From Riptortus pedestris (taxonomy: Eukaryota > Arthropoda > Insecta > Hemiptera > Alydidae): a stretch of DNA of 64,000 nucleotides. Under the pieces are notes generated by a model. It saw nothing but the letters and a program-made list of their open reading frames with translations, did no database searches and was not told the DNA's origin. The stretch covers positions 104,692,001-104,756,000 of the forward strand of contig CM032230.1 of assembly GCA_019009955.1 (NCBI GenBank), read 5' to 3'. The first letter of the stretch is position 1. Every line of letters starts with the position of its first letter. This document shows positions 1 through 64,000 of this stretch, one piece after another. The position numbers and the translations under genes are program-made.

Positions 1-111
1 ATAAGCAATAAGAAAATACATGAACTGATACTAAACATAAAAATAATTTATGTCCCTATATGTACTTAAATAAGCTACAAATCCGAAGCTGAAGGCTACC
101 TAAGAAAAAAA

Positions 112-556
112 GGCTGTCTCGTAGGGTCTGCGTTTACTAATCAGATTTCCCACGTACTTCACGAATTTATCTCAAAACCTAAAAGTTCAATGGGGACAAT
201 ATTTTGTATTTATGCTTCAAATAAAGTGCTTCATAATATTATTGTTAATATGACATCTGCTTATTGTTAATATGACATCAATAGGAATGGGAGTTTACTG
301 AAGGCAGTAACTAGAAAATGTAAATATCTCGGTTAATAATAATGAGATAGAGAAAAAACATACATTAAATTAGCAATAAGATTAGTTCTATTCAATTTTT
401 CTATCAGACGCATAATCACGGAGATATTATGAATTTTCCAAACACCCCTTCCCACTTGTCGGATTTCAGCTTAATTATTAGTTTTATATAAAACGTTTAA
501 GCATCGAGTTTGGTAAGATCAAACAAAAATTGTGACCGCTTGAGCGTTAACAGGTC
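112..556 (+). repeat. Dispersed repeat family M, partial copy
   Basis: Begins tctcgtagggtctgcgttta, followed by the family landmarks aaatatctcggttaa, cggagatatt, atttcagc and aaacaaaaattgtgaccgct. It ends before the microsatellite and right terminus. Confidence 0.6.
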
Positions 557-2760
557 GCCATGGGCTGCTGGATCAAAGATTTTCAAATGGCATGTATTTT
601 ATATTTTATTTTTGATACCATATTTTATTTACACTTATAAATGTTATGCTGTATGTAGGCTAATCGTACATCAGGTGTTGGAACTATGGTTTTTACTTCA
701 AAGCGTCTAAAATAGGAAGGGGTTTTTATTTTTATATTTATTTATATTTGGTGACTGAGTAGCTAAACTAAATTCAAAAATTTACTCACAGCAGCAAAGC
801 AATGTGAAAGACGCCCTGGTCTGAGCGGTGTATTGAGTCTTTACATGGGCCATTGTGACACCTTATAACGCTTCATACTGCTATTTAGGACTACTTCTGT
901 TCTATACTAATTCTGTACTAGCACTGAGAATATTTTTTTTTGCTAATTCAATACATCAACCTCTATTCCCAGTTCATCTACCTTAGTATAAGTTATTAGA
1001 AGTTAGGAAATATGTGTCGGAAATCGAACTATATTTAATATGTTATTGAATTACAACTCGTTTTTTAAAAGACCGCATATCCATATTGTAATACCTGAGG
1101 ACGGGCCTGTGAAAGTTAAGTAAGCAAAGTCCCTACTCTGTGATATAAGGGCCAAAGTTAGTCGGGGACTTTGATAAATGTTCCGGGTAGTCCATTTTTC
1201 TGATTAGGCCATGAACTGCCTTTATACAGCGACTTCTCCTGGACATCGGGTGTCACACAGGACTGTGTTAATGAGCCACTAAACACAGAAATGACAATTA
1301 CCCCTTAAAATGTCGGGATCTAGTCAATATTAATGTATTCGTTTCAGAGTAGGCGAAGAGTAGATTCAAGTCATTCCTTATAAAATACATAAATTGGATA
1401 TTTCATTTTCAATACGAGATATCAAACTGCTTTTCTATATCCAACGAGTACATATTAAAGTAGGTTACACACGTACACAAGAATTAAAATTGATATTATA
1501 CATATTGATAACTTCCTTATAATAATTGAGAAAATAATTTTACTTCCCTGGTTTGTTGTTAATTGTTGTATTTTAGCTATTATTTCTTAGAGAATTTCGG
1601 TTGACTTAGGCATAATAAAAAATACTCAAATATCAAATACATTGATAAATTATAATTTTTACTAAAAGAATTAAATAAATAGTTTGCTCAAAACTCAGAA
1701 TCAAAATTCTGTAAATATTGAATTGAAAGATTCTAATACTGTTAGGTGTTGATTGTTGGTCCTGAAAGAGAACCAAAATTGCATCTTCATTCGCTTGGCT
1801 AAAACTAAGGCATTCACTTCCGTCGAAATTGCACTGTTAAAATTTTATTTCTGGCATTTTTACATGTTTTTATAAGAAATGCATCTAACCATGATGAAAA
1901 CATTTCTACAGTTGAACATTTGAAGACTGTTAAGCAAACGCAATACCATAAAAAATATGTCTTTAGTGTTAGTATTAAGAGCATGAGCAGGGAAGAACTG
2001 TTTATGAATTCACATTTAACTGGACGTCCCAGGTTTGATTTTCTACATAAATGTGTATGTTTTGGATAATTTATTTGAATATTCGTTTTCTACATGAAAA
2101 TGTGTTTTGTTTTTTTTAATTAGCAATCAGTATTTTTTGTCTACTTATTAAGTCTGAATATTTCCTAAGGGCCGGCGAATAAAAACAAAACAAGCCGACA
2201 ATAGATTAGGAAACTAAAAGCCTAGTTTTAATTGCAGTGGATGAATTTATATTATTTAACTTCATCATTCACCATAATAACTACATTGTAAATTAACCAT
2301 TCTATTTGTTACAGGTAAGTGCGAATTCCACCGTATTCAAAGAGCCTTGTGGTGTTCCTGAAGGTATGTAAAATACGATTTGTTTTCACATTTTTGAGAG
2401 AGTATTTGTTAGTTTTCCTTGTTTTCAGTGAAAATGAATTCCATCTTTAGCAAACATTAAATTTTGCAATTCCTCCACGAAACAAATTTTGTATATAGTG
2501 ACGTATGAAGTAATTCTAAATCTAATATTATGAACTAATACAAGTATATTTGCTTTAGTATTCTAAATAGTAAGTAAAACAATCGTTTAACACATCTTTT
2601 TCTCATCATATGGCTATTCATCTTTTAAAATAAGTACAGTTTGAGTCAAATCTAAAAACAAAATACTAAAAAAATCCAAATCAAAAAATGTTTGGTTATT
2701 TTATTTATCTCAATTACTTCTATACCACGAGGCCATAAATTGATGTGAATACCTCAGTCA
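557..2760. other. No gene recognised
   Basis: AT-rich unique-looking sequence with scattered stops in all frames. A 49-base segment at 2315-2363 has splice-like borders but no supporting exons. Confidence 0.5.
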
Positions 2761-2762
2761 AT

Positions 2763-2862
2763 TGAAGATGGTGCCATCGCATCGAAAGCGCTTGCCAGCT
2801 GTACTCGATCATCAGCCAGTGACGATTGTCTTCACCGACTGATATGACAACAGTATCTCAAG
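2763..2862 (+). repeat. Dispersed repeat P (Penelope-tail-like), copy 1
   Basis: Starts gaagatggtgccatcgcatc and ends gatatgacaacagtatc, closely matching 48158-48252. A 'gaag...cgaaagcg' motif of this kind is common at 3' ends of Penelope-like elements. Confidence 0.5.
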
Positions 2863-4959
2863 CAATTCTTTGTTCTTTTATAATAAAGAAAATAAACAGA
2901 CTATTGTGCTAAATTTAATTTAAAATGATTTGAAAGTAAGTTACAATATCTGTCCCAATAAATCGGATCAAAATATTTCATAGAACATAATCTGTAGTGG
3001 TTTTCAAGATAAACCAAAATTATTCATTTTTTAAAAAAAAAAAATTCTTAATTAAGAAGAAGTTTGTAAATTTTTATTTCCGTTCCTTTATACACCACCC
3101 CTCCAAGCCAATTTCAATAAAAAAAGAGAGTTTCACAACTGGACGGCAGGGCAGTTCTATATATAAAATGGGTTCAGGAAGGTTCAAACAGGGTGATTAA
3201 GTAAAGAATATATGAATTAATTTACAAAATTCAACCGGAACAAAAGTGCTAATGTTTTCCATATAATAATATCCACCAAGAGTAACTAATTATAAAAATA
3301 ACATTTCATATTTTCTCCTGAATGTTTTGAGCTTAATGCGAATATAACCAGCTATAGCTTATATACCGGCAGTTTCCTGCCGTGTCCTGTTAAATTTTCA
3401 GTTTTTAATTAGTCCCTCCTACCTTGAATATATTCATCTTCAAAGGTGCTTGTCAAAGTATCTTTCATAAATGTTTCCTCTGATTTCTATATTAATATGT
3501 CAGAAACTAATTGGGAAATATGATCTTTGCCCTTGCGCATATCTCTAGTAGAAATGTTTTATATATTAGAAACTTTGTCTTTACCTTCCCTGCCTTCAAT
3601 ATCTACTTAATAAAAATTATATTTTCCTTAACTCGGGTTTCTTGATGATAAATTGAATCATTTTTGTTTCAATTGTTCTTATAATGAATATTGTAGGTGT
3701 GAACTATTTTGGGGCATGTATAATGAAAATATTGATGAAGTACTCCCCCCTCCCTCTATTATATTTAACTTCACTAAAATTGATTGCATATCTTTCCAGC
3801 GCTGTATTCGGTAAATTATAAAGAAAAAAAACTTTCAATTAAATTAGAATTCTTCAAGTCAAATATGATCCCCTCCCCCATCCATTTATTTAAGAATAAT
3901 ATGTTTTGAATATGACTTTTGACTATCACCTCTTGCAAAGAATTCTTGAAGTTAGCTATAATTGTATTTATCTATTTTCCGTTTTGTATTGTCGCAACCG
4001 GCGTAAATCTTGTGCGTTTTTTTTTTATTATTTATGTCATGTGGCTATATTTTATAGTCTAGAAACATTTAAATGCACAGAATAGCACTTATTTATTTAA
4101 TCACATAAAACCAATTTTAGACCCCGTTAGTTAGTTTTTATATGTTAGGAAATATTTTATCATATTCCATATACATTTTTGTTATTATTGTTTTTTTAGT
4201 TGTTATTTTTTATTGATTCTATTGATTTCTAATGCATGTTTTGTGCTTGAAGAACTACCTTCTTAATTCGTCCCTTTATCATTCCAACTCCTCCATCCTA
4301 CAATTTCAACTCCTGGAATTACATGTGGTCTAATACGCCTGATTTATTATTGGCGGCCATGATTTATTAAATGCTTATTCTGTATAACTGTGACGTCATC
4401 CCAGTTGCTCTTGAGACATGATTCTCCGCACGCGTTGTCTCGGAAGTATTTGTGATACGTGTTCGTCCATTCTTTGTGGGGATAGAAGTGAAATAAGTAT
4501 GCTTTTGTATGAAATTCGTTGAGCCGTGCTCATCTCAGCCTCTAAATTTCTCTTGCTTCTTCCCATCCCAAGTTCCTATTTATGCTCTCTCTCTTAATTT
4601 AATTTATTTGTATTTTATAGTCAAATAATAAATAAACAAATTTATCGTGAAAGAAAACTACATTTCGTTCATTTTTACGAAACAATATTTAATATGTATA
4701 ACAATATTTGTTCTTAACATCCTGTAAAACTTTTGATATCTGAGAAATGAAGTTTTCATAAAGCTGATTAGTTTTCTATATATCATTGCGAATAATTGGT
4801 TTTTTTTTCATGAGTAACGGATTTTTTACCGTTAGAGAACGAATGTGGAAAACTTTTTCGAACAAAATTTTCTTTTGAATATTATAAATTAATTGCTTTC
4901 CCTTCTGGTTATGAAGGGTTAAAGTAATTTCCAACTAAGAAATTTCCGTTATTTATTTC

Positions 4960-5010
4960 CTTGTGCTGAACGTGTTTCGTTTCCTATCTGGCGCCTCTTC
5001 AGAAGTTATA
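4960..5010 (-). repeat. Possible Penelope-like 3' tail
   Basis: Minus strand reads cttctgaagaggcgccagat then aggaaacgaaacacgttcag, a tail typical of Penelope-like elements. No coding remnant was seen next to it. Confidence 0.35.
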
Positions 5011-5122
5011 TTTATTTCAGATTTCAAAGACTATTTCGTCCATCTAGCACCTCTAGGTTATCTCTAGCATTAGTTTCTCCAGTGACTGATCATTACTACT
5101 GTAGTGGAGCAGTCGCAGTAAT

Positions 5123-5123
<1 letters not shown>

Positions 5124-5157
<34 letters not shown>
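5124..5157 (+). repeat. (TA)n microsatellite
   Basis: About 16 TA units following gtaatgga. Confidence 0.9.
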
Positions 5158-5158
<1 letters not shown>

Positions 5159-7046
5159 TTTCATGTTTGCTAGTTTTTTTGTTTTAGTAGTAAGATCGGT
5201 TTCGGTTCTTAATCGTCAGTTATTCTTGAACAGGTGCGAAATCTGACTTGGAAATGTAGAGTATAGAAAAAAAAATTTGGTAGTTATTTAAATAACCCAT
5301 GGTTTAATAGCTTACGCCTAACTGTTAAAATATTTAAATATTTTTTAAATCAATTTTATGTTATGTTTCTATTTTAATATACTTTAGTTTCTCTGGAATA
5401 TGCTGGATGGTAGAGGAGCCTATTGATCCTGATCATACTTTAGTTTGTCAAATTTAATTGACGTTTAGTTTCATAGTAAGCTATATTCCATTAGTTCTGT
5501 TTTTGCCTAGAACATATTTTTACTTATCAATATGCAACACGAAATACTTTTCTCAAACTTGTCAAGAAAGCGTGACATCATCATATACGTACGTTTATCT
5601 TGGAATAACTATTATCTAATTGTTAAAATATAATTTATCGTCTCAGTTTAGGTTTGAGGTTTTCATTTAAAGATATACTTAATTAAAAAGGGACGAAATT
5701 ATAAGATCTTCTTCTGTCATTAATTACAAAAAGTGTAACACATAAACGAGAAAACATTTTAAATAGATATTGATTTTCTTTCACATTGAACTAGAATGAT
5801 TATGAGGTATTCTATAAAATATTATTATTTTTTCAGGTGAATAATTGTGTTTCATATATTTAAGGGCAATAACAAAAATAGATTGTATTGTAAGCTAACG
5901 AAAACTCATTTGCTAAACCCAGTATTCTTTTATATGAATCACATCCTGTCGAATATTAAACTTGACATAAGTTTTATGCCTTTGTGCTTCACAATAACAT
6001 CTTCTGATCCCCAATTAGTAGATAAAGAACGGCTGCTATGTTTTTATCAACAGTTATAACTGTTTGGTTCAAAGTTGAATTATGAACAATTTTTATTATA
6101 TTAATTAGGTTGAAATGGGACCTCCCGCAACCTTCGCTACATTTCTTCTTTATTTTTCTTTTTAACTTGCTTTTATATATGCGTCGATGTCATTCTTTTA
6201 TTTAAAGCGTGTTTATAAAAAAAAAACGAAAATAATATTCAACCCTCTGAACTGTACATGTCTCCCTGTTAAGTTTTTTTTCTCTCTCTCCTTTTCGTTG
6301 GAAGTCACCAACCCTCTTGGCGCATTGGAGGGCGTTCAAGCACAGAGCTAATGAGATTCATTGCGCTCATAAATTCTGGGTGTGATTACGGCGGGCGGGT
6401 CATCTGCATATCTTTGCGTATACAAGGGCCGACCCATGGGACACCGGTAGAGATCCTCTCTCTCATTTCAGAATGGATTTATACAAGCCTACTTCATCCT
6501 CTTTGAATTTTTATCCTGCTGAATAAATGGTCCCAGTTATATATTACCCCGATGGACGATAATTTCTTACTTGCTAAAAGGTCAGATGTTCGTAATACAT
6601 TTATCCCCCTTCCCCTGTTTAACCCATGTGTTGAGAAATATCTATCAGTTAAGGGGTTTATGGTATCAGAACGTCGGAATTATTTCTCACAGGGCCAGAA
6701 TAGTTTAGTTTGGATCGTTTCTATCAATACACAAGTATTGGTTTGAAGGCAGTTTTAGCAAATTTTCACTCTTGGTGACCTTCAGGCGTTTAAATCGCAG
6801 AGCTTCCTGTAGGGTACAGAAACGTATAGTCACTTCGACAATCCAGCCTACATATATATTGTTGTTAAATTTATTAAAAAAATAATAAACTTTGATTATT
6901 AACACTTTACCGAAACATGAATTCCGTGACGTAAACCGAATCATCCGGTCGCACAGACCGGGAAGGTTTAATACTAATTCCCATCAAGAAATTCGTTATT
7001 TTTATTTATTGTTTGAATAACTTGTATCACATTTAATCTATTATTG

Positions 7047-7152
7047 TCATTTTTAATCCTTTCATTGAAATCACTGCCATCCGTATGTTATATAGGTCAC
7101 GATCTATATAACGTACGGATGACAGTGATTTCAATGAAAGGATTAAAAATGA
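7047..7152. repeat. Near-perfect 49-nt inverted repeat (hairpin)
   Basis: Arms 7047-7095 and 7104-7152 pair at 47 of 49 positions around an 8-base loop (gtcacgat). The arms include tttcattgaaatcactg and its complement. No other copy was seen in the window. Confidence 0.85.
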
Positions 7153-7375
7153 TGAGCGTTTTATTGGTCCATGGCTCGTGGAAGGCTCCATAGCAAATCA
7201 TATGCTATGTAAAACACATGAGAAAAGAATACGAACTAACAGTGTTACAAGCTATAATGAAAGGTACACAACATACTTAAACCGAATTACCCCGTATCTT
7301 AGACCAACTATACGTAGGCTGTTAACCGAAACAAGAGGTACACGAGACCAGAGCAAAACGAGCTATAGCTAGTCA
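7111..7375 (+). pseudogene. Unidentified reading frame next to the hairpin, probably an element remnant
   Basis: An open frame of about 88 codons running out of the right hairpin arm, including NDERFIGPWLVEGSIANHML and ITPYLRPTIRRLLTETRGT. It is charged, has no signal peptide, and no family is recognised. The start is not defined. Its overlap with the hairpin suggests a mobile-element fragment rather than a host gene. Confidence 0.25.
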
Positions 7376-7569
7376 AGGTCGAATGACGTTGAAAAATTAA
7401 TCCAAAACACTTTGTGTGTGAAGAGGAAGGAAAGACTCACAGCTAATGAGGTGGAGAGCCCACCAATATTAGCAGGTCTACCAAAACATGAAATATAAAA
7501 ATCTCTACCGGCCTCCCAGACCGGTGTTTCGGTAAAAGTGTTAAGGTTATTTTGTACTGTAAAATTAAA

Positions 7570-7925
7570 CATACAAACTTTAGCGTTTTTATCACTGCAT
7601 AATTTATTTTACGATACACTACACTCATTTTCACACTTGGAAAATTATTCTTCACTACTAATCTCAGGATGCACTGATAACTTCACTTCTTATTGCATAG
7701 CACAATAACTCACGATCACGCGAATCTCTGAAGTTCACAAGACTGCTCTGATCTTCACAAAAGCACAGCACTGCACTGATCTTCACAAAAACACTGCACT
7801 GCACTGAAACTAAAAAGCTCGGTTCACTGAAGCTGCACTGAACGCACTGTTATTCACTAGTAAAAAAACCGAGAATTAGCTCACTGCCAGCCGGGAGAGT
7901 CAACTTTATAGGTGGGCGGCCTAGA
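7570..7925 (-). repeat. Dispersed repeat N, copy 1 (promoter-like)
   Basis: On the minus strand a TATA-like cacctataaagttg is followed by short repeats of cagtgcagtg and tttgtgaagatcag, then gtgatcgtgagttattgtgc, gaagaataattt and gcagtgataaaaacgctaaa. The downstream parts match 10595-10850 on the plus strand. It could be an LTR or the 5' leader of an unidentified element. Confidence 0.5.
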
Positions 7926-9161
7926 ACTGTACAGACAGGCCGTCGCCGAGAACATCCCTGGCGCCACCGTTCCTTCAAGTGTGCCTTCATTTTCGTCGTA
8001 CGTTTTAAATGCGTGAGTTCGTATACTTTTTTTTTTTTTTCTTTTTTTTCTAATTTGAGTCCAGATTATCTCAAACAAAAGGGACTTGCAAAGAAAGGCA
8101 GGGCCGTGTAAGGCCCTGCGTAGGTTTGAGCAGATAGTCCCCTTGTACTGAGAGGTTCCCTCTATTTTGAGTGGTGGTTGTGATAGGTTTGGGGTGTTAG
8201 GACGATTGGTTTCACCTAGCATCTGGCGGTACCAGGTGGAAAGTTCATATACGTAATTTTCGCAACAATATATACTTACAAGCACCTATGCGCACATGCG
8301 TCTGCGTAAGTAGAGAAGAACTGTTGTAAGCATTGTCAAATCTGGTCGTCACATACTCTTAACAAGAGTTTTGTATGTTAGGGCGAACAATGATTTAGTG
8401 TTGAAATGCTGACTTTATTACCTGTATCGACCCAAGAAGGAAAGGACAGCTCACTTGCACAGATGTGTTAAGCTACACCGTGAAAAACAAACTATCCCTG
8501 ATTGAACACAAACAACCACTCGCTGGCCGTTGGACTACATAAAACTGGAGGGAGCTTGTTTACAACTTCTCAGTACAAATTTAGGCAAGCTTGAAAATGG
8601 ATACATCTGAATCGCTTGCATTGTGTATATTCGAAGTAGGGGCAGTGCTGCAAAGGCAAAGAGCGTAAGCAACACCAAACTATGGTTATGCGTGTCTTTG
8701 GAACTAACATGATGTGCAGGATGAGTTGGTTGTGTTTAAACATTTTATCTTATTCTCCCTAAATTCAAACATTGTTTATGTCGCAGAGGCCAACGTGCTA
8801 TGTGTTACAACATCTTCGAATTGGTATTAGTGGTTAATACACATTTTCAAATGATGATTTTTTTTTATATGTGAAAATACTACATCTTTAACTTATCCAT
8901 GGCGGATTGTCAACAAAAATGAAAAACCTCAAATGATTATTAAACCGTTTTTATTCCTTGACCAATTGCTTTGTCCACATTCCGCCTCATCAGGAGAAAA
9001 TGTAATACAAAGAGGCTACTAAAATAATGGCTCCAGTCGATATAAAAATATTGTCGGCCAGTTGATATAAAAATATCGATTATCATTAATAGATAAAAGG
9101 TGATCGATAAGAAATTAGAGATTAAACATGTGAATTATATATATTTTAATTTAAATTTAAA

Positions 9162-9363
9162 ATTATTTATTAACGTCCATTTTTTTTTCAACTAAGGCTC
9201 AGTGGGACGGGTTATCTACAGGTCACCACCCTTCTTTAGCCAGGGCGGGTCTAAGGATTAAATTTAACGAATTTCGTCACTATATAAATTCCTTTGCCCA
9301 ATCTAGGTTTACCACGTGATATTGAGGCCAACGATTTAACTCACATGGCCAATCTGAGCCCCT
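9162..9363 (-). mobile_element. tRNA-derived SINE, copy 1 (B box deleted)
   Basis: Minus-strand copy of the SINE best seen at 49046. It begins (minus) with ggggctcagattggcc, carries the A-box-like region, and ends in ttaataaataatt. Compared with copies 2-4 it lacks about 23 bases that include the B box (gagttcgattc). Confidence 0.68.
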
Positions 9364-10594
9364 ATATTTTAATTTATTAGAAACTTTTAAGTAATGGTTG
9401 TCCTATTATAAATTTCTCCTTTAGTATTTAGACATCATCATTTCATTTTCAGGGATAATCGAAATTTTTAATTCGTGACGTATCGATATAAATCAGCTGA
9501 CTTTACCTGCCATACTTTGTAAAACATCCTCTGACTGGCACGGATACATAACGATGATGTAACCGTTAATTTAGTTACCTCTGTGTATTATTATTTTCTG
9601 ATGAGGTGCCATGTGGACAAAAAACTATGCGAGAAATAAAAGTGGGTTTTGAAATCATTTGAGTTTTTTTTATTTTTGTTAACCTTCCGCCAAAGATTGG
9701 ATGATTTTTTGGCATTCTCTAGATGAAATATGGAACATTTCTTTTTGCATTCGTGTTCAATGAATCCACGGAATGATAGATAATATAACATGAGGGACTT
9801 AACTATAATAATATGAGTAAACCATTACAGAGTGACAAATTATATTGATGTTGTAGGGAGAGGGGCACAGGCTAGGGCAGGCCTCGTCCTAATAAATCCT
9901 AAAGCGGAACCAATGCTTTGTCTAAGCCGCACCGTGGTATTCGGGCTCTAGGAATGCAAACAAGTGTCACGGAGTTTTATGTGGGTCATTTAGAACGGGT
10001 GTCATGGGCTTCCCCTAACAAATGCCATATGGGACTTTTTGCATAATGAAACGAAATTATCCTCTCGTCCCCCCTGTGTTCGTGTTCCTGTGTGCGTGTG
10101 TTTGCTCAGAGGATCAGTGCGTAGAAGATCGTTTCTGTTCGAGACGCAATAAATTAAACAAAACGATTTCCAAACAATGTAGCATGTGAGAGGAAGAAGG
10201 GCGGAAGAGGAAGACAATGAATCAGGGTGCTATGAACGAGGGGCTTAGCAAGAAAAACATCCGCTGGGAGAGGGCATATGCCTTACAAATGAAGGTCTTC
10301 TCAGTAGGGGTTCTCTTACTTTAGGGGTGGGCACCGGATAATAAATACCCCATTTGAATTCTACTACCCAAATTTAAGGAAGACTTGGTCGACTTTTGAG
10401 ACTTTGCAGTTTCCCATAGTCCTTAAACATCTTCTTATATCACTAATAGATAATGTCTGATTTTCTTAAACAAATATAAGGTCAAATACCGAGTTTGGTA
10501 AGTATTAGCAAAAAAATTCGTGTCGCCTTGAGAAGACATTTATTTATATATCTTCTCTCTCTCTGTCTACTACTAATACTACACCTTCAGTTAA

Positions 10595-10850
10595 GCTCGC
10601 CCAGCAGTTTAGTTTTTCAGTTTTCTTAATTGGTCATCAATGCAGTGCAGTATTTAGTGAACATCAGTGGTTCGAGTGATTGTGAGTTATTATGCTGTCC
10701 AATTAGAACATGAAGTGAACGGTGCATACTGTGATTAGTACTGAAGAATAATATACCAAGTGTGTAAGAGTGAGCAGTGATCGTCAAATAAATTGTGTAG
10801 TGATAAAAACTTTAAAGTTAGTGTATTTATAATTGAAATCCAAATCAATC
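10595..10850 (+). repeat. Dispersed repeat N, copy 2
   Basis: Contains gcagtttagtttttcag, gtgattgtgagttattatgc, gaagaataatataccaagtg and tagtgataaaaactttaaag in the same order as minus-strand 7925-7570. Confidence 0.5.
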
Positions 10851-11147
10851 CTAATAATCAACGTTTGAATTTAAAAGAGAGATTACCTGTAAAGCCTTTC
10901 AGCAAATAAATAAAAATTCGCTAAATTGTAATAGGAGTACAATTTCAGGAAGGTCATACTGAAAAGGTGTGATTACTATGATAATGCCTATAGAAATGAG
11001 AACATTAGTTGTCTCTATCCGAAAGGACTGACTCCTCTGTCACTATCGGGTGGCCACTGTGAATGGGTGACATCCTAGTTACTGATATCCATCAAAATGG
11101 GACAGAGCTTAGCGGGTTGTAATGAGTTGGACTACCTGGGGGTTATC

Positions 11148-11178
11148 AAGCTCTCTCTCTCTCTCTCTTCTTCACACA

Positions 11179-11223
<45 letters not shown>

Positions 11224-11240
11224 CCTTTCCCTCTCTCTAG
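11148..11240 (+). repeat. (CT)n microsatellite
   Basis: ctctctct runs broken by cttcacacacac and ending in ccctttccctctctct. Any reading frame through it is an artefact. Confidence 0.9.
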
Positions 11241-11415
11241 GATAGATGCCTATGAATCCACTACGGGAAAATCCATAGCTGCTGTATTTACTCATTCAAC
11301 TTTTCTCACCCCTTGTGGAAAAATGTTGTACTCATTTTAGCAGAATGAGTAAATCTTTTATTGATTAATATTTATTATTATTATTTATATCTTTTTATTA
11401 ATACAATATTAATAA

Positions 11416-12830
11416 CCCTCAAGTGGCAGTGGCAAAAGTACTTTCGATGCAGTGCATCATCATCAGTGCCCTGTTGACACACCAATAACAATAAAGAACC
11501 TATCTCTGTTACAGTTTTTAAAAAAAATATTACAGAGTCGAACAGTTAAAACAATCATAAAACAATAAAACATATCAATCCTAAAAGTAAATGACATCAT
11601 ATTAAAGAATATTTCACAAAATAACCTTGCAAGTTTAATAAATAAATCCTTAAGTAAACCACCGAAAAATCAAATCATTAAAAATACTCAACCTAGACAA
11701 TGAACTATATAGAATAATATAATGAAAGCTAACCCTTAACTGTATTATGATAAGAGTGAAAGAATGAGGGGAAACCTACCTAACGTCCTGGATGTTGACT
11801 TGAAGGGTCTGTCAGCGGTTGACTGAGGTAAGGAGGCTACCTGCACGAACCTGTGTGGGGATCCCTCATCTTTAATATTAATGTTCCTCTTCGACGTTAG
11901 AAGATCCTATCTAATCTAAATCCCCCTCAAACCTCTCCATTTTCTTCCCTGTAGATAGGTGATGCAATACCTCCATCTGTAATGAACCACGATCGTGGTT
12001 TTTCGTCATCTGGTGCTTTTCCATTTCTCTTGCTTTTGTAGTGAAATGTTCTGGTCTTTATCTTCCTACCACTCTGCCCTACGTATGTAGCTTTACAGGA
12101 AGGACAGGACATCCGGTTGACTTCTGACGTCTCCAGAACAGGAACCCTATCTTTTGGGCTTGGGGAATAGATTTTTGAGACATCTTGCGCCGGTAAGCAG
12201 TCTTGATGCCTGCTTTTCCAAATAAGTTACCTAATTTCTCTGAAAGAGCCTTAATGAAGGGCTATGAAGCTAAGTGGGTACACGGGCTTATCACTCGTTG
12301 TGTTGGCGGGAGTTATTGGCAGCTCTTTCTGTTTTTCTTCTGTATCGCTTTTCTAATATTCTAGCCAACGAACTATCAGCGTATCCAATTGCGATTGCCA
12401 AGAACTTAATGAGCGATAATTCCTGACAGAAATCCTATTCTGATAGAGGAATATTGTTAAGCCGGTCAATTAAAAACCCTGAAATTTTATATTGCATGTG
12501 GTGGTAAGAATCGGCAGGTATCATGTCACTCGTACTAAGTTTTCGAGGTAAGTCCTAAATGAATGGCTGCTCCCCTTTCTTCTAGCGAACTTGATTGATC
12601 TATGCAAGCCATTGACGTAATTTAACAGGTCATTGGTTTCATCCTCCCTACCTCCCCTTAAATAATGAATATGTCTACATAGTGGACTTAAAGATTATTT
12701 TTTGTATAAATGGGGTCCGTAATGGCATGATATATTCTTGACAGGTATTCAATGAAAAGGTTGGCCGCAAGAGTAGATATGGCAGGGCCCATGATAAGGT
12801 AAATGTTTATTGTAAAATGGCTCATCAGGC
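11416..12830 (-). pseudogene. Penelope-like retroelement relic (RT end, GIY-YIG, 3' tail)
   Basis: Reading the minus strand downward from 12800, MGPAISTLAANLFIEYL matches the conserved Penelope reverse transcriptase segment (MGSxLSPxxANLFME in family members). A diverged segment follows with a lost YVDD region and NDLLNYVNGLHRSIKF. Then KDRVPVLETSEVNRMSCPSC and KATYVGQSGRKIKTR at about 12150-12040 form the linker and GIY-YIG endonuclease start typical of these elements. Several stops and frameshifts show it is dead. After the coding part, 11480-11416 reads as a Penelope-type tail (gcatcgaaagtacttttgcc, minus strand). It is intergenic, upstream of peptide gene A. A search of the conceptual translation against retroelement libraries would settle the clade. 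Confidence 0.68.
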
Positions 12831-13271
12831 CATTTGAGAGAGGGTTATAGAACATCCCTTGATGTTCAGAATATGTCTCCTCTCAGACATAAACTAAAAT
12901 TTGGGCACATTTAACTCACTTAACATATATATTTAGTCCTGATGCCATTTTATATTTTGTTAAACATTTGAATAAATTAAACTTGGAATTAAGATGAGAT
13001 TGCTAGTTTTATTATACCGATGGCTATTTGCCATTATGAGTTTAGGTGGGTTTTTTTGTAAGGAGGAAAGTAACGCATAATTGAATTTTATCTGACGGAA
13101 GTTAAAAAAAAACAAACAATATAATTGCAATCAATGTTTAATCTCTTACTTGTTAATGAATTAATATGCGATAGTGGCATCGTACATCAAAATCTAAGTT
13201 CACTGTCGTCGTTTCGTAGAAATTATATAGAACAGGTTTAAACTGAATAGAATTCTTTTCTCCTATGCAGA

Positions 13272-13320
13272 CCAATTGAGTCTTAATTGAGTGGATTTTA
13301 ATTATAGTGTCAATTTATTT
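13272..13320 (+). promoter_or_regulatory. Conserved upstream block shared by genes A and B
   Basis: A 49-base block about 45-90 bases upstream of the TATA box is almost identical to 18470-18518 in front of gene B. It contains two copies of attgagt (caattgagtcttaattgagt) followed by gattttaattatagtgtcaa. The flanks are more diverged, so it is either a recent-duplication remnant or a selected regulatory element. Confidence 0.45.
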
Positions 13321-13359
13321 ATTTCATTTTACCTCTATCGTAATAGATAAGGGGAAAGG

Positions 13360-13369
13360 TATATAAAAA
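13360..13369 (+). promoter_or_regulatory. TATA box of peptide gene A
   Basis: The motif tatataaaaag lies about 35 bases upstream of the ATG at 13403. The same context (atataaaaagatgtgatg) stands upstream of gene B. The 5' leader must be very short. Confidence 0.6.
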
Positions 13370-13402
13370 GATGTGATGTAAAACAATGGGTACCACTCCG
13401 CT

Positions 13403-14980
13403 ATGGCGAACACTGCTGTGTTTTTCTTAGCAACTATAGTTGTTGTTGCGACTCTTGTAGATGGGTTTTCTATCGGATCTACCAGTGTAGAAAATGGTAA
13501 GTAAATATTATCAATATCATATTTATTAGATTATCTTATCATTCTGAAGGCCAGCTGTTGACATTTCTACTTCTTTGATGTATTTAAAAATTGTCTTATT
13601 TACTTTGGTCAATAATTAATTCATTTTAATATTTTTATTGGTGAAGTTCTAGTTGGATGCATTCCACATTGTCATGATAATATCTCTATTATTTGCATTA
13701 ACTAAGTTATGCTCAGCTCACAAATTTAGTTTATCCTCTGATGCTTTTACAATTTTACAAGCCTGACTCAAGATCTTACAGGTTACACCAATAAATACAT
13801 ACCAAACATAACTCGCAGTAACTACAACACAATTAAGAGTCATCAACACAAATGGACTGATTTTCTAACGGAACATGGACAGACAGGACATTATTTAACA
13901 AGATTTAAAACTTTAGACAAGGTCAAATGTACTTGCGACACACAAACGTTTTTACATACACTCTATGATTGTTCAACATGAAATGAAATAGATCAAATTT
14001 CATAATGAACATAATTTTAAAAGGAGGTGATTGGCCAGAACCACCTCATATATAATTTAATGAATATATTAAAGAACTCATAAATTATAGATATGTATGT
14101 ATGAAAAATTCATTAGAATATAAAGTTGATTTTGGGGAACGAGAATTATGATTCAATATATTTACCTTACATAGACTCGCAAATTAAAGAATAGAAAAAC
14201 CGCAACATCGGAAGTTAAGTTTAGCTTTTTTTTTTTCATTTATTAATTTCATTTGTAATTATCGTCCTTATTTCATAATTTTATATTTTTTCATTATCTT
14301 TGATTATGTATTAATAACCCATTAAATAGTACATATTTAAAAATGAATTTAAACTTAAATCCTACATGCTATGTGGCTAGTGAACATGTACTCAAATAAA
14401 CAACTTCTCATAGAGTTACTATGAGGAGAAAAATAAAACGAAAAAAATCTGGCATTGGTGAATACAGTTATATTTGTGAAATCTTCCTCTAAAGTTGTAG
14501 TATAATAGTCTCCGAGTTAGTAAGAGCTCTTCCTATTCGGGTTTCTCTGAATCATGGAACCAAAAGTCTTATCATTTAAAGACGTTTTCAAGGTCTCATA
14601 ACCTTTAACTCTTCCACTATCATCAGGTGTTTACTGAATGCGATTATCCTTCAGAGTCCATATGCGATCTTTCTACTTATAAGATAATTAGTATTTCATA
14701 TTTCCGCACTGCTTCTATGCAGGTGACAGGTGCAGCCCTTCTACGGTGTGCAGTACCGGGTACAAATGCTGCTCCTCAACCACCTGCTGCAAGACTACTC
14801 AACAATGCTGCGGCTCTGGGGGAATGTTCTGCTGTTCTACTTTCACATTCTTGTACGTCATCATACACTTTGAATAATTCTATATCTAATTTAGCATAGC
14901 TGATTTGCTATAATTATTTCAATTTTTTTTTTCTTAGGGCAACACCTGCCGTGGCAGTTGAACCAATAGACTTAAATTGA
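13403..14980 (+). CDS. Secreted cysteine-rich peptide A (granulin-like CC ladder), 3 exons
   Basis: Exons 13403-13496, 14723-14852 and 14938-14980 join at GT-AG sites (donors gtaagt and gtacgt; acceptors atgcag and tcttag), with phase 1 then phase 2 introns, to give 88 residues. Residues 1-21 form a signal peptide with a hydrophobic core at about 5-18, so the product should be secreted. Cysteines lie at 35, 41, 47-48, 53-54, 60-61 and 68-69: C-x5-C-x5-CC-x4-CC-x5-CC-x6-CC. The tail ends ATPAVAVEPIDLN. The start is the only in-frame ATG after the TATA box. Intron 1 carries a non-LTR retroelement relic. The paralogue at 18597 keeps the same exon 1 and exon 2 lengths and phases, which strongly supports the model. 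No characterised family is recognised; the closest resemblance is the paired-cysteine pattern of granulins, with shorter loops. Function unknown. Confidence 0.82.
13780..14400 (+). pseudogene. Non-LTR retrotransposon 3' fragment (I/Jockey/R1-like)
   Basis: The plus strand reads IKSHQHKWTDFLTEHGQTGH then YLTRFKTLDKVKCTCD and TLYDCST, which is the zinc-knuckle-like C-terminal segment after the RNase H domain in I/Jockey/R1-type elements (FLTGHG..YL.RF...C.C......L..C). Stops follow, then an AT-rich 3' UTR ending in aaataaacaacttctc. It lies in intron 1 of peptide gene A. Same family as 56195-57040. Confidence 0.6.
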
Positions 14981-15527
14981 TGGCTCCGCAAAAACCACAT
15001 ATATAAAAAAAAAAATGAATCAACCTGAATTGGCATATATTGAAAAGTGGAGGGTTCGTAACCGTTCGTAGTTTTGATTCTAAATTTTTTATTTGTTTGT
15101 GATGTTGAAACCTATCATTATTAAGAACAATTATCTCATTGTCACAGGTAAACATTATTATAAAGCCTGGCCATAAATGAATGGTCAAGAAATCATTTAT
15201 GAAAGAAAATTACATTACATTACTTTGGATTCAGAATTGTATAAGAAGCTGGTGATGTGTACCGCGCGTCCACCTGAAAGGCATTGTTCAGTGGGAATGA
15301 AGAGGCATGCATTTCCTTCGTCTTCAAACTTGTATTCCTGGAAAGAATAAACTCTAGGGAAATTGAATAATCTAAATTTATATTTTTTTAGTATGAAGTG
15401 TATAACTCTTTTCGTATGAAGTGTATAACTGTATTTAATATGTTTCATTATATACATTTGTAAATTGTTAACGTACCCAGGAATTATTTTATGGTTCCTG
15501 AAAAGTGTGAAATTTGTAAAGATGGAA

Positions 15528-15533
15528 AATAAA
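15528..15533 (+). terminator. Probable poly(A) signal of gene A
   Basis: AATAAA in the context gaaaataaattgag, about 550 bases after the stop codon. Gene B has the same context (taaaataaattgag) at a matching distance after its stop, which favours this over the other AATAAA at about 15346. Confidence 0.5.
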
Positions 15534-15559
15534 TTGAGCTGCTGAAATTTCCATTGAGC

Positions 15560-17170
15560 CTCTTCCTGTGGCCAATCTTTTATGTTAATGAGATTGCGCT
15601 ATGCCTTTTTAGTTCCTGGATCTAGTTTTAGTAGGTTTGCGCCAGTACAGTTGATGAAAAGGGACATTTGTCGTTAAGTTTCGAATTTGGGACCCGATAT
15701 TTGAAGAATGTTGGAAGCTGGTCATTAATGCTTAACAATTTATTATTTAATGATAAATGAAGTTATTTAATACTATATATTACTTTTGTGGACCGCATGA
15801 AGTGCAGTAGAGTTTTTAATTGGAATTAATTAAGTTTCTCTTCCTCTAATACATATTGCGTATCCATTCTCTCTCTCTCTGCATTACAAATTTACAGTTA
15901 TTCAGATTTAGTAGACAAATATATAAGTAGATTTATACTATAAAAATATATGTCTCGATTGAAAAATGCCGTTAGTTAAAGGTTTATCGTATTTTTTTTG
16001 TATTTTTGGTTCGCATTATTTGAGGAGTGAGTGAACAACTCTACGTACAGCCCAGTTAACCAAGGAGGACCTGGAATGTGTTTTCTCCGGTAGACTGACG
16101 GGCCACAATACACAGTGGTTATTATTTTTTCCCAGTGGGTTAAAGGGTATTCTGGAATTTTAGTAAACAAAAGAGCAGGCAATACACCACAATATTCTAC
16201 GGACATACCTAAAATTTCCAGAATTTTACTCCACAGAGTCTCAAAAAACTCAAACAACTTATTACATTTTTGCCCCTAAAACGAATGACAACAAAAATGG
16301 CCAACGACACTAAAAGTATGCGCTTTAAAAAATGTCATACCTTACTTTAATATGTAAATTTATCCGCGTAATACAGATATCGAATTCTAAAAATCCATTC
16401 TGCCCATGTAATTTCAATTCATAACACACTTACCAACACTTAAATTATAACTGTAGACCACTACTATCGGTCGAATGAAGTGTACTAAAATGAACAGTTT
16501 TAACATGATCAGCCAGTGGCTAGTTGAGGAGCGAAGCCTATTGGAGAAATGCAACAAGGTACTTCGCAAATTTCCTGAAGATCTATTAGAATTTTGAGAA
16601 ACTGGACTTGTTATTAAGTTAAAATTTATTTGATATATATATATCATCTGGCATGTTGAATTAGGTTGATGAGAAACACGGATTTTTTGTTTGTTTTTTT
16701 GTGGCTTCTACTTTTTTTTTTTTTTCAAACGCTTAGCGCTTTGGGGAGTTAAATTCGCGTCCTCAGAGCGTCAAAGCGTAGGACGGGCCTATAGAGATGC
16801 CACCGGGTTGAGCTCTGTTGATTCACTCATGACTGCATGATAGGAATTTAATTCCCGAGTGCGCGTTTGTAAAAATAAAAAAAAATAAATAAATAAATTG
16901 TGAGGAGCCACAAAAGTGTTTCTGATTAACCTGATTCGTAACCCTCACCATCTAAAAATAAAAATGACATATTCCATTATTTATTTTATAATAATACTCC
17001 TTTATTTGCTCATTTATAAAAATATACACTTAATATTTACATATTTTGTTCATAGAAAATAACAATGAGAATACAAGCATTATATGCAGACATTATAGAA
17101 CGTTTGAGCTAAATCAGTGTTAACTGAGGATTTTTGAGTTCGAGTATGTCCTAACTTTTGTGTTTTATAC
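15560..17170. other. Gene-poor spacer between peptide gene A and the RTE-like fragment
   Basis: Only repeat Q copy 1 and a GC-richer patch at about 16730-16870 (cgcttagcgctttggggag) of unknown nature. Confidence 0.45.
16035..16115 (+). repeat. Dispersed repeat Q, copy 1
   Basis: tacgtacagcccagttaacc, aaggaggacctggaatg and ccggtagactga match 59297-59370. Confidence 0.45.
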
Positions 17171-17179
17171 ATTTATTAT

Positions 17180-17800
17180 TTTACCAGTTGCTGGATCCAT
17201 TGTTGACAGTGTGCAGTCCCAAGAGTCTTCCATTCCTTTCTGTAGTAAGCCACTCTAGTCTATTTTGCTCGACCACAAATGCGCCGCATCTCTTCGTCCC
17301 AATGTTTCATTGGTCTGCCTCTGCTTCTTTTATATTCTCTAGGCGACCAGTCTATTATCTTCCTGCTCCAACTGTCTTCATGTCTTCTTATCATATTTCC
17401 TGTCCATTTCCTTAGAAAGAAGCATTTAGCAATGTCTTCCAGCTCAGTCCTTATTCTTATCCAGCCCTTCGTTCTGTGTTGTTCGCATCTTTCTATAACA
17501 TTTTTTGTCAGTCTCCACGATTTGCACCCATATGTTAGTACTTGTAATACTGTGGAAATCCAAAGTTTCTTTTTTAGTTTAATGTCTGCCTTACTCAAAG
17601 CCTTCCAGCCCAGGCTAACTCTTCGCAGAATTGCCTTCTACTGTCCCCTAGTACTTATAAGTTGTCCTAAGTATATAATATCTTCTGTACTTTTTATTAT
17701 TTGTCCTCGGAGCTCGAGTCTATCTTCCGTATTGACAGTCACAAGGTGACATTTTTTTCATGTTAATTTATAGCCCAATACTCATACCCTTTGCTTCTAT
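17180..17800 (-). pseudogene. Non-LTR reverse transcriptase C-terminal fragment (RTE-like)
   Basis: The minus strand reads a nearly open stretch with VLTYGCKSWRLTKNVIERCE, then RRHEDSWSRKIIDWSPRE, RGRPMKHWDEEMRRICG and finally EWKTLGTAHCQQWIQQ. This is the usual C-terminal region of arthropod endonuclease-reverse transcriptase ORFs (TYGSETW..., GRPP.RW.D.., EW...GEAYVQQW). An internal stop and frameshifts upstream and downstream show decay. No catalytic RT motifs remain in the window. It lies between peptide genes A and B. Confidence 0.7.
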
Positions 17801-17869
17801 TTCATTGAACATTTCTTTTACTTCTTTCAAAGATAATGCAATATTTATTTATTTTATACTTTCATTTAT

Positions 17870-18050
17870 AATTTTCAATATTTTTATTTCATAATGCTTT
17901 CTTTTCCTTTTTTTTTTTTCGTTTATTAGATTTAAATAATTGAATTAATTATAATTTGTGTTAATAATTTATTATTATAGAAACCGAGTACCTGTGTTTT
18001 AACTAAGCTCTATGGAGCATGTAGGAAATAAACTTCCCCCTTGATTGGCT
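17870..18050 (+). mobile_element. Possible 3' UTR-only copy of a non-LTR element
   Basis: AT-rich stretch ending ggagcatgtaggaaataaac, resembling the ends of the 13780-14400 and 56195-57040 elements (tgtggct...aataaac). Weak, by eye only. Confidence 0.3.
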
Positions 18051-18469
18051 ACTGGAAATATGAAAACATATTAAAACAATGATGTTTACTAGTAAGAATT
18101 TACTTACTTAAGTATAATAGGATTCTACAAACAAAGGGTCACAATTGTTTCATATTGCATGACATTGACAATTACAATTACGAGTTATATGTAATATAAA
18201 GATCGTGCATGACAGTTGATTCTAATGAAGCAGATCTGAAAGCTTCTCTTTGAGGGAATAAACTTATTTTCACGTTAAGCTGAATTGAATTTCTCTTATC
18301 TGGTTTATTATTATTTTTTAGTGGAAGCAATTAACAGTGAATTACTTTAAATGATGAACTAAATGAATTACAGCGATACTTTCCACAAAAGAAAAAAAAT
18401 GTTTTCTTTCTGCGCTTCGTAGAAATAATTAGCATTAGAGCGATGGAATTATTCTTTTCTCCTCTGGTG

Positions 18470-18518
18470 CCAATTGAGTCTTAATTGAGTGGATTTTAAT
18501 TATAGTGTCAATTTAGTT
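18470..18518 (+). promoter_or_regulatory. Conserved upstream block shared with gene A
   Basis: Partner of 13272-13320, with the doubled attgagt motif and gattttaattatagtgtcaa. It sits at the same distance upstream of the TATA box as in gene A. Confidence 0.45.
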
Positions 18519-18553
18519 ATTTCACTTTACCTCTAGAGAGATAAGAGGAATGG

Positions 18554-18564
18554 AATATAAAAAG
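18554..18564 (+). promoter_or_regulatory. TATA box of peptide gene B
   Basis: aatataaaaag lies about 33 bases upstream of the ATG at 18597, in the same sequence context as the gene A TATA box. Confidence 0.58.
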
Positions 18565-18596
18565 ATGTGATGTAAAACAATGGGTTTCACTCGGCT

Positions 18597-21500
18597 ATGG
18601 CGAACACTGCTGTGTTTTTCTTAGCAACTATAGTTGTTGTTGCAGCTCTTGTAGATGGGTTTGCTATCGGATCAAGCAGTGTAGAAAACGGTAAGTGAAT
18701 GCTATCAATATCATATTTATTAGATTATCTTATCACTGTAAAGGTCAGTTAATGAAGTTTTTACAGTGTTTAAATAATGTCTATGTCTATATAACGTTGG
18801 TCCTAATTTAATTTTGTTAATAATGAATTCGTTTTATTATTAGCTGTTCTAAATGACAATGAAAATAATATTATCTTCCTCAGTTTGTTTGTATCATTAT
18901 GTAACTATTAGAGTACTCAAATAAATTACGTAATGTCACACTTATAACCTGCACGTATAATTCGAATTTTCCGTTAAACCATCCATCATCAAGTACAAAA
19001 GGAAAATGCAGCAAGTTTTAAGCCTTGAATTATAATGAAATTATAAAAGATAATGTGGATATTTATTATTATTTGATTACCAAATTAAAATTTGACATTG
19101 TGATGAACATAATCTTCTACCAGTCTTTTCGGCCACTTTTTTAATTGTATCAAACATTCCGCCTAAATCAAAAGATTAAATTTGTTAAAGGATGAAATGG
19201 GAAGAGATGGAGCTTAGGGAAAGTGTGGAATCAGAAACTGCAAACATTTCTGTCATTGTGCATCGAATAGAAAAATGTTACTTTAGCAATTTTGTTGATC
19301 AGGAAATAATCTAAAATTGATGTAAGAAGGTTTGTGGCTGATGAATAAGAAATAATATCACTAGTATTTCAGTTTACCTCTTTATATATTTATTTACTTG
19401 CTCTGCATGTGTCACGTCTCCTAGACATCTGGATTGGAGCATCAATTTTACTTATAACATATCTTTCTACTTTTTTTTGTTATTGGATTTACGATAGATC
19501 TCAGAATGCCCCATACAAGAAAAGTAGAGAGATACTTTATAATATGTAAAAATTTTACTCCTGAAGGAAGAACATAGAAGAACTAAACTGGACAAAATTG
19601 TGTTTTTATTTGTTAACTTTCGGCCACAGTAGTAAAAATATTGATTTAAGGGGAGTCAATAAAATTATTATTTAGCGGTTTATACATATTTTCTATTATT
19701 CGAAAAGTAATGGTAAGAATTACCATTATGGTTTTTGATTAGTTTCTACAACAGGTTACTATGTCGGAAACGTAGACGGTCATTCATTTTCTAGTTATAA
19801 TGTTTTCGAGCTCTATTTATTATTTGATGTTACCAAAAAGTAATATTTAACCGTTTCATTTAATAATAGAACACATTTTCGTTAATGACCCAAAATGGAA
19901 ACAAGATGAACATTTAGGAGGTTGGCGGTTAAGAGAATAGGTGAAATATAAGGTTGTACAACTTCGATGTTGTTTGTTGGATCGAAAAATATTAAATAAC
20001 TTACGTTGTTGATGAACTAGTTTTCTAAACTAGTTGTTCTATACAAAGTTTGAATATTAACCGATTTATTTATAAGTTTAAAGTTCTCAGTTTTTTTTTT
20101 GTCCATCATCATCACTCCTTCCAAGTTTTAATTCAAGGTTGTCCACCACCGCTCATGTCGCCCACCCGATAAGAGTTTGTAATTGTGTTTATAGGCCATC
20201 ATTTTCTGAACAACGAAAGATAGTTTTCTTCAGTGTCAATTTGTTCCTCAGGCATCTCGGTGGAGAATGTTTTAGATATTAAAAATAGAAAAAAAAGCGC
20301 AGCTGATAGTCTCTGTTTGATTTTAGAGAACTGATTGTTAAAAGCAGTTACTATAAAGTTTATCCATAATAGAGTGGGGGATAAATTATCGTAGATAATA
20401 ATAAAAAAGTTATTATGAGGTGTCTATTTAAATTTTCAAGGTAAATTGAGCTAAATGGAATTTATGGAGCACTTACATAAAGGAAACACAAAGGAGGAAA
20501 TATGAATGCTTACATTATATTCAGACCCTAATCTGCAGGGGGTGCGTAAACTAAGCAGATTTCCCATTTCGTGGGAATAATACTTATCTCTACTCCCCAA
20601 AAATTCTCTATTTCTAAATAAACATCCGACGAGTAGAAGTGGATGTTTAGTGAACGTTAAAATCAAGTAAGTATGATTTACTCTTTTAATATTTGATTTA
20701 CGAAAGAGTGTATAGAACCACAATTGCAGAGAATCACTAGTTTAACAAGGTTGGTTTCGTAACATTTTCGAGCTGGCTCATAAAGCCAGAGATATTTTGA
20801 ATTTGGGAATCCTCCCCTTAAACCTCTTCTATTTTTGGTCCCATTATAGTCATTATCAAATATGACCATTAGAGTTAAAAAAAAGAACAAAAAAAAGGGT
20901 TAATTAAAATCGTATTTGATGACGTCATCACACTACGTATTTGCATTTATCGTACATACTAAATATTCAATGAAGACAATATTTGGTAGATAATATAGCG
21001 TGCCCTCGCAGTTATGTTTATTAGTGTTTGTTATGTTTTTGTGAACTCTGTTCCGAACCATTTGTTGTTATCTATTCAAAGATGGATTGTTATATTATTT
21101 ATTGCATTTTGTGTTCTTCAATCTTTTATTTTTTGAAAAGTTGTTTTTTTTTTTTTTATAAATTACTTTCAAGTTTTTTTATTGTACGTTATAAAACCCC
21201 GTACATTAAAAATCTAAACAATTTTCCGATACGATGCGTATATCTGAGATATTTCGAACGTTTGAACCCCCCCCCCTTCTAAGCCCCGATTTCAGCCGTT
21301 GACGAACTTGACCTTTGGTTTTTTTTATTGCCTATATATCGAGTTTGGTAACACGAAAGAGAAACATTCCCACCCATAAGGTGGTAATAGATACGCATAT
21401 GAATATGAATATATATATTATAATATATTGAACTGCCTTCATTTTCGGCATCTCCTAGGTGGGATCGATGGCCATTTGAGGAAATTCTTCGAAAATCGCG

Positions 21501-24265
21501 TCACGAGTATAACCTCAAAAGCTTAGGAAATCTGCTAAAAATGAACCTTACGGTAAGGTAATGGAGGGGCGGGAGTAGAAGTTTAGAGTGGATCATATGT
21601 TTTAAAGGGAACGAGTGAGCTCACTGTGGATGAAGCCTCTGCTAGCAGGCGATGGTGCGGTGATTGGATAAACTGAAATAACACTACTGCACAAACTTTT
21701 GGCGAGAGGCAAGATGAAGTTCGCTCTGAGGGTGCATGCAAGTCCTAGTGACAACTGTGACATTGTCTCATGAATGATTTCACAGGCAATCCCAACGAGG
21801 TTCCGACAGAGAGGTTCGAACATAGACTCGAGGTATTGTCTCGACAAGGTATCGATCCTTAGGCGATATTAATAGTGTACATTCTCAGACATATTCTCGT
21901 CCAAATCTATGCAGTAACTAATGAAGAAAAGTCTGATAATATTGTACTACTAAAACTAAAACAGGAAAAAACTATTGTAGATAGATAAACTCGTTCACTA
22001 TCAGTTAACATTTATACACAAATATTTAACTTAAGCAAACATTGCTCTATAATGTACTTGAATTGTATAACGTTATGAAACCTGAATTTGATCTCGTGTA
22101 AATGTTCTGAAGTGCGATATTTTTTTTAATATTAGTGACCCAACTAACATAAACAATGAGAAAATGTAAATTCTTACATTTTTAAAAATGTGGTCCTGGT
22201 GAAATATTTTCATAGTTAATCTCAGGTCAGCCATATGTGATAAGGTCTTGGTCTTAACGAACTTCAACAATGGCGAAAAAGATCACCTTTGCTGGGGTTT
22301 TTACAATTTATTCGTTGTTTTTCATGGAGTCATGGATGTAGTGCTCATCGTAACAATTTTTTTTTTTTTTATTTGGTTTGTGCCCCACATCGATGGTGAT
22401 TGGCAAGATCTCTAATTGTTAAGAGGTAGTTAGAATAATATATTTATTCCTTCGTGTACTTACCTTTGTTATACTTTATTTTTATATTATGGAAAATATT
22501 AATTAAGTATCGGATTGTTTCTCATATCCGTGCTTTGTCTAAATGAATATAATAAAAGTTATCCCTTTTAAATCTTTTTAGGTATGCTGTAGACCTATTC
22601 TATTTTATACTATATGTTTTTGTAAATGTTTATATGTTTAAGATATAGTATTTGTGGAATATATTGACTGTCAGTTAATAGTTCTGTCATATCGTAGGGT
22701 ATGTGAAGGTTTTTTCGTTGGATGCAGTCTGTCAGTATGCGTTTTATCGTAAGGTGTTTGTTGCATGATTTACATATACAATAAAAAAAAATTTAAATCC
22801 AGACATTTATATAGATTTAACTCTTAATGTTTGAAAATCATAAATTATTGAAGAATAGAATAAACTGCTACGAAATATTGGTGAAGCAACTGAAATGAAG
22901 TGTATTTATTTCATTATGTGTAAAAACCTCATAACTGGGTGAGCCAATAATATTTTTGATTTAACAAAATGTTACTGTTTTTAGCTATTGATATTTTTTT
23001 GTCCTTATAAACATTTTTCCTTAGAATAAAACGTTAAATGTAAAATATTTCAAATTCATACTTAATACTCATAATACATTGTCTAACATCTTACTGTCCG
23101 TTCAGTAAAAAAAATTGTCAACTAGCATTTTAAATCACCAATAATGATGATTATCTACCATTTATAAAAAAAAATTAATAAATTTAGGAATAGTCTGATC
23201 CCATATGTCCAGCTGGGAAATAATGATTAAAAAATTCTAAAGTATTTCTCTTCCATAAAAAATCAAAAATAATATAATATTACCCAGTTGACCTGAAATA
23301 TTTAAATAATATAATTTTACCCAGACAAGGAGGCTGACCTTCAAAGGTACTCATCTAATGGTGACAGCTATATTTGTTGTATTTAAGAAATGATGTTTAG
23401 AATACTGTAAATATATGAAATTCATTTTTAATTTATTTTACCTGTTTTGTTATTACTCTTCCATTAAGATAAAAATGTAATGCTTCATAAATGATAAGAA
23501 ACTTGGCTCCACATTAATGGAATAACTAATCTGATCATAAATTATGATGAGTAACATTTTCGAAAATAATAATCTTACGTACAAATGTATCCTTGATGAT
23601 GTCTGGAAGTTTCTTAACGTATTTCAAACAATGAATGATATGGTGATATCATACAATTTGTTGATCTTTAAGCAGTTGCACTCCCCAAAACGATATGTTT
23701 TTCTCAAAATATTTATCTTTTTGATTATATGAAACATATTCTTCTGCCTTGTACGTTACGATGATTATAAGTCCCATTATTTTCGTAAAATAGGATAATA
23801 TTTGGTTCCATAATGTGCATGAATGAAAGAAATTAAATCATTTTTTGACTTCTTAAAGAACAGTGGAGGGGATTTGATCTCCTATCTATTTTATATAAGT
23901 ATATACTATCTTTTGCAATTTAAACTTGATTTTTTGAGTTACCCAATGCATAGCGTGATATGTTAACCGACTATTGGGAAAAACATGTTACTATATCTCT
24001 TCTAGGGACTACTATTTTCCATTGGAAGTAATTAGGTGTCAAATATAATATAAAGCAAGAAGACATTAGTTTCTTGCTTAATTCATTAATTGGGGAACCA
24101 ATGGATGTTTTGGTCTAGAGTAAAATTGGATAAGGAGTTGAGGAATGTCTTGATCATTTTAACAGATTTAGCTAAAGAGAAATCAGGTATTAAGGTAGTA
24201 GTCATGTTTCGACAAATGTCCATCTATCCTACCCAAGAGATGACGAAAATGTGGTCCGTTTAAAA

Positions 24266-24332
<67 letters not shown>

Positions 24333-25971
24333 CCTGTTAACACTCTAGTGGTCGTAATGTTTGTTTGATCCTTACCAAACTGGATATTTATACGTTTTGT
24401 ATAAAAATAAAGATCATGTTCGTTAACGGCTGAAATTAGTCACAGTGAAATTTCAAATTTCAAAAATTTTGAAAAATTCGTCATATCTCCGTTATTATTA
24501 TACGTCTGACCGTAAAAGTGTACAAATCTTATTGTAGATTAAATTTTCTTTGCATGTTACTATATGCAGCTTTTGGCGATCTTGACGGACTCATGTCATA
24601 TTCCCCTTCCACTCCTACTCATGTCATATTAACAGGAAGCTGTCATATCATGAAGCACTTTATTTGAAGCTTAAATACCAAGTATTGGTCTCATTGAACT
24701 TTAATTTTTTTAGATAAGAGCAGATACTGGGATAGGGGTTTTCTTTTCTTTTTCTTTTTTTTCTAATTTTATATCTTTTATAATTAGATAAGTATAATCA
24801 GCAAATAGAATGTATGTCGCTGTTTAAGATTACTGAAAAGTAGCCTATTGTAATAATCATTTTTGATTCTAAAATATCATTAGAATTTTTCAGATTTTTG
24901 TTAAGTACTACTGGACTTTATTTATTCATTTGCGGACGGTGGGAGTGAAGATAAATTATTCAGGTGAATACAAAACTCCGACAGTGAGGAACCGCGAAGC
25001 TTTTTATCCAGCTGAACTTTATTTATTTAATACAGAATGAATATAGGTTTTTATGTATTTCTTGATAAAATCTAAACATTTTATATTCAAATACATTTCC
25101 CAATCGCTTTTTGTTCATTCACTAAAACAATTCATTGCATTACAGGCTGTAGCTGACTAGGCTAGCTTAGAACAAGAAGAGAATGTAAGGGGGAACGGAA
25201 GTTTTAAGTTGAGGAACATACGGGAAAACTTGGCACTGCTGCTACCCCTGTTTTAGGGGATTTTATAACACCTCTGCCCAAAGTTAAACAGAACTTTAAC
25301 TTGAAAAACTTTATTTGGAAAAACACTCCTCTCTCAGGGAAAGATTCCCTTTCAACTCTTAAAGTGCTCGTAACATTTGACACTGACAAAGGACTAGATT
25401 TGGGACTACTCCTTTTCTACTTCTTCTTTGGTTTTACACATTTCATGTTTGATTTTTTAAATGAATTTATTTTTTTTTACCTGGAAGGTGCTGTTATGTA
25501 GCACATTATTTAGTTTTTCTATTTGTTAATGACAGTTCTCAATATCACCGCACTTAATGGCTTTACTCAATCCAGATTTTCTAGGTTAACTCTACATCAA
25601 TTTACTTAAGAGGGCGCTGCTCTCTAGGAGTCACCCATTGGAGTTATATGACAAATCTGAAATGTGTGCTATCAAATGAGGGAAACGTTTTGCGTAATTA
25701 AAATTGTTGGCGAATTTACAAAAACTTTCATGAATTAATTATCTTATTAGTATTTTGTTAAAAAATACTTGCTAATATAGCTTCCAATTGCTCAATAAGT
25801 TCCCTAAAATTATAAAAGGAATTAAGTCTGGGCCACGGGCTATTCCAAGTTTATCAGATTTCCCTTAAGGGAAGTCAGATAATGAGATCGAACTCATGAC
25901 GTAATTTCCGAAAAGCTCCTCAAATTCTCATCGATCTTACCAAGGAAACGACGAAAATGAGGTCCGTTGAA

Positions 25972-26006
<35 letters not shown>

Positions 26007-27414
26007 CATATCTGCTAAAGCCCTATAGGTCGTAATTTTTGTTTAATCGTTACCAAAGTCGATATATTAACGTTTTATGTAAAAATGAAGTCAAGTTCGT
26101 TAATGGCTGATATCCGACCCTTGGGAGGGGCCAAGTTTAGAGGATAGAATTCCAAAAATTCTTAATACATCTTAATTGTTTAGAACCAATCTTATTGTCT
26201 ATGTACGTCTAATGTTCTATAACTGTTGATGTGTACATCTTTTCTATGTATTGAATATTAAACGAGATACTTACATATTTCAGTTTTCCGGCCACTTAGA
26301 AAACCAAGAGAACCACTTCAATCCAAGGCTAAATATGGTTTTAAACCTAATATGGTTTTAAACCTAATATGATTTTAACTGAACATTTACTTTGTGAGAT
26401 ACTTATAAATTCGTTGCGTGATGACTTCACCAGTCAAGATTTTACGTTCTTGCCCTGAAAATGTTTATTAGATCTATACGATAATGGGTATTTAACCATT
26501 TCAGTCAACACTGAAAATCATATTTGTTATTGGCTGAAATCTGAGTTGGGGGATAGAGGGTCTTTTTTTTAACCCTCAGTACCCCCCCCCCAATAAGTTT
26601 CAATAAGTTGTCCTCCAATAGTTACAAGAAATTATTTCAATTCTACATTTTCACATTTGTACGTGTGGCAGGTACGTGGACGTGAAGTAGGTAATTTACA
26701 ATCATATTGTCTAAATACAGGAAATATATTTTTTGGTATTTTTAATTAATACATCACATAATTAGGAGTTAAATACTAGAGAAAATCGACTGTGCTTCCC
26801 AATTATCAAGCTTTGTCGAGATATAGACAAATTAATTCATATTTAATGAACATGAAGTGGAAAACTTCACAACAGCGCATGAGTGTGAAGAGCCCGATGG
26901 CTTTGGTCGGAGGTCAAGTGGTCAGTTTTACTCTAAATCCCGGTGCTCGTACAGCTAAAAAAATCCGACTCGCAGGGACTGCGTAAACTAAGCAGATTTC
27001 TCAAATACTGGGTGATCTGATCTTACTACATATTCTCTAGTTCTAATTTAAATGCCGATGAGCAGAAGTGGGTGTTAATATAATCCGTTTCAGCCCATAA
27101 AATAATTGAAATGTAATTATAATTAATTCTTTATGACTATTTTACTGCTCAAATACAGGTGACAGGTGTAGCCCCACAATGGTGTGCGGATCGGGCATGA
27201 AATGTTGCTCGTCATCCACCTGTTGCAAGGCAACTCAGAAATGTTGCGGAAGTTCTGGAAGATTTTGTTGCTCTACCGTTTCATTCTTGTATGTGATTTT
27301 ATTTTTTTAGGATAATTCTGTATTTAATACATACTAACTTACTTTTAATACTTTTATTTTTTAATATTTTTTTCTAGGGCAACTCCAGCTTTGGCAGTTG
27401 AACCACAAGAATAA
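18597..27414 (+). CDS. Secreted cysteine-rich peptide B, paralogue of A, with an 8.5 kb first intron
   Basis: Exons 18597-18690, 27159-27288 and 27378-27414 give 86 residues. Exon 1 (94 nt) and exon 2 (130 nt) have exactly the lengths and phases (1, 2) of gene A. Residues 1-21 are a signal peptide almost identical to A. Cysteines are at 35, 41, 47-48, 53-54, 60-61 and 68-69 (C-x5-C-x5-CC-x4-CC-x5-CC-x6-CC), and the tail ends LATPALAVEPQE. Intron 1 is about 8.5 kb and filled with dispersed repeats and microsatellites, against 1.2 kb in A. It is formally possible that exon 1 and exons 2-3 belong to separate broken copies, but all splice sites and phases are intact and no competing exon was seen in between. 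Secreted product of unknown function. Confidence 0.72.
20520..20650 (+). repeat. Family M terminal fragment, variant
   Basis: gtgcgtaaactaagcagatt and gagtagaagtggatgt match the left end of a family M variant. The same variant occurs at 26962-27078. Both are in intron 1 of peptide gene B. Confidence 0.5.
21225..21540 (+). repeat. Dispersed repeat family M, right-hand partial copy
   Basis: Carries gatatttcgaa, gatttcagccgtt, cgagtttggtaac, a short TA-rich tract, tcggcatctcctaggtggga and ggaaatctgctaaaa. In intron 1 of peptide gene B. Confidence 0.58.
24185..24715 (-). repeat. Dispersed repeat family M with a long (TA)n tract
   Basis: Minus-oriented copy: gtccatctatcctacccaag, the (TA)n tract at 24273-24327, cgttaacggctgaaatta, atctccgttattat and tcatgaagcactttatttga. 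In intron 1 of peptide gene B. Confidence 0.6.
25852..26300 (-). repeat. Dispersed repeat family M, minus copy
   Basis: Starts with the palindromic terminus cagatttcccttaagggaag, then gacgaaaatgaggtccgttg, a (TA)n tract and taatggctgatatc. In intron 1 of peptide gene B. Confidence 0.6.
26962..27078 (+). repeat. Family M terminal fragment, variant
   Basis: Starts actcgcagggactgcgtaaa, then ctaagcagatttctc; shares gagcagaagtgggtgtt with 20520-20650. It ends about 80 bases before exon 2 of peptide gene B. Confidence 0.52.
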
Positions 27415-27972
27415 TTGGTGAACATCAAAAAAACATTTTTCAATTTACCTAAATTGGCATGGATATTGAAGTCTGGTTCTTCGTTCAATTTTTTTTAAAG
27501 CTTTGTTTTTATCTTTAATGTTTATAACACTAACGATCTTGTTTCTTACGAGTGTGAATTACGTTTCTATTAATGATTCTATACTTACACTTGTATAAAC
27601 CTTAACGACAGAAAATTGTATCATAAACCATCACAGAGATTTATACTGATTGCGAATATCACTTATGCATATGACTTCTTATTAGTAAACAGAATTATAA
27701 ATGGCGTCTTTCAGTGGAGGATATAACAAAATAACAGACATCTTTCTTCAAGATTTCCCTCAGTCTATAAGAATTAATGTTTAAATGTTTGGCGTTTCAT
27801 CACCTTAAAAAAATAATTTATTCGTCTAAATATCTCTAACTTATAATTTATCGTTGGTTCAGGATTATACGATAGTTTTATAAATGTATAAATTTCAGAA
27901 GGCTCAACTGGTTTTGATTTATGGTTTTAATGTGGCTTATAAGCTTATAAAAAAGAATTGTAAAGAGAGTAA

Positions 27973-27978
27973 AATAAA
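27973..27978 (+). terminator. Probable poly(A) signal of gene B
   Basis: AATAAA in taaaataaattgag, about 560 bases after the stop. The surrounding sequence (ttgtaaaga upstream, attgag downstream) is shared with the gene A signal. Confidence 0.48.
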
Positions 27979-28492
27979 TTGAGTCCATAAGAAAAATATA
28001 TACATATTGTATCATTCAATTTCCTCTTATATCTTCATTACTAAATTTGATATATTAACAATTATATAATTAACAAACCCTGCAAACTGAATATAAATTA
28101 TTTTATTATCTAAGTAGCACACTGGGGCTAATCACTTGCCAAAGTATTCGTCTATTTCAATATTTCAGTTATTTAACATTTTATGAAAAAATATCAATAT
28201 TTGTCCTTCGTATACTTGAAATCAAATGATCACATCTCTTGATATGGGTGCTAAGTGGATAATATAAAGTGTCAACATTATGAAATCTTGAGGTTTTGAA
28301 AACCTGAGACATTTTTGTGTATATTCTCCACTTGCTGTTGTCTAAAGAGTGCAATTTATCACAGATGTTTTTAATCTCAAGGTAAAGCATACTTATCAAA
28401 CCTTCCATTACATCATTATCGATCGCATTGATAATACTAATTCACTATAAGTGGTTTCAGTATAGCTTTCGTAATTGAAACCTATCTTCGTT

Positions 28493-31097
28493 ATGGCGAA
28501 CCAAGTAGTTTTTATCCTGTGCATTTCTCTGCCTGCCTTCTTCGTGTTCGCGTACTCATCGATAAATGAAAGTAATGATTCAATCAATTATATTATGTGT
28601 GATGTGGAGAGAGTGGTTGTGGAACTCTTGGGCGATTCGGCAAAACGGCTTTATTAAGCGATCAGACTTTCGTGTTAGTTTCAAGGCATCTTCAGTTCAC
28701 TGTCCTTTGGACTGATGAGCGAGTAACTGAGGCGAAAGTCTTCTCTGCTAATAAGGAGTTTCTGTCGGATTGTGCACTTATTATCATATTTATAATCATA
28801 TTAAGGCAGGAGAAGGAAAATAAGTGATCATGTCTAATCCGAGCACAAGTTTCTAAAGCTCAAACCATAGTCAAGACTTTTTTCGAAGACTCGACGTCGA
28901 AGGCATTGTTAGTCGAGTTATATTTTTAAGACCTTCATGGGTCGGGAAGGATTTGTCACTATCTGTGAACATAGATAAAGATATCCTTTCATGGTCAAGG
29001 CTTAAGCTGGGAAAGTCTTTTTTTTCTTTCTTTCTTTTTTGGTGGGAGTGAAAATCTATCAGATTTTTTATTAGCGTTTCAGTATGTGGTTGTAATATCA
29101 TTTCTGAATTCTTTATTTATCATTAGACCATTAAATTAACATTTGAGCTTTAGAAAGATGTTCTCGAAATGCTGTTTGTCTCTTGGTGTGCTGGTCCAAT
29201 TGATATATCTGTATACATTGGATATTTACTTCAATCTTGTGCAAACTAACCTTGCGAAATATTTGTGCATTCAGTGGGAAAATTCTAATTTCCAATTTTA
29301 AAACTCGGTGCTACTTTTCATCCACGCATATGAACTAATAAAACAAAATTCTCAATACAAACATTACTCTCTAGACCACTTATCAAAATTTAATATTAGC
29401 GCCTAAATATTTTGAAAATAAAAACATTTCTACAACTTCATTGTGGATTACAGACAGTTAAATCTTTGAAATTTACAAATTTTCTCATGAAACATCTAGT
29501 TCAAGCACTATTTTTTTATAACTATTTTTTTTAAATACAAAAGAATTACATTTAAAGAAATGGTCAAATATCGAGTAGCACTTCCCTTGCACTAATCTTT
29601 AAAAAAATATGTGGTAAAATAATGTTCAATAACAGTTTGATTTATTCAAATTGTTTTATACTCAAAATATACATTCTTAAAAACATATAACATTCAAGCG
29701 CCTTGATCTGCGTAGTCAGTCACTAAAACTTGGAAATAAATCACCAAAGTCCATGATTTCCATTAACATGCTAAACTAGTACAAACTGGCCAATAACAGC
29801 TCTGATACACAATGTGCTACGAAATAAGCTTTAGTGGAGAAAATGTCGTATATTGAAAATAAAAAAAGGTCTATCAAATTTTTGTTTTCGAAAATTTTCA
29901 ATAACAGTAAAATTAACCATAAATCAATTTTTTTTAGGACAGTATACTTGTAGTGCAGATTTTTAAAAATTCATCTCCTTGGGGCTAGAAGTAGGTGAAC
30001 GTAAGGAAACCCCACACTTAGCTTTCCATACATCAACCATTTTTGAATATTCCATATTCTGAGATTTTTAACGGGTAGTCAATGAGAGCTTATAGATGAT
30101 TTACGACACTGTAGAGAACAACAAGTTTTCAATTCCCTCCTCCAAAGAAATTAAGAAATTTTGGTAATATTACAGTCGGTTTTATAATAGTACTTTGTAA
30201 TGAAAATCATTCTCATCATATTACAAGAAGAAAAAAATTAACCAATTATTATTATTATTCTTTATTAAAGAAATAAGAGTAGCCTGACTACACAGCTGAA
30301 TCATCAATCCCATGACATTTAAATTGAATGCTAATGAAACTAAAGTTGGAATAAAATAAAAGTAATAAGTTTGCAACAAAAAATATTTATTTTTGGTAAA
30401 CTCATTTAAGGTGTAAACATATTTGTTTTAAAACACTTATACTTGTGACAATGGAAAAAAAAATTCTGGACGTTTTGATGGACACACTGGCGATATTACA
30501 AAGGTTCTGTTTGTATTCTCAACATGAGCAGCAACATTACAAGTACTGACAAGTGCAAGTACTGATTTTATGAAAATTAATGCTGCGTACGAAATCATAA
30601 CTTTCTAAATAATTTATTTTAATTGAGTCATTTTATCACAAAATAAAGTACTGACATAATGAAAAATAATATTTAAAAAAAATGGTTTTGGGAATATTCT
30701 CCCAAATTACTTCGTTTCCAACTATATAAAAATGATCCTGCTTTCATTATTTCCTAATTTCGTGTAAGCATATGAAAAGGTAAGTATATTTATTAAATAA
30801 TAATATATTATTTCATATAAATGACATAAGCTATAAATGTGACATTGATATTGCAGTTGACAAGTGTTCGTTAAAGACCTACTGTGAAGAGGGTAAGCAT
30901 TGTTGTACAAACCTGACCTGTTGCGAGAATGAGCTAGTTTGTTGCAGAGGTGGCCTCTACTGCTGCGAAAAATCAAACACAACTAATTTATCTCGATTTG
31001 AGTATGTATCATCTATTATTATCAATTGTCATATATGAACTTATCACATAATGGTTTTTACAGCGTTGCCATGACTGAATCATGGTTTTCATTATAG
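28493..31097 (+). CDS. Secreted cysteine-rich peptide C
   Basis: Exons 28493-28571, 30857-31001 and, most likely, 31064-31097 give about 85 residues. The ATG at 28493 opens a hydrophobic signal peptide (residues 1-20). Donor gtaatg is weak but in phase 1, joining to acceptor ttgcag to read NEIDKC, the position equivalent to ENGDRC in gene A. Cysteines are at 30, 36, 42-43, 48-49, 55-56 and 62-63 (C-x5-C-x5-CC-x4-CC-x5-CC-x5-CC). Exon 2 ends at a gtatgt donor in phase 2, as in A and B. The third exon is uncertain: acceptor tttacag at 31063 gives a tail ending ESWFSL, while attatag at 31097 gives a different, slightly longer tail. A weak TATA-like tataag lies near 28448. Secreted product of unknown function. 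Confidence 0.7.
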
Positions 31098-31151
31098 ATC
31101 ACATATACTTAGGTGTGTTTTCTATTTGTGATCCTTAACTATTACTGAAAT

Positions 31152-31275
31152 CTCTCTCTCTCTCTCTCTCAAAAAAATAAAATAAAAATAAATAAAATAA
31201 ATAAATAAATAAAAATAAATAAATAAAAAAAATAAAAAAAATAAATAAAAAAAATAAAATAATAATAAAAAAAGA
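31152..31275 (+). repeat. (CT)n followed by A/T-rich low-complexity tract
   Basis: tctctctctctctc followed by about 100 bases of aaataaa-type simple sequence just downstream of peptide gene C. Confidence 0.85.
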
Positions 31276-31552
31276 TATGAAATTTGCGGCCTAAGTAAGC
31301 CACTCACTGTCTGGCTCTTTTTATCTGAATTTCAGGAAATTGCCATATTGCTTGTATTAACAAGACACTTGTCTTTTTTGTCTAAACAGTTTTTACCTTT
31401 TACGAATTCAGTAGCTTGTCTAAAGTTGAAGTTGAATAGCTTAATGGTATATAAATAATAGTCCTTTAGATAATTGACTCTCACTTTAGGTCTTAAAATA
31501 CTAACATCTAAATTTTGCTTCATTCGAAAAAGAAAAAGGACCAATTAAATAA

Positions 31553-32023
31553 AAGTCCGTCTCGCAGGGACTGCGTAAACTAAGCAGATTTCCCTCGTGA
31601 AGTTTAATAATAGATAAACCTACATACTGCTAACTCAACACCACCGTGAATAATAAGTGAATAAATACAAACGGTAATAAGAAAGCTTTTCCGCGTCTCA
31701 AATGTAATAAAACATGTCTGGCACAAGAACATATTAGCATGCATCTCGTATAATAAAAATCTCTGGAAGACAATATTTGGTATTTCAGCTTCGAATAATG
31801 TGGTTTATTATAAAACAGAGTATTATTTTTGTAAAACTATTGGAAGTGAAGGGGTTTACTGTATGCTGAAAAATGCAAATATCTCAGTTAATATTCAGGA
31901 TAGAGAATAAATGTATATTACAACATTTATATTATATTTAATTTGCAATAAGATTTATTCTATACACTTTTTCGATCCGACTTATAGTAACAGAGATATT
32001 TGGAATTAAGGGAAATCTGCTAA
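31553..32023 (+). repeat. Dispersed repeat family M, copy with internal deletion
   Basis: Starts agtccgtctcgcagggactg and ends aagggaaatctgctaaaa, but the microsatellite half is missing: the sequence jumps from gagatatttggaatt to the right terminus. Confidence 0.62.
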
Positions 32024-32029
32024 AAATGG

Positions 32030-33900
32030 GCTATGGTCGGAGTACACATGCACTGAAGATGGTAGATCGGTTGGTTATTCCAAGAGCGTGCATTAGATTT
32101 TATTTTTAATAATGACCCATTATGAAATTAAAATAAACGTATGCATTATCATCGTTAAGCGACACAGCTACTTGTCTTAATCGTGCTCTTGTATTATCTA
32201 AAGTGGGAATTCTATTACATTGCATTGCGATGTTGAAAGGAGGGGGACTGTAACGTCAACTTGCCAAGGTCGTCTCTTTTCTCCTTAATTAAATTTAAAT
32301 GATTTCATCCTCCTAAAAATGCTCAAAGTGGATAATATGACATTTGATTATCTACAACATTAGCTGAAATAAATATGTTATATATTAGACCATGGTAGAA
32401 TTCGCTACAAATTGAAGAGTTTATCTCGACATCTCAACAAATGAACGAAATAGTTAAACCAAATTATTTATGCACATTACACAATTGCTGTAATATATCG
32501 TCGCAGATATTTTTAGGAAAGTCCTTCCTTCAAGAAGTAGAACTAATCTCGGCTGTTCTTTTTACAGACCACAGTTATATTAATGTATCCTAATAAGTCC
32601 ACTCTCCAATATGTTTTCATACGGGCACAAAAAGTAACAAGCCACCAAATTTTAGAACGCAATCCAGTAATAAGTGTAACAATGTTCAATTCATGTCAAA
32701 TTTCTTGAGCTTGTGAGAAGTGCTTTAAGACAGACTGGTAGAAGTAAGGATACTTGCGTTAATAAGTGAACGAAATCACAGTGTTTTTTTCCTATTTAAT
32801 TCCAAACAAAAATGAATTAGCGAAACCTGTATATGTAATTGCAAGCTTAAGTGAATCCACTTTTTATGTTTTATTTAGAGATTGCAAATTTGTGCATACC
32901 TAAATATGCTGAAACAATTTGAAAAACCTATTTCGTAATTTTTATTTTTATTTCAACGAATGCGCATGTTCTTCGAATGAAATAAATATATTTTATAATG
33001 TTGTTTCTTTAATGACTACGAATGATTTTATTTATTTTTTTCTTAATCTCTTTCAAACAAGACCCTTCCATTAAAAATTCTGTGAAAAACTAGTTTATGA
33101 CTTTATAGATTAATTCATTCAGTAATTTTAATGTAAATTGGTTATTTGTTTTAGGGAAATTGTTATTAATAAGGTGAGTGCTAGCCGGCGTTTCGAGCCT
33201 ACAGTTCTTCAGTAATCTGATGTACATATATCGATTGTTTGTAATACTAAATGTAAAAAATTAAAATTATGCATGACATATGTTGTTATATTTTCCTTAT
33301 TTATATTCACGAATAAATTATATGTTATTTAAACTATTGTTATTACTTTCCCAATTTGTCTTTCTGTGTTAGCATTTTACTTCTTCAACTTTTAACACTC
33401 CTTATGCCATCTGTACTCCTGGAAAGTCCTGGCGTTTGTCCTCTTTTGATCACTTATTCAGTTTTCAAAAAGATGACGAATTTTGTTACAATCTAGTTGT
33501 ATTAGAGAGATTAGATTCCTGAAGCCATTATCTACCATAACAATTTCTGTAAAGGCCTACAAGTAATCTTAGCAGACTTCTCTTACGGGAAATTAGTTAT
33601 TGGTGAACTTACTACTGGTGTTTTTCGGAAATGTTCTGAAATCTCCATCAATCCTATATATGAGCTTGCAAATTATTTATATATTTTTTCTGTTAACTAA
33701 CGACGTTTTCGGGATTTAAGAAGAAGGGCAAAACGTATAACAACTACTTATTTCTACTAACTAAAAATGTCATATAATTAATATTGCTTAGTGTATTGTA
33801 CTACAATTGCTATTTCACACACATTTGTAGGCGTTTTGGCCAAACGTATACCCCTTCTCTTACTCCTGGGATTTTTAGACTATGCAACGGTACTTCCGAG
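32030..33900. other. No gene recognised
   Basis: AT-rich spacer between the + strand and - strand gene groups. Only a Penelope-tail-like segment at 33170-33225 was recognised. Confidence 0.5.
33170..33225 (-). repeat. Possible Penelope-like 3' tail
   Basis: Minus strand reads ttactgaagaactgtaggct then cgaaacgccggctagc. Only the tail is recognisable. Confidence 0.33.
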
Positions 33901-33907
33901 CATATTT

Positions 33908-34465
33908 GTATTACCTTACATTTCATTATGTTACGGTATTACCTTACATTTCATTATGTTACGGTATTACCTTACATTTCATTATGTTACGGTATTACCT
34001 TACATTTCATTATGTTACGGTATTACCTTACATTTCATTATGTTACGGTATTACCTTACATTTCATTATGTTACGATATTACCTTACATTCCTTACGGTA
34101 TTACCTTATATTCCATTATGGTACAGTATTACCTTATATTTCATTATGTTACGGTATTACCTTACATTTCATTATGTTACGGTATTACCTTACATTTCAT
34201 TATGTTACGGTATTACCTTACATTTCATTATGTTACGGTATTACCTTACATTTCATTATGTTACGGTATTACCTTACATTTCATTATGTTACGGTATTAC
34301 CTTACATTTTTCGGTATTATTACACCTTCATTTCATTATGTTACGGCATGTTACGGCATTACCATACATTCCTTACGGTATTACCTTACATTTCATTATG
34401 TTACGGTATTAACGGGTGTTTTACTTTCACATTCCTTACGGTATTACCTTATATTCCATTATGCT
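33908..34465 (+). repeat. 28-bp minisatellite
   Basis: About 15 near-perfect copies of a 28-base unit (cattatgttacggtattacc plus ttacattt) from 33908, becoming degenerate after 34300. The unit has no stop codon in any forward frame, so long artefactual reading frames run through it in all three frames. Confidence 0.9.
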
Positions 34466-34555
34466 ACAGTATTAGCCCATGTCCTACTTACGTTTCTAAT
34501 TTTGTTAACACATGTATTTGCCGTAGTTCATATTTTCCCTAGTTTTTCTCTTTAC

Positions 34556-35343
34556 CAGATTTCCCTTAAGGAAAATCAGCTACTGAATATGTACTCATTA
34601 CGCGATTTTTGAAAACGTTTCTCGTGTCCATCGATCCTTCCTAGTAGATGACAAAAATGAGGTCCGGTAAAAATATATATATATTTGTCTGTTAACGCTC
34701 TAACGGTCGTAATTTTTGATTGGTCGTTATCAAACTTGATATTTAAACGTTTTATGTAAAAATAAATATCAACTTCGTTAATGTCTGAAATCGGACAGGG
34801 GAGAGTTTAGAGGTTGGGGATTTCGAAATTTCTTCATTATTATACGGAAATTATTATTTATTAACGTTCACTTTTTGCAACTCAGGCTAATTGGGACGGG
34901 TTATCTACAGGTGACCACCCTTTTCTAGCCAGGGTGAGACTTAGGATGTTATTTAATGAATTTCGTCACTAAATAATTTCCTTTGCCCAGGCAAGAATCG
35001 AACTCGCCACTCTAGGTTTACCATGTGAGATAAAGGTCAACGCTTTAACTCACATGGCTAACCTGAGCCCCATGCGGAAATTAAATATTCTGCAAATATT
35101 ATTACATACGTTCTTTCACTATCTTGAGTATTAACCGTTTTTTAAATGTTTTCTGGTTTTTGGCCTTCAGTAAACCCCCACTCCTGCTTAAGTTATATTA
35201 ACGATAAACTATTAGACCATGAAGCACTTCATTTGAAGCTTAAATATTGTTCCTATTGAACTTTTACTTTTCGAGGTATACGCAAATACGTGGCGCACAA
35301 GGGAATGTACTTAGTTAACGCAGCCCCTGCGTGGCGGACTTTT
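34556..35343 (-). repeat. Dispersed repeat family M, interrupted by SINE copy 2
   Basis: Minus copy from gatttcccttaaggaaaatc to gcagcccctgcgtggcggac. The SINE at 34851-35071 splits it, so family M was present before that SINE insertion. Confidence 0.7.
34851..35071 (-). mobile_element. tRNA-derived SINE, copy 2, nested in a dispersed repeat
   Basis: Minus strand: ggggctcaggttagccatgt (A box), then gagttcgattcttgcctggg (B box), then a conserved tRNA-unrelated body with taacccgtcccaattagcct and a taataaataataattt tail. It interrupts the repeat copy at 34556-35343 and is flanked by near-identical 10-base direct repeats (acggaaatta / gcggaaatta). Confidence 0.78.
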
Positions 35344-35344
35344 C

Positions 35345-36280
35345 TGTGCTGCACTAAGTGGAAAATTCTTAGAATTAGGACTTTTCTAAAATGATCATGC
35401 CTTAAAATATTTTAAAGTTTCTTCTTTTCCTTTCAAATAGGGTCTATTTGATACATTTGGGAGCAGAGGTTTTATCGAGTTCTTAATGTAATAAGTTACA
35501 TAAATATAAAACCAACGATGTTACATGACTATTTTTGTTTGGTTCAAAATTCCGAGGGTAAAAGTTATGATGTAAGTACGATGGAGACCACGTTAGTTCA
35601 TCACGCGAAGAGGTAACATTCCAGCTCGAATAACCTGTCTTAAAAGTTCAATATCCTCAAAATAAGTTGACATTTCCATTTACTAAGTAAACAAGAAACG
35701 TTACGCAAGCTCAGTACCTACTCTGGAATAAGGAAAAAAGGTTGCTTTATATTGATTCTACTTTTCATGGAAGTATCTCACCTTTCTCATAGCGGTTGTC
35801 TGATTCAGTCATGCTTGAATTTTAACATAAGATTTCCCTTATAGTAATCCATCTATTGAAGTTGTTCTTATGAAGGGGTTATATAACACTATGGAGCTTA
35901 GAGGTTTTTAGCCGCCCCCAGCGAGGCTCGAGAAATTCGTAATCATATCTTTATGTAGCGAGTGAGCATATCGACGTACGGCAAAGGAATGAGCCATCTC
36001 CAGTACACTGTCCGTAGAAGCGATCTAAGAACGCCAAAATCTGGGCTGTCAGATGTATATTCACGTTAGATTCCCGCTGACCCACAAGCACTGCGACACT
36101 AACGCGCGTTGGTTAGCGGCTTCTTAGCTAATGTTCTCCCGAGGCGGGAATTGAACCTACACCTATTTTCAACTTCAGTTTATAGATGTACCTTTTGGTA
36201 GATATATCCACGCATATTTGTATCTGTTACTGCTTCTTGGTTTGTTCGTTACCAAACACGTTATATAAAAGTATCATAAA
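35345..36280. other. No gene; possible degraded tRNA-related repeat at about 36060-36165
   Basis: The minus strand at 36165-36145 reads taggttcaattcccgcctcg, resembling a Pol III B box, but no convincing A box lies upstream. Confidence 0.3.
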
Positions 36281-36282
36281 AA

Positions 36283-36724
36283 AGTTCGTCTCGCAGGGGC
36301 TGCGTAAGCTAAGCAGATTTCCCAGGTGAAGTTTTACAATAGAGAAATTTCACGAGAGCCGAGCGTGGAAGCGTGAGGAAACTCACGACTAGAACCGACA
36401 TTAGCCGATCTCATCTCGTCCGTTATCCACACACACTTAATAAAATTGCAAATATCTAGGCTAATATTCAAGATAGAGAATAAATGTATAATCTTAATTT
36501 TCAATAAGATTGGAGCTATACAAGTTTTCGATCCGACGTATAGTATCGGAGATATTTCAACTTTTCGATAATCTCCCCTTCTTAACCTCCCCTCCCACTT
36601 GTCCAATTTCAGCCATTAACAAACGTGATATTTCTTTTTGCATAAAACGAGTAAATATCGAATTTGGTAACCATCAAACAAAAATTGGGACCGCTAGAGC
36701 GTCAACAGACAAATACACACACAG

Positions 36725-36763
<39 letters not shown>

Positions 36764-36890
36764 ATTTTGAACGGACCTCATTTTCGTCATCTCCTTCGTA
36801 GTAGCGATGGACATTTGAGGAAATCTTTCGAAAATCGCGTCATGAGTACGACCTCAATAGCTGATTTCCATTAAAGGAAATCTGCTAATA
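36283..36890 (+). repeat. Dispersed repeat family M, near full-length copy
   Basis: Left end agttcgtctcgcaggggctg, right end ggaaatctgcta, with (CA)n(TA)n at 36718-36762 in the internal microsatellite position. Useful as a reference copy of about 0.6 kb. Confidence 0.72.
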
Positions 36891-37261
36891 TCAAGTGATC
36901 GTTAATAGAGAAAATCGGACCCAGAGGAATTGGTGATTGCAGAAGGAGAGAATATCTCCATTATTATAAATAAGGTCAAATTCTTCAACCAATATTGTTG
37001 ATAATGTAACTTCTTCATTTTAATACTTCAGTATCCATTTCTCCAAGGCGTTTTGAGGAAATTCAAGTTCTTTTCTTCCTTAATCAATTTGGCAATGTCC
37101 AGTAGGGTTTCAATTTGGATGTATTCCAGAAGCAACTCTGAAATAATAATAATTATATAAATTTCAATAGTGTTTTCAAGAATGAGGGAGATTCACTAAA
37201 AGTATACAAGCTTTTATTCATATTTATAGAAAATATGAAATAAATTACCTCTTTTATTAGC

Positions 37262-40200
37262 CTAGGCTTTACAGCAGTAGTTCCAGTATTTGAATATACA
37301 ACACCTCTTTGATACGGGACAGCAGTATGAAGAAAAACAGCAGAACATTCCTTCATTACACAGTAGGATACCACACTGCCCTGGCATAAAACAAAATTAT
37401 TGAATAAAACGTCTAAACAAATATCAAGTGAAATAAATTAATTGTAATAGAATCTTATAAGCTATTGCTACTTTTTTTTTAAAATAATGTAGCAGTTTTA
37501 TATTTTATTTATTTAACATGAGATGTCTACTTAGCAATACTCTGTGCACATTCTATCGTGCCAATACCAGCACATCTCTGGATTACCATGTATTTATTTT
37601 AATGACCATTCTTCTGGCGGCTGGAGTAAATTAAAACTTCTTGACATCATTCACTAAACAAAACTTAGAATCGCTACAGAGGTTTCAGATCAAATTTTAC
37701 AGACAGTTCATGTGCAGAAGTTCAAGAGCCCCCACCCACTGGAGTATAGATGGCAAATGCTGCCTTTTAAAGTTCCCACTCAAAGGTGGCATATGCCTTT
37801 AATGAAATAATTTTAAATTTTCTACAGCAGAACTAAATTTATTTAATTTAATAGGAGTATTAGGTAGTTTGTGCTGTCTACGTCAGTTTTTTTTTCAATT
37901 TCTAATTTCTGCAAATCTTCAATCCTTCCTTTGCTTTTCTCAATTTTCACTTTAAGCTACTATATTACTTAACATTAAATTGCCCGCTTAATTGTATAGT
38001 CTTTTTTTTGTAAATTTGTAGACAAAAGTATATATAGATATTATATATAACTTTAAATGTTAAGTTGTGTGCAAAATTCTTATTTTAAGCAGCCCCACTT
38101 TTTCCCCCTCAGTTTAATATCCTGGAAACGAATGAGTATATTTATATAATTAATACCTAGGATCTCTGAAGAGAGGGACTGCCTAACTCAAGGAAAGAAA
38201 ACGAAAATGGAATCTTGACCACCTAGGCACAAATAACTCTCGCGAGTTCGGTGCCTATTTATAATAAAATAAATAAATAAATAATTCACTCAACTTGTAC
38301 GTCCCATCTTCTTATACTACGTACAGTGGATTGGGTTATTTACTATAATTATTTTACATAAAATACGAAATACGAGTTTTCATACAAAAATGAGAGTTCA
38401 AACAAAATAAATTACATCTACTCAACATAAAATAAATGAATGATAAAGAAAATTAAATATAAAGGGTATATGATGTTTTTATCGAGTTCAATAAAGGAAG
38501 AGATTTTTTTTTTTATTGTTTACTAAATTTAGCTTCATAATTTATTTTTACCCCAATAAATGTCATACAATTATTTAAAAAAATTACGTCCTTTGCAAGG
38601 GACGAATTATGTCCCCTAATCATTGTTGTTCTCATAAATTTTTTTCTTCGTCTTTCCAACTGTTTACAGTAAAATATTACATATTTTGACGTCTGTTCCG
38701 TTTGTCCGTCACATTTGCACTTGACTTTCCCAATAATTTTATAAACCATTGTAAATACCATCTCGTTGGTCCATGTCCTGTGAGGTGTTGAGTTATTCTA
38801 TTATTAATTACTTTCAATATTTTTCTTTGATCTACGGCTCCCTTTGTGGTGCTATTAGCTTAAGCTCGTAGGGTAAAGCCAGTCGTATAAAAATCTCTGA
38901 AATTAAGCTACCGAAATTGTTGGGGCTTAAAACAGAGCTTCATGCTTGTGGAGCTAATAGCAATATTGTGTAATTAATATAGCAGTGGCGGAAATGCTTC
39001 TGGTGCCCATTATATTATATAATTCTATCAAATAAAATAATGAAGGAGCAGATCCTTAAATGGGAAGTAATTCTTGTTGCGATCTGGCTGCGGCGATAAG
39101 CAGTGGAAGCTATAATATATGAAAAATCCTACAACCAAACCACTAACAAGAATTTAGGAAGGGCCACCAACAATCGACTCAAGTCAAAATTCAAATATAT
39201 AAACTTATTTATAATTAAAATATTCTCCAATAATATATCAATGATTAAAATGAAAAGACACCTTTGAAAATATAATAGGGACACTTAATTATACTTAGTC
39301 TATATAACAATAGAAACACTTAGCTGTTTAATAGAAGTGCTGACAGCCGTGAGAGATAGAACAGGCTAGGCAGGCAGGAACAAGCTGAAGGATTAACTCT
39401 CGTTCGTGAACCAGGGTCTCCCCTCCAGAGGATGCCGAATATGACTGATCTTAATCCGTCGTGTCGGGGTCCTTATATAGGGCTAATCCGGGAGTGAACT
39501 TTGAACTGCCGATCGAAATACGCTCAAAAAGTGCATTTAATGTGAATTAATTATCGAAATTCATCCGTATTACTACTTAGTGTACCGACGTTAAGAGCTG
39601 TGAATGTTATTATCAAAATCCATCGGCGTTATCTATGAAAATGCTAGAGCACATGGTGACTTCACTCTAAATTGGATATAATTCTTATTTAAAGGTAAAA
39701 ACAATACATTTAAGCATTCATACATAATAATCTTAATGTGCTCTGTGCTGGGAATACTCAGAATATAAAATATATGGCCATTTATAATGGGCTTATGTAA
39801 TGCAATGTCAATTTCATTACATTCTTAAACTATTTTCTGATGTAAACAAGTCTCATTATTTATGAAATGCGTTATTTAAAAATAAACTTAAAATTAAATA
39901 TGGAGCGTCTTAATCATATTGCACTGTATATCCTAATTTCAGAAATCATACATTTTCGCGTTGGTTTCTTCAGGTAATTTAATCTAAATATTCTTTGCCT
40001 GTCATCGATTTGTGAATGAAAATAGGTATCCTCAGTCAGTATTTTTTTTATTTGCCTTTGCATATTACTTTTACATTATGTTTTTCAATATTATGTCCGC
40101 TTTGACTTTTGTGGGATTTTGCAAAATTTCATTAGCGAGAATTTGGAAGCATGATGATATTTTGCTGATTCAAGCATCATTTTAAATTCTCAATCAGTCT

Positions 40201-40321
40201 ATTCTGTTTGAAGATTGATTTCGTACTTACTCTTCGCATTACCCAACGTTGAATCTGGTATTGCCAATCGTAGGAAGAGCAATAGAAACGCTGACACAAT
40301 CATTGTATGCTTGAACTTCAT
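37262..40321 (-). CDS. Secreted cysteine-rich peptide G, two exons
   Basis: On the minus strand, exon 1 is 40321-40231 and exon 2 is 37380-37262 (donor gtaagtac, acceptor tatgccag, phase 1), giving 69 residues. Residues 1-20 or so are a signal peptide (MKFKHTMIVSAFLLLFLRLA). Cysteines are at 33, 38, 44-45, 50-51, 57-58 and 66-67: C-x4-C-x5-CC-x4-CC-x5-CC-x7-CC, with a proline after the second CC pair (CCPVSKRCC) as in D and F. The protein stops two residues after the last CC; no third exon is needed. Exon 2 is 119 nt, the same as in gene F. The 2.85 kb intron holds a non-LTR relic and a possible LTR. An AATAAA follows the stop almost directly (minus strand, 37257-37252). Function unknown. Confidence 0.75.
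38600..38850 (-). pseudogene. Non-LTR retrotransposon C-terminal relic with frameshift
   Basis: The minus strand reads RITQHLTGHGPTRWYLQWF, then after a frameshift near 38720 VKCKCDGQTEQTSKYVIFYC and KQLERRRKKF. This matches the post-RNase-H C-C-H-C region of I/Jockey/R1-like retrotransposons. It sits in intron 1 of peptide gene G. Confidence 0.5.
39165..39820 (-). mobile_element. Possible solo LTR
   Basis: Minus strand carries a GC-richer core with a TATA box (gccctatataagga, about 39475) followed about 100 bases later by a polypyrimidine and AT-rich tail, and then, near 39180, gttggtggcccttccta, which could be a primer-binding-like segment. No paired LTR or internal coding region was found. 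It lies in intron 1 of peptide gene G. Confidence 0.3.
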
Positions 40322-40689
40322 GTTGTTGCGACTTCGTTCCTGTTGCGCCTACTAATAAATAACTTTTCTTATCGTTCTTATTCTAATCCATTGACAGTTA
40401 TTATTTACTGCACTTCACTTTCTTTACTTTATGGACCGGGATAATGTTGACATTACGGTTTTATTGACAAGGAAATGACTCTTTGATTGACTGCCGACAA
40501 ACTGCTTATGCGAACTCGATGCAACCGCTTGAATGTGAATTTTCAATTGGTTTAAAAATGGGGTTTTAATTTAGAGTAATCTGGGTTCTATGCGGAAGTT
40601 GCCCAGAATACCTAAAATGAATATTCAAAAAACTATAAATAAACAAAGATTTTGTCGCACAACCTAAAGAAGAAAGCCAAGTTGCCTAA

Positions 40690-41270
40690 AGTCCGTCGCG
40701 CAGGGGCTGCGTAAACTAAGCAGATTTCCCACGTAAAGTTATACAATAGAGAAATCTCCATACGAGTGCAGAACAGCTAAGGAAACGGCCGGACTAGCTT
40801 TTGGCGGGAAACTCACTCGGCCGTTATCCACCCAGATTTAATAAAAATGAAAATATCTCGGTTAATATACAAAATAGAGAATAAATAAATAATAATATTT
40901 ATAGTAAATTTAATTTGCAATAATATTTATTCTATACAATTTTTCGATCCAACGTATAGTAACGGAGATATTTCGAATTTTCGAAAATCCTCCACACTAA
41001 TTCCCCACTTATCCGATTTCAGCCGTTAACGAACTTGATTTTTCTTTTTACATAAAACGACTAAATATCGAGCTTGGTAACGATCAAACAAAAATTGCGA
41101 CCGCTAGAGCAGAGACAAATATATATATATATATATACACACACAGTTTTGAACGGACCTCATTTTCATCATCTACTAGGTAGGATCGATGGACATTTGA
41201 AGGAAACTTTCGAAAATTCCGTCATGAGTACGACCTCAATAGCTGATTTCCCATAAGCGAAATCTGCTAA
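40690..41270 (+). repeat. Dispersed repeat family M, near full-length copy
   Basis: Left end agtccgtcgcgcaggggctg, right end gaaatctgctaa, with (TA)n at 41117-41140. Internal landmarks match 36283-36890 throughout. Confidence 0.72.
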
Positions 41271-41631
41271 TACTTGCCTTCGAGTAATAGGCACTCTAGA
41301 AAAGAAGTGTTACTTAAACACCCCATGCACAGGATACACTAGACTAACACATTCATATCTAATGAGCAGGGAAGATGAGTTTATATGTCGGTACTGTGTT
41401 GACAATAACTTTAACTGACTGCACACAAGTAATAACGTACTAATGGCCTAGAAATTAGTTAGCATTATGTAAAATTATATTTATAGTAAGCAATGTATTT
41501 GTAGATCAAAAGAATTACGTCTTTATAGTTGTTTTTTTTCTTTCTCTTTGTAAAAGTACAAACATTTTGTATTTAATGCAATGATAAATAAATGTTGTTA
41601 TGTATTTGTTTTTTTTTATTATCTTTGTGGT

Positions 41632-41822
41632 CGGCAGAAGTCGGCCATATGCGGGACTTCCAGCCGAAAGCTAGTTCGGCCGTTTCCGTAACTGATCTTC
41701 CCTCGTGAATTGGTTTAGAGATTCGTTACTACTACTGTTGTTAGTAAGCAGATTTCTCTATTGTAAAACATCACGTGGGAAATCTGCTTAGTTTACGCAG
41801 CCTCTGCGTGACGGACTTACTC
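41632..41822 (-). repeat. Family M terminal fragment
   Basis: Minus orientation: gaaagctagttcggccgttt, gatttctctattgtaaaac and acgcagcctctgcgtgacgg. Only the left third of the element remains. Confidence 0.58.
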
Positions 41823-42310
41823 ATACTTTTTTTTCTGGCTTGAGTGATGTTTATCCTTTGTCTGTTCTCCTCTTTTGAGTCATCAAAACCTCCCTTCTTG
41901 AGGGGAGCGATACATTTGACATTTTTATAACTCGTTCTTGAGTTCGTTTGTTTTACTAAAGTGAAGGCAAAATGAAAACTAATGCTAAAAAGAGACCGAA
42001 ACTCCAGTCTTTAAACTGTATGTGACATCAACTATTTTCTATAACTTACTCTTGAGAATCTTTATAGTTCTTAGTAAGATTACTTACTCCTGAAATGCTT
42101 TCAGAATATTTTTCTAGGGAACCATTGGGTTGTGAAAAATAACTCTTAAATGTTTTAAAAAGTCATATTATTTGTACATTTTAGATATTTGCTATTTAAT
42201 CTTAAATAGTGTGACATTTTAGTTACAAAATAAGAAATAAAGTGCAGATACTAGAAAAATCTTCATTCGGCTTTATGTATGCTCAAATACAATAAGAGTT
42301 TCGTATGGGC

Positions 42311-44339
42311 TTATGAGGTGCTGGTGATGGGAACAGGCCTCAAAGGTAAGAATCTGGAAATTAAATCATTGAATTAGGGGTGACTTTGAAATTTGAAATG
42401 AAATTCATAATACTATTGCAATCATATTGCTTACATTTTGTCGTCAAAGCAGCAAAAATTTGAGCAGCATCTATACTTGTTTGGACAGCAGGCTATAGGC
42501 GAGCAGCATCTGTGGCCGTCATTGCAGATGGAAGGTCCACAGACTCTATCTGTAATGAAAAATATATATTAACTAAATTATACAGATTTGTGAGTAGTTC
42601 AATGGTATCATGCTAGACACGTGTCTGGGTGACTATCTGAAACTCTGAAGTCGTACACTATGTTTTCAGTTATTGTGACAGTAACGGCTTTATTTCCGCT
42701 CGTTTCACTGATGTCTGCTCAGCATTTCGAGCCGATTGATGAGCTGCTCGAATAAAGAACTTAAGAATCTCGGGGTTTGGGCTGGCTGGTGGAGGTCCAT
42801 CATTATCGGGAGGAAAAAAAAGTTTAAAAACACCTCCACACTCAGTGTCTCGCCGGAGATGTCGGATCAATAGGGACCAGCTCTAGAAGACTGAAGATGG
42901 GATTGTTCGCCCCGAAAGTACTTATATTTAATAAATGAAGCATTAAGACTAGAGGTGTTTTTGACCTTTTTATCCTTCCGTTGTTTAAGAATATTGGTTT
43001 AGAACGTCATGGTACAAGATTATTTCTATATGTCCATCCAGATTTAAAACTAAAGGAACTAAGATATACTAGTTCTAAATTATTTTATTCCGAGGGAGCT
43101 TTCCGATCACCTCTACTGTTTCGTGAAAGTAATTTTATTACAATAGAATGAGAGTACATTTTCAATATTTACTGTAGTTTCTTAAATCCGCATTAGCGGC
43201 TACTTTACCATTTAGTTTTTCCTTAAAACCCAAGTCCATAAATCCTCAAAAGTGTCTGCTGTATGATCAAGAAGCTGAAGAAAAAATATGCCGCATATTT
43301 CTAAAATACTCAGCATATTTTTATTCGGTCTCAATTTCTGAAAGAGCTTTCTGAGTTCCTGAACCTGATTCAGTAAATATGCTTCATAGTTTATATGTGT
43401 GTACATTTGCATAGCAATGATACATTATGTTTTAATTTGATGTTATTGTTGAAAGTCCCACTAAAGATTATTATTATTTATTAATGTCCACTTTCTGCTA
43501 CTGAGGCTAATTAGGACGGATTATCTACAAGTTACCACGCTTTTCTAGGCAGGGTGGGACTAAAGATTTTTTATTTAATGAGCTCGTCACTTAATAAATT
43601 CCTATTTGCTCAGGTGGGAATCGAACTCTCCATTCTAGGTTTATCATGTGAGATTAAGGGCAACGCTTTTACTCACATTACTAACCTGTTCCCTGAAATA
43701 GACTTTATATATACCCTCAAGATTGACAAAAAAAAACATATCTATGGAATACGGCTTTTCATGGGCTCAGATATCAGTTGATTTATAATAATTTGCTTAA
43801 TAAGCGCCAGATGCTGTCATACTGCTGGATTTTAGTGGAACATGGAGACATATGAAACATCGTGCCGTGATTCTTGAACAGACGTGTCGTCAAAACCAAA
43901 AAAACGCTAATTTATTTATTCTAGTAGCCCCTTATTTACGTTCCTAAGCTTAATAGAAGGTATTTAAGTCTGTCAAGGAACACTTGTCTTATCACATTGA
44001 CCCATTAAAGATTATGGAATTGGTTAGTCTAAAACTTTTAACTTACATGAACTTGTGATTTCATCGCTGTACCCGTGTGCAAGATCTGTCATTCAATAAG
44101 AATGCAGTAGCTGAGTATTAACATTGTTTTCTCTTTTAGAACAATATTTAACTTATAACTGCTGCATTCTTTAACTATTTTGCAACTTTTGTCTACTCAC
44201 TACTCATGGAAACTGCTTAATAGAATGTTGTTTTTTTTTACTTACCACCAAGTTCTGTCTTTGGTACCTCTTCACTTGCGACCGAAAGCACTATCAAAAA
44301 TAGCCCCAGAACCCCTCCAAGCAATACGGTTTTCCTCAT
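42311..44339 (-). CDS. Secreted cysteine-rich peptide D, three exons
   Basis: Minus-strand exons 44339-44246, 42549-42435 and 42353-42311 (donors gtaagt and gtaagc; phases 1 and 2) give 83 residues. An in-frame ATG three codons upstream (44348) is possible, but starting at 44339 gives a 94-nt exon 1, identical in length to A and B. Signal peptide is residues 1-22. The mature part reads GDRVC at the junction (compare GDRC in A and B). Cysteines are at 35, 40, 46-47, 52-53, 59-60 and 64-65: C-x4-C-x5-CC-x4-CC-x5-CC-x3-CC. The third exon is 43 nt, as in A, and encodes a tail ending RPVPITSTS. Intron 1 contains a Penelope-like tail and a SINE. Secreted product of unknown function. Confidence 0.8.
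42885..42960 (+). repeat. Possible Penelope-like 3' tail in intron 1 of gene D
   Basis: agactgaagatgggattgtt followed by cgccccgaaagtacttatat, a Penelope-tail-like arrangement. The adjoining open stretch on the minus strand (42670-42870) is not recognised. Confidence 0.33.
43469..43693 (-). mobile_element. tRNA-derived SINE, copy 3
   Basis: Minus-strand copy in intron 1 of peptide gene D. It has the B-box-like gagttcgattcccacc and the tRNA-unrelated body, more diverged than copies 2 and 4. No clear target-site duplication. Confidence 0.7.
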
Positions 44340-44391
44340 GGTGTACATGTCTGTTATCTTCTGGATTGTAAAATATAATTTTTCCACAATA

Positions 44392-44402
44392 TCTTTATAT
44401 TA
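44392..44402 (-). promoter_or_regulatory. TATA-like box of peptide gene D
   Basis: Reading the minus strand, cataatataaagat lies about 55-60 bases upstream of the ATG at 44339, a normal distance for a short leader. Confidence 0.42.
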
Positions 44403-44404
44403 TG

Positions 44405-46065
44405 TAGTGTTATCTTAAACCCATAAAGATTTTGTAGTAACCCCTTCCTGCTAATGAGTCAATAAAATATCCCACCTAATTCTTTTGAATTTTTCATTCA
44501 TATGACATCACTAGCATTGTTATGGGCTATAATTATAAAAGTTACTTCATATTATGTCACTTATGCAGCTAGTTTTATCAAACTCTAATACCCAATAAAA
44601 AGTGTATTAACGCGACCCTCTTAAAGTTATAATAACTGAAATACACATAATTTTCTTCAGAAATAAAGAATAGTTTGTTCCAACAATGTTTCTAACGTCA
44701 TCAAATATAATTAATAGAACAATAATATCCTAAATAAATAAAGCTAGGTTTGTCCAAATTATTCTGCATGTACTCCGGTACAGTTGCTGCGGTATTAACT
44801 TATTTATTTTTAATGTCTGGGTATTTTATTATTTTATACTTATAATTCCCAAGTAAACAGAAGTATTTCACACATTATGATTTTATTTATATTTGGATTA
44901 ATCTAAATTTATATTTAATGAATATGAACTACAAACAGAGATGTTTCAATATCCTTCACATAAATTTATTTTTTCAGAATATTTATTCCATTAAAAAATT
45001 TGTTAACACGAACATACTCAACGCACGTAAGGGAGTGCGTTCTGGAGAATGAAAATAATTTGACCTCTTTTATGGTCCATTTAATGTATTTTAGTAACTC
45101 ATTTAATTGGGCTAACTCCATTTTGCAATGTTTAATTGAAATTAATAAGTGATAATTTATCCATTTTAATAGTTTCGTGTGTATAATCCAATCGTAACTA
45201 TAAACCAATATACAGTGACATTAAGTTTTACGCATAAATAATTTTATTAGCTCTATATCGTCATGCGAGCTACGTTAATATTACTAATTTAATATATTCT
45301 GCATAATTATAGTGATTCACTGAAAGCTCACATTCTCAAATGCCTTTTTAATGAATACCATTATTATTTACATTTGTTAAAATATATATGTTGGAGAAAA
45401 TTTGTTGTTGTACAGTATTAGTCTTTAATTCATAAAAATGACATTACGTCAAAATAAAAAATAAAATAAAGCAACCACAAGCCTTCAATTGTCTTCGAGC
45501 CACCCATACCTGGATACGGACAACTTTCGTCCACCTCAAGACATTTTAACCATAGGGCCATTCAGTTTTTATGATGCCTATACATTTATTGAAAACTGAA
45601 AACATCTGGTCATTTATAAATTGTTCTTATTGCTGAAGTGGGACATATCGGGGGGATTCCCGAATGTTACTGGTTAGTAATTAATAATGAATTATTTCTA
45701 ATCCATGGAACCTCAGAATGATGATTCATTTAAAAAAAAATAAGAAAAAGTCCCAGCCGGGTACTATGGTATATGATATGTATTGCATATCACACAAGAG
45801 GAATGGAATAAACAATGGAAAATAAATAAAAATTAATAATTTAGAACCTAAAAAGAAATTAATTAAAATATAAAATTCTCAACTTAGCTGAGGGAGTGAA
45901 AAAAAAAAGCCTTAATTTTAAATAAATAATAAACCATGCCTTAAGCAATTGGGTTTAAATAATAATTTATGTTGGTATCAAATAGTTGGTAAATTAAATT
46001 ATTGCATTTAAAAAATACTTCCATTTCACTGTAAAACGTATTCAGATTGCATTACAAAAAGTATA
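44405..46065. other. No gene recognised
   Basis: AT-rich sequence upstream of gene D. No exon-like or repeat-like structure was identified. Confidence 0.5.
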
Positions 46066-46069
46066 GAAT

Positions 46070-46295
46070 AACATTTATATTAAAGTTTCATTAATATTGG
46101 TTCTATAAAAATTTTTCGATCCGACGAATATTAACGGAGATATTTCAAATTTTCGAAATCCACCCCTTCCCTCTAATCCCCCCTCCCACAGTTCCGGTTG
46201 AAGCCGTTAATGAACTTGATCTTTATTTTTATATAAAAAGTTTAAATATGGAGTTTAGTAAAGATCAAACCGAAATTGCGACCGCTGGATCGTAA

Positions 46296-46360
<65 letters not shown>

Positions 46361-46468
46361 GTTGTGGTCCTTATTTGAGTCATCTTCCAGGTAGGATCGA
46401 TGGACATTTGAGGGAATTTTACGAAAATCACGTCATGAGTAGAACCGCAATTGCTGATTTCCCTTAAG
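46070..46468 (+). repeat. Dispersed repeat family M, 5'-truncated copy
   Basis: From tttcgatccgacgaatatta to gctgatttcccttaag, with a (CA)n(TA)n tract at 46296-46354. It abuts a minus copy starting at 46513. Confidence 0.62.
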
Positions 46469-46512
46469 TAAGGAATAAGTACTATAAAATTATAAGTTAT
46501 TTCAGTAAAGAG

Positions 46513-46655
46513 TTTTAGCAGATTTCCCTCAAGGAAAATCAGCTATTGAGGACGACCTCAATGACCTAGTACGAACTCATGACGAGATTTTCGAAAATTT
46601 TCTTCAAATGTCCATCGATCCTACCCAGGAGATGAGAAAAATGAGGTCCGTTCAA

Positions 46656-46715
<60 letters not shown>

Positions 46716-47415
46716 CTGTTAACACTCTAGCGGTCACAATTTTTGTTTAATCGTTACCAAACTCGGTATTTAATCGTTTTATGTAAAAAGAAAGATCAAG
46801 TTCGTTAACGGCTGAAATCGGACCAGTGGGAGAGGGGGTTTAGAGGGGAGGATTTTCAAAAATTCGAAATATCCCTGTTAATATGCATCGGATCGAAATA
46901 TTGTATAGAACTAATCTTATTGCAAATTAAACTTACTATAAATATTGTTATATACATTTATTCTCTATCTTGAATAATAACCGAGATATTTGCACTTTTA
47001 TGAAGGTTGTGGTCGGGTATTGTTCGGATTAGTTCGGTCGTTTTCGTAACTTCTCGGCTCAGGTGGAAGCTTCTTCTAACCTTACCTGTCGTTTCTAACC
47101 TTACCTGTCGTTTCTAACCTTACCTTACCTTCCTTACTTTGTGTGATTTATGCAAATACGGTCTGTTCATCCGCCGCCACCCCTCCCCTTCTTTAATTCT
47201 TGTACTTTTGTAAATTAGAGTTATTAAAATATAAATTAATATTACAATTCCGACGGCGTTTCAGTTTGAAATTTATTAAAATTAACTGAAAGATTTCTTA
47301 TTACCGTTTGTATTTACTCATGGCGGGTTTGTATTACCAGTATGCAGATTTCTCTATTGTAAAACTTCAAATGAGAACTCTGCTTAGTTTACGAAGCGCC
47401 TGCGTGACGGACATT
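46513..47415 (-). repeat. Dispersed repeat family M, long minus copy
   Basis: From gcagatttccctcaaggaaa to cctgcgtgacggac, with (TA)n at 46661-46711. At about 0.9 kb it is longer than other copies because of added material around 47040-47340, including a short 20-bp tandem repeat. Confidence 0.65.
47080..47135 (+). repeat. Short tandem repeat, 20-bp unit, about 3 copies
   Basis: The unit cttacctgtcgtttctaac repeats within the expanded part of a family M copy. Confidence 0.6.
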
Positions 47416-47452
47416 TTTACTATTTAATTAGTGTCATTGAACCCTCTTATGA

Positions 47453-47456
<4 letters not shown>

Positions 47457-47502
<46 letters not shown>

Positions 47503-47503
47503 T
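47457..47503 (+). repeat. (TA)n microsatellite
   Basis: About 22 TA units shortly after the family M copy that ends at 47415. Confidence 0.9.
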
Positions 47504-48157
47504 AGGATAGGAATTGCTCTCCCTTTGGAGTTGATGCGGTGGCTTATGCAGGCAGCACTTAGCCCCACACTAGGAGAGATGTAATTTCGAAACCTCAATG
47601 GGAGCAGGAAATCAACAATTCTCTTTGTATCTTCTGAGCAATTTCTCGATTATGTAACTAATACGGTAAAGGAAATGGAGGAGATGTATTCATTACTACA
47701 GATATAGATACACGTTGCTCATTAACATCTCACCGGCTGTTATATAATTCATTAGGTTCCAACGAGATACTTGTGATGTTATGTGATCCTCCTGTGTAGA
47801 AAGAAAATAATTTAATTATGGCTGCCCACTCTCTTCGATAAGGAATATGTCATGTGAGATACAGTATATATTTCTTTATCAAGTGAAATAAAATACGACA
47901 ACACTAGAAAAAAAAGTCTAACTAAGCTAATTTCCGATGTGCTGGTATGACTCAATTGTCACTTCATATCACCATATATTCGCTATTTCTCTAGTAGTTA
48001 GAACCCTAAAAGAGGTTTTGGAAAGCACTCGGTATTTATAGTAGAATCAGGATCGACTATAAAGGGGAGTCTACTGTGGCTGAAAAATAAAAACACACAT
48101 AACTCGTTGCCATACCCATCAGTTGTCAAAATGTTGTACTCCTTTTGACGGGCTTGA

Positions 48158-48252
48158 AGATGGTGCCATCGCATCGATAGCACAGTGCCAGCTGTACTCG
48201 ATCAGCAGTAAGTGATGACGGTCTCCACCGACAGGTATGACAACAGTATCAT
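48158..48252 (+). repeat. Dispersed repeat P (Penelope-tail-like), copy 2
   Basis: gaagatggtgccatcgcatc, gccagctgtactcgatc and gtatgacaacagtatc match copy 1 at 2763-2862. Confidence 0.5.
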
Positions 48253-49045
48253 TTATATTGGTGGTTCTAACCCTTTATTTGAATTAAAATATAACTCACT
48301 TAAAAAAAAAACCTGGTAAAAATAGAATTAGTTGAACAATAATTATAAAAAATTTAAATTCCACCAACATTGTTTATATAAACTTTTACAGTTCAACTCA
48401 TAGCTACCGAGATAATTGTCCATTATTTTCCCTTCTAAACTCATCCCCCCTTTTACCCGCGTGGCCAATTTCAACCATCACCTGATATTGATCTTTAGTG
48501 ATTAATCGAACTATTGATAAAATAATCAATTTCCAATCAAGAACGTAAAAATCGTAATTGATAACGTCATCATACAATTTACTTGCAAGTGACTCATGTT
48601 GTAAATATCTGTTAAAAGCTTCATATTCAGTTTCCGCAGTTTTGTTATTTATATTAATTCGTTTGTTTTGTTTTTACTCAGTTTTACCTTTAACAAGTGT
48701 GAAATGTTGTCAGTTTATAAGTATAAACTATGCGCATATACATATAAAAAATTACGCATTCGGCTTACATAGAGTCGTGGGCTCGATTTCTGTGGGGTAA
48801 TAGGCATCTGTTTTGGTGTAAAAGAGTATTAACCTTTTAAATACTGCATATGCAAGATTTTGATTTTTTCTTTTCTTCACCAAAACTTACAATAAATATT
48901 ATGTGTACTGCGAAAACCACTTCCTCCTATATGCACCACGCTTAAAAAATACTTTGAATGGAATTATTACAAGTAAATGAATGCCTGCATCCTATGATGG
49001 TGATCAGCGTGTGATAAGATTTTAACAAAATAATAATAAGCTTAA

Positions 49046-49272
49046 GGGGCTCAGGTTAGCCAGGTGAGTTAAAGCGTTGGCCTTAAACTCACATGGTAAA
49101 TTTAGAGTGGCGAGTTCGATTCCCGCCTGGGTAGTAGAAATTTTTTTAGTGACGGAATTCATTAAATAAAATCCTTAGTCCCATCCTGGCTAGAAAAGAG
49201 TGGTCGCCTGTAGATAATCCGCCCCAATTAGCCTTAGTTGCAAAAAGTGGGCGTTAATTAATAACTTATATA

Positions 49273-49301
<29 letters not shown>
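49046..49301 (+). mobile_element. tRNA-derived SINE, copy 4, with (TA)n tail and target-site duplication
   Basis: Begins ggggctcaggttagccaggt (A box region), has gagttcgattcccgcctggg (B box) about 45 bases on, a 150-base tRNA-unrelated body, and a (TA)n tail. It is bounded by identical 11-base direct repeats taataagctta at 49034-49044 and 49303-49313, the expected signature of target-primed insertion. Confidence 0.82.
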
Positions 49302-49304
<3 letters not shown>

Positions 49305-49689
49305 ATAAGCTTAGATACATTCAATTGATATTATGAACGTTCCAAAAAAAAACCTTTGATTCCATTATCGATTATAACAATTCTACCCCTGATCAAAACA
49401 TATCCACAAGTTTACGTATCAAGAAGTTAAACCTTATGTAAAAAGGTTCTTTGACTGACAGATCCCAAAGCCGTAATTAAATTACGATGAGTTGAGCCCT
49501 CAGAAGATCTAATATTTCCCTGTCAGTCGATTCTGCTGCTTCTCTGGAGATCCTTTTCACAGCCCTTTAACATGTTCAATTCAATTCGGTCGCTTTGTTT
49601 TGTTTCCAGACAATTCCAGCCCTCAAATAAGCGTCCTTTGTCGGTAGAATGGCGATCAGTATTTCAAGTAGCCAGCGGTTTTCTCTCGT

Positions 49690-51230
49690 TTATTTACCAA
49701 TCGTCCAATTGGTCGAGTGTGGCTCTAACGCTCTGCGCGTCCAATCAAAACAAACTCTCCATCAATATTTCCAATGAAACTAACTTGCACCAGATCCCTA
49801 ACTCTATCAATCCACCTCTCGTTGCATTTTCTCCCTTCAAGACATGCAATTTTGGTGGAGTGTTACTCTAACTTTCGGCTTGTCCAATTAAAAACAATCT
49901 CTCCATCAATATTTCCACTGAAACTAACTTGCACCAGATCCCTAACTCTATCAATCCACCTCTCGTTGCATTTGCTCCGTTCAAGAAATACAATTGGTGG
50001 AGTGTTCCGCTAACTTTCGGTTTGTCCAATCAAAACAAACTCTCCATCAATATTTCCAATGAAACTAACTTGCACCAGATCCCTAACTCTACCAATCCAC
50101 CGCTCGTTGTATTTGCTCCCTTCAAGAAATGCAATTGTTAGAGTGTTCCGCTAACTTTCGGTTTGTCCAATCATAACAAACTCTCCATCAATATTCCAAT
50201 GAAACTAACTTGCACCAGATCCCTAACTCTATCAATCCACTTCTAGTTGCATTTGCTCCTTTCAAGACATGCAATTGGTGGAGTGTTCCTCTAACTATCG
50301 GCTTTTCCAATCATAACAAACCCTCCATCAATATTTCCAATGAAACTAACTTGCACTAGATCCCTAACTCTATCAATCCACTTCTAGTTGCATTTGCTCC
50401 CTTCAAGACATGCAATTGGTGGAGTGTTCCTCTAACTATCGGCTTGTCCAATCATAACAAACTCTCCATCAATATTTCCAATGAACCTAACTTGCACCAG
50501 ATCCCTAACTCTATCAATCCACTTCTAGTTGCATTTGCTCCCTTCAAGACATGCAATTGGTGGACTATTTATCTAACTTTCGGCTTGTCCAATCAAAACA
50601 AACTCTCCATCAATATTCCAATGAAACTAACTTGCACCAGATCCCTAACTCTATCAATACACCTCTCGTTGCATTTTCTCCCTTCAAGACATGCAATTTT
50701 GGTGGAGTGTTACTCTAACTTTCGGCTTGTCCAATCATAACAAACCCTCCATCAATATTTCCAATGAAACTAACTTGCACTAGATCCCTAACTCTATCAA
50801 TCCACTTCTAGTTGCATTTGCTCCCTTCAAGACATGCAATTGGTGGAGTGTTCCTCTAACTATCGGCTTTTCCAATCATAACAAACTCTCCATCAATATT
50901 TCCAATGAAACTAACATGCTCCAGATCCCTAACTCTATGAATCCACTTCTAGTTGTATTTGCTCCCTTCAAGACATGCAATTGGTGGAGTTCTTCTCTAA
51001 CTCGCTGCTTGTCCAATCAAAACAAACTCTCCATCAATATTTCAAATGAAAGTAACATGTACCAGATCTCTAACTCTATCAATCCACCTCACGTTGCAAT
51101 GGCTCCCTTCACGACATGCAATTGGTGGACTACTCATCTAACTTTCGGCTTGCCCAATCAAAACAATCTCTGTATCTATATTTCGAATGAAACTAACTTG
51201 CACTAGATCCCTAACTCTAATAATCCTCGT
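49690..51230 (+). repeat. 141-bp satellite array, about 11 monomers
   Basis: The landmark ccaatcaaaacaaactctcc recurs at 49741, 49883, 50025, 50167, 50307, 50448, 50589, 50731, 50871, 51012 and 51153, a period of 140-142 bases. Units at 49741 and 50589 are near-identical, as are 50307 and 50731, indicating higher-order duplication. One- or two-base length changes break any reading frame. Confidence 0.9.
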
Positions 51231-51239
51231 CTGCATTCA

Positions 51240-53000
51240 CATTTTAACTATTACCTATAAATGCCATAAAATTGTTGTTTTAATAATGTTTCTTTAACAA
51301 TTTTGTTTTTACTTTCCCTGGTTTCAGTAATCCCCCACTCCTACTCATATGAAGAAATTATGCTCTTTTACAAATCATTTTAAACTCATATTTTGAGTCT
51401 TCTCTAGAAAGGGTTCTTATAAGTGTCAAAAATAATATAATATGAAATGTTGACAGTTATAAGCCATTCCATCAAGTGGAAATGTTTGGTGCGTCTGGTG
51501 TGGTGGATTTTTTATTTTCTTTCATAATAGCTCTTTCGAAAGATAAGGGTTTCAAAATTCTGGTCGTCGAAATGTATAATAATTTCTCTTCTCCTCTTTA
51601 TTTACACGAAATTTGTTTTTGTAACATAGGATGTATATGGAAATCCACGTATTTGTCATGTTTCTAACGGTGTCTACTTCTATCTATATGGCTGTTCTTA
51701 GATATGATTTCTGTCTACATTGTCCAGTTTCAGACCTATTCTCTAAAATTCAAGTCATGTTTACGTGGGGTTCTTGCTCCAGGAGACACAAAGAAAAATG
51801 TTTTAAAAATACTTTGTTACTCATTAATAAAGATTTCGTAGATTCTATTGTAATATGATATAACAACCATCAATTCGAGTTATTTAATTTATCCGTGCAA
51901 AACTAACGGTCAGGTCCGGTGAAAGGCAGAAATTATACCAATATGGAGAGTCTTTCTAGTGTTTAGCTTCCGGGAAAAATAGAGAGGAGAAAGCGAAATA
52001 ACTTAATTTTTTTGTTAGCTGAATTATCTATGGAAATCTACTTAGTTTCTGAAGTAACTCCGAGACGGGCGTCCATCGATCCTACCCAGGAGATGACGAA
52101 AATGAGGTCCGTTCAAAATTATATATATTCTGTTCTCTAATAATTATTTCTGGGGTAAAAGAAAGATTATTAGCCATAAGAAAGATTATTTGCCATAATA
52201 TTATTATTAGATATTATCGCAACCAGTTGTCATTGTGTTATATGCTAATTTAAAGGAAGTAAGGGAATTCTCTCTTGTAACACTTACATCAATATTTTAC
52301 TTTATAATGCAAGATATTAGTGAAAAAGTGTTGCATTTTTCAGATTACACGTGAAGCTGAAACTTTGTATTTTTAGTATATAATGGGGTCGGTTTTGATA
52401 GTATGCTATAAAACTTAAATTACGTACTTAATTAAAATTGTTGGCTTTCTTTATGTTTTTATACTTGAACGTCCTATCTACAAGCTTATATAACCTAGAA
52501 TTTCTATTATCATTTATTTAACCCTGGCTTTTTTGTGCCTTCAGCTAGATTAATCATTTTTCATGACAATATTAAAACCTGAGTCCCTCTGGGCATCACT
52601 CTTTCTGATCTGGTTCAATTTATTCAATGTTAAGATACTGGATATAGGTATACCTGACTTTCTGATAAGTGAGATGAGATAAATATTGAAAAAGTGAAAG
52701 AGATTTACTTATTCGGTTTTTATAATTGTGAATCCCCGCTTTCATAAGAAAAGAGTTAATAAGAGGAAGTTATAAAAACCATGAAATCATTTGTTGGATC
52801 TGACTGAAAAAAATTAACCCTTTAATGGATTTGTAACTTATAATTTCTGAATTGTGTGCCATGGGTTTAAATTAAAAACATTTTTTTTTTTGTGATTTCT
52901 AAAACAGTTGGATTAATGGTCTTGTGGTTTTTACAAACATTTGAGGTATGTGCTGGTAAAAATATAAAATGATTCAGAATATAGGAGGAACAGAAAGAAT
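51240..53000. other. No gene recognised
   Basis: Short open stretches at 51476-51858 have no signal peptide or recognised motif. Apart from the small family M fragment at 52070-52128, nothing was identified. Confidence 0.45.
52070..52128 (-). repeat. Family M fragment
   Basis: Contains cgtccatcgatcctacccag, then gagatgacgaaaatgagg and tccgttcaaaattatatata, the segment next to the internal microsatellite. Confidence 0.55.
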
Positions 53001-53045
53001 TTTTATTTATTGGTTCTACATTTTATTCAGCTGAAACTGTCATAT

Positions 53046-53995
53046 TCAACCATGCCTATGGGGTTTGTACAAATTGCTCCTCATCGCTGGAACACCTCTG
53101 CAAAAAAAACCAATCCCTTTAATGAATGGTATTTAACTTTTTTTTTTTTTTAAATAAACATTACTAATTAAACTAACCGAATATCGTTGTATTTTCTCAA
53201 GCAAGCCATGCCCCAGGGTTGTTTCTTGCAAACTCGTCCAATTTGGCAACAAAATCTTTTGTCGCTGATGCAGCAATGCGTTCCTACTTCACATGAAGTT
53301 AGTCCACATTTTTCTCCCAAAATATCAGAATCTAAACAATCATTAGATTTTGTGAAATATTATCATTATCATGAAAACTCATTACAATATGAATATCACT
53401 AATTTGAATACATTTAGATGAAATGTTATGCGATGTATAATGCAGAACAATTATTACATAATACAGTAGAAAGAATACATTCTAAATGGCCTCAAATACA
53501 TTTTTGAGCTGATTTGACGTAGACATTAAAAATAAATTAAAATGTGAACAAAAAAAAAACAGGAGGATTACAAAAAGAAGTGAATGTTTCTTTTTATTCA
53601 GACTAAACCTTCAAATACTAAATCTGGATGTGAAAGTTTAATTATTTGAAATTCTGTGGAGAGAGAAATAAGGTACGGAAGCTTCAATTAAAAATTGAAA
53701 AAAAAGTTGAAGTGAACTTTTAATGATTCCGGGTACATAAAAAAAAAAAATATTATATTATAGTCCATGTTTCAGAGAATAACCACTATTCGCTTCCTCC
53801 AAAGTATACTCCTCAAAACGAACCTACCAGATACGTCAGTACTCTTGATTTCTATATTTACTAAATTTTTTTTTCTTAGTATATTACTTAGGAAGTTATA
53901 ATTAGCTACTTACCATGGGACGCATTGTCTTCTTGGCTAAGCACAACTGACGTAACGAAAGTGAGAACAGTCAAAAGAGAAATAATCTTCAACAT
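53046..53995 (-). CDS. Divergent secreted cysteine-rich peptide E (8 Cys), three exons
   Basis: Minus-strand exons 53995-53914, 53331-53178 and 53097-53046 (donors gtaagt and gttagt; acceptors ttgtttag and ttttgcag; phases 1 and 2) give 95 residues. Residues 1-20 form a signal peptide (MLKIISLLTVLTFVTSVVLS). Cysteines are at 36, 41, 47-48, 55-56, 62 and 71: C-x4-C-x5-CC-x6-CC-x5-C-x8-C. The first half matches the other family members (C-x4-C-x5-CC) and the splice phases are identical, but the last two CC pairs are reduced to single cysteines and loop three is longer. The C-terminus is basic and ends YKPHRHG. TATA-like and poly(A) motifs flank it. It is best read as a diverged member of the cluster; function unknown. 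Confidence 0.72.
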
Positions 53996-54052
53996 GATGA
54001 AGAAATTTTAATTTTTTTCAATTTCTCTGCTCTAAGAAAATTATTCTAACTT

Positions 54053-54066
54053 CCATTTATAAAAGA
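54053..54066 (-). promoter_or_regulatory. TATA box of peptide gene E
   Basis: On the minus strand cttttataaatgg lies about 60-70 bases upstream of the ATG at 53995. Confidence 0.45.
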
Positions 54067-54489
54067 TATTTTCTTATCACAGAAAAAGATAAAACAAGTA
54101 ATCTGAATTAAGATTTATCCCAATCTAAGCCATGTGTTTGTGCCGAACAAATAGATATACATTCTTTATAGATAAATAAGATTTCTTTGGAGTTTAGAAA
54201 TTTTAAGCAAAGAAAATATTAAAATTTTCAGTAGTGCAGGCATGAATTGTGGAATGATACAGTTTTCTTATACGCTTTTATTTTTCCCTCATTTCTTGAC
54301 ATATATTTATAAATGTAGAGTTTCACGCCTAGAACCGTTTCTTAGTAGAAAAGACATATCATATTTATGAATGAAACAGGACAATGGAAAAGGCTTTATA
54401 TATGTATTCATTTTTCAAATTAAATCCTAATAGTGGCATAATTTATGCTATACCGAACATGATAATTATTAGGACAACTTTTTCTTGGG

Positions 54490-54695
54490 TTTATATATTT
54501 TCCGATGTATTTGTTTAATTCAATATTTATTTTGCTTATTTAATTATTTATTTTTTGTTTTCTTCACTTACAATGGTGACCTAAATCAATTTAATGTATG
54601 CAATACACTCTACTTTAACGTACATGTTATGGCCAAATAATGTATAGCACATGTAGAAAATAAACTACTTTTGTACACGGGTAATGTGTAAAGTA
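54490..54695 (+). mobile_element. Possible 3' UTR-only copy of the same non-LTR family
   Basis: AT-rich region ending gcacatgtagaaaataaact, resembling the 3' ends at 14400 and 57000. Low confidence, by eye. Confidence 0.28.
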
Positions 54696-54699
54696 AAAC

Positions 54700-54703
<4 letters not shown>

Positions 54704-54760
<57 letters not shown>

Positions 54761-54891
54761 TAATCGAGGTAGCTAACCGAATTAAAAAAAAAAAAACTGC
54801 TCGACAAAGATGGAGGCATTTCCATTGAAAATGTCCAAATCAGTAAAATATCAAACCGCTGCAGCAGGTAGCCCTAACCACCCCTAACTCC

Positions 54892-54958
<67 letters not shown>
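54704..54958. repeat. Two (TA)n tracts flanking a 140-base island
   Basis: (TA)n at 54704-54755 and again at 54896-54958 enclose unique sequence with gctaaccgaatt, an A13 run and cgctgcagcaggtagcccta. Confidence 0.88.
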
Positions 54959-54960
<2 letters not shown>

Positions 54961-55304
54961 CAAAAAAATAAAATTGGGAATGAACAACTCCCAAGTAATA
55001 AGAATGTATTAATAATTCATTTGTGTTACTATTAGTTGAAGAGAACCTCTTAGAAGTTCATTTTCTGATAGTTTATTTATTTATTTTTTTCTTCTACAGT
55101 TAATGCATTTCCCCACTATGCTATCATCTCTGCGTGAGAACGTAGGACATACCTAGAGAGACACATGGGAGTAGAACTCAAAATAAAAGAATTCTGAATA
55201 CCAAAAGTTTTATTACTCAAAGTTTTACGCTCTTTAAAATATACTGTTACGGACATGAACCTATGTGATAAACGGTAATTTATTTATTTCATCTATGGAG
55301 TTGA

Positions 55305-56157
55305 TATATATATATGGTGTTGCTGTTTTTTGGAGTTTTGGACAGTGTTAGTGAAAAATGTTCATTCAAATATTTCGAGAATATTTATTTTCTCTTCTTC
55401 AGAGCTAAAAAGCACAGGTACTACTTTATGTATATATATTGCACATTGTTATTAGAGTGTAATAGATAGTGTTTATGTTAATTTTACTTACCAAGACTAA
55501 AGATACTTACAAATGATTGTACATCAATGTAGTTCCTTTGTTTACATTAGGAGTACTGAGTATGTTTTGTATTACTACAGTATATTTTCTTTTGTTTGTT
55601 GAACTATGTTATAACTATTGACATGTGTTATTATAATTATTGTTATATTATTTTTTATTATACATTTTTGAGGTGCTGGATTGTGAAGGAATTATTATCT
55701 CAGTTAAGAAAAAACGCCTCGTTCCTTCACTATTCTTTATTCGTTGTGACAGAGCGCTTTCAGAGCATACGCTCCATCATCAGTGCCCTGCTCTTCACAA
55801 TGATGTGACAGGAACCAAGGATTCAGTCACAGGGAATGCTATTTTTTCTTATGGAGTAATAAAATTATTATTTATTACTCCATAAAAAATAGCTTTAAAA
55901 AAAATAATATAACCATAATTATAATAACACATGTCAATAGTTATAACATAGTTCAACAAACAAAAGACAATATACTGTAGTAATACAAAATATAAGGCAA
56001 TGACCAAGCTGGATATAACAGGCTTGGGTAGGTTATACTACCCACTACTAATGTAAACAAAGGAACTACAGTGATGTACAATCATTTTTAAGTATCTTTA
56101 GTCTTGGTAAGTAGAATAGAACACAAACACTATCTATTACACTCTAATAACAATGTG

Positions 56158-56195
<38 letters not shown>

Positions 56196-57165
56196 CCACA
56201 ATTCTTTACAATCACTTCAAAATTATACAATTCATGACCATTTGACAGAAAAAATCAGACAGTTACTTACAAGACTTAAACAAAATAATATAAAATTTTG
56301 GGAAAACGATCTCGCTGATTTATCTGCAAAATCAGCGTCAAAAGATACCAAAATTCCAGAATGCTACAACAAAGTAACAAAATCACACTTAAAAACACAA
56401 TTACTTACTGACACAAGTAACACGTGGCAACAGAAATGGAATACGACTATGAAAGGACAACATTTAAAGATATTTATTCCAGACATTAAAGAGTACTTAG
56501 AACAAAAATTAATATCAACAGACTTTTACTTGACACAATTATTAACTGAACACGGAACAACAAATTCTTACTTCAATCGTTTTGGCCTAACAGATCAACC
56601 AAACTGTTACTGCGACTTAACTACTGAACAGACATACAGACACTTGCTCTATGACTGCAGACTACTAACGGACCAAAGAGAAGACTTTAAATCCCAATTA
56701 AAATGCCGACAAGAAAATTGGCCTGTTGGGAAAAACTATTATTTTATAAACATAATAAACCATTAAAACAGTTTGCTGAAGAAATGTATGACTTCTTGAA
56801 TTATTTGAAACTGAAATACAGTTAAATTAATTATTCAGCATTGAATCCAAAATTTGTTTTATTTTTTTTTTTTTCTTTTTCTTTGTTGTAAATAATTTTA
56901 TTGTATAAATATTTTATGTTATTATAGTTTAAAAAAAAAATGTTATGAATCAAGCACACGTTATGTACTAATTATTGTACGGGACGTGTGGCTAATAAAC
57001 TCCCTTCCTGTAGGGTACTTCAGGAAGGAAATAAATAATATATATATATATAAAGTAGTACCTGTACTTTTTAGACTTGAAGAAGAGAAAATAAATATTC
57101 TATAAATATTGGAATGAACTAAGATTTTTTCACCAAAAATGACTAAATCTCAAAAAAACAACACC

Positions 57166-57190
<25 letters not shown>
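55305..57190. repeat. Large inverted repeat, arms about 350 bp, right arm split by a retrotransposon
   Basis: The left arm 55305-55655 (ggtgttgctgttttttggag through gttgaactatgttataacta) reappears reverse-complemented at 55893-56194 and 57040-57175. The break in the right arm is filled by the non-LTR element 56195-57040. The centre (55660-55890) carries a smaller hairpin around attactccataaaaaatagc and a Penelope-tail-like segment. Such paired arms suggest two inverted element copies or a foldback element. Confidence 0.75.
56195..57040 (+). pseudogene. 5'-truncated non-LTR retrotransposon (RNase H remnant and C-terminus)
   Basis: The plus frame from 56195 to 56766 reads a degenerate RNase H end (SHNSLQSLQN, then WENDLADLSAKSA, which condenses the GHxGIxGNExADxLAKxA region) and then TDFYLTQLLTEHGTTNSYFN with a C.C....YRHLLYDC segment, as in I/Jockey/R1-type elements. 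After the stop at 56766 another frame continues as QFAEEMYDFLNYLKLKYS. An AT-rich 3' UTR ends near taataaactcccttcctg. It is inserted at a (TA)n tract inside the right arm of a large inverted repeat. Confidence 0.65.

Positions 57191-57222
<32 letters not shown>
57168..57222 (+). repeat. (TA)n(TG)n microsatellite
   Basis: TA units followed by about 14 TG units, at the outer edge of the large inverted repeat. Confidence 0.88.
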
Positions 57223-57223
<1 letters not shown>

Positions 57224-57598
57224 TGTGTTTGTGTGCGTGCATATAAATATATGAATCTATTGCGGCTTGAATTTCAGGCAATATAATTGTATATCTGGTC
57301 AGCAAGAGTGAACATTGAAAATTATACCTGAAATTAAAATCTTCTAGAATGTACTTCGTTTATTTTGTTATTTAGATTTTTTATTTTTTTTTTTTTTACT
57401 TTTTTGTTGGATACAAATAATACAAGATATTTGATAATAAAGACAATTTGAGCGAGTAAAGTGTAATTGTTTTTGTGAACTTTCATTTTCGAGTGGTAGA
57501 AAATTTAGGTATAATTCTTGTAGAAGCGGTTCTGGAAATATAGGTACACAAATTTAATTAGGTACTTCGTTTATTTTCTTTTTCATTTATAAGAATTT

Positions 57599-58264
57599 TT
57601 AACGCCTGCAGCAATAAAAGCCTGCACCACAGCAAACTAAATCATTTGGACAGCAACTCTTTGTTGAACAGCAGTGGTAGTTGTATAAACAGGAAGTCGT
57701 GTTGCTGCATATGTCAACTAGAATAAAGAAAACGATAAAATTAAAAATAGAGTTAGAACTTTGACATTTTTTTACATTTATTATATGCAAAATAAGATAA
57801 ATTCGGAGTTGCCAATTTTAATGTTATTAGATGTAATCCTTGTTATAAATGAATTTAAGTTATCCTGGTTTAATAAGAAATATGGATTATTTTTAATTCC
57901 AATAAACCGTGACGCTAGATGGAATTCATAGGATTACAAAGATTATCATATTGATCCTTTCTTCAAATTATTTTCGTTGTGTTGGCTTTATAAAAATCAT
58001 GTGAATTGCATTCCTCAGATTTATGACGTTATACCTAAAGATTTACCATAGCATGTTAAACAATTATAACAATTTATTTGTAATTACTAAAACATTAAAA
58101 GAAAATGTAAGTATATCCAGTCGTTCATTAGTACAAACCCAAAATATACTTTTTATATTGTGAGTGTCATATTGACACTCCTACTTACTAGTCTGCCCAA
58201 TTTCAGGTCCCGTAATAAAGATTACTAGTGAAGTTAAACCCAGAAGTGTCAGGATTGAGATCAT
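57599..58264 (-). CDS. Secreted cysteine-rich peptide F, two exons
   Basis: Minus-strand exons 58264-58189 and 57717-57599 (donor gtaagt, acceptor tattctag, phase 1) give 64 residues, the shortest of the family. Residues 1-19 are the signal peptide (MISILTLLGLTSLVIFITG). Cysteines are at 29, 35, 41-42, 47-48, 54-55 and 61-62: C-x5-C-x5-CC-x4-CC-x5-CC-x5-CC, followed only by two arginines and a stop. The loop CCPNDLVCC parallels CCPNKYRCC in D and CCPVSKRCC in G. Exon 2 is 119 nt, as in G, suggesting a two-exon subgroup that lost or never gained the third exon. AATAAA (minus) stands at about 57575. Secreted product of unknown function. Confidence 0.8.
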
Positions 58265-58296
58265 ATTAATGACTCAGTGTTACTCTTGCAAGTGCC

Positions 58297-58304
58297 ATTT
58301 ATAC
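58297..58304 (-). promoter_or_regulatory. TATA box of peptide gene F
   Basis: Minus strand tgtataaatggc lies 33-40 bases upstream of the ATG at 58264, giving a very short leader as in genes A and B. Confidence 0.5.
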
Positions 58305-58404
58305 ATTCCTTGGTAAAGTTAGTAGAAATCTTATCTGCGTAAGTTACGTAAGATTTATAGTAAAAAATAAAATAACTAGGTACATTGATTTAGATTAAAT
58401 ATAT

Positions 58405-58920
58405 GTTTATAAGATTGTGCATTTCTGTTTATTTGAAAACAGTTTCGATTTTATATTGGTTTTATCTAACGGTTAAGTTGCCTATTATCTTCTCTCTATT
58501 TGGCAGAGTACATTTCGCCTCTGCATGCAAATAAATGCATTTTAAGTTTTTAGCATATATCTCTTTTATGAAGGTTTGGTATTGAGATTTCACCTCATCT
58601 ATTGATTTTTTCATAATTATTGTCGAGTGATACCAATTATGAAAAATACCTTATTAATTAACAATTATGAAAAATACCGCATTTATTGATTTTTAAAAGT
58701 TTTTATATGTGATTCGGCATTTGTGTTTATTTAAAAACCCGTTTCAATTTTATATTAAACTGTTACGTTTCCTATTATCTTCTCTCTAAGCGGCTGAGTA
58801 CATTTCGTGTCTGCTTGCTAATAATTGCATTTTTAGTTTTTAGCATATTTCTCTTTTATGGAGATTTGGTATTGTGATGATGCCTCATTTATTAATTTTT
58901 CATAATTGTTGTCGTGTCGC
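58405..58920. repeat. Diverged tandem duplication, about 298-bp period
   Basis: The block 58415-58620 (cctattatcttctctct, gagtacatttcgcctctgc, tttttagcatatatctcttt) recurs at 58715-58920 in the same order with substitutions. The two copies are directly adjacent. Confidence 0.7.
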
Positions 58921-59157
58921 CACCCGACCTGATGAGCAAAGTCCGTTTACGCTTTATACAATGACGATTTACAGTTATCTATTTCTAACATTAATTCGTC
59001 AATATCTGTTCAATAGCCACTTTTTCCTCTACAAGTGAATGCCTGTTTATGTGTCAGAACTTTTTCATGTAGTATGTGATGACGGTGGGGTTTTCATTTG
59101 ATCCAGAAATTAATCCCATCTACCATTTATTCATATTTGTTTCCATGGTCAACTCAA

Positions 59158-59179
59158 TGTGTGTGTGTGTGTCCATATA

Positions 59180-59229
<50 letters not shown>
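59158..59229 (+). repeat. (TG)n...(TA)n microsatellite
   Basis: gtgtgtgtgtgtgt, a short break, then about 24 TA units. Confidence 0.88.
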
Positions 59230-59232
<3 letters not shown>

Positions 59233-59296
59233 TGATATTCAGCACTTTAGGGAGGGGATAAGAGTTTTAAGTATGATTTTTTAATGAGATCAATTC

Positions 59297-59370
59297 CACG
59301 TACAACCCCCGTGAACCAAGGAGGCCCTAGAATGAGTGGACTCCAGTAGACTGAAGTGCTCAATTATGGC
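59297..59370 (+). repeat. Dispersed repeat Q, copy 2
   Basis: cacgtacaacccccgtgaac, caaggaggccctagaatg and ccagtagactga match 16035-16115. Confidence 0.45.
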
Positions 59371-59374
59371 CTGG

Positions 59375-61130
59375 GGCGGTCGGACAGTTGTCAGAACAAG
59401 AGAGGCCATTTTTACCAGTTAACAAGAATTAGGAGACTCAAAGTCATTCGTCTTACTGACTGGTTGTCTTGCTGGTTTATCACTGGACTTCTGACGCTCC
59501 ATTAGCGCAAAGATGACAGCGATGACTGACAGGTAACCGGCGTACTAACTCTTCCCTCAATTTCAGGTGATGATACAATTAATCTGAGTCGTCTCCTATT
59601 TATACTACTTTGATTTCGGAAAGAAAATGTAAGGTCCTTTATAAATATTTGTTTTATTTAATTGTTTAATTCTAGTTAATTTTATTATTTTAGCTTTTTA
59701 AATGGTAAATAATTGCTTTTAAACTCTAAACTTTTGCACATAACTCCTGACTGTATAGCGATCCTCTTAATATCTGAAAATCTGACATGTAAGCGAAAGG
59801 CAGAGCTCTTTTTTGCGTCATTGATTCATTTAAAGAACATTTTTCAGCTTTTTTTGGTTAAATTATTCTAAAAGTTTATTTAAATTAATTAATATTGATT
59901 TTACGTACGCACTTTGACTGTACGTATTTTAAAAGAGGTATGTGTAGCTAAATCCTATTTTTTTATAGTGATTATCAAATGTTTACTCAGGTTGCAATAT
60001 AATTTTTGTTTAAGAATATTTCTTTTTATATATATATTTTTTTTTTCATTCCAAATATCACTTGAAATAATTTTACATAATACGTAATCCCTATTCAGGC
60101 GAGTGGTGTTGTTATTTCACGCAACCACGAGTCCCCCTGTCTTAATATTTTCACCATGATTATATTTTGGCATTATCCTGATGTTGATATAATCTCCTTA
60201 TATGTATATCTGTTTCCTCTCGCAAACTCTTAATTAAAATTTCATTAAAACATGGGTCTTACAGAATTACTAATGACCCAAGAGCGTTGATATGAAATTA
60301 AAAATGGTCATATAATCCTCATTCCATAATAATGAGGGTGTTACTTAACCTCATTTTCCTCCACAACAATATTTATCAAAGGATAATAATAATTAAATAA
60401 ATCGTGTATCAATGAAGTTATTTCATATTAAAATATCAGTCTTGTGTATTTAAATAGTAATAATGAATCCATAAATTAATATTTATCAGAATCATTTTAT
60501 GGTATTCTTTCTTCTGAGGAACTATATGGTATATCTTTTTTTACGCGTTATTTTATTCAAACAGACTTTTTTTAATGTAGTTTTATGAATAATTTTTTCA
60601 CTTTCTTTTTGGGATCTTTTTTTTTTTTTTTTTCATTATGCGTATAATCCAAAAACAAAAATGCCATTCAATTCCTACTTACTAGCGAATTCAAATAATG
60701 TTTTTATACAACAAATGAAATTAGGCGCGGGACGTCGCTCTCTGGACTCTAAAAAGGTAAGCGGATCTTAGCTTAGAATCTTAAATTAAAATTTCCTTGA
60801 ATTTTCATTCTTTAGGATCATAGAATAATTTTCATATTTGGAGTTATAGATAATACATTAAAAGTTTCTTTTGGATTGTGTTTTCAACATTCATTCTCTT
60901 TTTTCCCGGGTACAAGAAGACTCAGACTAATTTCTTGCTGAATTTTCCACTTATACTATACATAAATGCTATACTATTCAGAAATAAATTTGCTAATATC
61001 AATGTTTTTGTAGTTTAAATTTAAAGTTTCGTGTTTGGACTATTTTGAAATGAAAAAATATGTGTAGATTGAAACGACTTTCTTTCGATGGGGTTGTGTA
61101 GGATAGTTGCTTTTTTGCCTGAATGTGTCA
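59375..61130. other. No gene recognised
   Basis: AT-rich sequence with homopolymer runs (for example T17 at about 60620) and no exon-like structure. Confidence 0.5.
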
Positions 61131-61134
61131 TGTT

Positions 61135-61237
61135 TATTAGCAGATTTCGCTTGGGGTTACGAGGCGATATTCGAAACATTTCTTCTAAGGTCCATCGATC
61201 CTACCTAGGAATGACGAAAATGAAGTCCGTTCAAAAT

Positions 61238-61278
<41 letters not shown>

Positions 61279-61686
61279 TACGCGTAATTTTTAAACTAGA
61301 TATTTAAAATGTTTATGTAATAATAAAGATTAATAAATTTAATGGCTGAAATAGGATAGGGGAGGGGGAAATTCAAAAATTCGAAGTATCACCGTTATTA
61401 TACATCGAATCGAAAAGTAGTATAGTACAAATTGTATTGCAAACTTAAATATTCTATAAAAATTGTTCTATACATATCTTCAATATATTGATTATTAACG
61501 GTGATATTTGCATTTTTTAGTTTTCGAGTTTCGCTACTGAAACCCCATTCCTACCCCTGTCATATTAACAATAAGCTGTTAAACCCAAATACCATATATT
61601 GTTCTCATTGAACTTTTACTTTTTGAGATAAATGCAAATACGTGCGCGCACGCGGGAAATCTGTTAAGTTATCGTGACTGACTTTT
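61135..61686 (-). repeat. Dispersed repeat family M, minus copy
   Basis: tagcagatttcgcttggggt, ggtccatcgatcctacctag, (TA)n at 61242-61276, taatggctgaaatagga, and the far end gttatcgtgactgacttttt. Confidence 0.62.
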
Positions 61687-61689
61687 TTA

Positions 61690-63200
61690 TTTTATTTATA
61701 ACTTATTTTTTGAGATCAAAAACAGAAACTCATTTCGAAAGAAAATATATTCATCTATTTAATTTTTTTCGCTTTAATCAAAATTATTATTAGTTTCTTT
61801 TTGCAATAATAAAATTATAATTTTTTTGAAACTGTTAATTAAAGAAAATAGTTGATTAGAGGAGAAATTGGTAATATCCCAGATCCCTTATGTTCAGCAA
61901 TATTTCCACAATCATCTTGTAGCTCGTCAACACTATACATTTATCATCAGAGCTCCCAACATCTGACATCTGTATTAATGGTGTCTCTTAAGGATTTACT
62001 AGAATAAATCATGGGTAAAATCAAATCTTTAAATTTTATAAATTTGTAAGTTAATTCATTCATTATTCTTCATATTTCTCCTCGCTCTTTCATGACTCCT
62101 TGTGCGGCTGGCAATCTAAAAAACGAAAAAAAAATATAATCAAGATATGTTTGAAAAGTCGTTGACTTGAATTTATTGCCTCAACAATTTTTTGTGGATT
62201 GATTTCTTAATTGTCATTTTGTATCAGCTCTGTTTTAATTTATTTTTGTTTGTTATTTTGGATTTGGCAGTGCCTTGTCTTTTTGTATCTACTTCGTTAC
62301 GTTGTTGCTAGTGAAAATATAAACAATAATTGAATTCATTATACAATAAGCAGATTAGAAGAACAGGTTCTTGTGCAGTGCTTTAAAACTGATTAATAAG
62401 GACTTTTATCATGAGAGGATTTTTAGGAAGGTCATTTTTTGGAATTAATGTAATTTCCATTATCCATTGGACTAGGTGCATTACGGTAGATGTGCAGTAA
62501 TGTCCATTTTATTACGGACATTTCTACTAGGATCAGGCCTTTTCTTGTAGTCCTGCTTCCGAAAGGAACTATTTTTTTTTTCGTTTGTAAAGTCAGTACG
62601 CTCTAATATTTGATAAAGATAGCCGGAGGCAAGTCACGCACCTTCCCTCGAAACTGACATCATAAAACTACCTGACAACGTAGTGTTTTTATACTTTTTT
62701 TTTATAGCATTTTTTTATATCATTCACGAAACTTTTTTTCATCTTCGTCTAAATTCTCATGCCAGTTGGGTAAGACTGGAGTGTATTTTAAATTTTAGTG
62801 TATATACACATACTTGCTAGTGGCTATTTATAGTCTGCAGGCTTTGGACTACATTTGAATGTTTCCAGTGGAAATCTGGATTTCCTTTTCGTGGTATCAA
62901 TCAACAGGTTAAGAATTTACTTGGATTATAACAATGAGGTTGAAAATATATAAAAAGTTACTTTCCGTTTTCTTGGCCAATGGGTGCTGAGAAACTGGGA
63001 AGACGAATTTTAAACACGCGAGAGTCAGCCGGAACCCTTTGAAGTTTTGATAGTACGGTTCCAGTGGTCGATCTGGAAGTACATCAGAACCCAAAATGGT
63101 CTTACAAGAAGCTCTTAGAGCACTCCTGAAATAACTTAAAAGATCGTTGGCTGGGCTCGACAGTTCCTATTGCTTGATTAAAAAGTCCGTTTTTTTTATT
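61690..63200. other. No gene recognised
   Basis: AT-rich spacer between two family M copies, without recognisable coding content. Confidence 0.5.
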
Positions 63201-63201
63201 T

Positions 63202-63710
63202 TAGCAGATTTCCCTTAAGGGAAATCAGCTATTGAGGTCGTACTCATGACGCGATTTTCGAAAAATTTCTTCAAATGTCCATCGATCCTACCCCAGGAGA
63301 TGACGAAAATGAGGCCCGTTCAAAAACGTTTTATGTAAAAAGACAGATGAATTTCTTTAATGGCTGAAATCGGACCAGTGGGAGGGGAGTTTAGAGGGGG
63401 GAATTTCGAAAATTCGATATATCTCCGTTAGTATACGTCGAATCGAAAAGTTTTATAGAAACAATCTTATTGCAAATTAAATGTACTATAAATATTGTAA
63501 TATACATTTATTCTCTATCTTGAATGTTAGCCGAGATATTTAATTTTTTTTTAAGTGTAATAGACGAGCTATGGTCGCTTCTAATCGTACCGCCAAAAGC
63601 TAGTTCGGCCGTTTCCGTAACTATTCGGCACGCATATGGAGATTTCTCTATTGTATAACTTTTCTTGGAAAATCTGCTTAGTTTATGCAGCCCCTGCGTG
63701 ATGGACTTTT
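63202..63710 (-). repeat. Dispersed repeat family M, minus copy lacking the microsatellite
   Basis: tagcagatttcccttaaggg through to cagcccctgcgtgatggact. The (TA)n tract and about 60 adjacent bases are absent, with gttcaaaa joined directly to acgttttatgtaaaaag. Confidence 0.66.
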
Positions 63711-63734
63711 TTTTTTATTTGTTAGAAATTCATC

Positions 63735-63933
63735 TTTAGAAAAAAAAAAATACTTAATCAACTATACAAATATTATTATTAAATATTACGAGGATGAAGA
63801 TCAGTCTATCTCAACAGTTTTAAACTGGCAATTAACCCTTTATGCTCGTGCAATTTTACTACTGTACAGACGTCTCAAGTATGATTATAGTCTGCTATCA
63901 TACGAAAGGTACCTTTTAAAAGAGTCAGGGTAA
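63735..63933 (+). other. Short unidentified open stretch at the window edge
   Basis: An open frame leaving family M copy 63202-63710 includes YYEDEDQSISTVLNWQLTL and ends SYERYLLKESG. No start of its own, no signal peptide, no recognised family. It could be an exon of a gene beyond the window or chance. Confidence 0.15.
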
Positions 63934-64000
63934 AAAATGACAAACCGTATGGGATAAAATTTTATTCTATAATTGTAGTAATGCACTTAGGACATTTGCA

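Follow-up and report, generated by a model that had tools for sequence, protein, structure and literature searches.

Seven small clustered genes encoding cysteine-rich, predicted secreted precursors lie within the window, the whole 64-kb stretch of Riptortus pedestris DNA analysed here, and they are likely to be among the crypt-specific cysteine-rich (CCR) peptides that would help the gut organ of this insect to choose its resident bacteria. The family is already known; the additions made here are the locus itself, the third exons, gene D, an upstream GATA motif, and a modular history of the A/B and G/F pairs. The gene models and associated features are collected in Table 1.

Table 1. Genes and features of the cysteine-ladder cluster (positions are those of the window).
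Feature	Position	Strand	Exons or extent	Match or remark
Gene A	13403..14980	+	13403-13496 (signal), 14723-14852 (10-Cys ladder), 14938-14980 (tail)	83/88 identical to P0002 (UniRef R4WCY8)
Gene B	18597..27414	+	18597-18690, 27159-27288, 27378-27414; first intron ~8.5 kb	85/86 identical to P0001 (R4WKT0)
Gene C	28493..33215	+	28493-28571, 30857-31001, 33155-33215	91/94 identical to P0004 (R4WIP1)
Gene D	37262..40321	-	40321-40231, 37380-37262; stop within exon 2	sequence only
Gene E	42311..44348	-	44348-44246, 42549-42435, 42353-42311	84/86 identical to P0005 (R4WMM6)
Gene F, 8-Cys form	53046..53995	-	53995-53914, 53331-53178, 53097-53046	95/95 identical to P0003 (R4WCN4)
Gene G	57599..58264	-	58264-58189, 57717-57599; stop within exon 2	64/64 identical to P0007 (R4WRE3)
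GATAAG upstream of A	13346..13351	+	begins 57 bases before ATG	
A promoter, signal exon and intron 1 start	13252..13633	+	weaker 3' of ~13550	83% over 396 columns vs 18451-18841
B counterpart block	18451..18841	+		

When spliced explicitly, all seven genes (A, B and C on the forward strand; D, E, F and G on the reverse) gave open precursors, with GT at the donors, AG at the acceptors and the first intron in phase 1. All seven cysteine exons are present between 13403 and 58264, in agreement with the original prediction of seven spliced genes sharing a signal exon and a phase-1 intron. A hydrophobic signal-like leader could be recognised, by reading of the sequence, in each of the seven first exons. 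The accompanying description of a single intron did not hold, as a second intron, of phase 2, is followed in A, B, C, E and F by a third exon encoding a C-terminal tail; exon 2 carries the stop in D and G. These tails were missed by the two-exon reading and became apparent because the deposited proteins extend past exon 2 in the same five genes. The match of the spliced model to the deposited protein also supports the weak-looking donor of gene C (AAA/GTAATG), and the deposited match of gene E places its start at 44348. The 8.5-kb first intron of gene B is consistent with its deposited match; given the close likeness of exon 1 between A and B, this match alone cannot fix which exon 1 gene B uses.

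The cysteine ladder stood as first described, with ten cysteines in six genes and eight in gene F. Its spacing is C-4/5-C-5-CC-4-CC-5-CC-3..7-CC in A, B, C, D, E, and G, and C-4-C-5-CC-6-CC-5-C-8-C in F, so that the cysteine count is eight or ten in all seven precursors, which are 64-95 residues long. The ladder pattern had nine match starts in the window versus none in 100 first-order Markov simulations of the window. A six-frame scan of the 64-kb window for at least six cysteines per 50 residues returned 22 rows, the top six of which were the six ladder exons (10-11 cysteines); the exon of gene F scored nine, tied with an out-of-frame reading of the first exon of B at 18545, and no additional ladder-like exons were seen among these 22 rows. 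Rfam and tRNA scans of the same 64 kb gave no matches.

When the seven precursors together served as a search profile, eight proteins were recovered: two unnamed, and six annotated as R. pedestris 'Cysteine rich secreted protein'. The R. pedestris entries matched six of the seven spliced models at 94-100% identity; no deposited match was found for gene D, which was included in the query alignments. These protein profile searches were limited to a maximum of 100 words for the entire query alignment, and further protein searches reached no new relatives. The R4W entries are tied to the 2013 cDNA set of Futahashi by name and species rather than by accession. In the part of that study consulted (Futahashi 2013, PMC3653873), 97 midgut EST genes were termed 'cysteine-rich secreted protein' on the basis of a signal peptide, at least six cysteines and a lack of similarity to genes of Drosophila or Acyrthosiphon; in the present cluster, identity to a deposited member was found for six of the seven genes (D being unmatched), and a leader and at least six cysteines for all seven. 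The original view of a clustered, predicted-secreted, cysteine-ladder family is therefore retained, and its suggestion of a defensive role appears, from the CCR literature, to point in the right direction. The claim that the family was undescribed falls, since six of the seven members had already been deposited and the group published as midgut cysteine-rich secreted proteins or CCR antimicrobial peptides. None of the portions of the CCR literature examined mentions the clustering in the genome, gene D, a third exon or GATAAG in the upstream region. In the main text of the R. pedestris genome paper (PMC10985886), 'crypt' does not occur and 'cysteine-rich' occurs once, in the references. PMC11995993 was discarded as a source on these peptides, as 'CCR' there denotes carbon catabolite repression.

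The proposed role draws on what has been reported for CCRs as a group, here from parts of the cited papers, and M4-biased expression, antimicrobial action and mutant crypt fitness are findings on that group rather than on these seven genes. 'Many, if not all' of the 97 genes showed preferential expression in M4 and/or M4B, the regions that bear the symbiont (PMC3653873); in Table 2 of the same paper, the qRT-PCR difference between symbiotic and aposymbiotic insects was not significant for three of the six symbiosis-candidate cysteine-rich genes. The proteins were later referred to as CCR peptides, some of which act on the symbiont (PMC7734397), and have been described as selectively affecting non-symbionts (PMC11893276) and as belonging to the host-defence peptides of R. 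pedestris (PMC11597323). Bacteria were killed or inhibited by CCRs, and the crypt fitness of CCR-sensitive C. insecticola mutants was strongly reduced (PMC12632191). Published CCRs are thus presented as antimicrobials that help to select the Caballeronia symbiont (PMC3653873, PMC7734397, PMC12632191). It is unlikely that the present peptides are instead gut-luminal structural or protease-related factors, such as midgut cathepsin inhibitors or epithelial protectants: this would fit the many cathepsins in the midgut libraries (PMC3653873), but is at odds with the antimicrobial activity reported for CCRs as a group (PMC7734397, PMC12632191). The near-neutral cores of C and G also favour such factors, and with net charges from -1 (C) and 0 (G) up to +4 (B) not all cores are plainly cationic; against them, the Pfam searches matched no inhibitor family.

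The granulin pattern comprises 12 cysteines, with a CC-x8-CC loop and two closing cysteines. The cluster resembles granulin (PF00396) in the order C, C, CC, CC, CC, CC and in the x5-x5 loops at the start, which upholds the likeness first noted, but CC-x8-CC is replaced by CC-x4-CC (CC-x6-CC in F) and C11 and C12 are absent; membership is rejected, given ten or eight cysteines, the short loop and scores under every cut-off. The Pfam Granulin model scored 9.5-10.4 bits against a gathering threshold of 20.9, and picked up only gene C and the deposited protein that matches it; in a further Pfam search, Granulin appeared in two of 14 rows (best E 0.12). Gene C gave Granulin E values of 0.77-1.5 and ten cysteine-kept shuffles (two for each of five cores) gave no Granulin and one weak conotoxin (E 0.81), a thin control that decides nothing either way, as just two of the shuffles came from C, the scoring gene. 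It is accordingly quite improbable that the peptides are granulin-type signalling molecules, that is, a shortened granulin half-domain acting on host cells, even though granulin A was the top match of the mature-domain profile against PDB sequences (three of eight matches being granulins) and a sub-threshold alignment to granulin A brought all ten cysteines into register, loop 3 carrying an insertion of four residues and loop 4 a single extra residue. The best E value of that search was 0.3, and the precursor profile retrieved no granulins among its four PDB-sequence matches. The model of the G core is confident and has four short strands and no helix (pLDDT 86.4, pTM 0.49; 14 rows, several near duplicates), and none of its 14 Foldseek matches at E up to 10 was a granulin, nor was any solved fold matched. 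The cores may perhaps fold like a granulin, without being one. Other candidates were set aside: toxin-like knots, seen only in three PDB-sequence matches of the precursor profile at E 0.34-0.98, one unrelated weak Pfam match in the G exon with intron flank (E 0.15), and one unrelated NCBIfam match (E 0.18).

GATA factors are reported to regulate midgut genes in insects (PMC13398162, in the part consulted). GATAAG was found within 150 bases upstream, on either strand, in six of the seven genes: on the same strand in A, B, D, F, and G, and on the reverse strand in C, with E having AGATAA only. The comparison covered every hexamer found in the 150-base upstream stretches of six genes, B being omitted because its flank is 90% like that of A (131/145 positions). 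GATAAG ranked first of 566 hexamers, occurring in five of the six promoters against a background of 7.6% (p 1.5e-5, or ~0.03 after correction for ~2080 possible hexamers, for a motif spotted by eye before the test and among promoters which, as paralogues, need not be independent); the next-best hexamer reached p 1e-3. A same-strand GATAAG within 150 bases preceded 108 of the 2337 ATGs having enough upstream sequence. We infer that the cluster may be under GATA-factor control; the literature search on GATA and R. pedestris cysteine-rich genes returned a single psyllid genome paper, and PMC5690694 contributed nothing usable on GATAe. Small secreted cysteine proteins are abundant in hemipteran saliva. 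That the peptides are delivered to the plant as salivary or venom-like effectors is nonetheless the least probable reading and is not favoured, as the deposited namesakes fit the naming of the midgut EST study (PMC3653873, in the part consulted) and the upstream GATA motif fits the midgut.

The A and B genes share a block that runs from the promoter through the signal exon into the first part of intron 1 (Table 1), outside which identity falls to about half. By the Nei-Gojobori method, which gives rough values on so few sites, dS was 0.14 and dN 0.04 in the signal exon, versus 1.88 and 0.20 in the mature exon (0.94 and 0.29 for non-cysteine codons), so that synonymous sites are near saturation in the mature exon while promoter and signal exon differ little between the two genes. 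The deposited match of A (P0002) differs in exon 1 at one position from the B of the window and at four from its A, and is A-like in exon 2 (one difference versus nine). Signals are not intrinsically conserved, since a relative of E is identical at 26 of 31 core positions and at only 11 of 27 in the signal/pro region. The pattern suggests gene conversion of the promoter-signal block as its best explanation; the deposited A sequence could also be explained by a third paralogue at another genomic location. The mature core appears, in the few comparisons made, to be under constraint rather than racing, and the earlier description of a rapidly diversifying family finds no support in the mature-exon values of A and B or in the core of the E relative.

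The 142-residue protein P0006 combines a G-like core (22/34 identical) with a following F-like core (22/36), and G and F are neighbours in the window, on the same strand, in the order seen in P0006 and 3.6 kb apart. Either a split or a fusion would fit this arrangement. An ORF between G and F weakly resembles a retroelement. The two-domain model of P0006 was poor (pLDDT 61.7) and was set aside. Tentatively, and with somewhat less than even confidence, the locus may be read as a set of swappable modules, in which a GATA-switched promoter and signal exon would be kept alike by gene conversion, the core exons would be old, distinct and constrained, and G and F would be the separated halves of a two-domain peptide that a relative still carries joined. 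If so, a whole panel of symbiont-selecting peptides, none interchangeable with another, would depend on a single midgut switch.

Under the favoured CCR assignment, expression of the cluster would be triggered by a GATA factor of the midgut. The signal exon would direct the peptide into the crypt lumen, presumably by secretion into the fourth midgut region (M4), exon 2 would supply the disulfide core, and exon 3, in the genes that have one, a short variable tail; short beta strands, stacked compactly and locked by disulfides, would make up the active form. In this model gut symbiosis, CCR peptides are reported to serve the host as a filter, and the resolved locus provides precise gene models, gene D as a new candidate member and a testable common switch (GATA). 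It also offers a handle on how a host keeps expression shared while core peptides stay different, and argues against simply fast-evolving peptides.

Among known systems, insect defensins are likewise small, secreted and cysteine-rich, but have six cysteines (PMC3653873, in the part consulted), whereas the cluster genes have eight or ten, with paired cysteines; membership is ruled out by cysteine number and spacing, and the G model lacks a helix. The aphid BCR and legume NCR symbiosis peptides resemble the cluster as small secreted cysteine-rich peptides of symbiotic organs. With the cysteine-rich secreted/CCR peptides of R. pedestris, the likeness comprises matches under the same name for six of the seven genes, the hydrophobic leader and the 8-10 cysteines.

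Repeats in the neighbourhood of the seven spliced genes for predicted secreted cysteine-ladder peptides.
Feature	Coordinates	Details
Tandem array	49706-51226	141-base unit, 10.8 copies
Tandem array	33908-34411	28-base unit, 18 copies
Direct duplication	58384-58628 and 58685-58917	78%; just upstream of gene G
Dispersed repeat family copies	36281-36890, 40688-41272, 46511-47004, 63327-63712, 25846-26275, 24156-24585	Both orientations
224-residue ORF	56092-56766	Between G and F

The larger tandem array comprises 10.8 copies, approximately 90% alike, of a unit equivalent to 47 codons; the array has stops in all six frames, with one frame open across 140 residues (50784-51206), for which a Pfam search returned no match. 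The 28-base array overlaps long ORFs (33778-34612). The dispersed copies, approximately 68-91% alike among the matches listed, lie between the peptide genes in either orientation.

The direct duplication could bear on the regulation of gene G. The ORF separating G from its 8-Cys neighbour F gave a weak Pfam match to zf-RVT (reverse-transcriptase zinc-binding), below the cut-off (E 0.043). The arrangement of G and F as neighbours is mirrored by P0006, a relative from the family search, in which a G-like and an F-like core are joined within one 142-residue protein.
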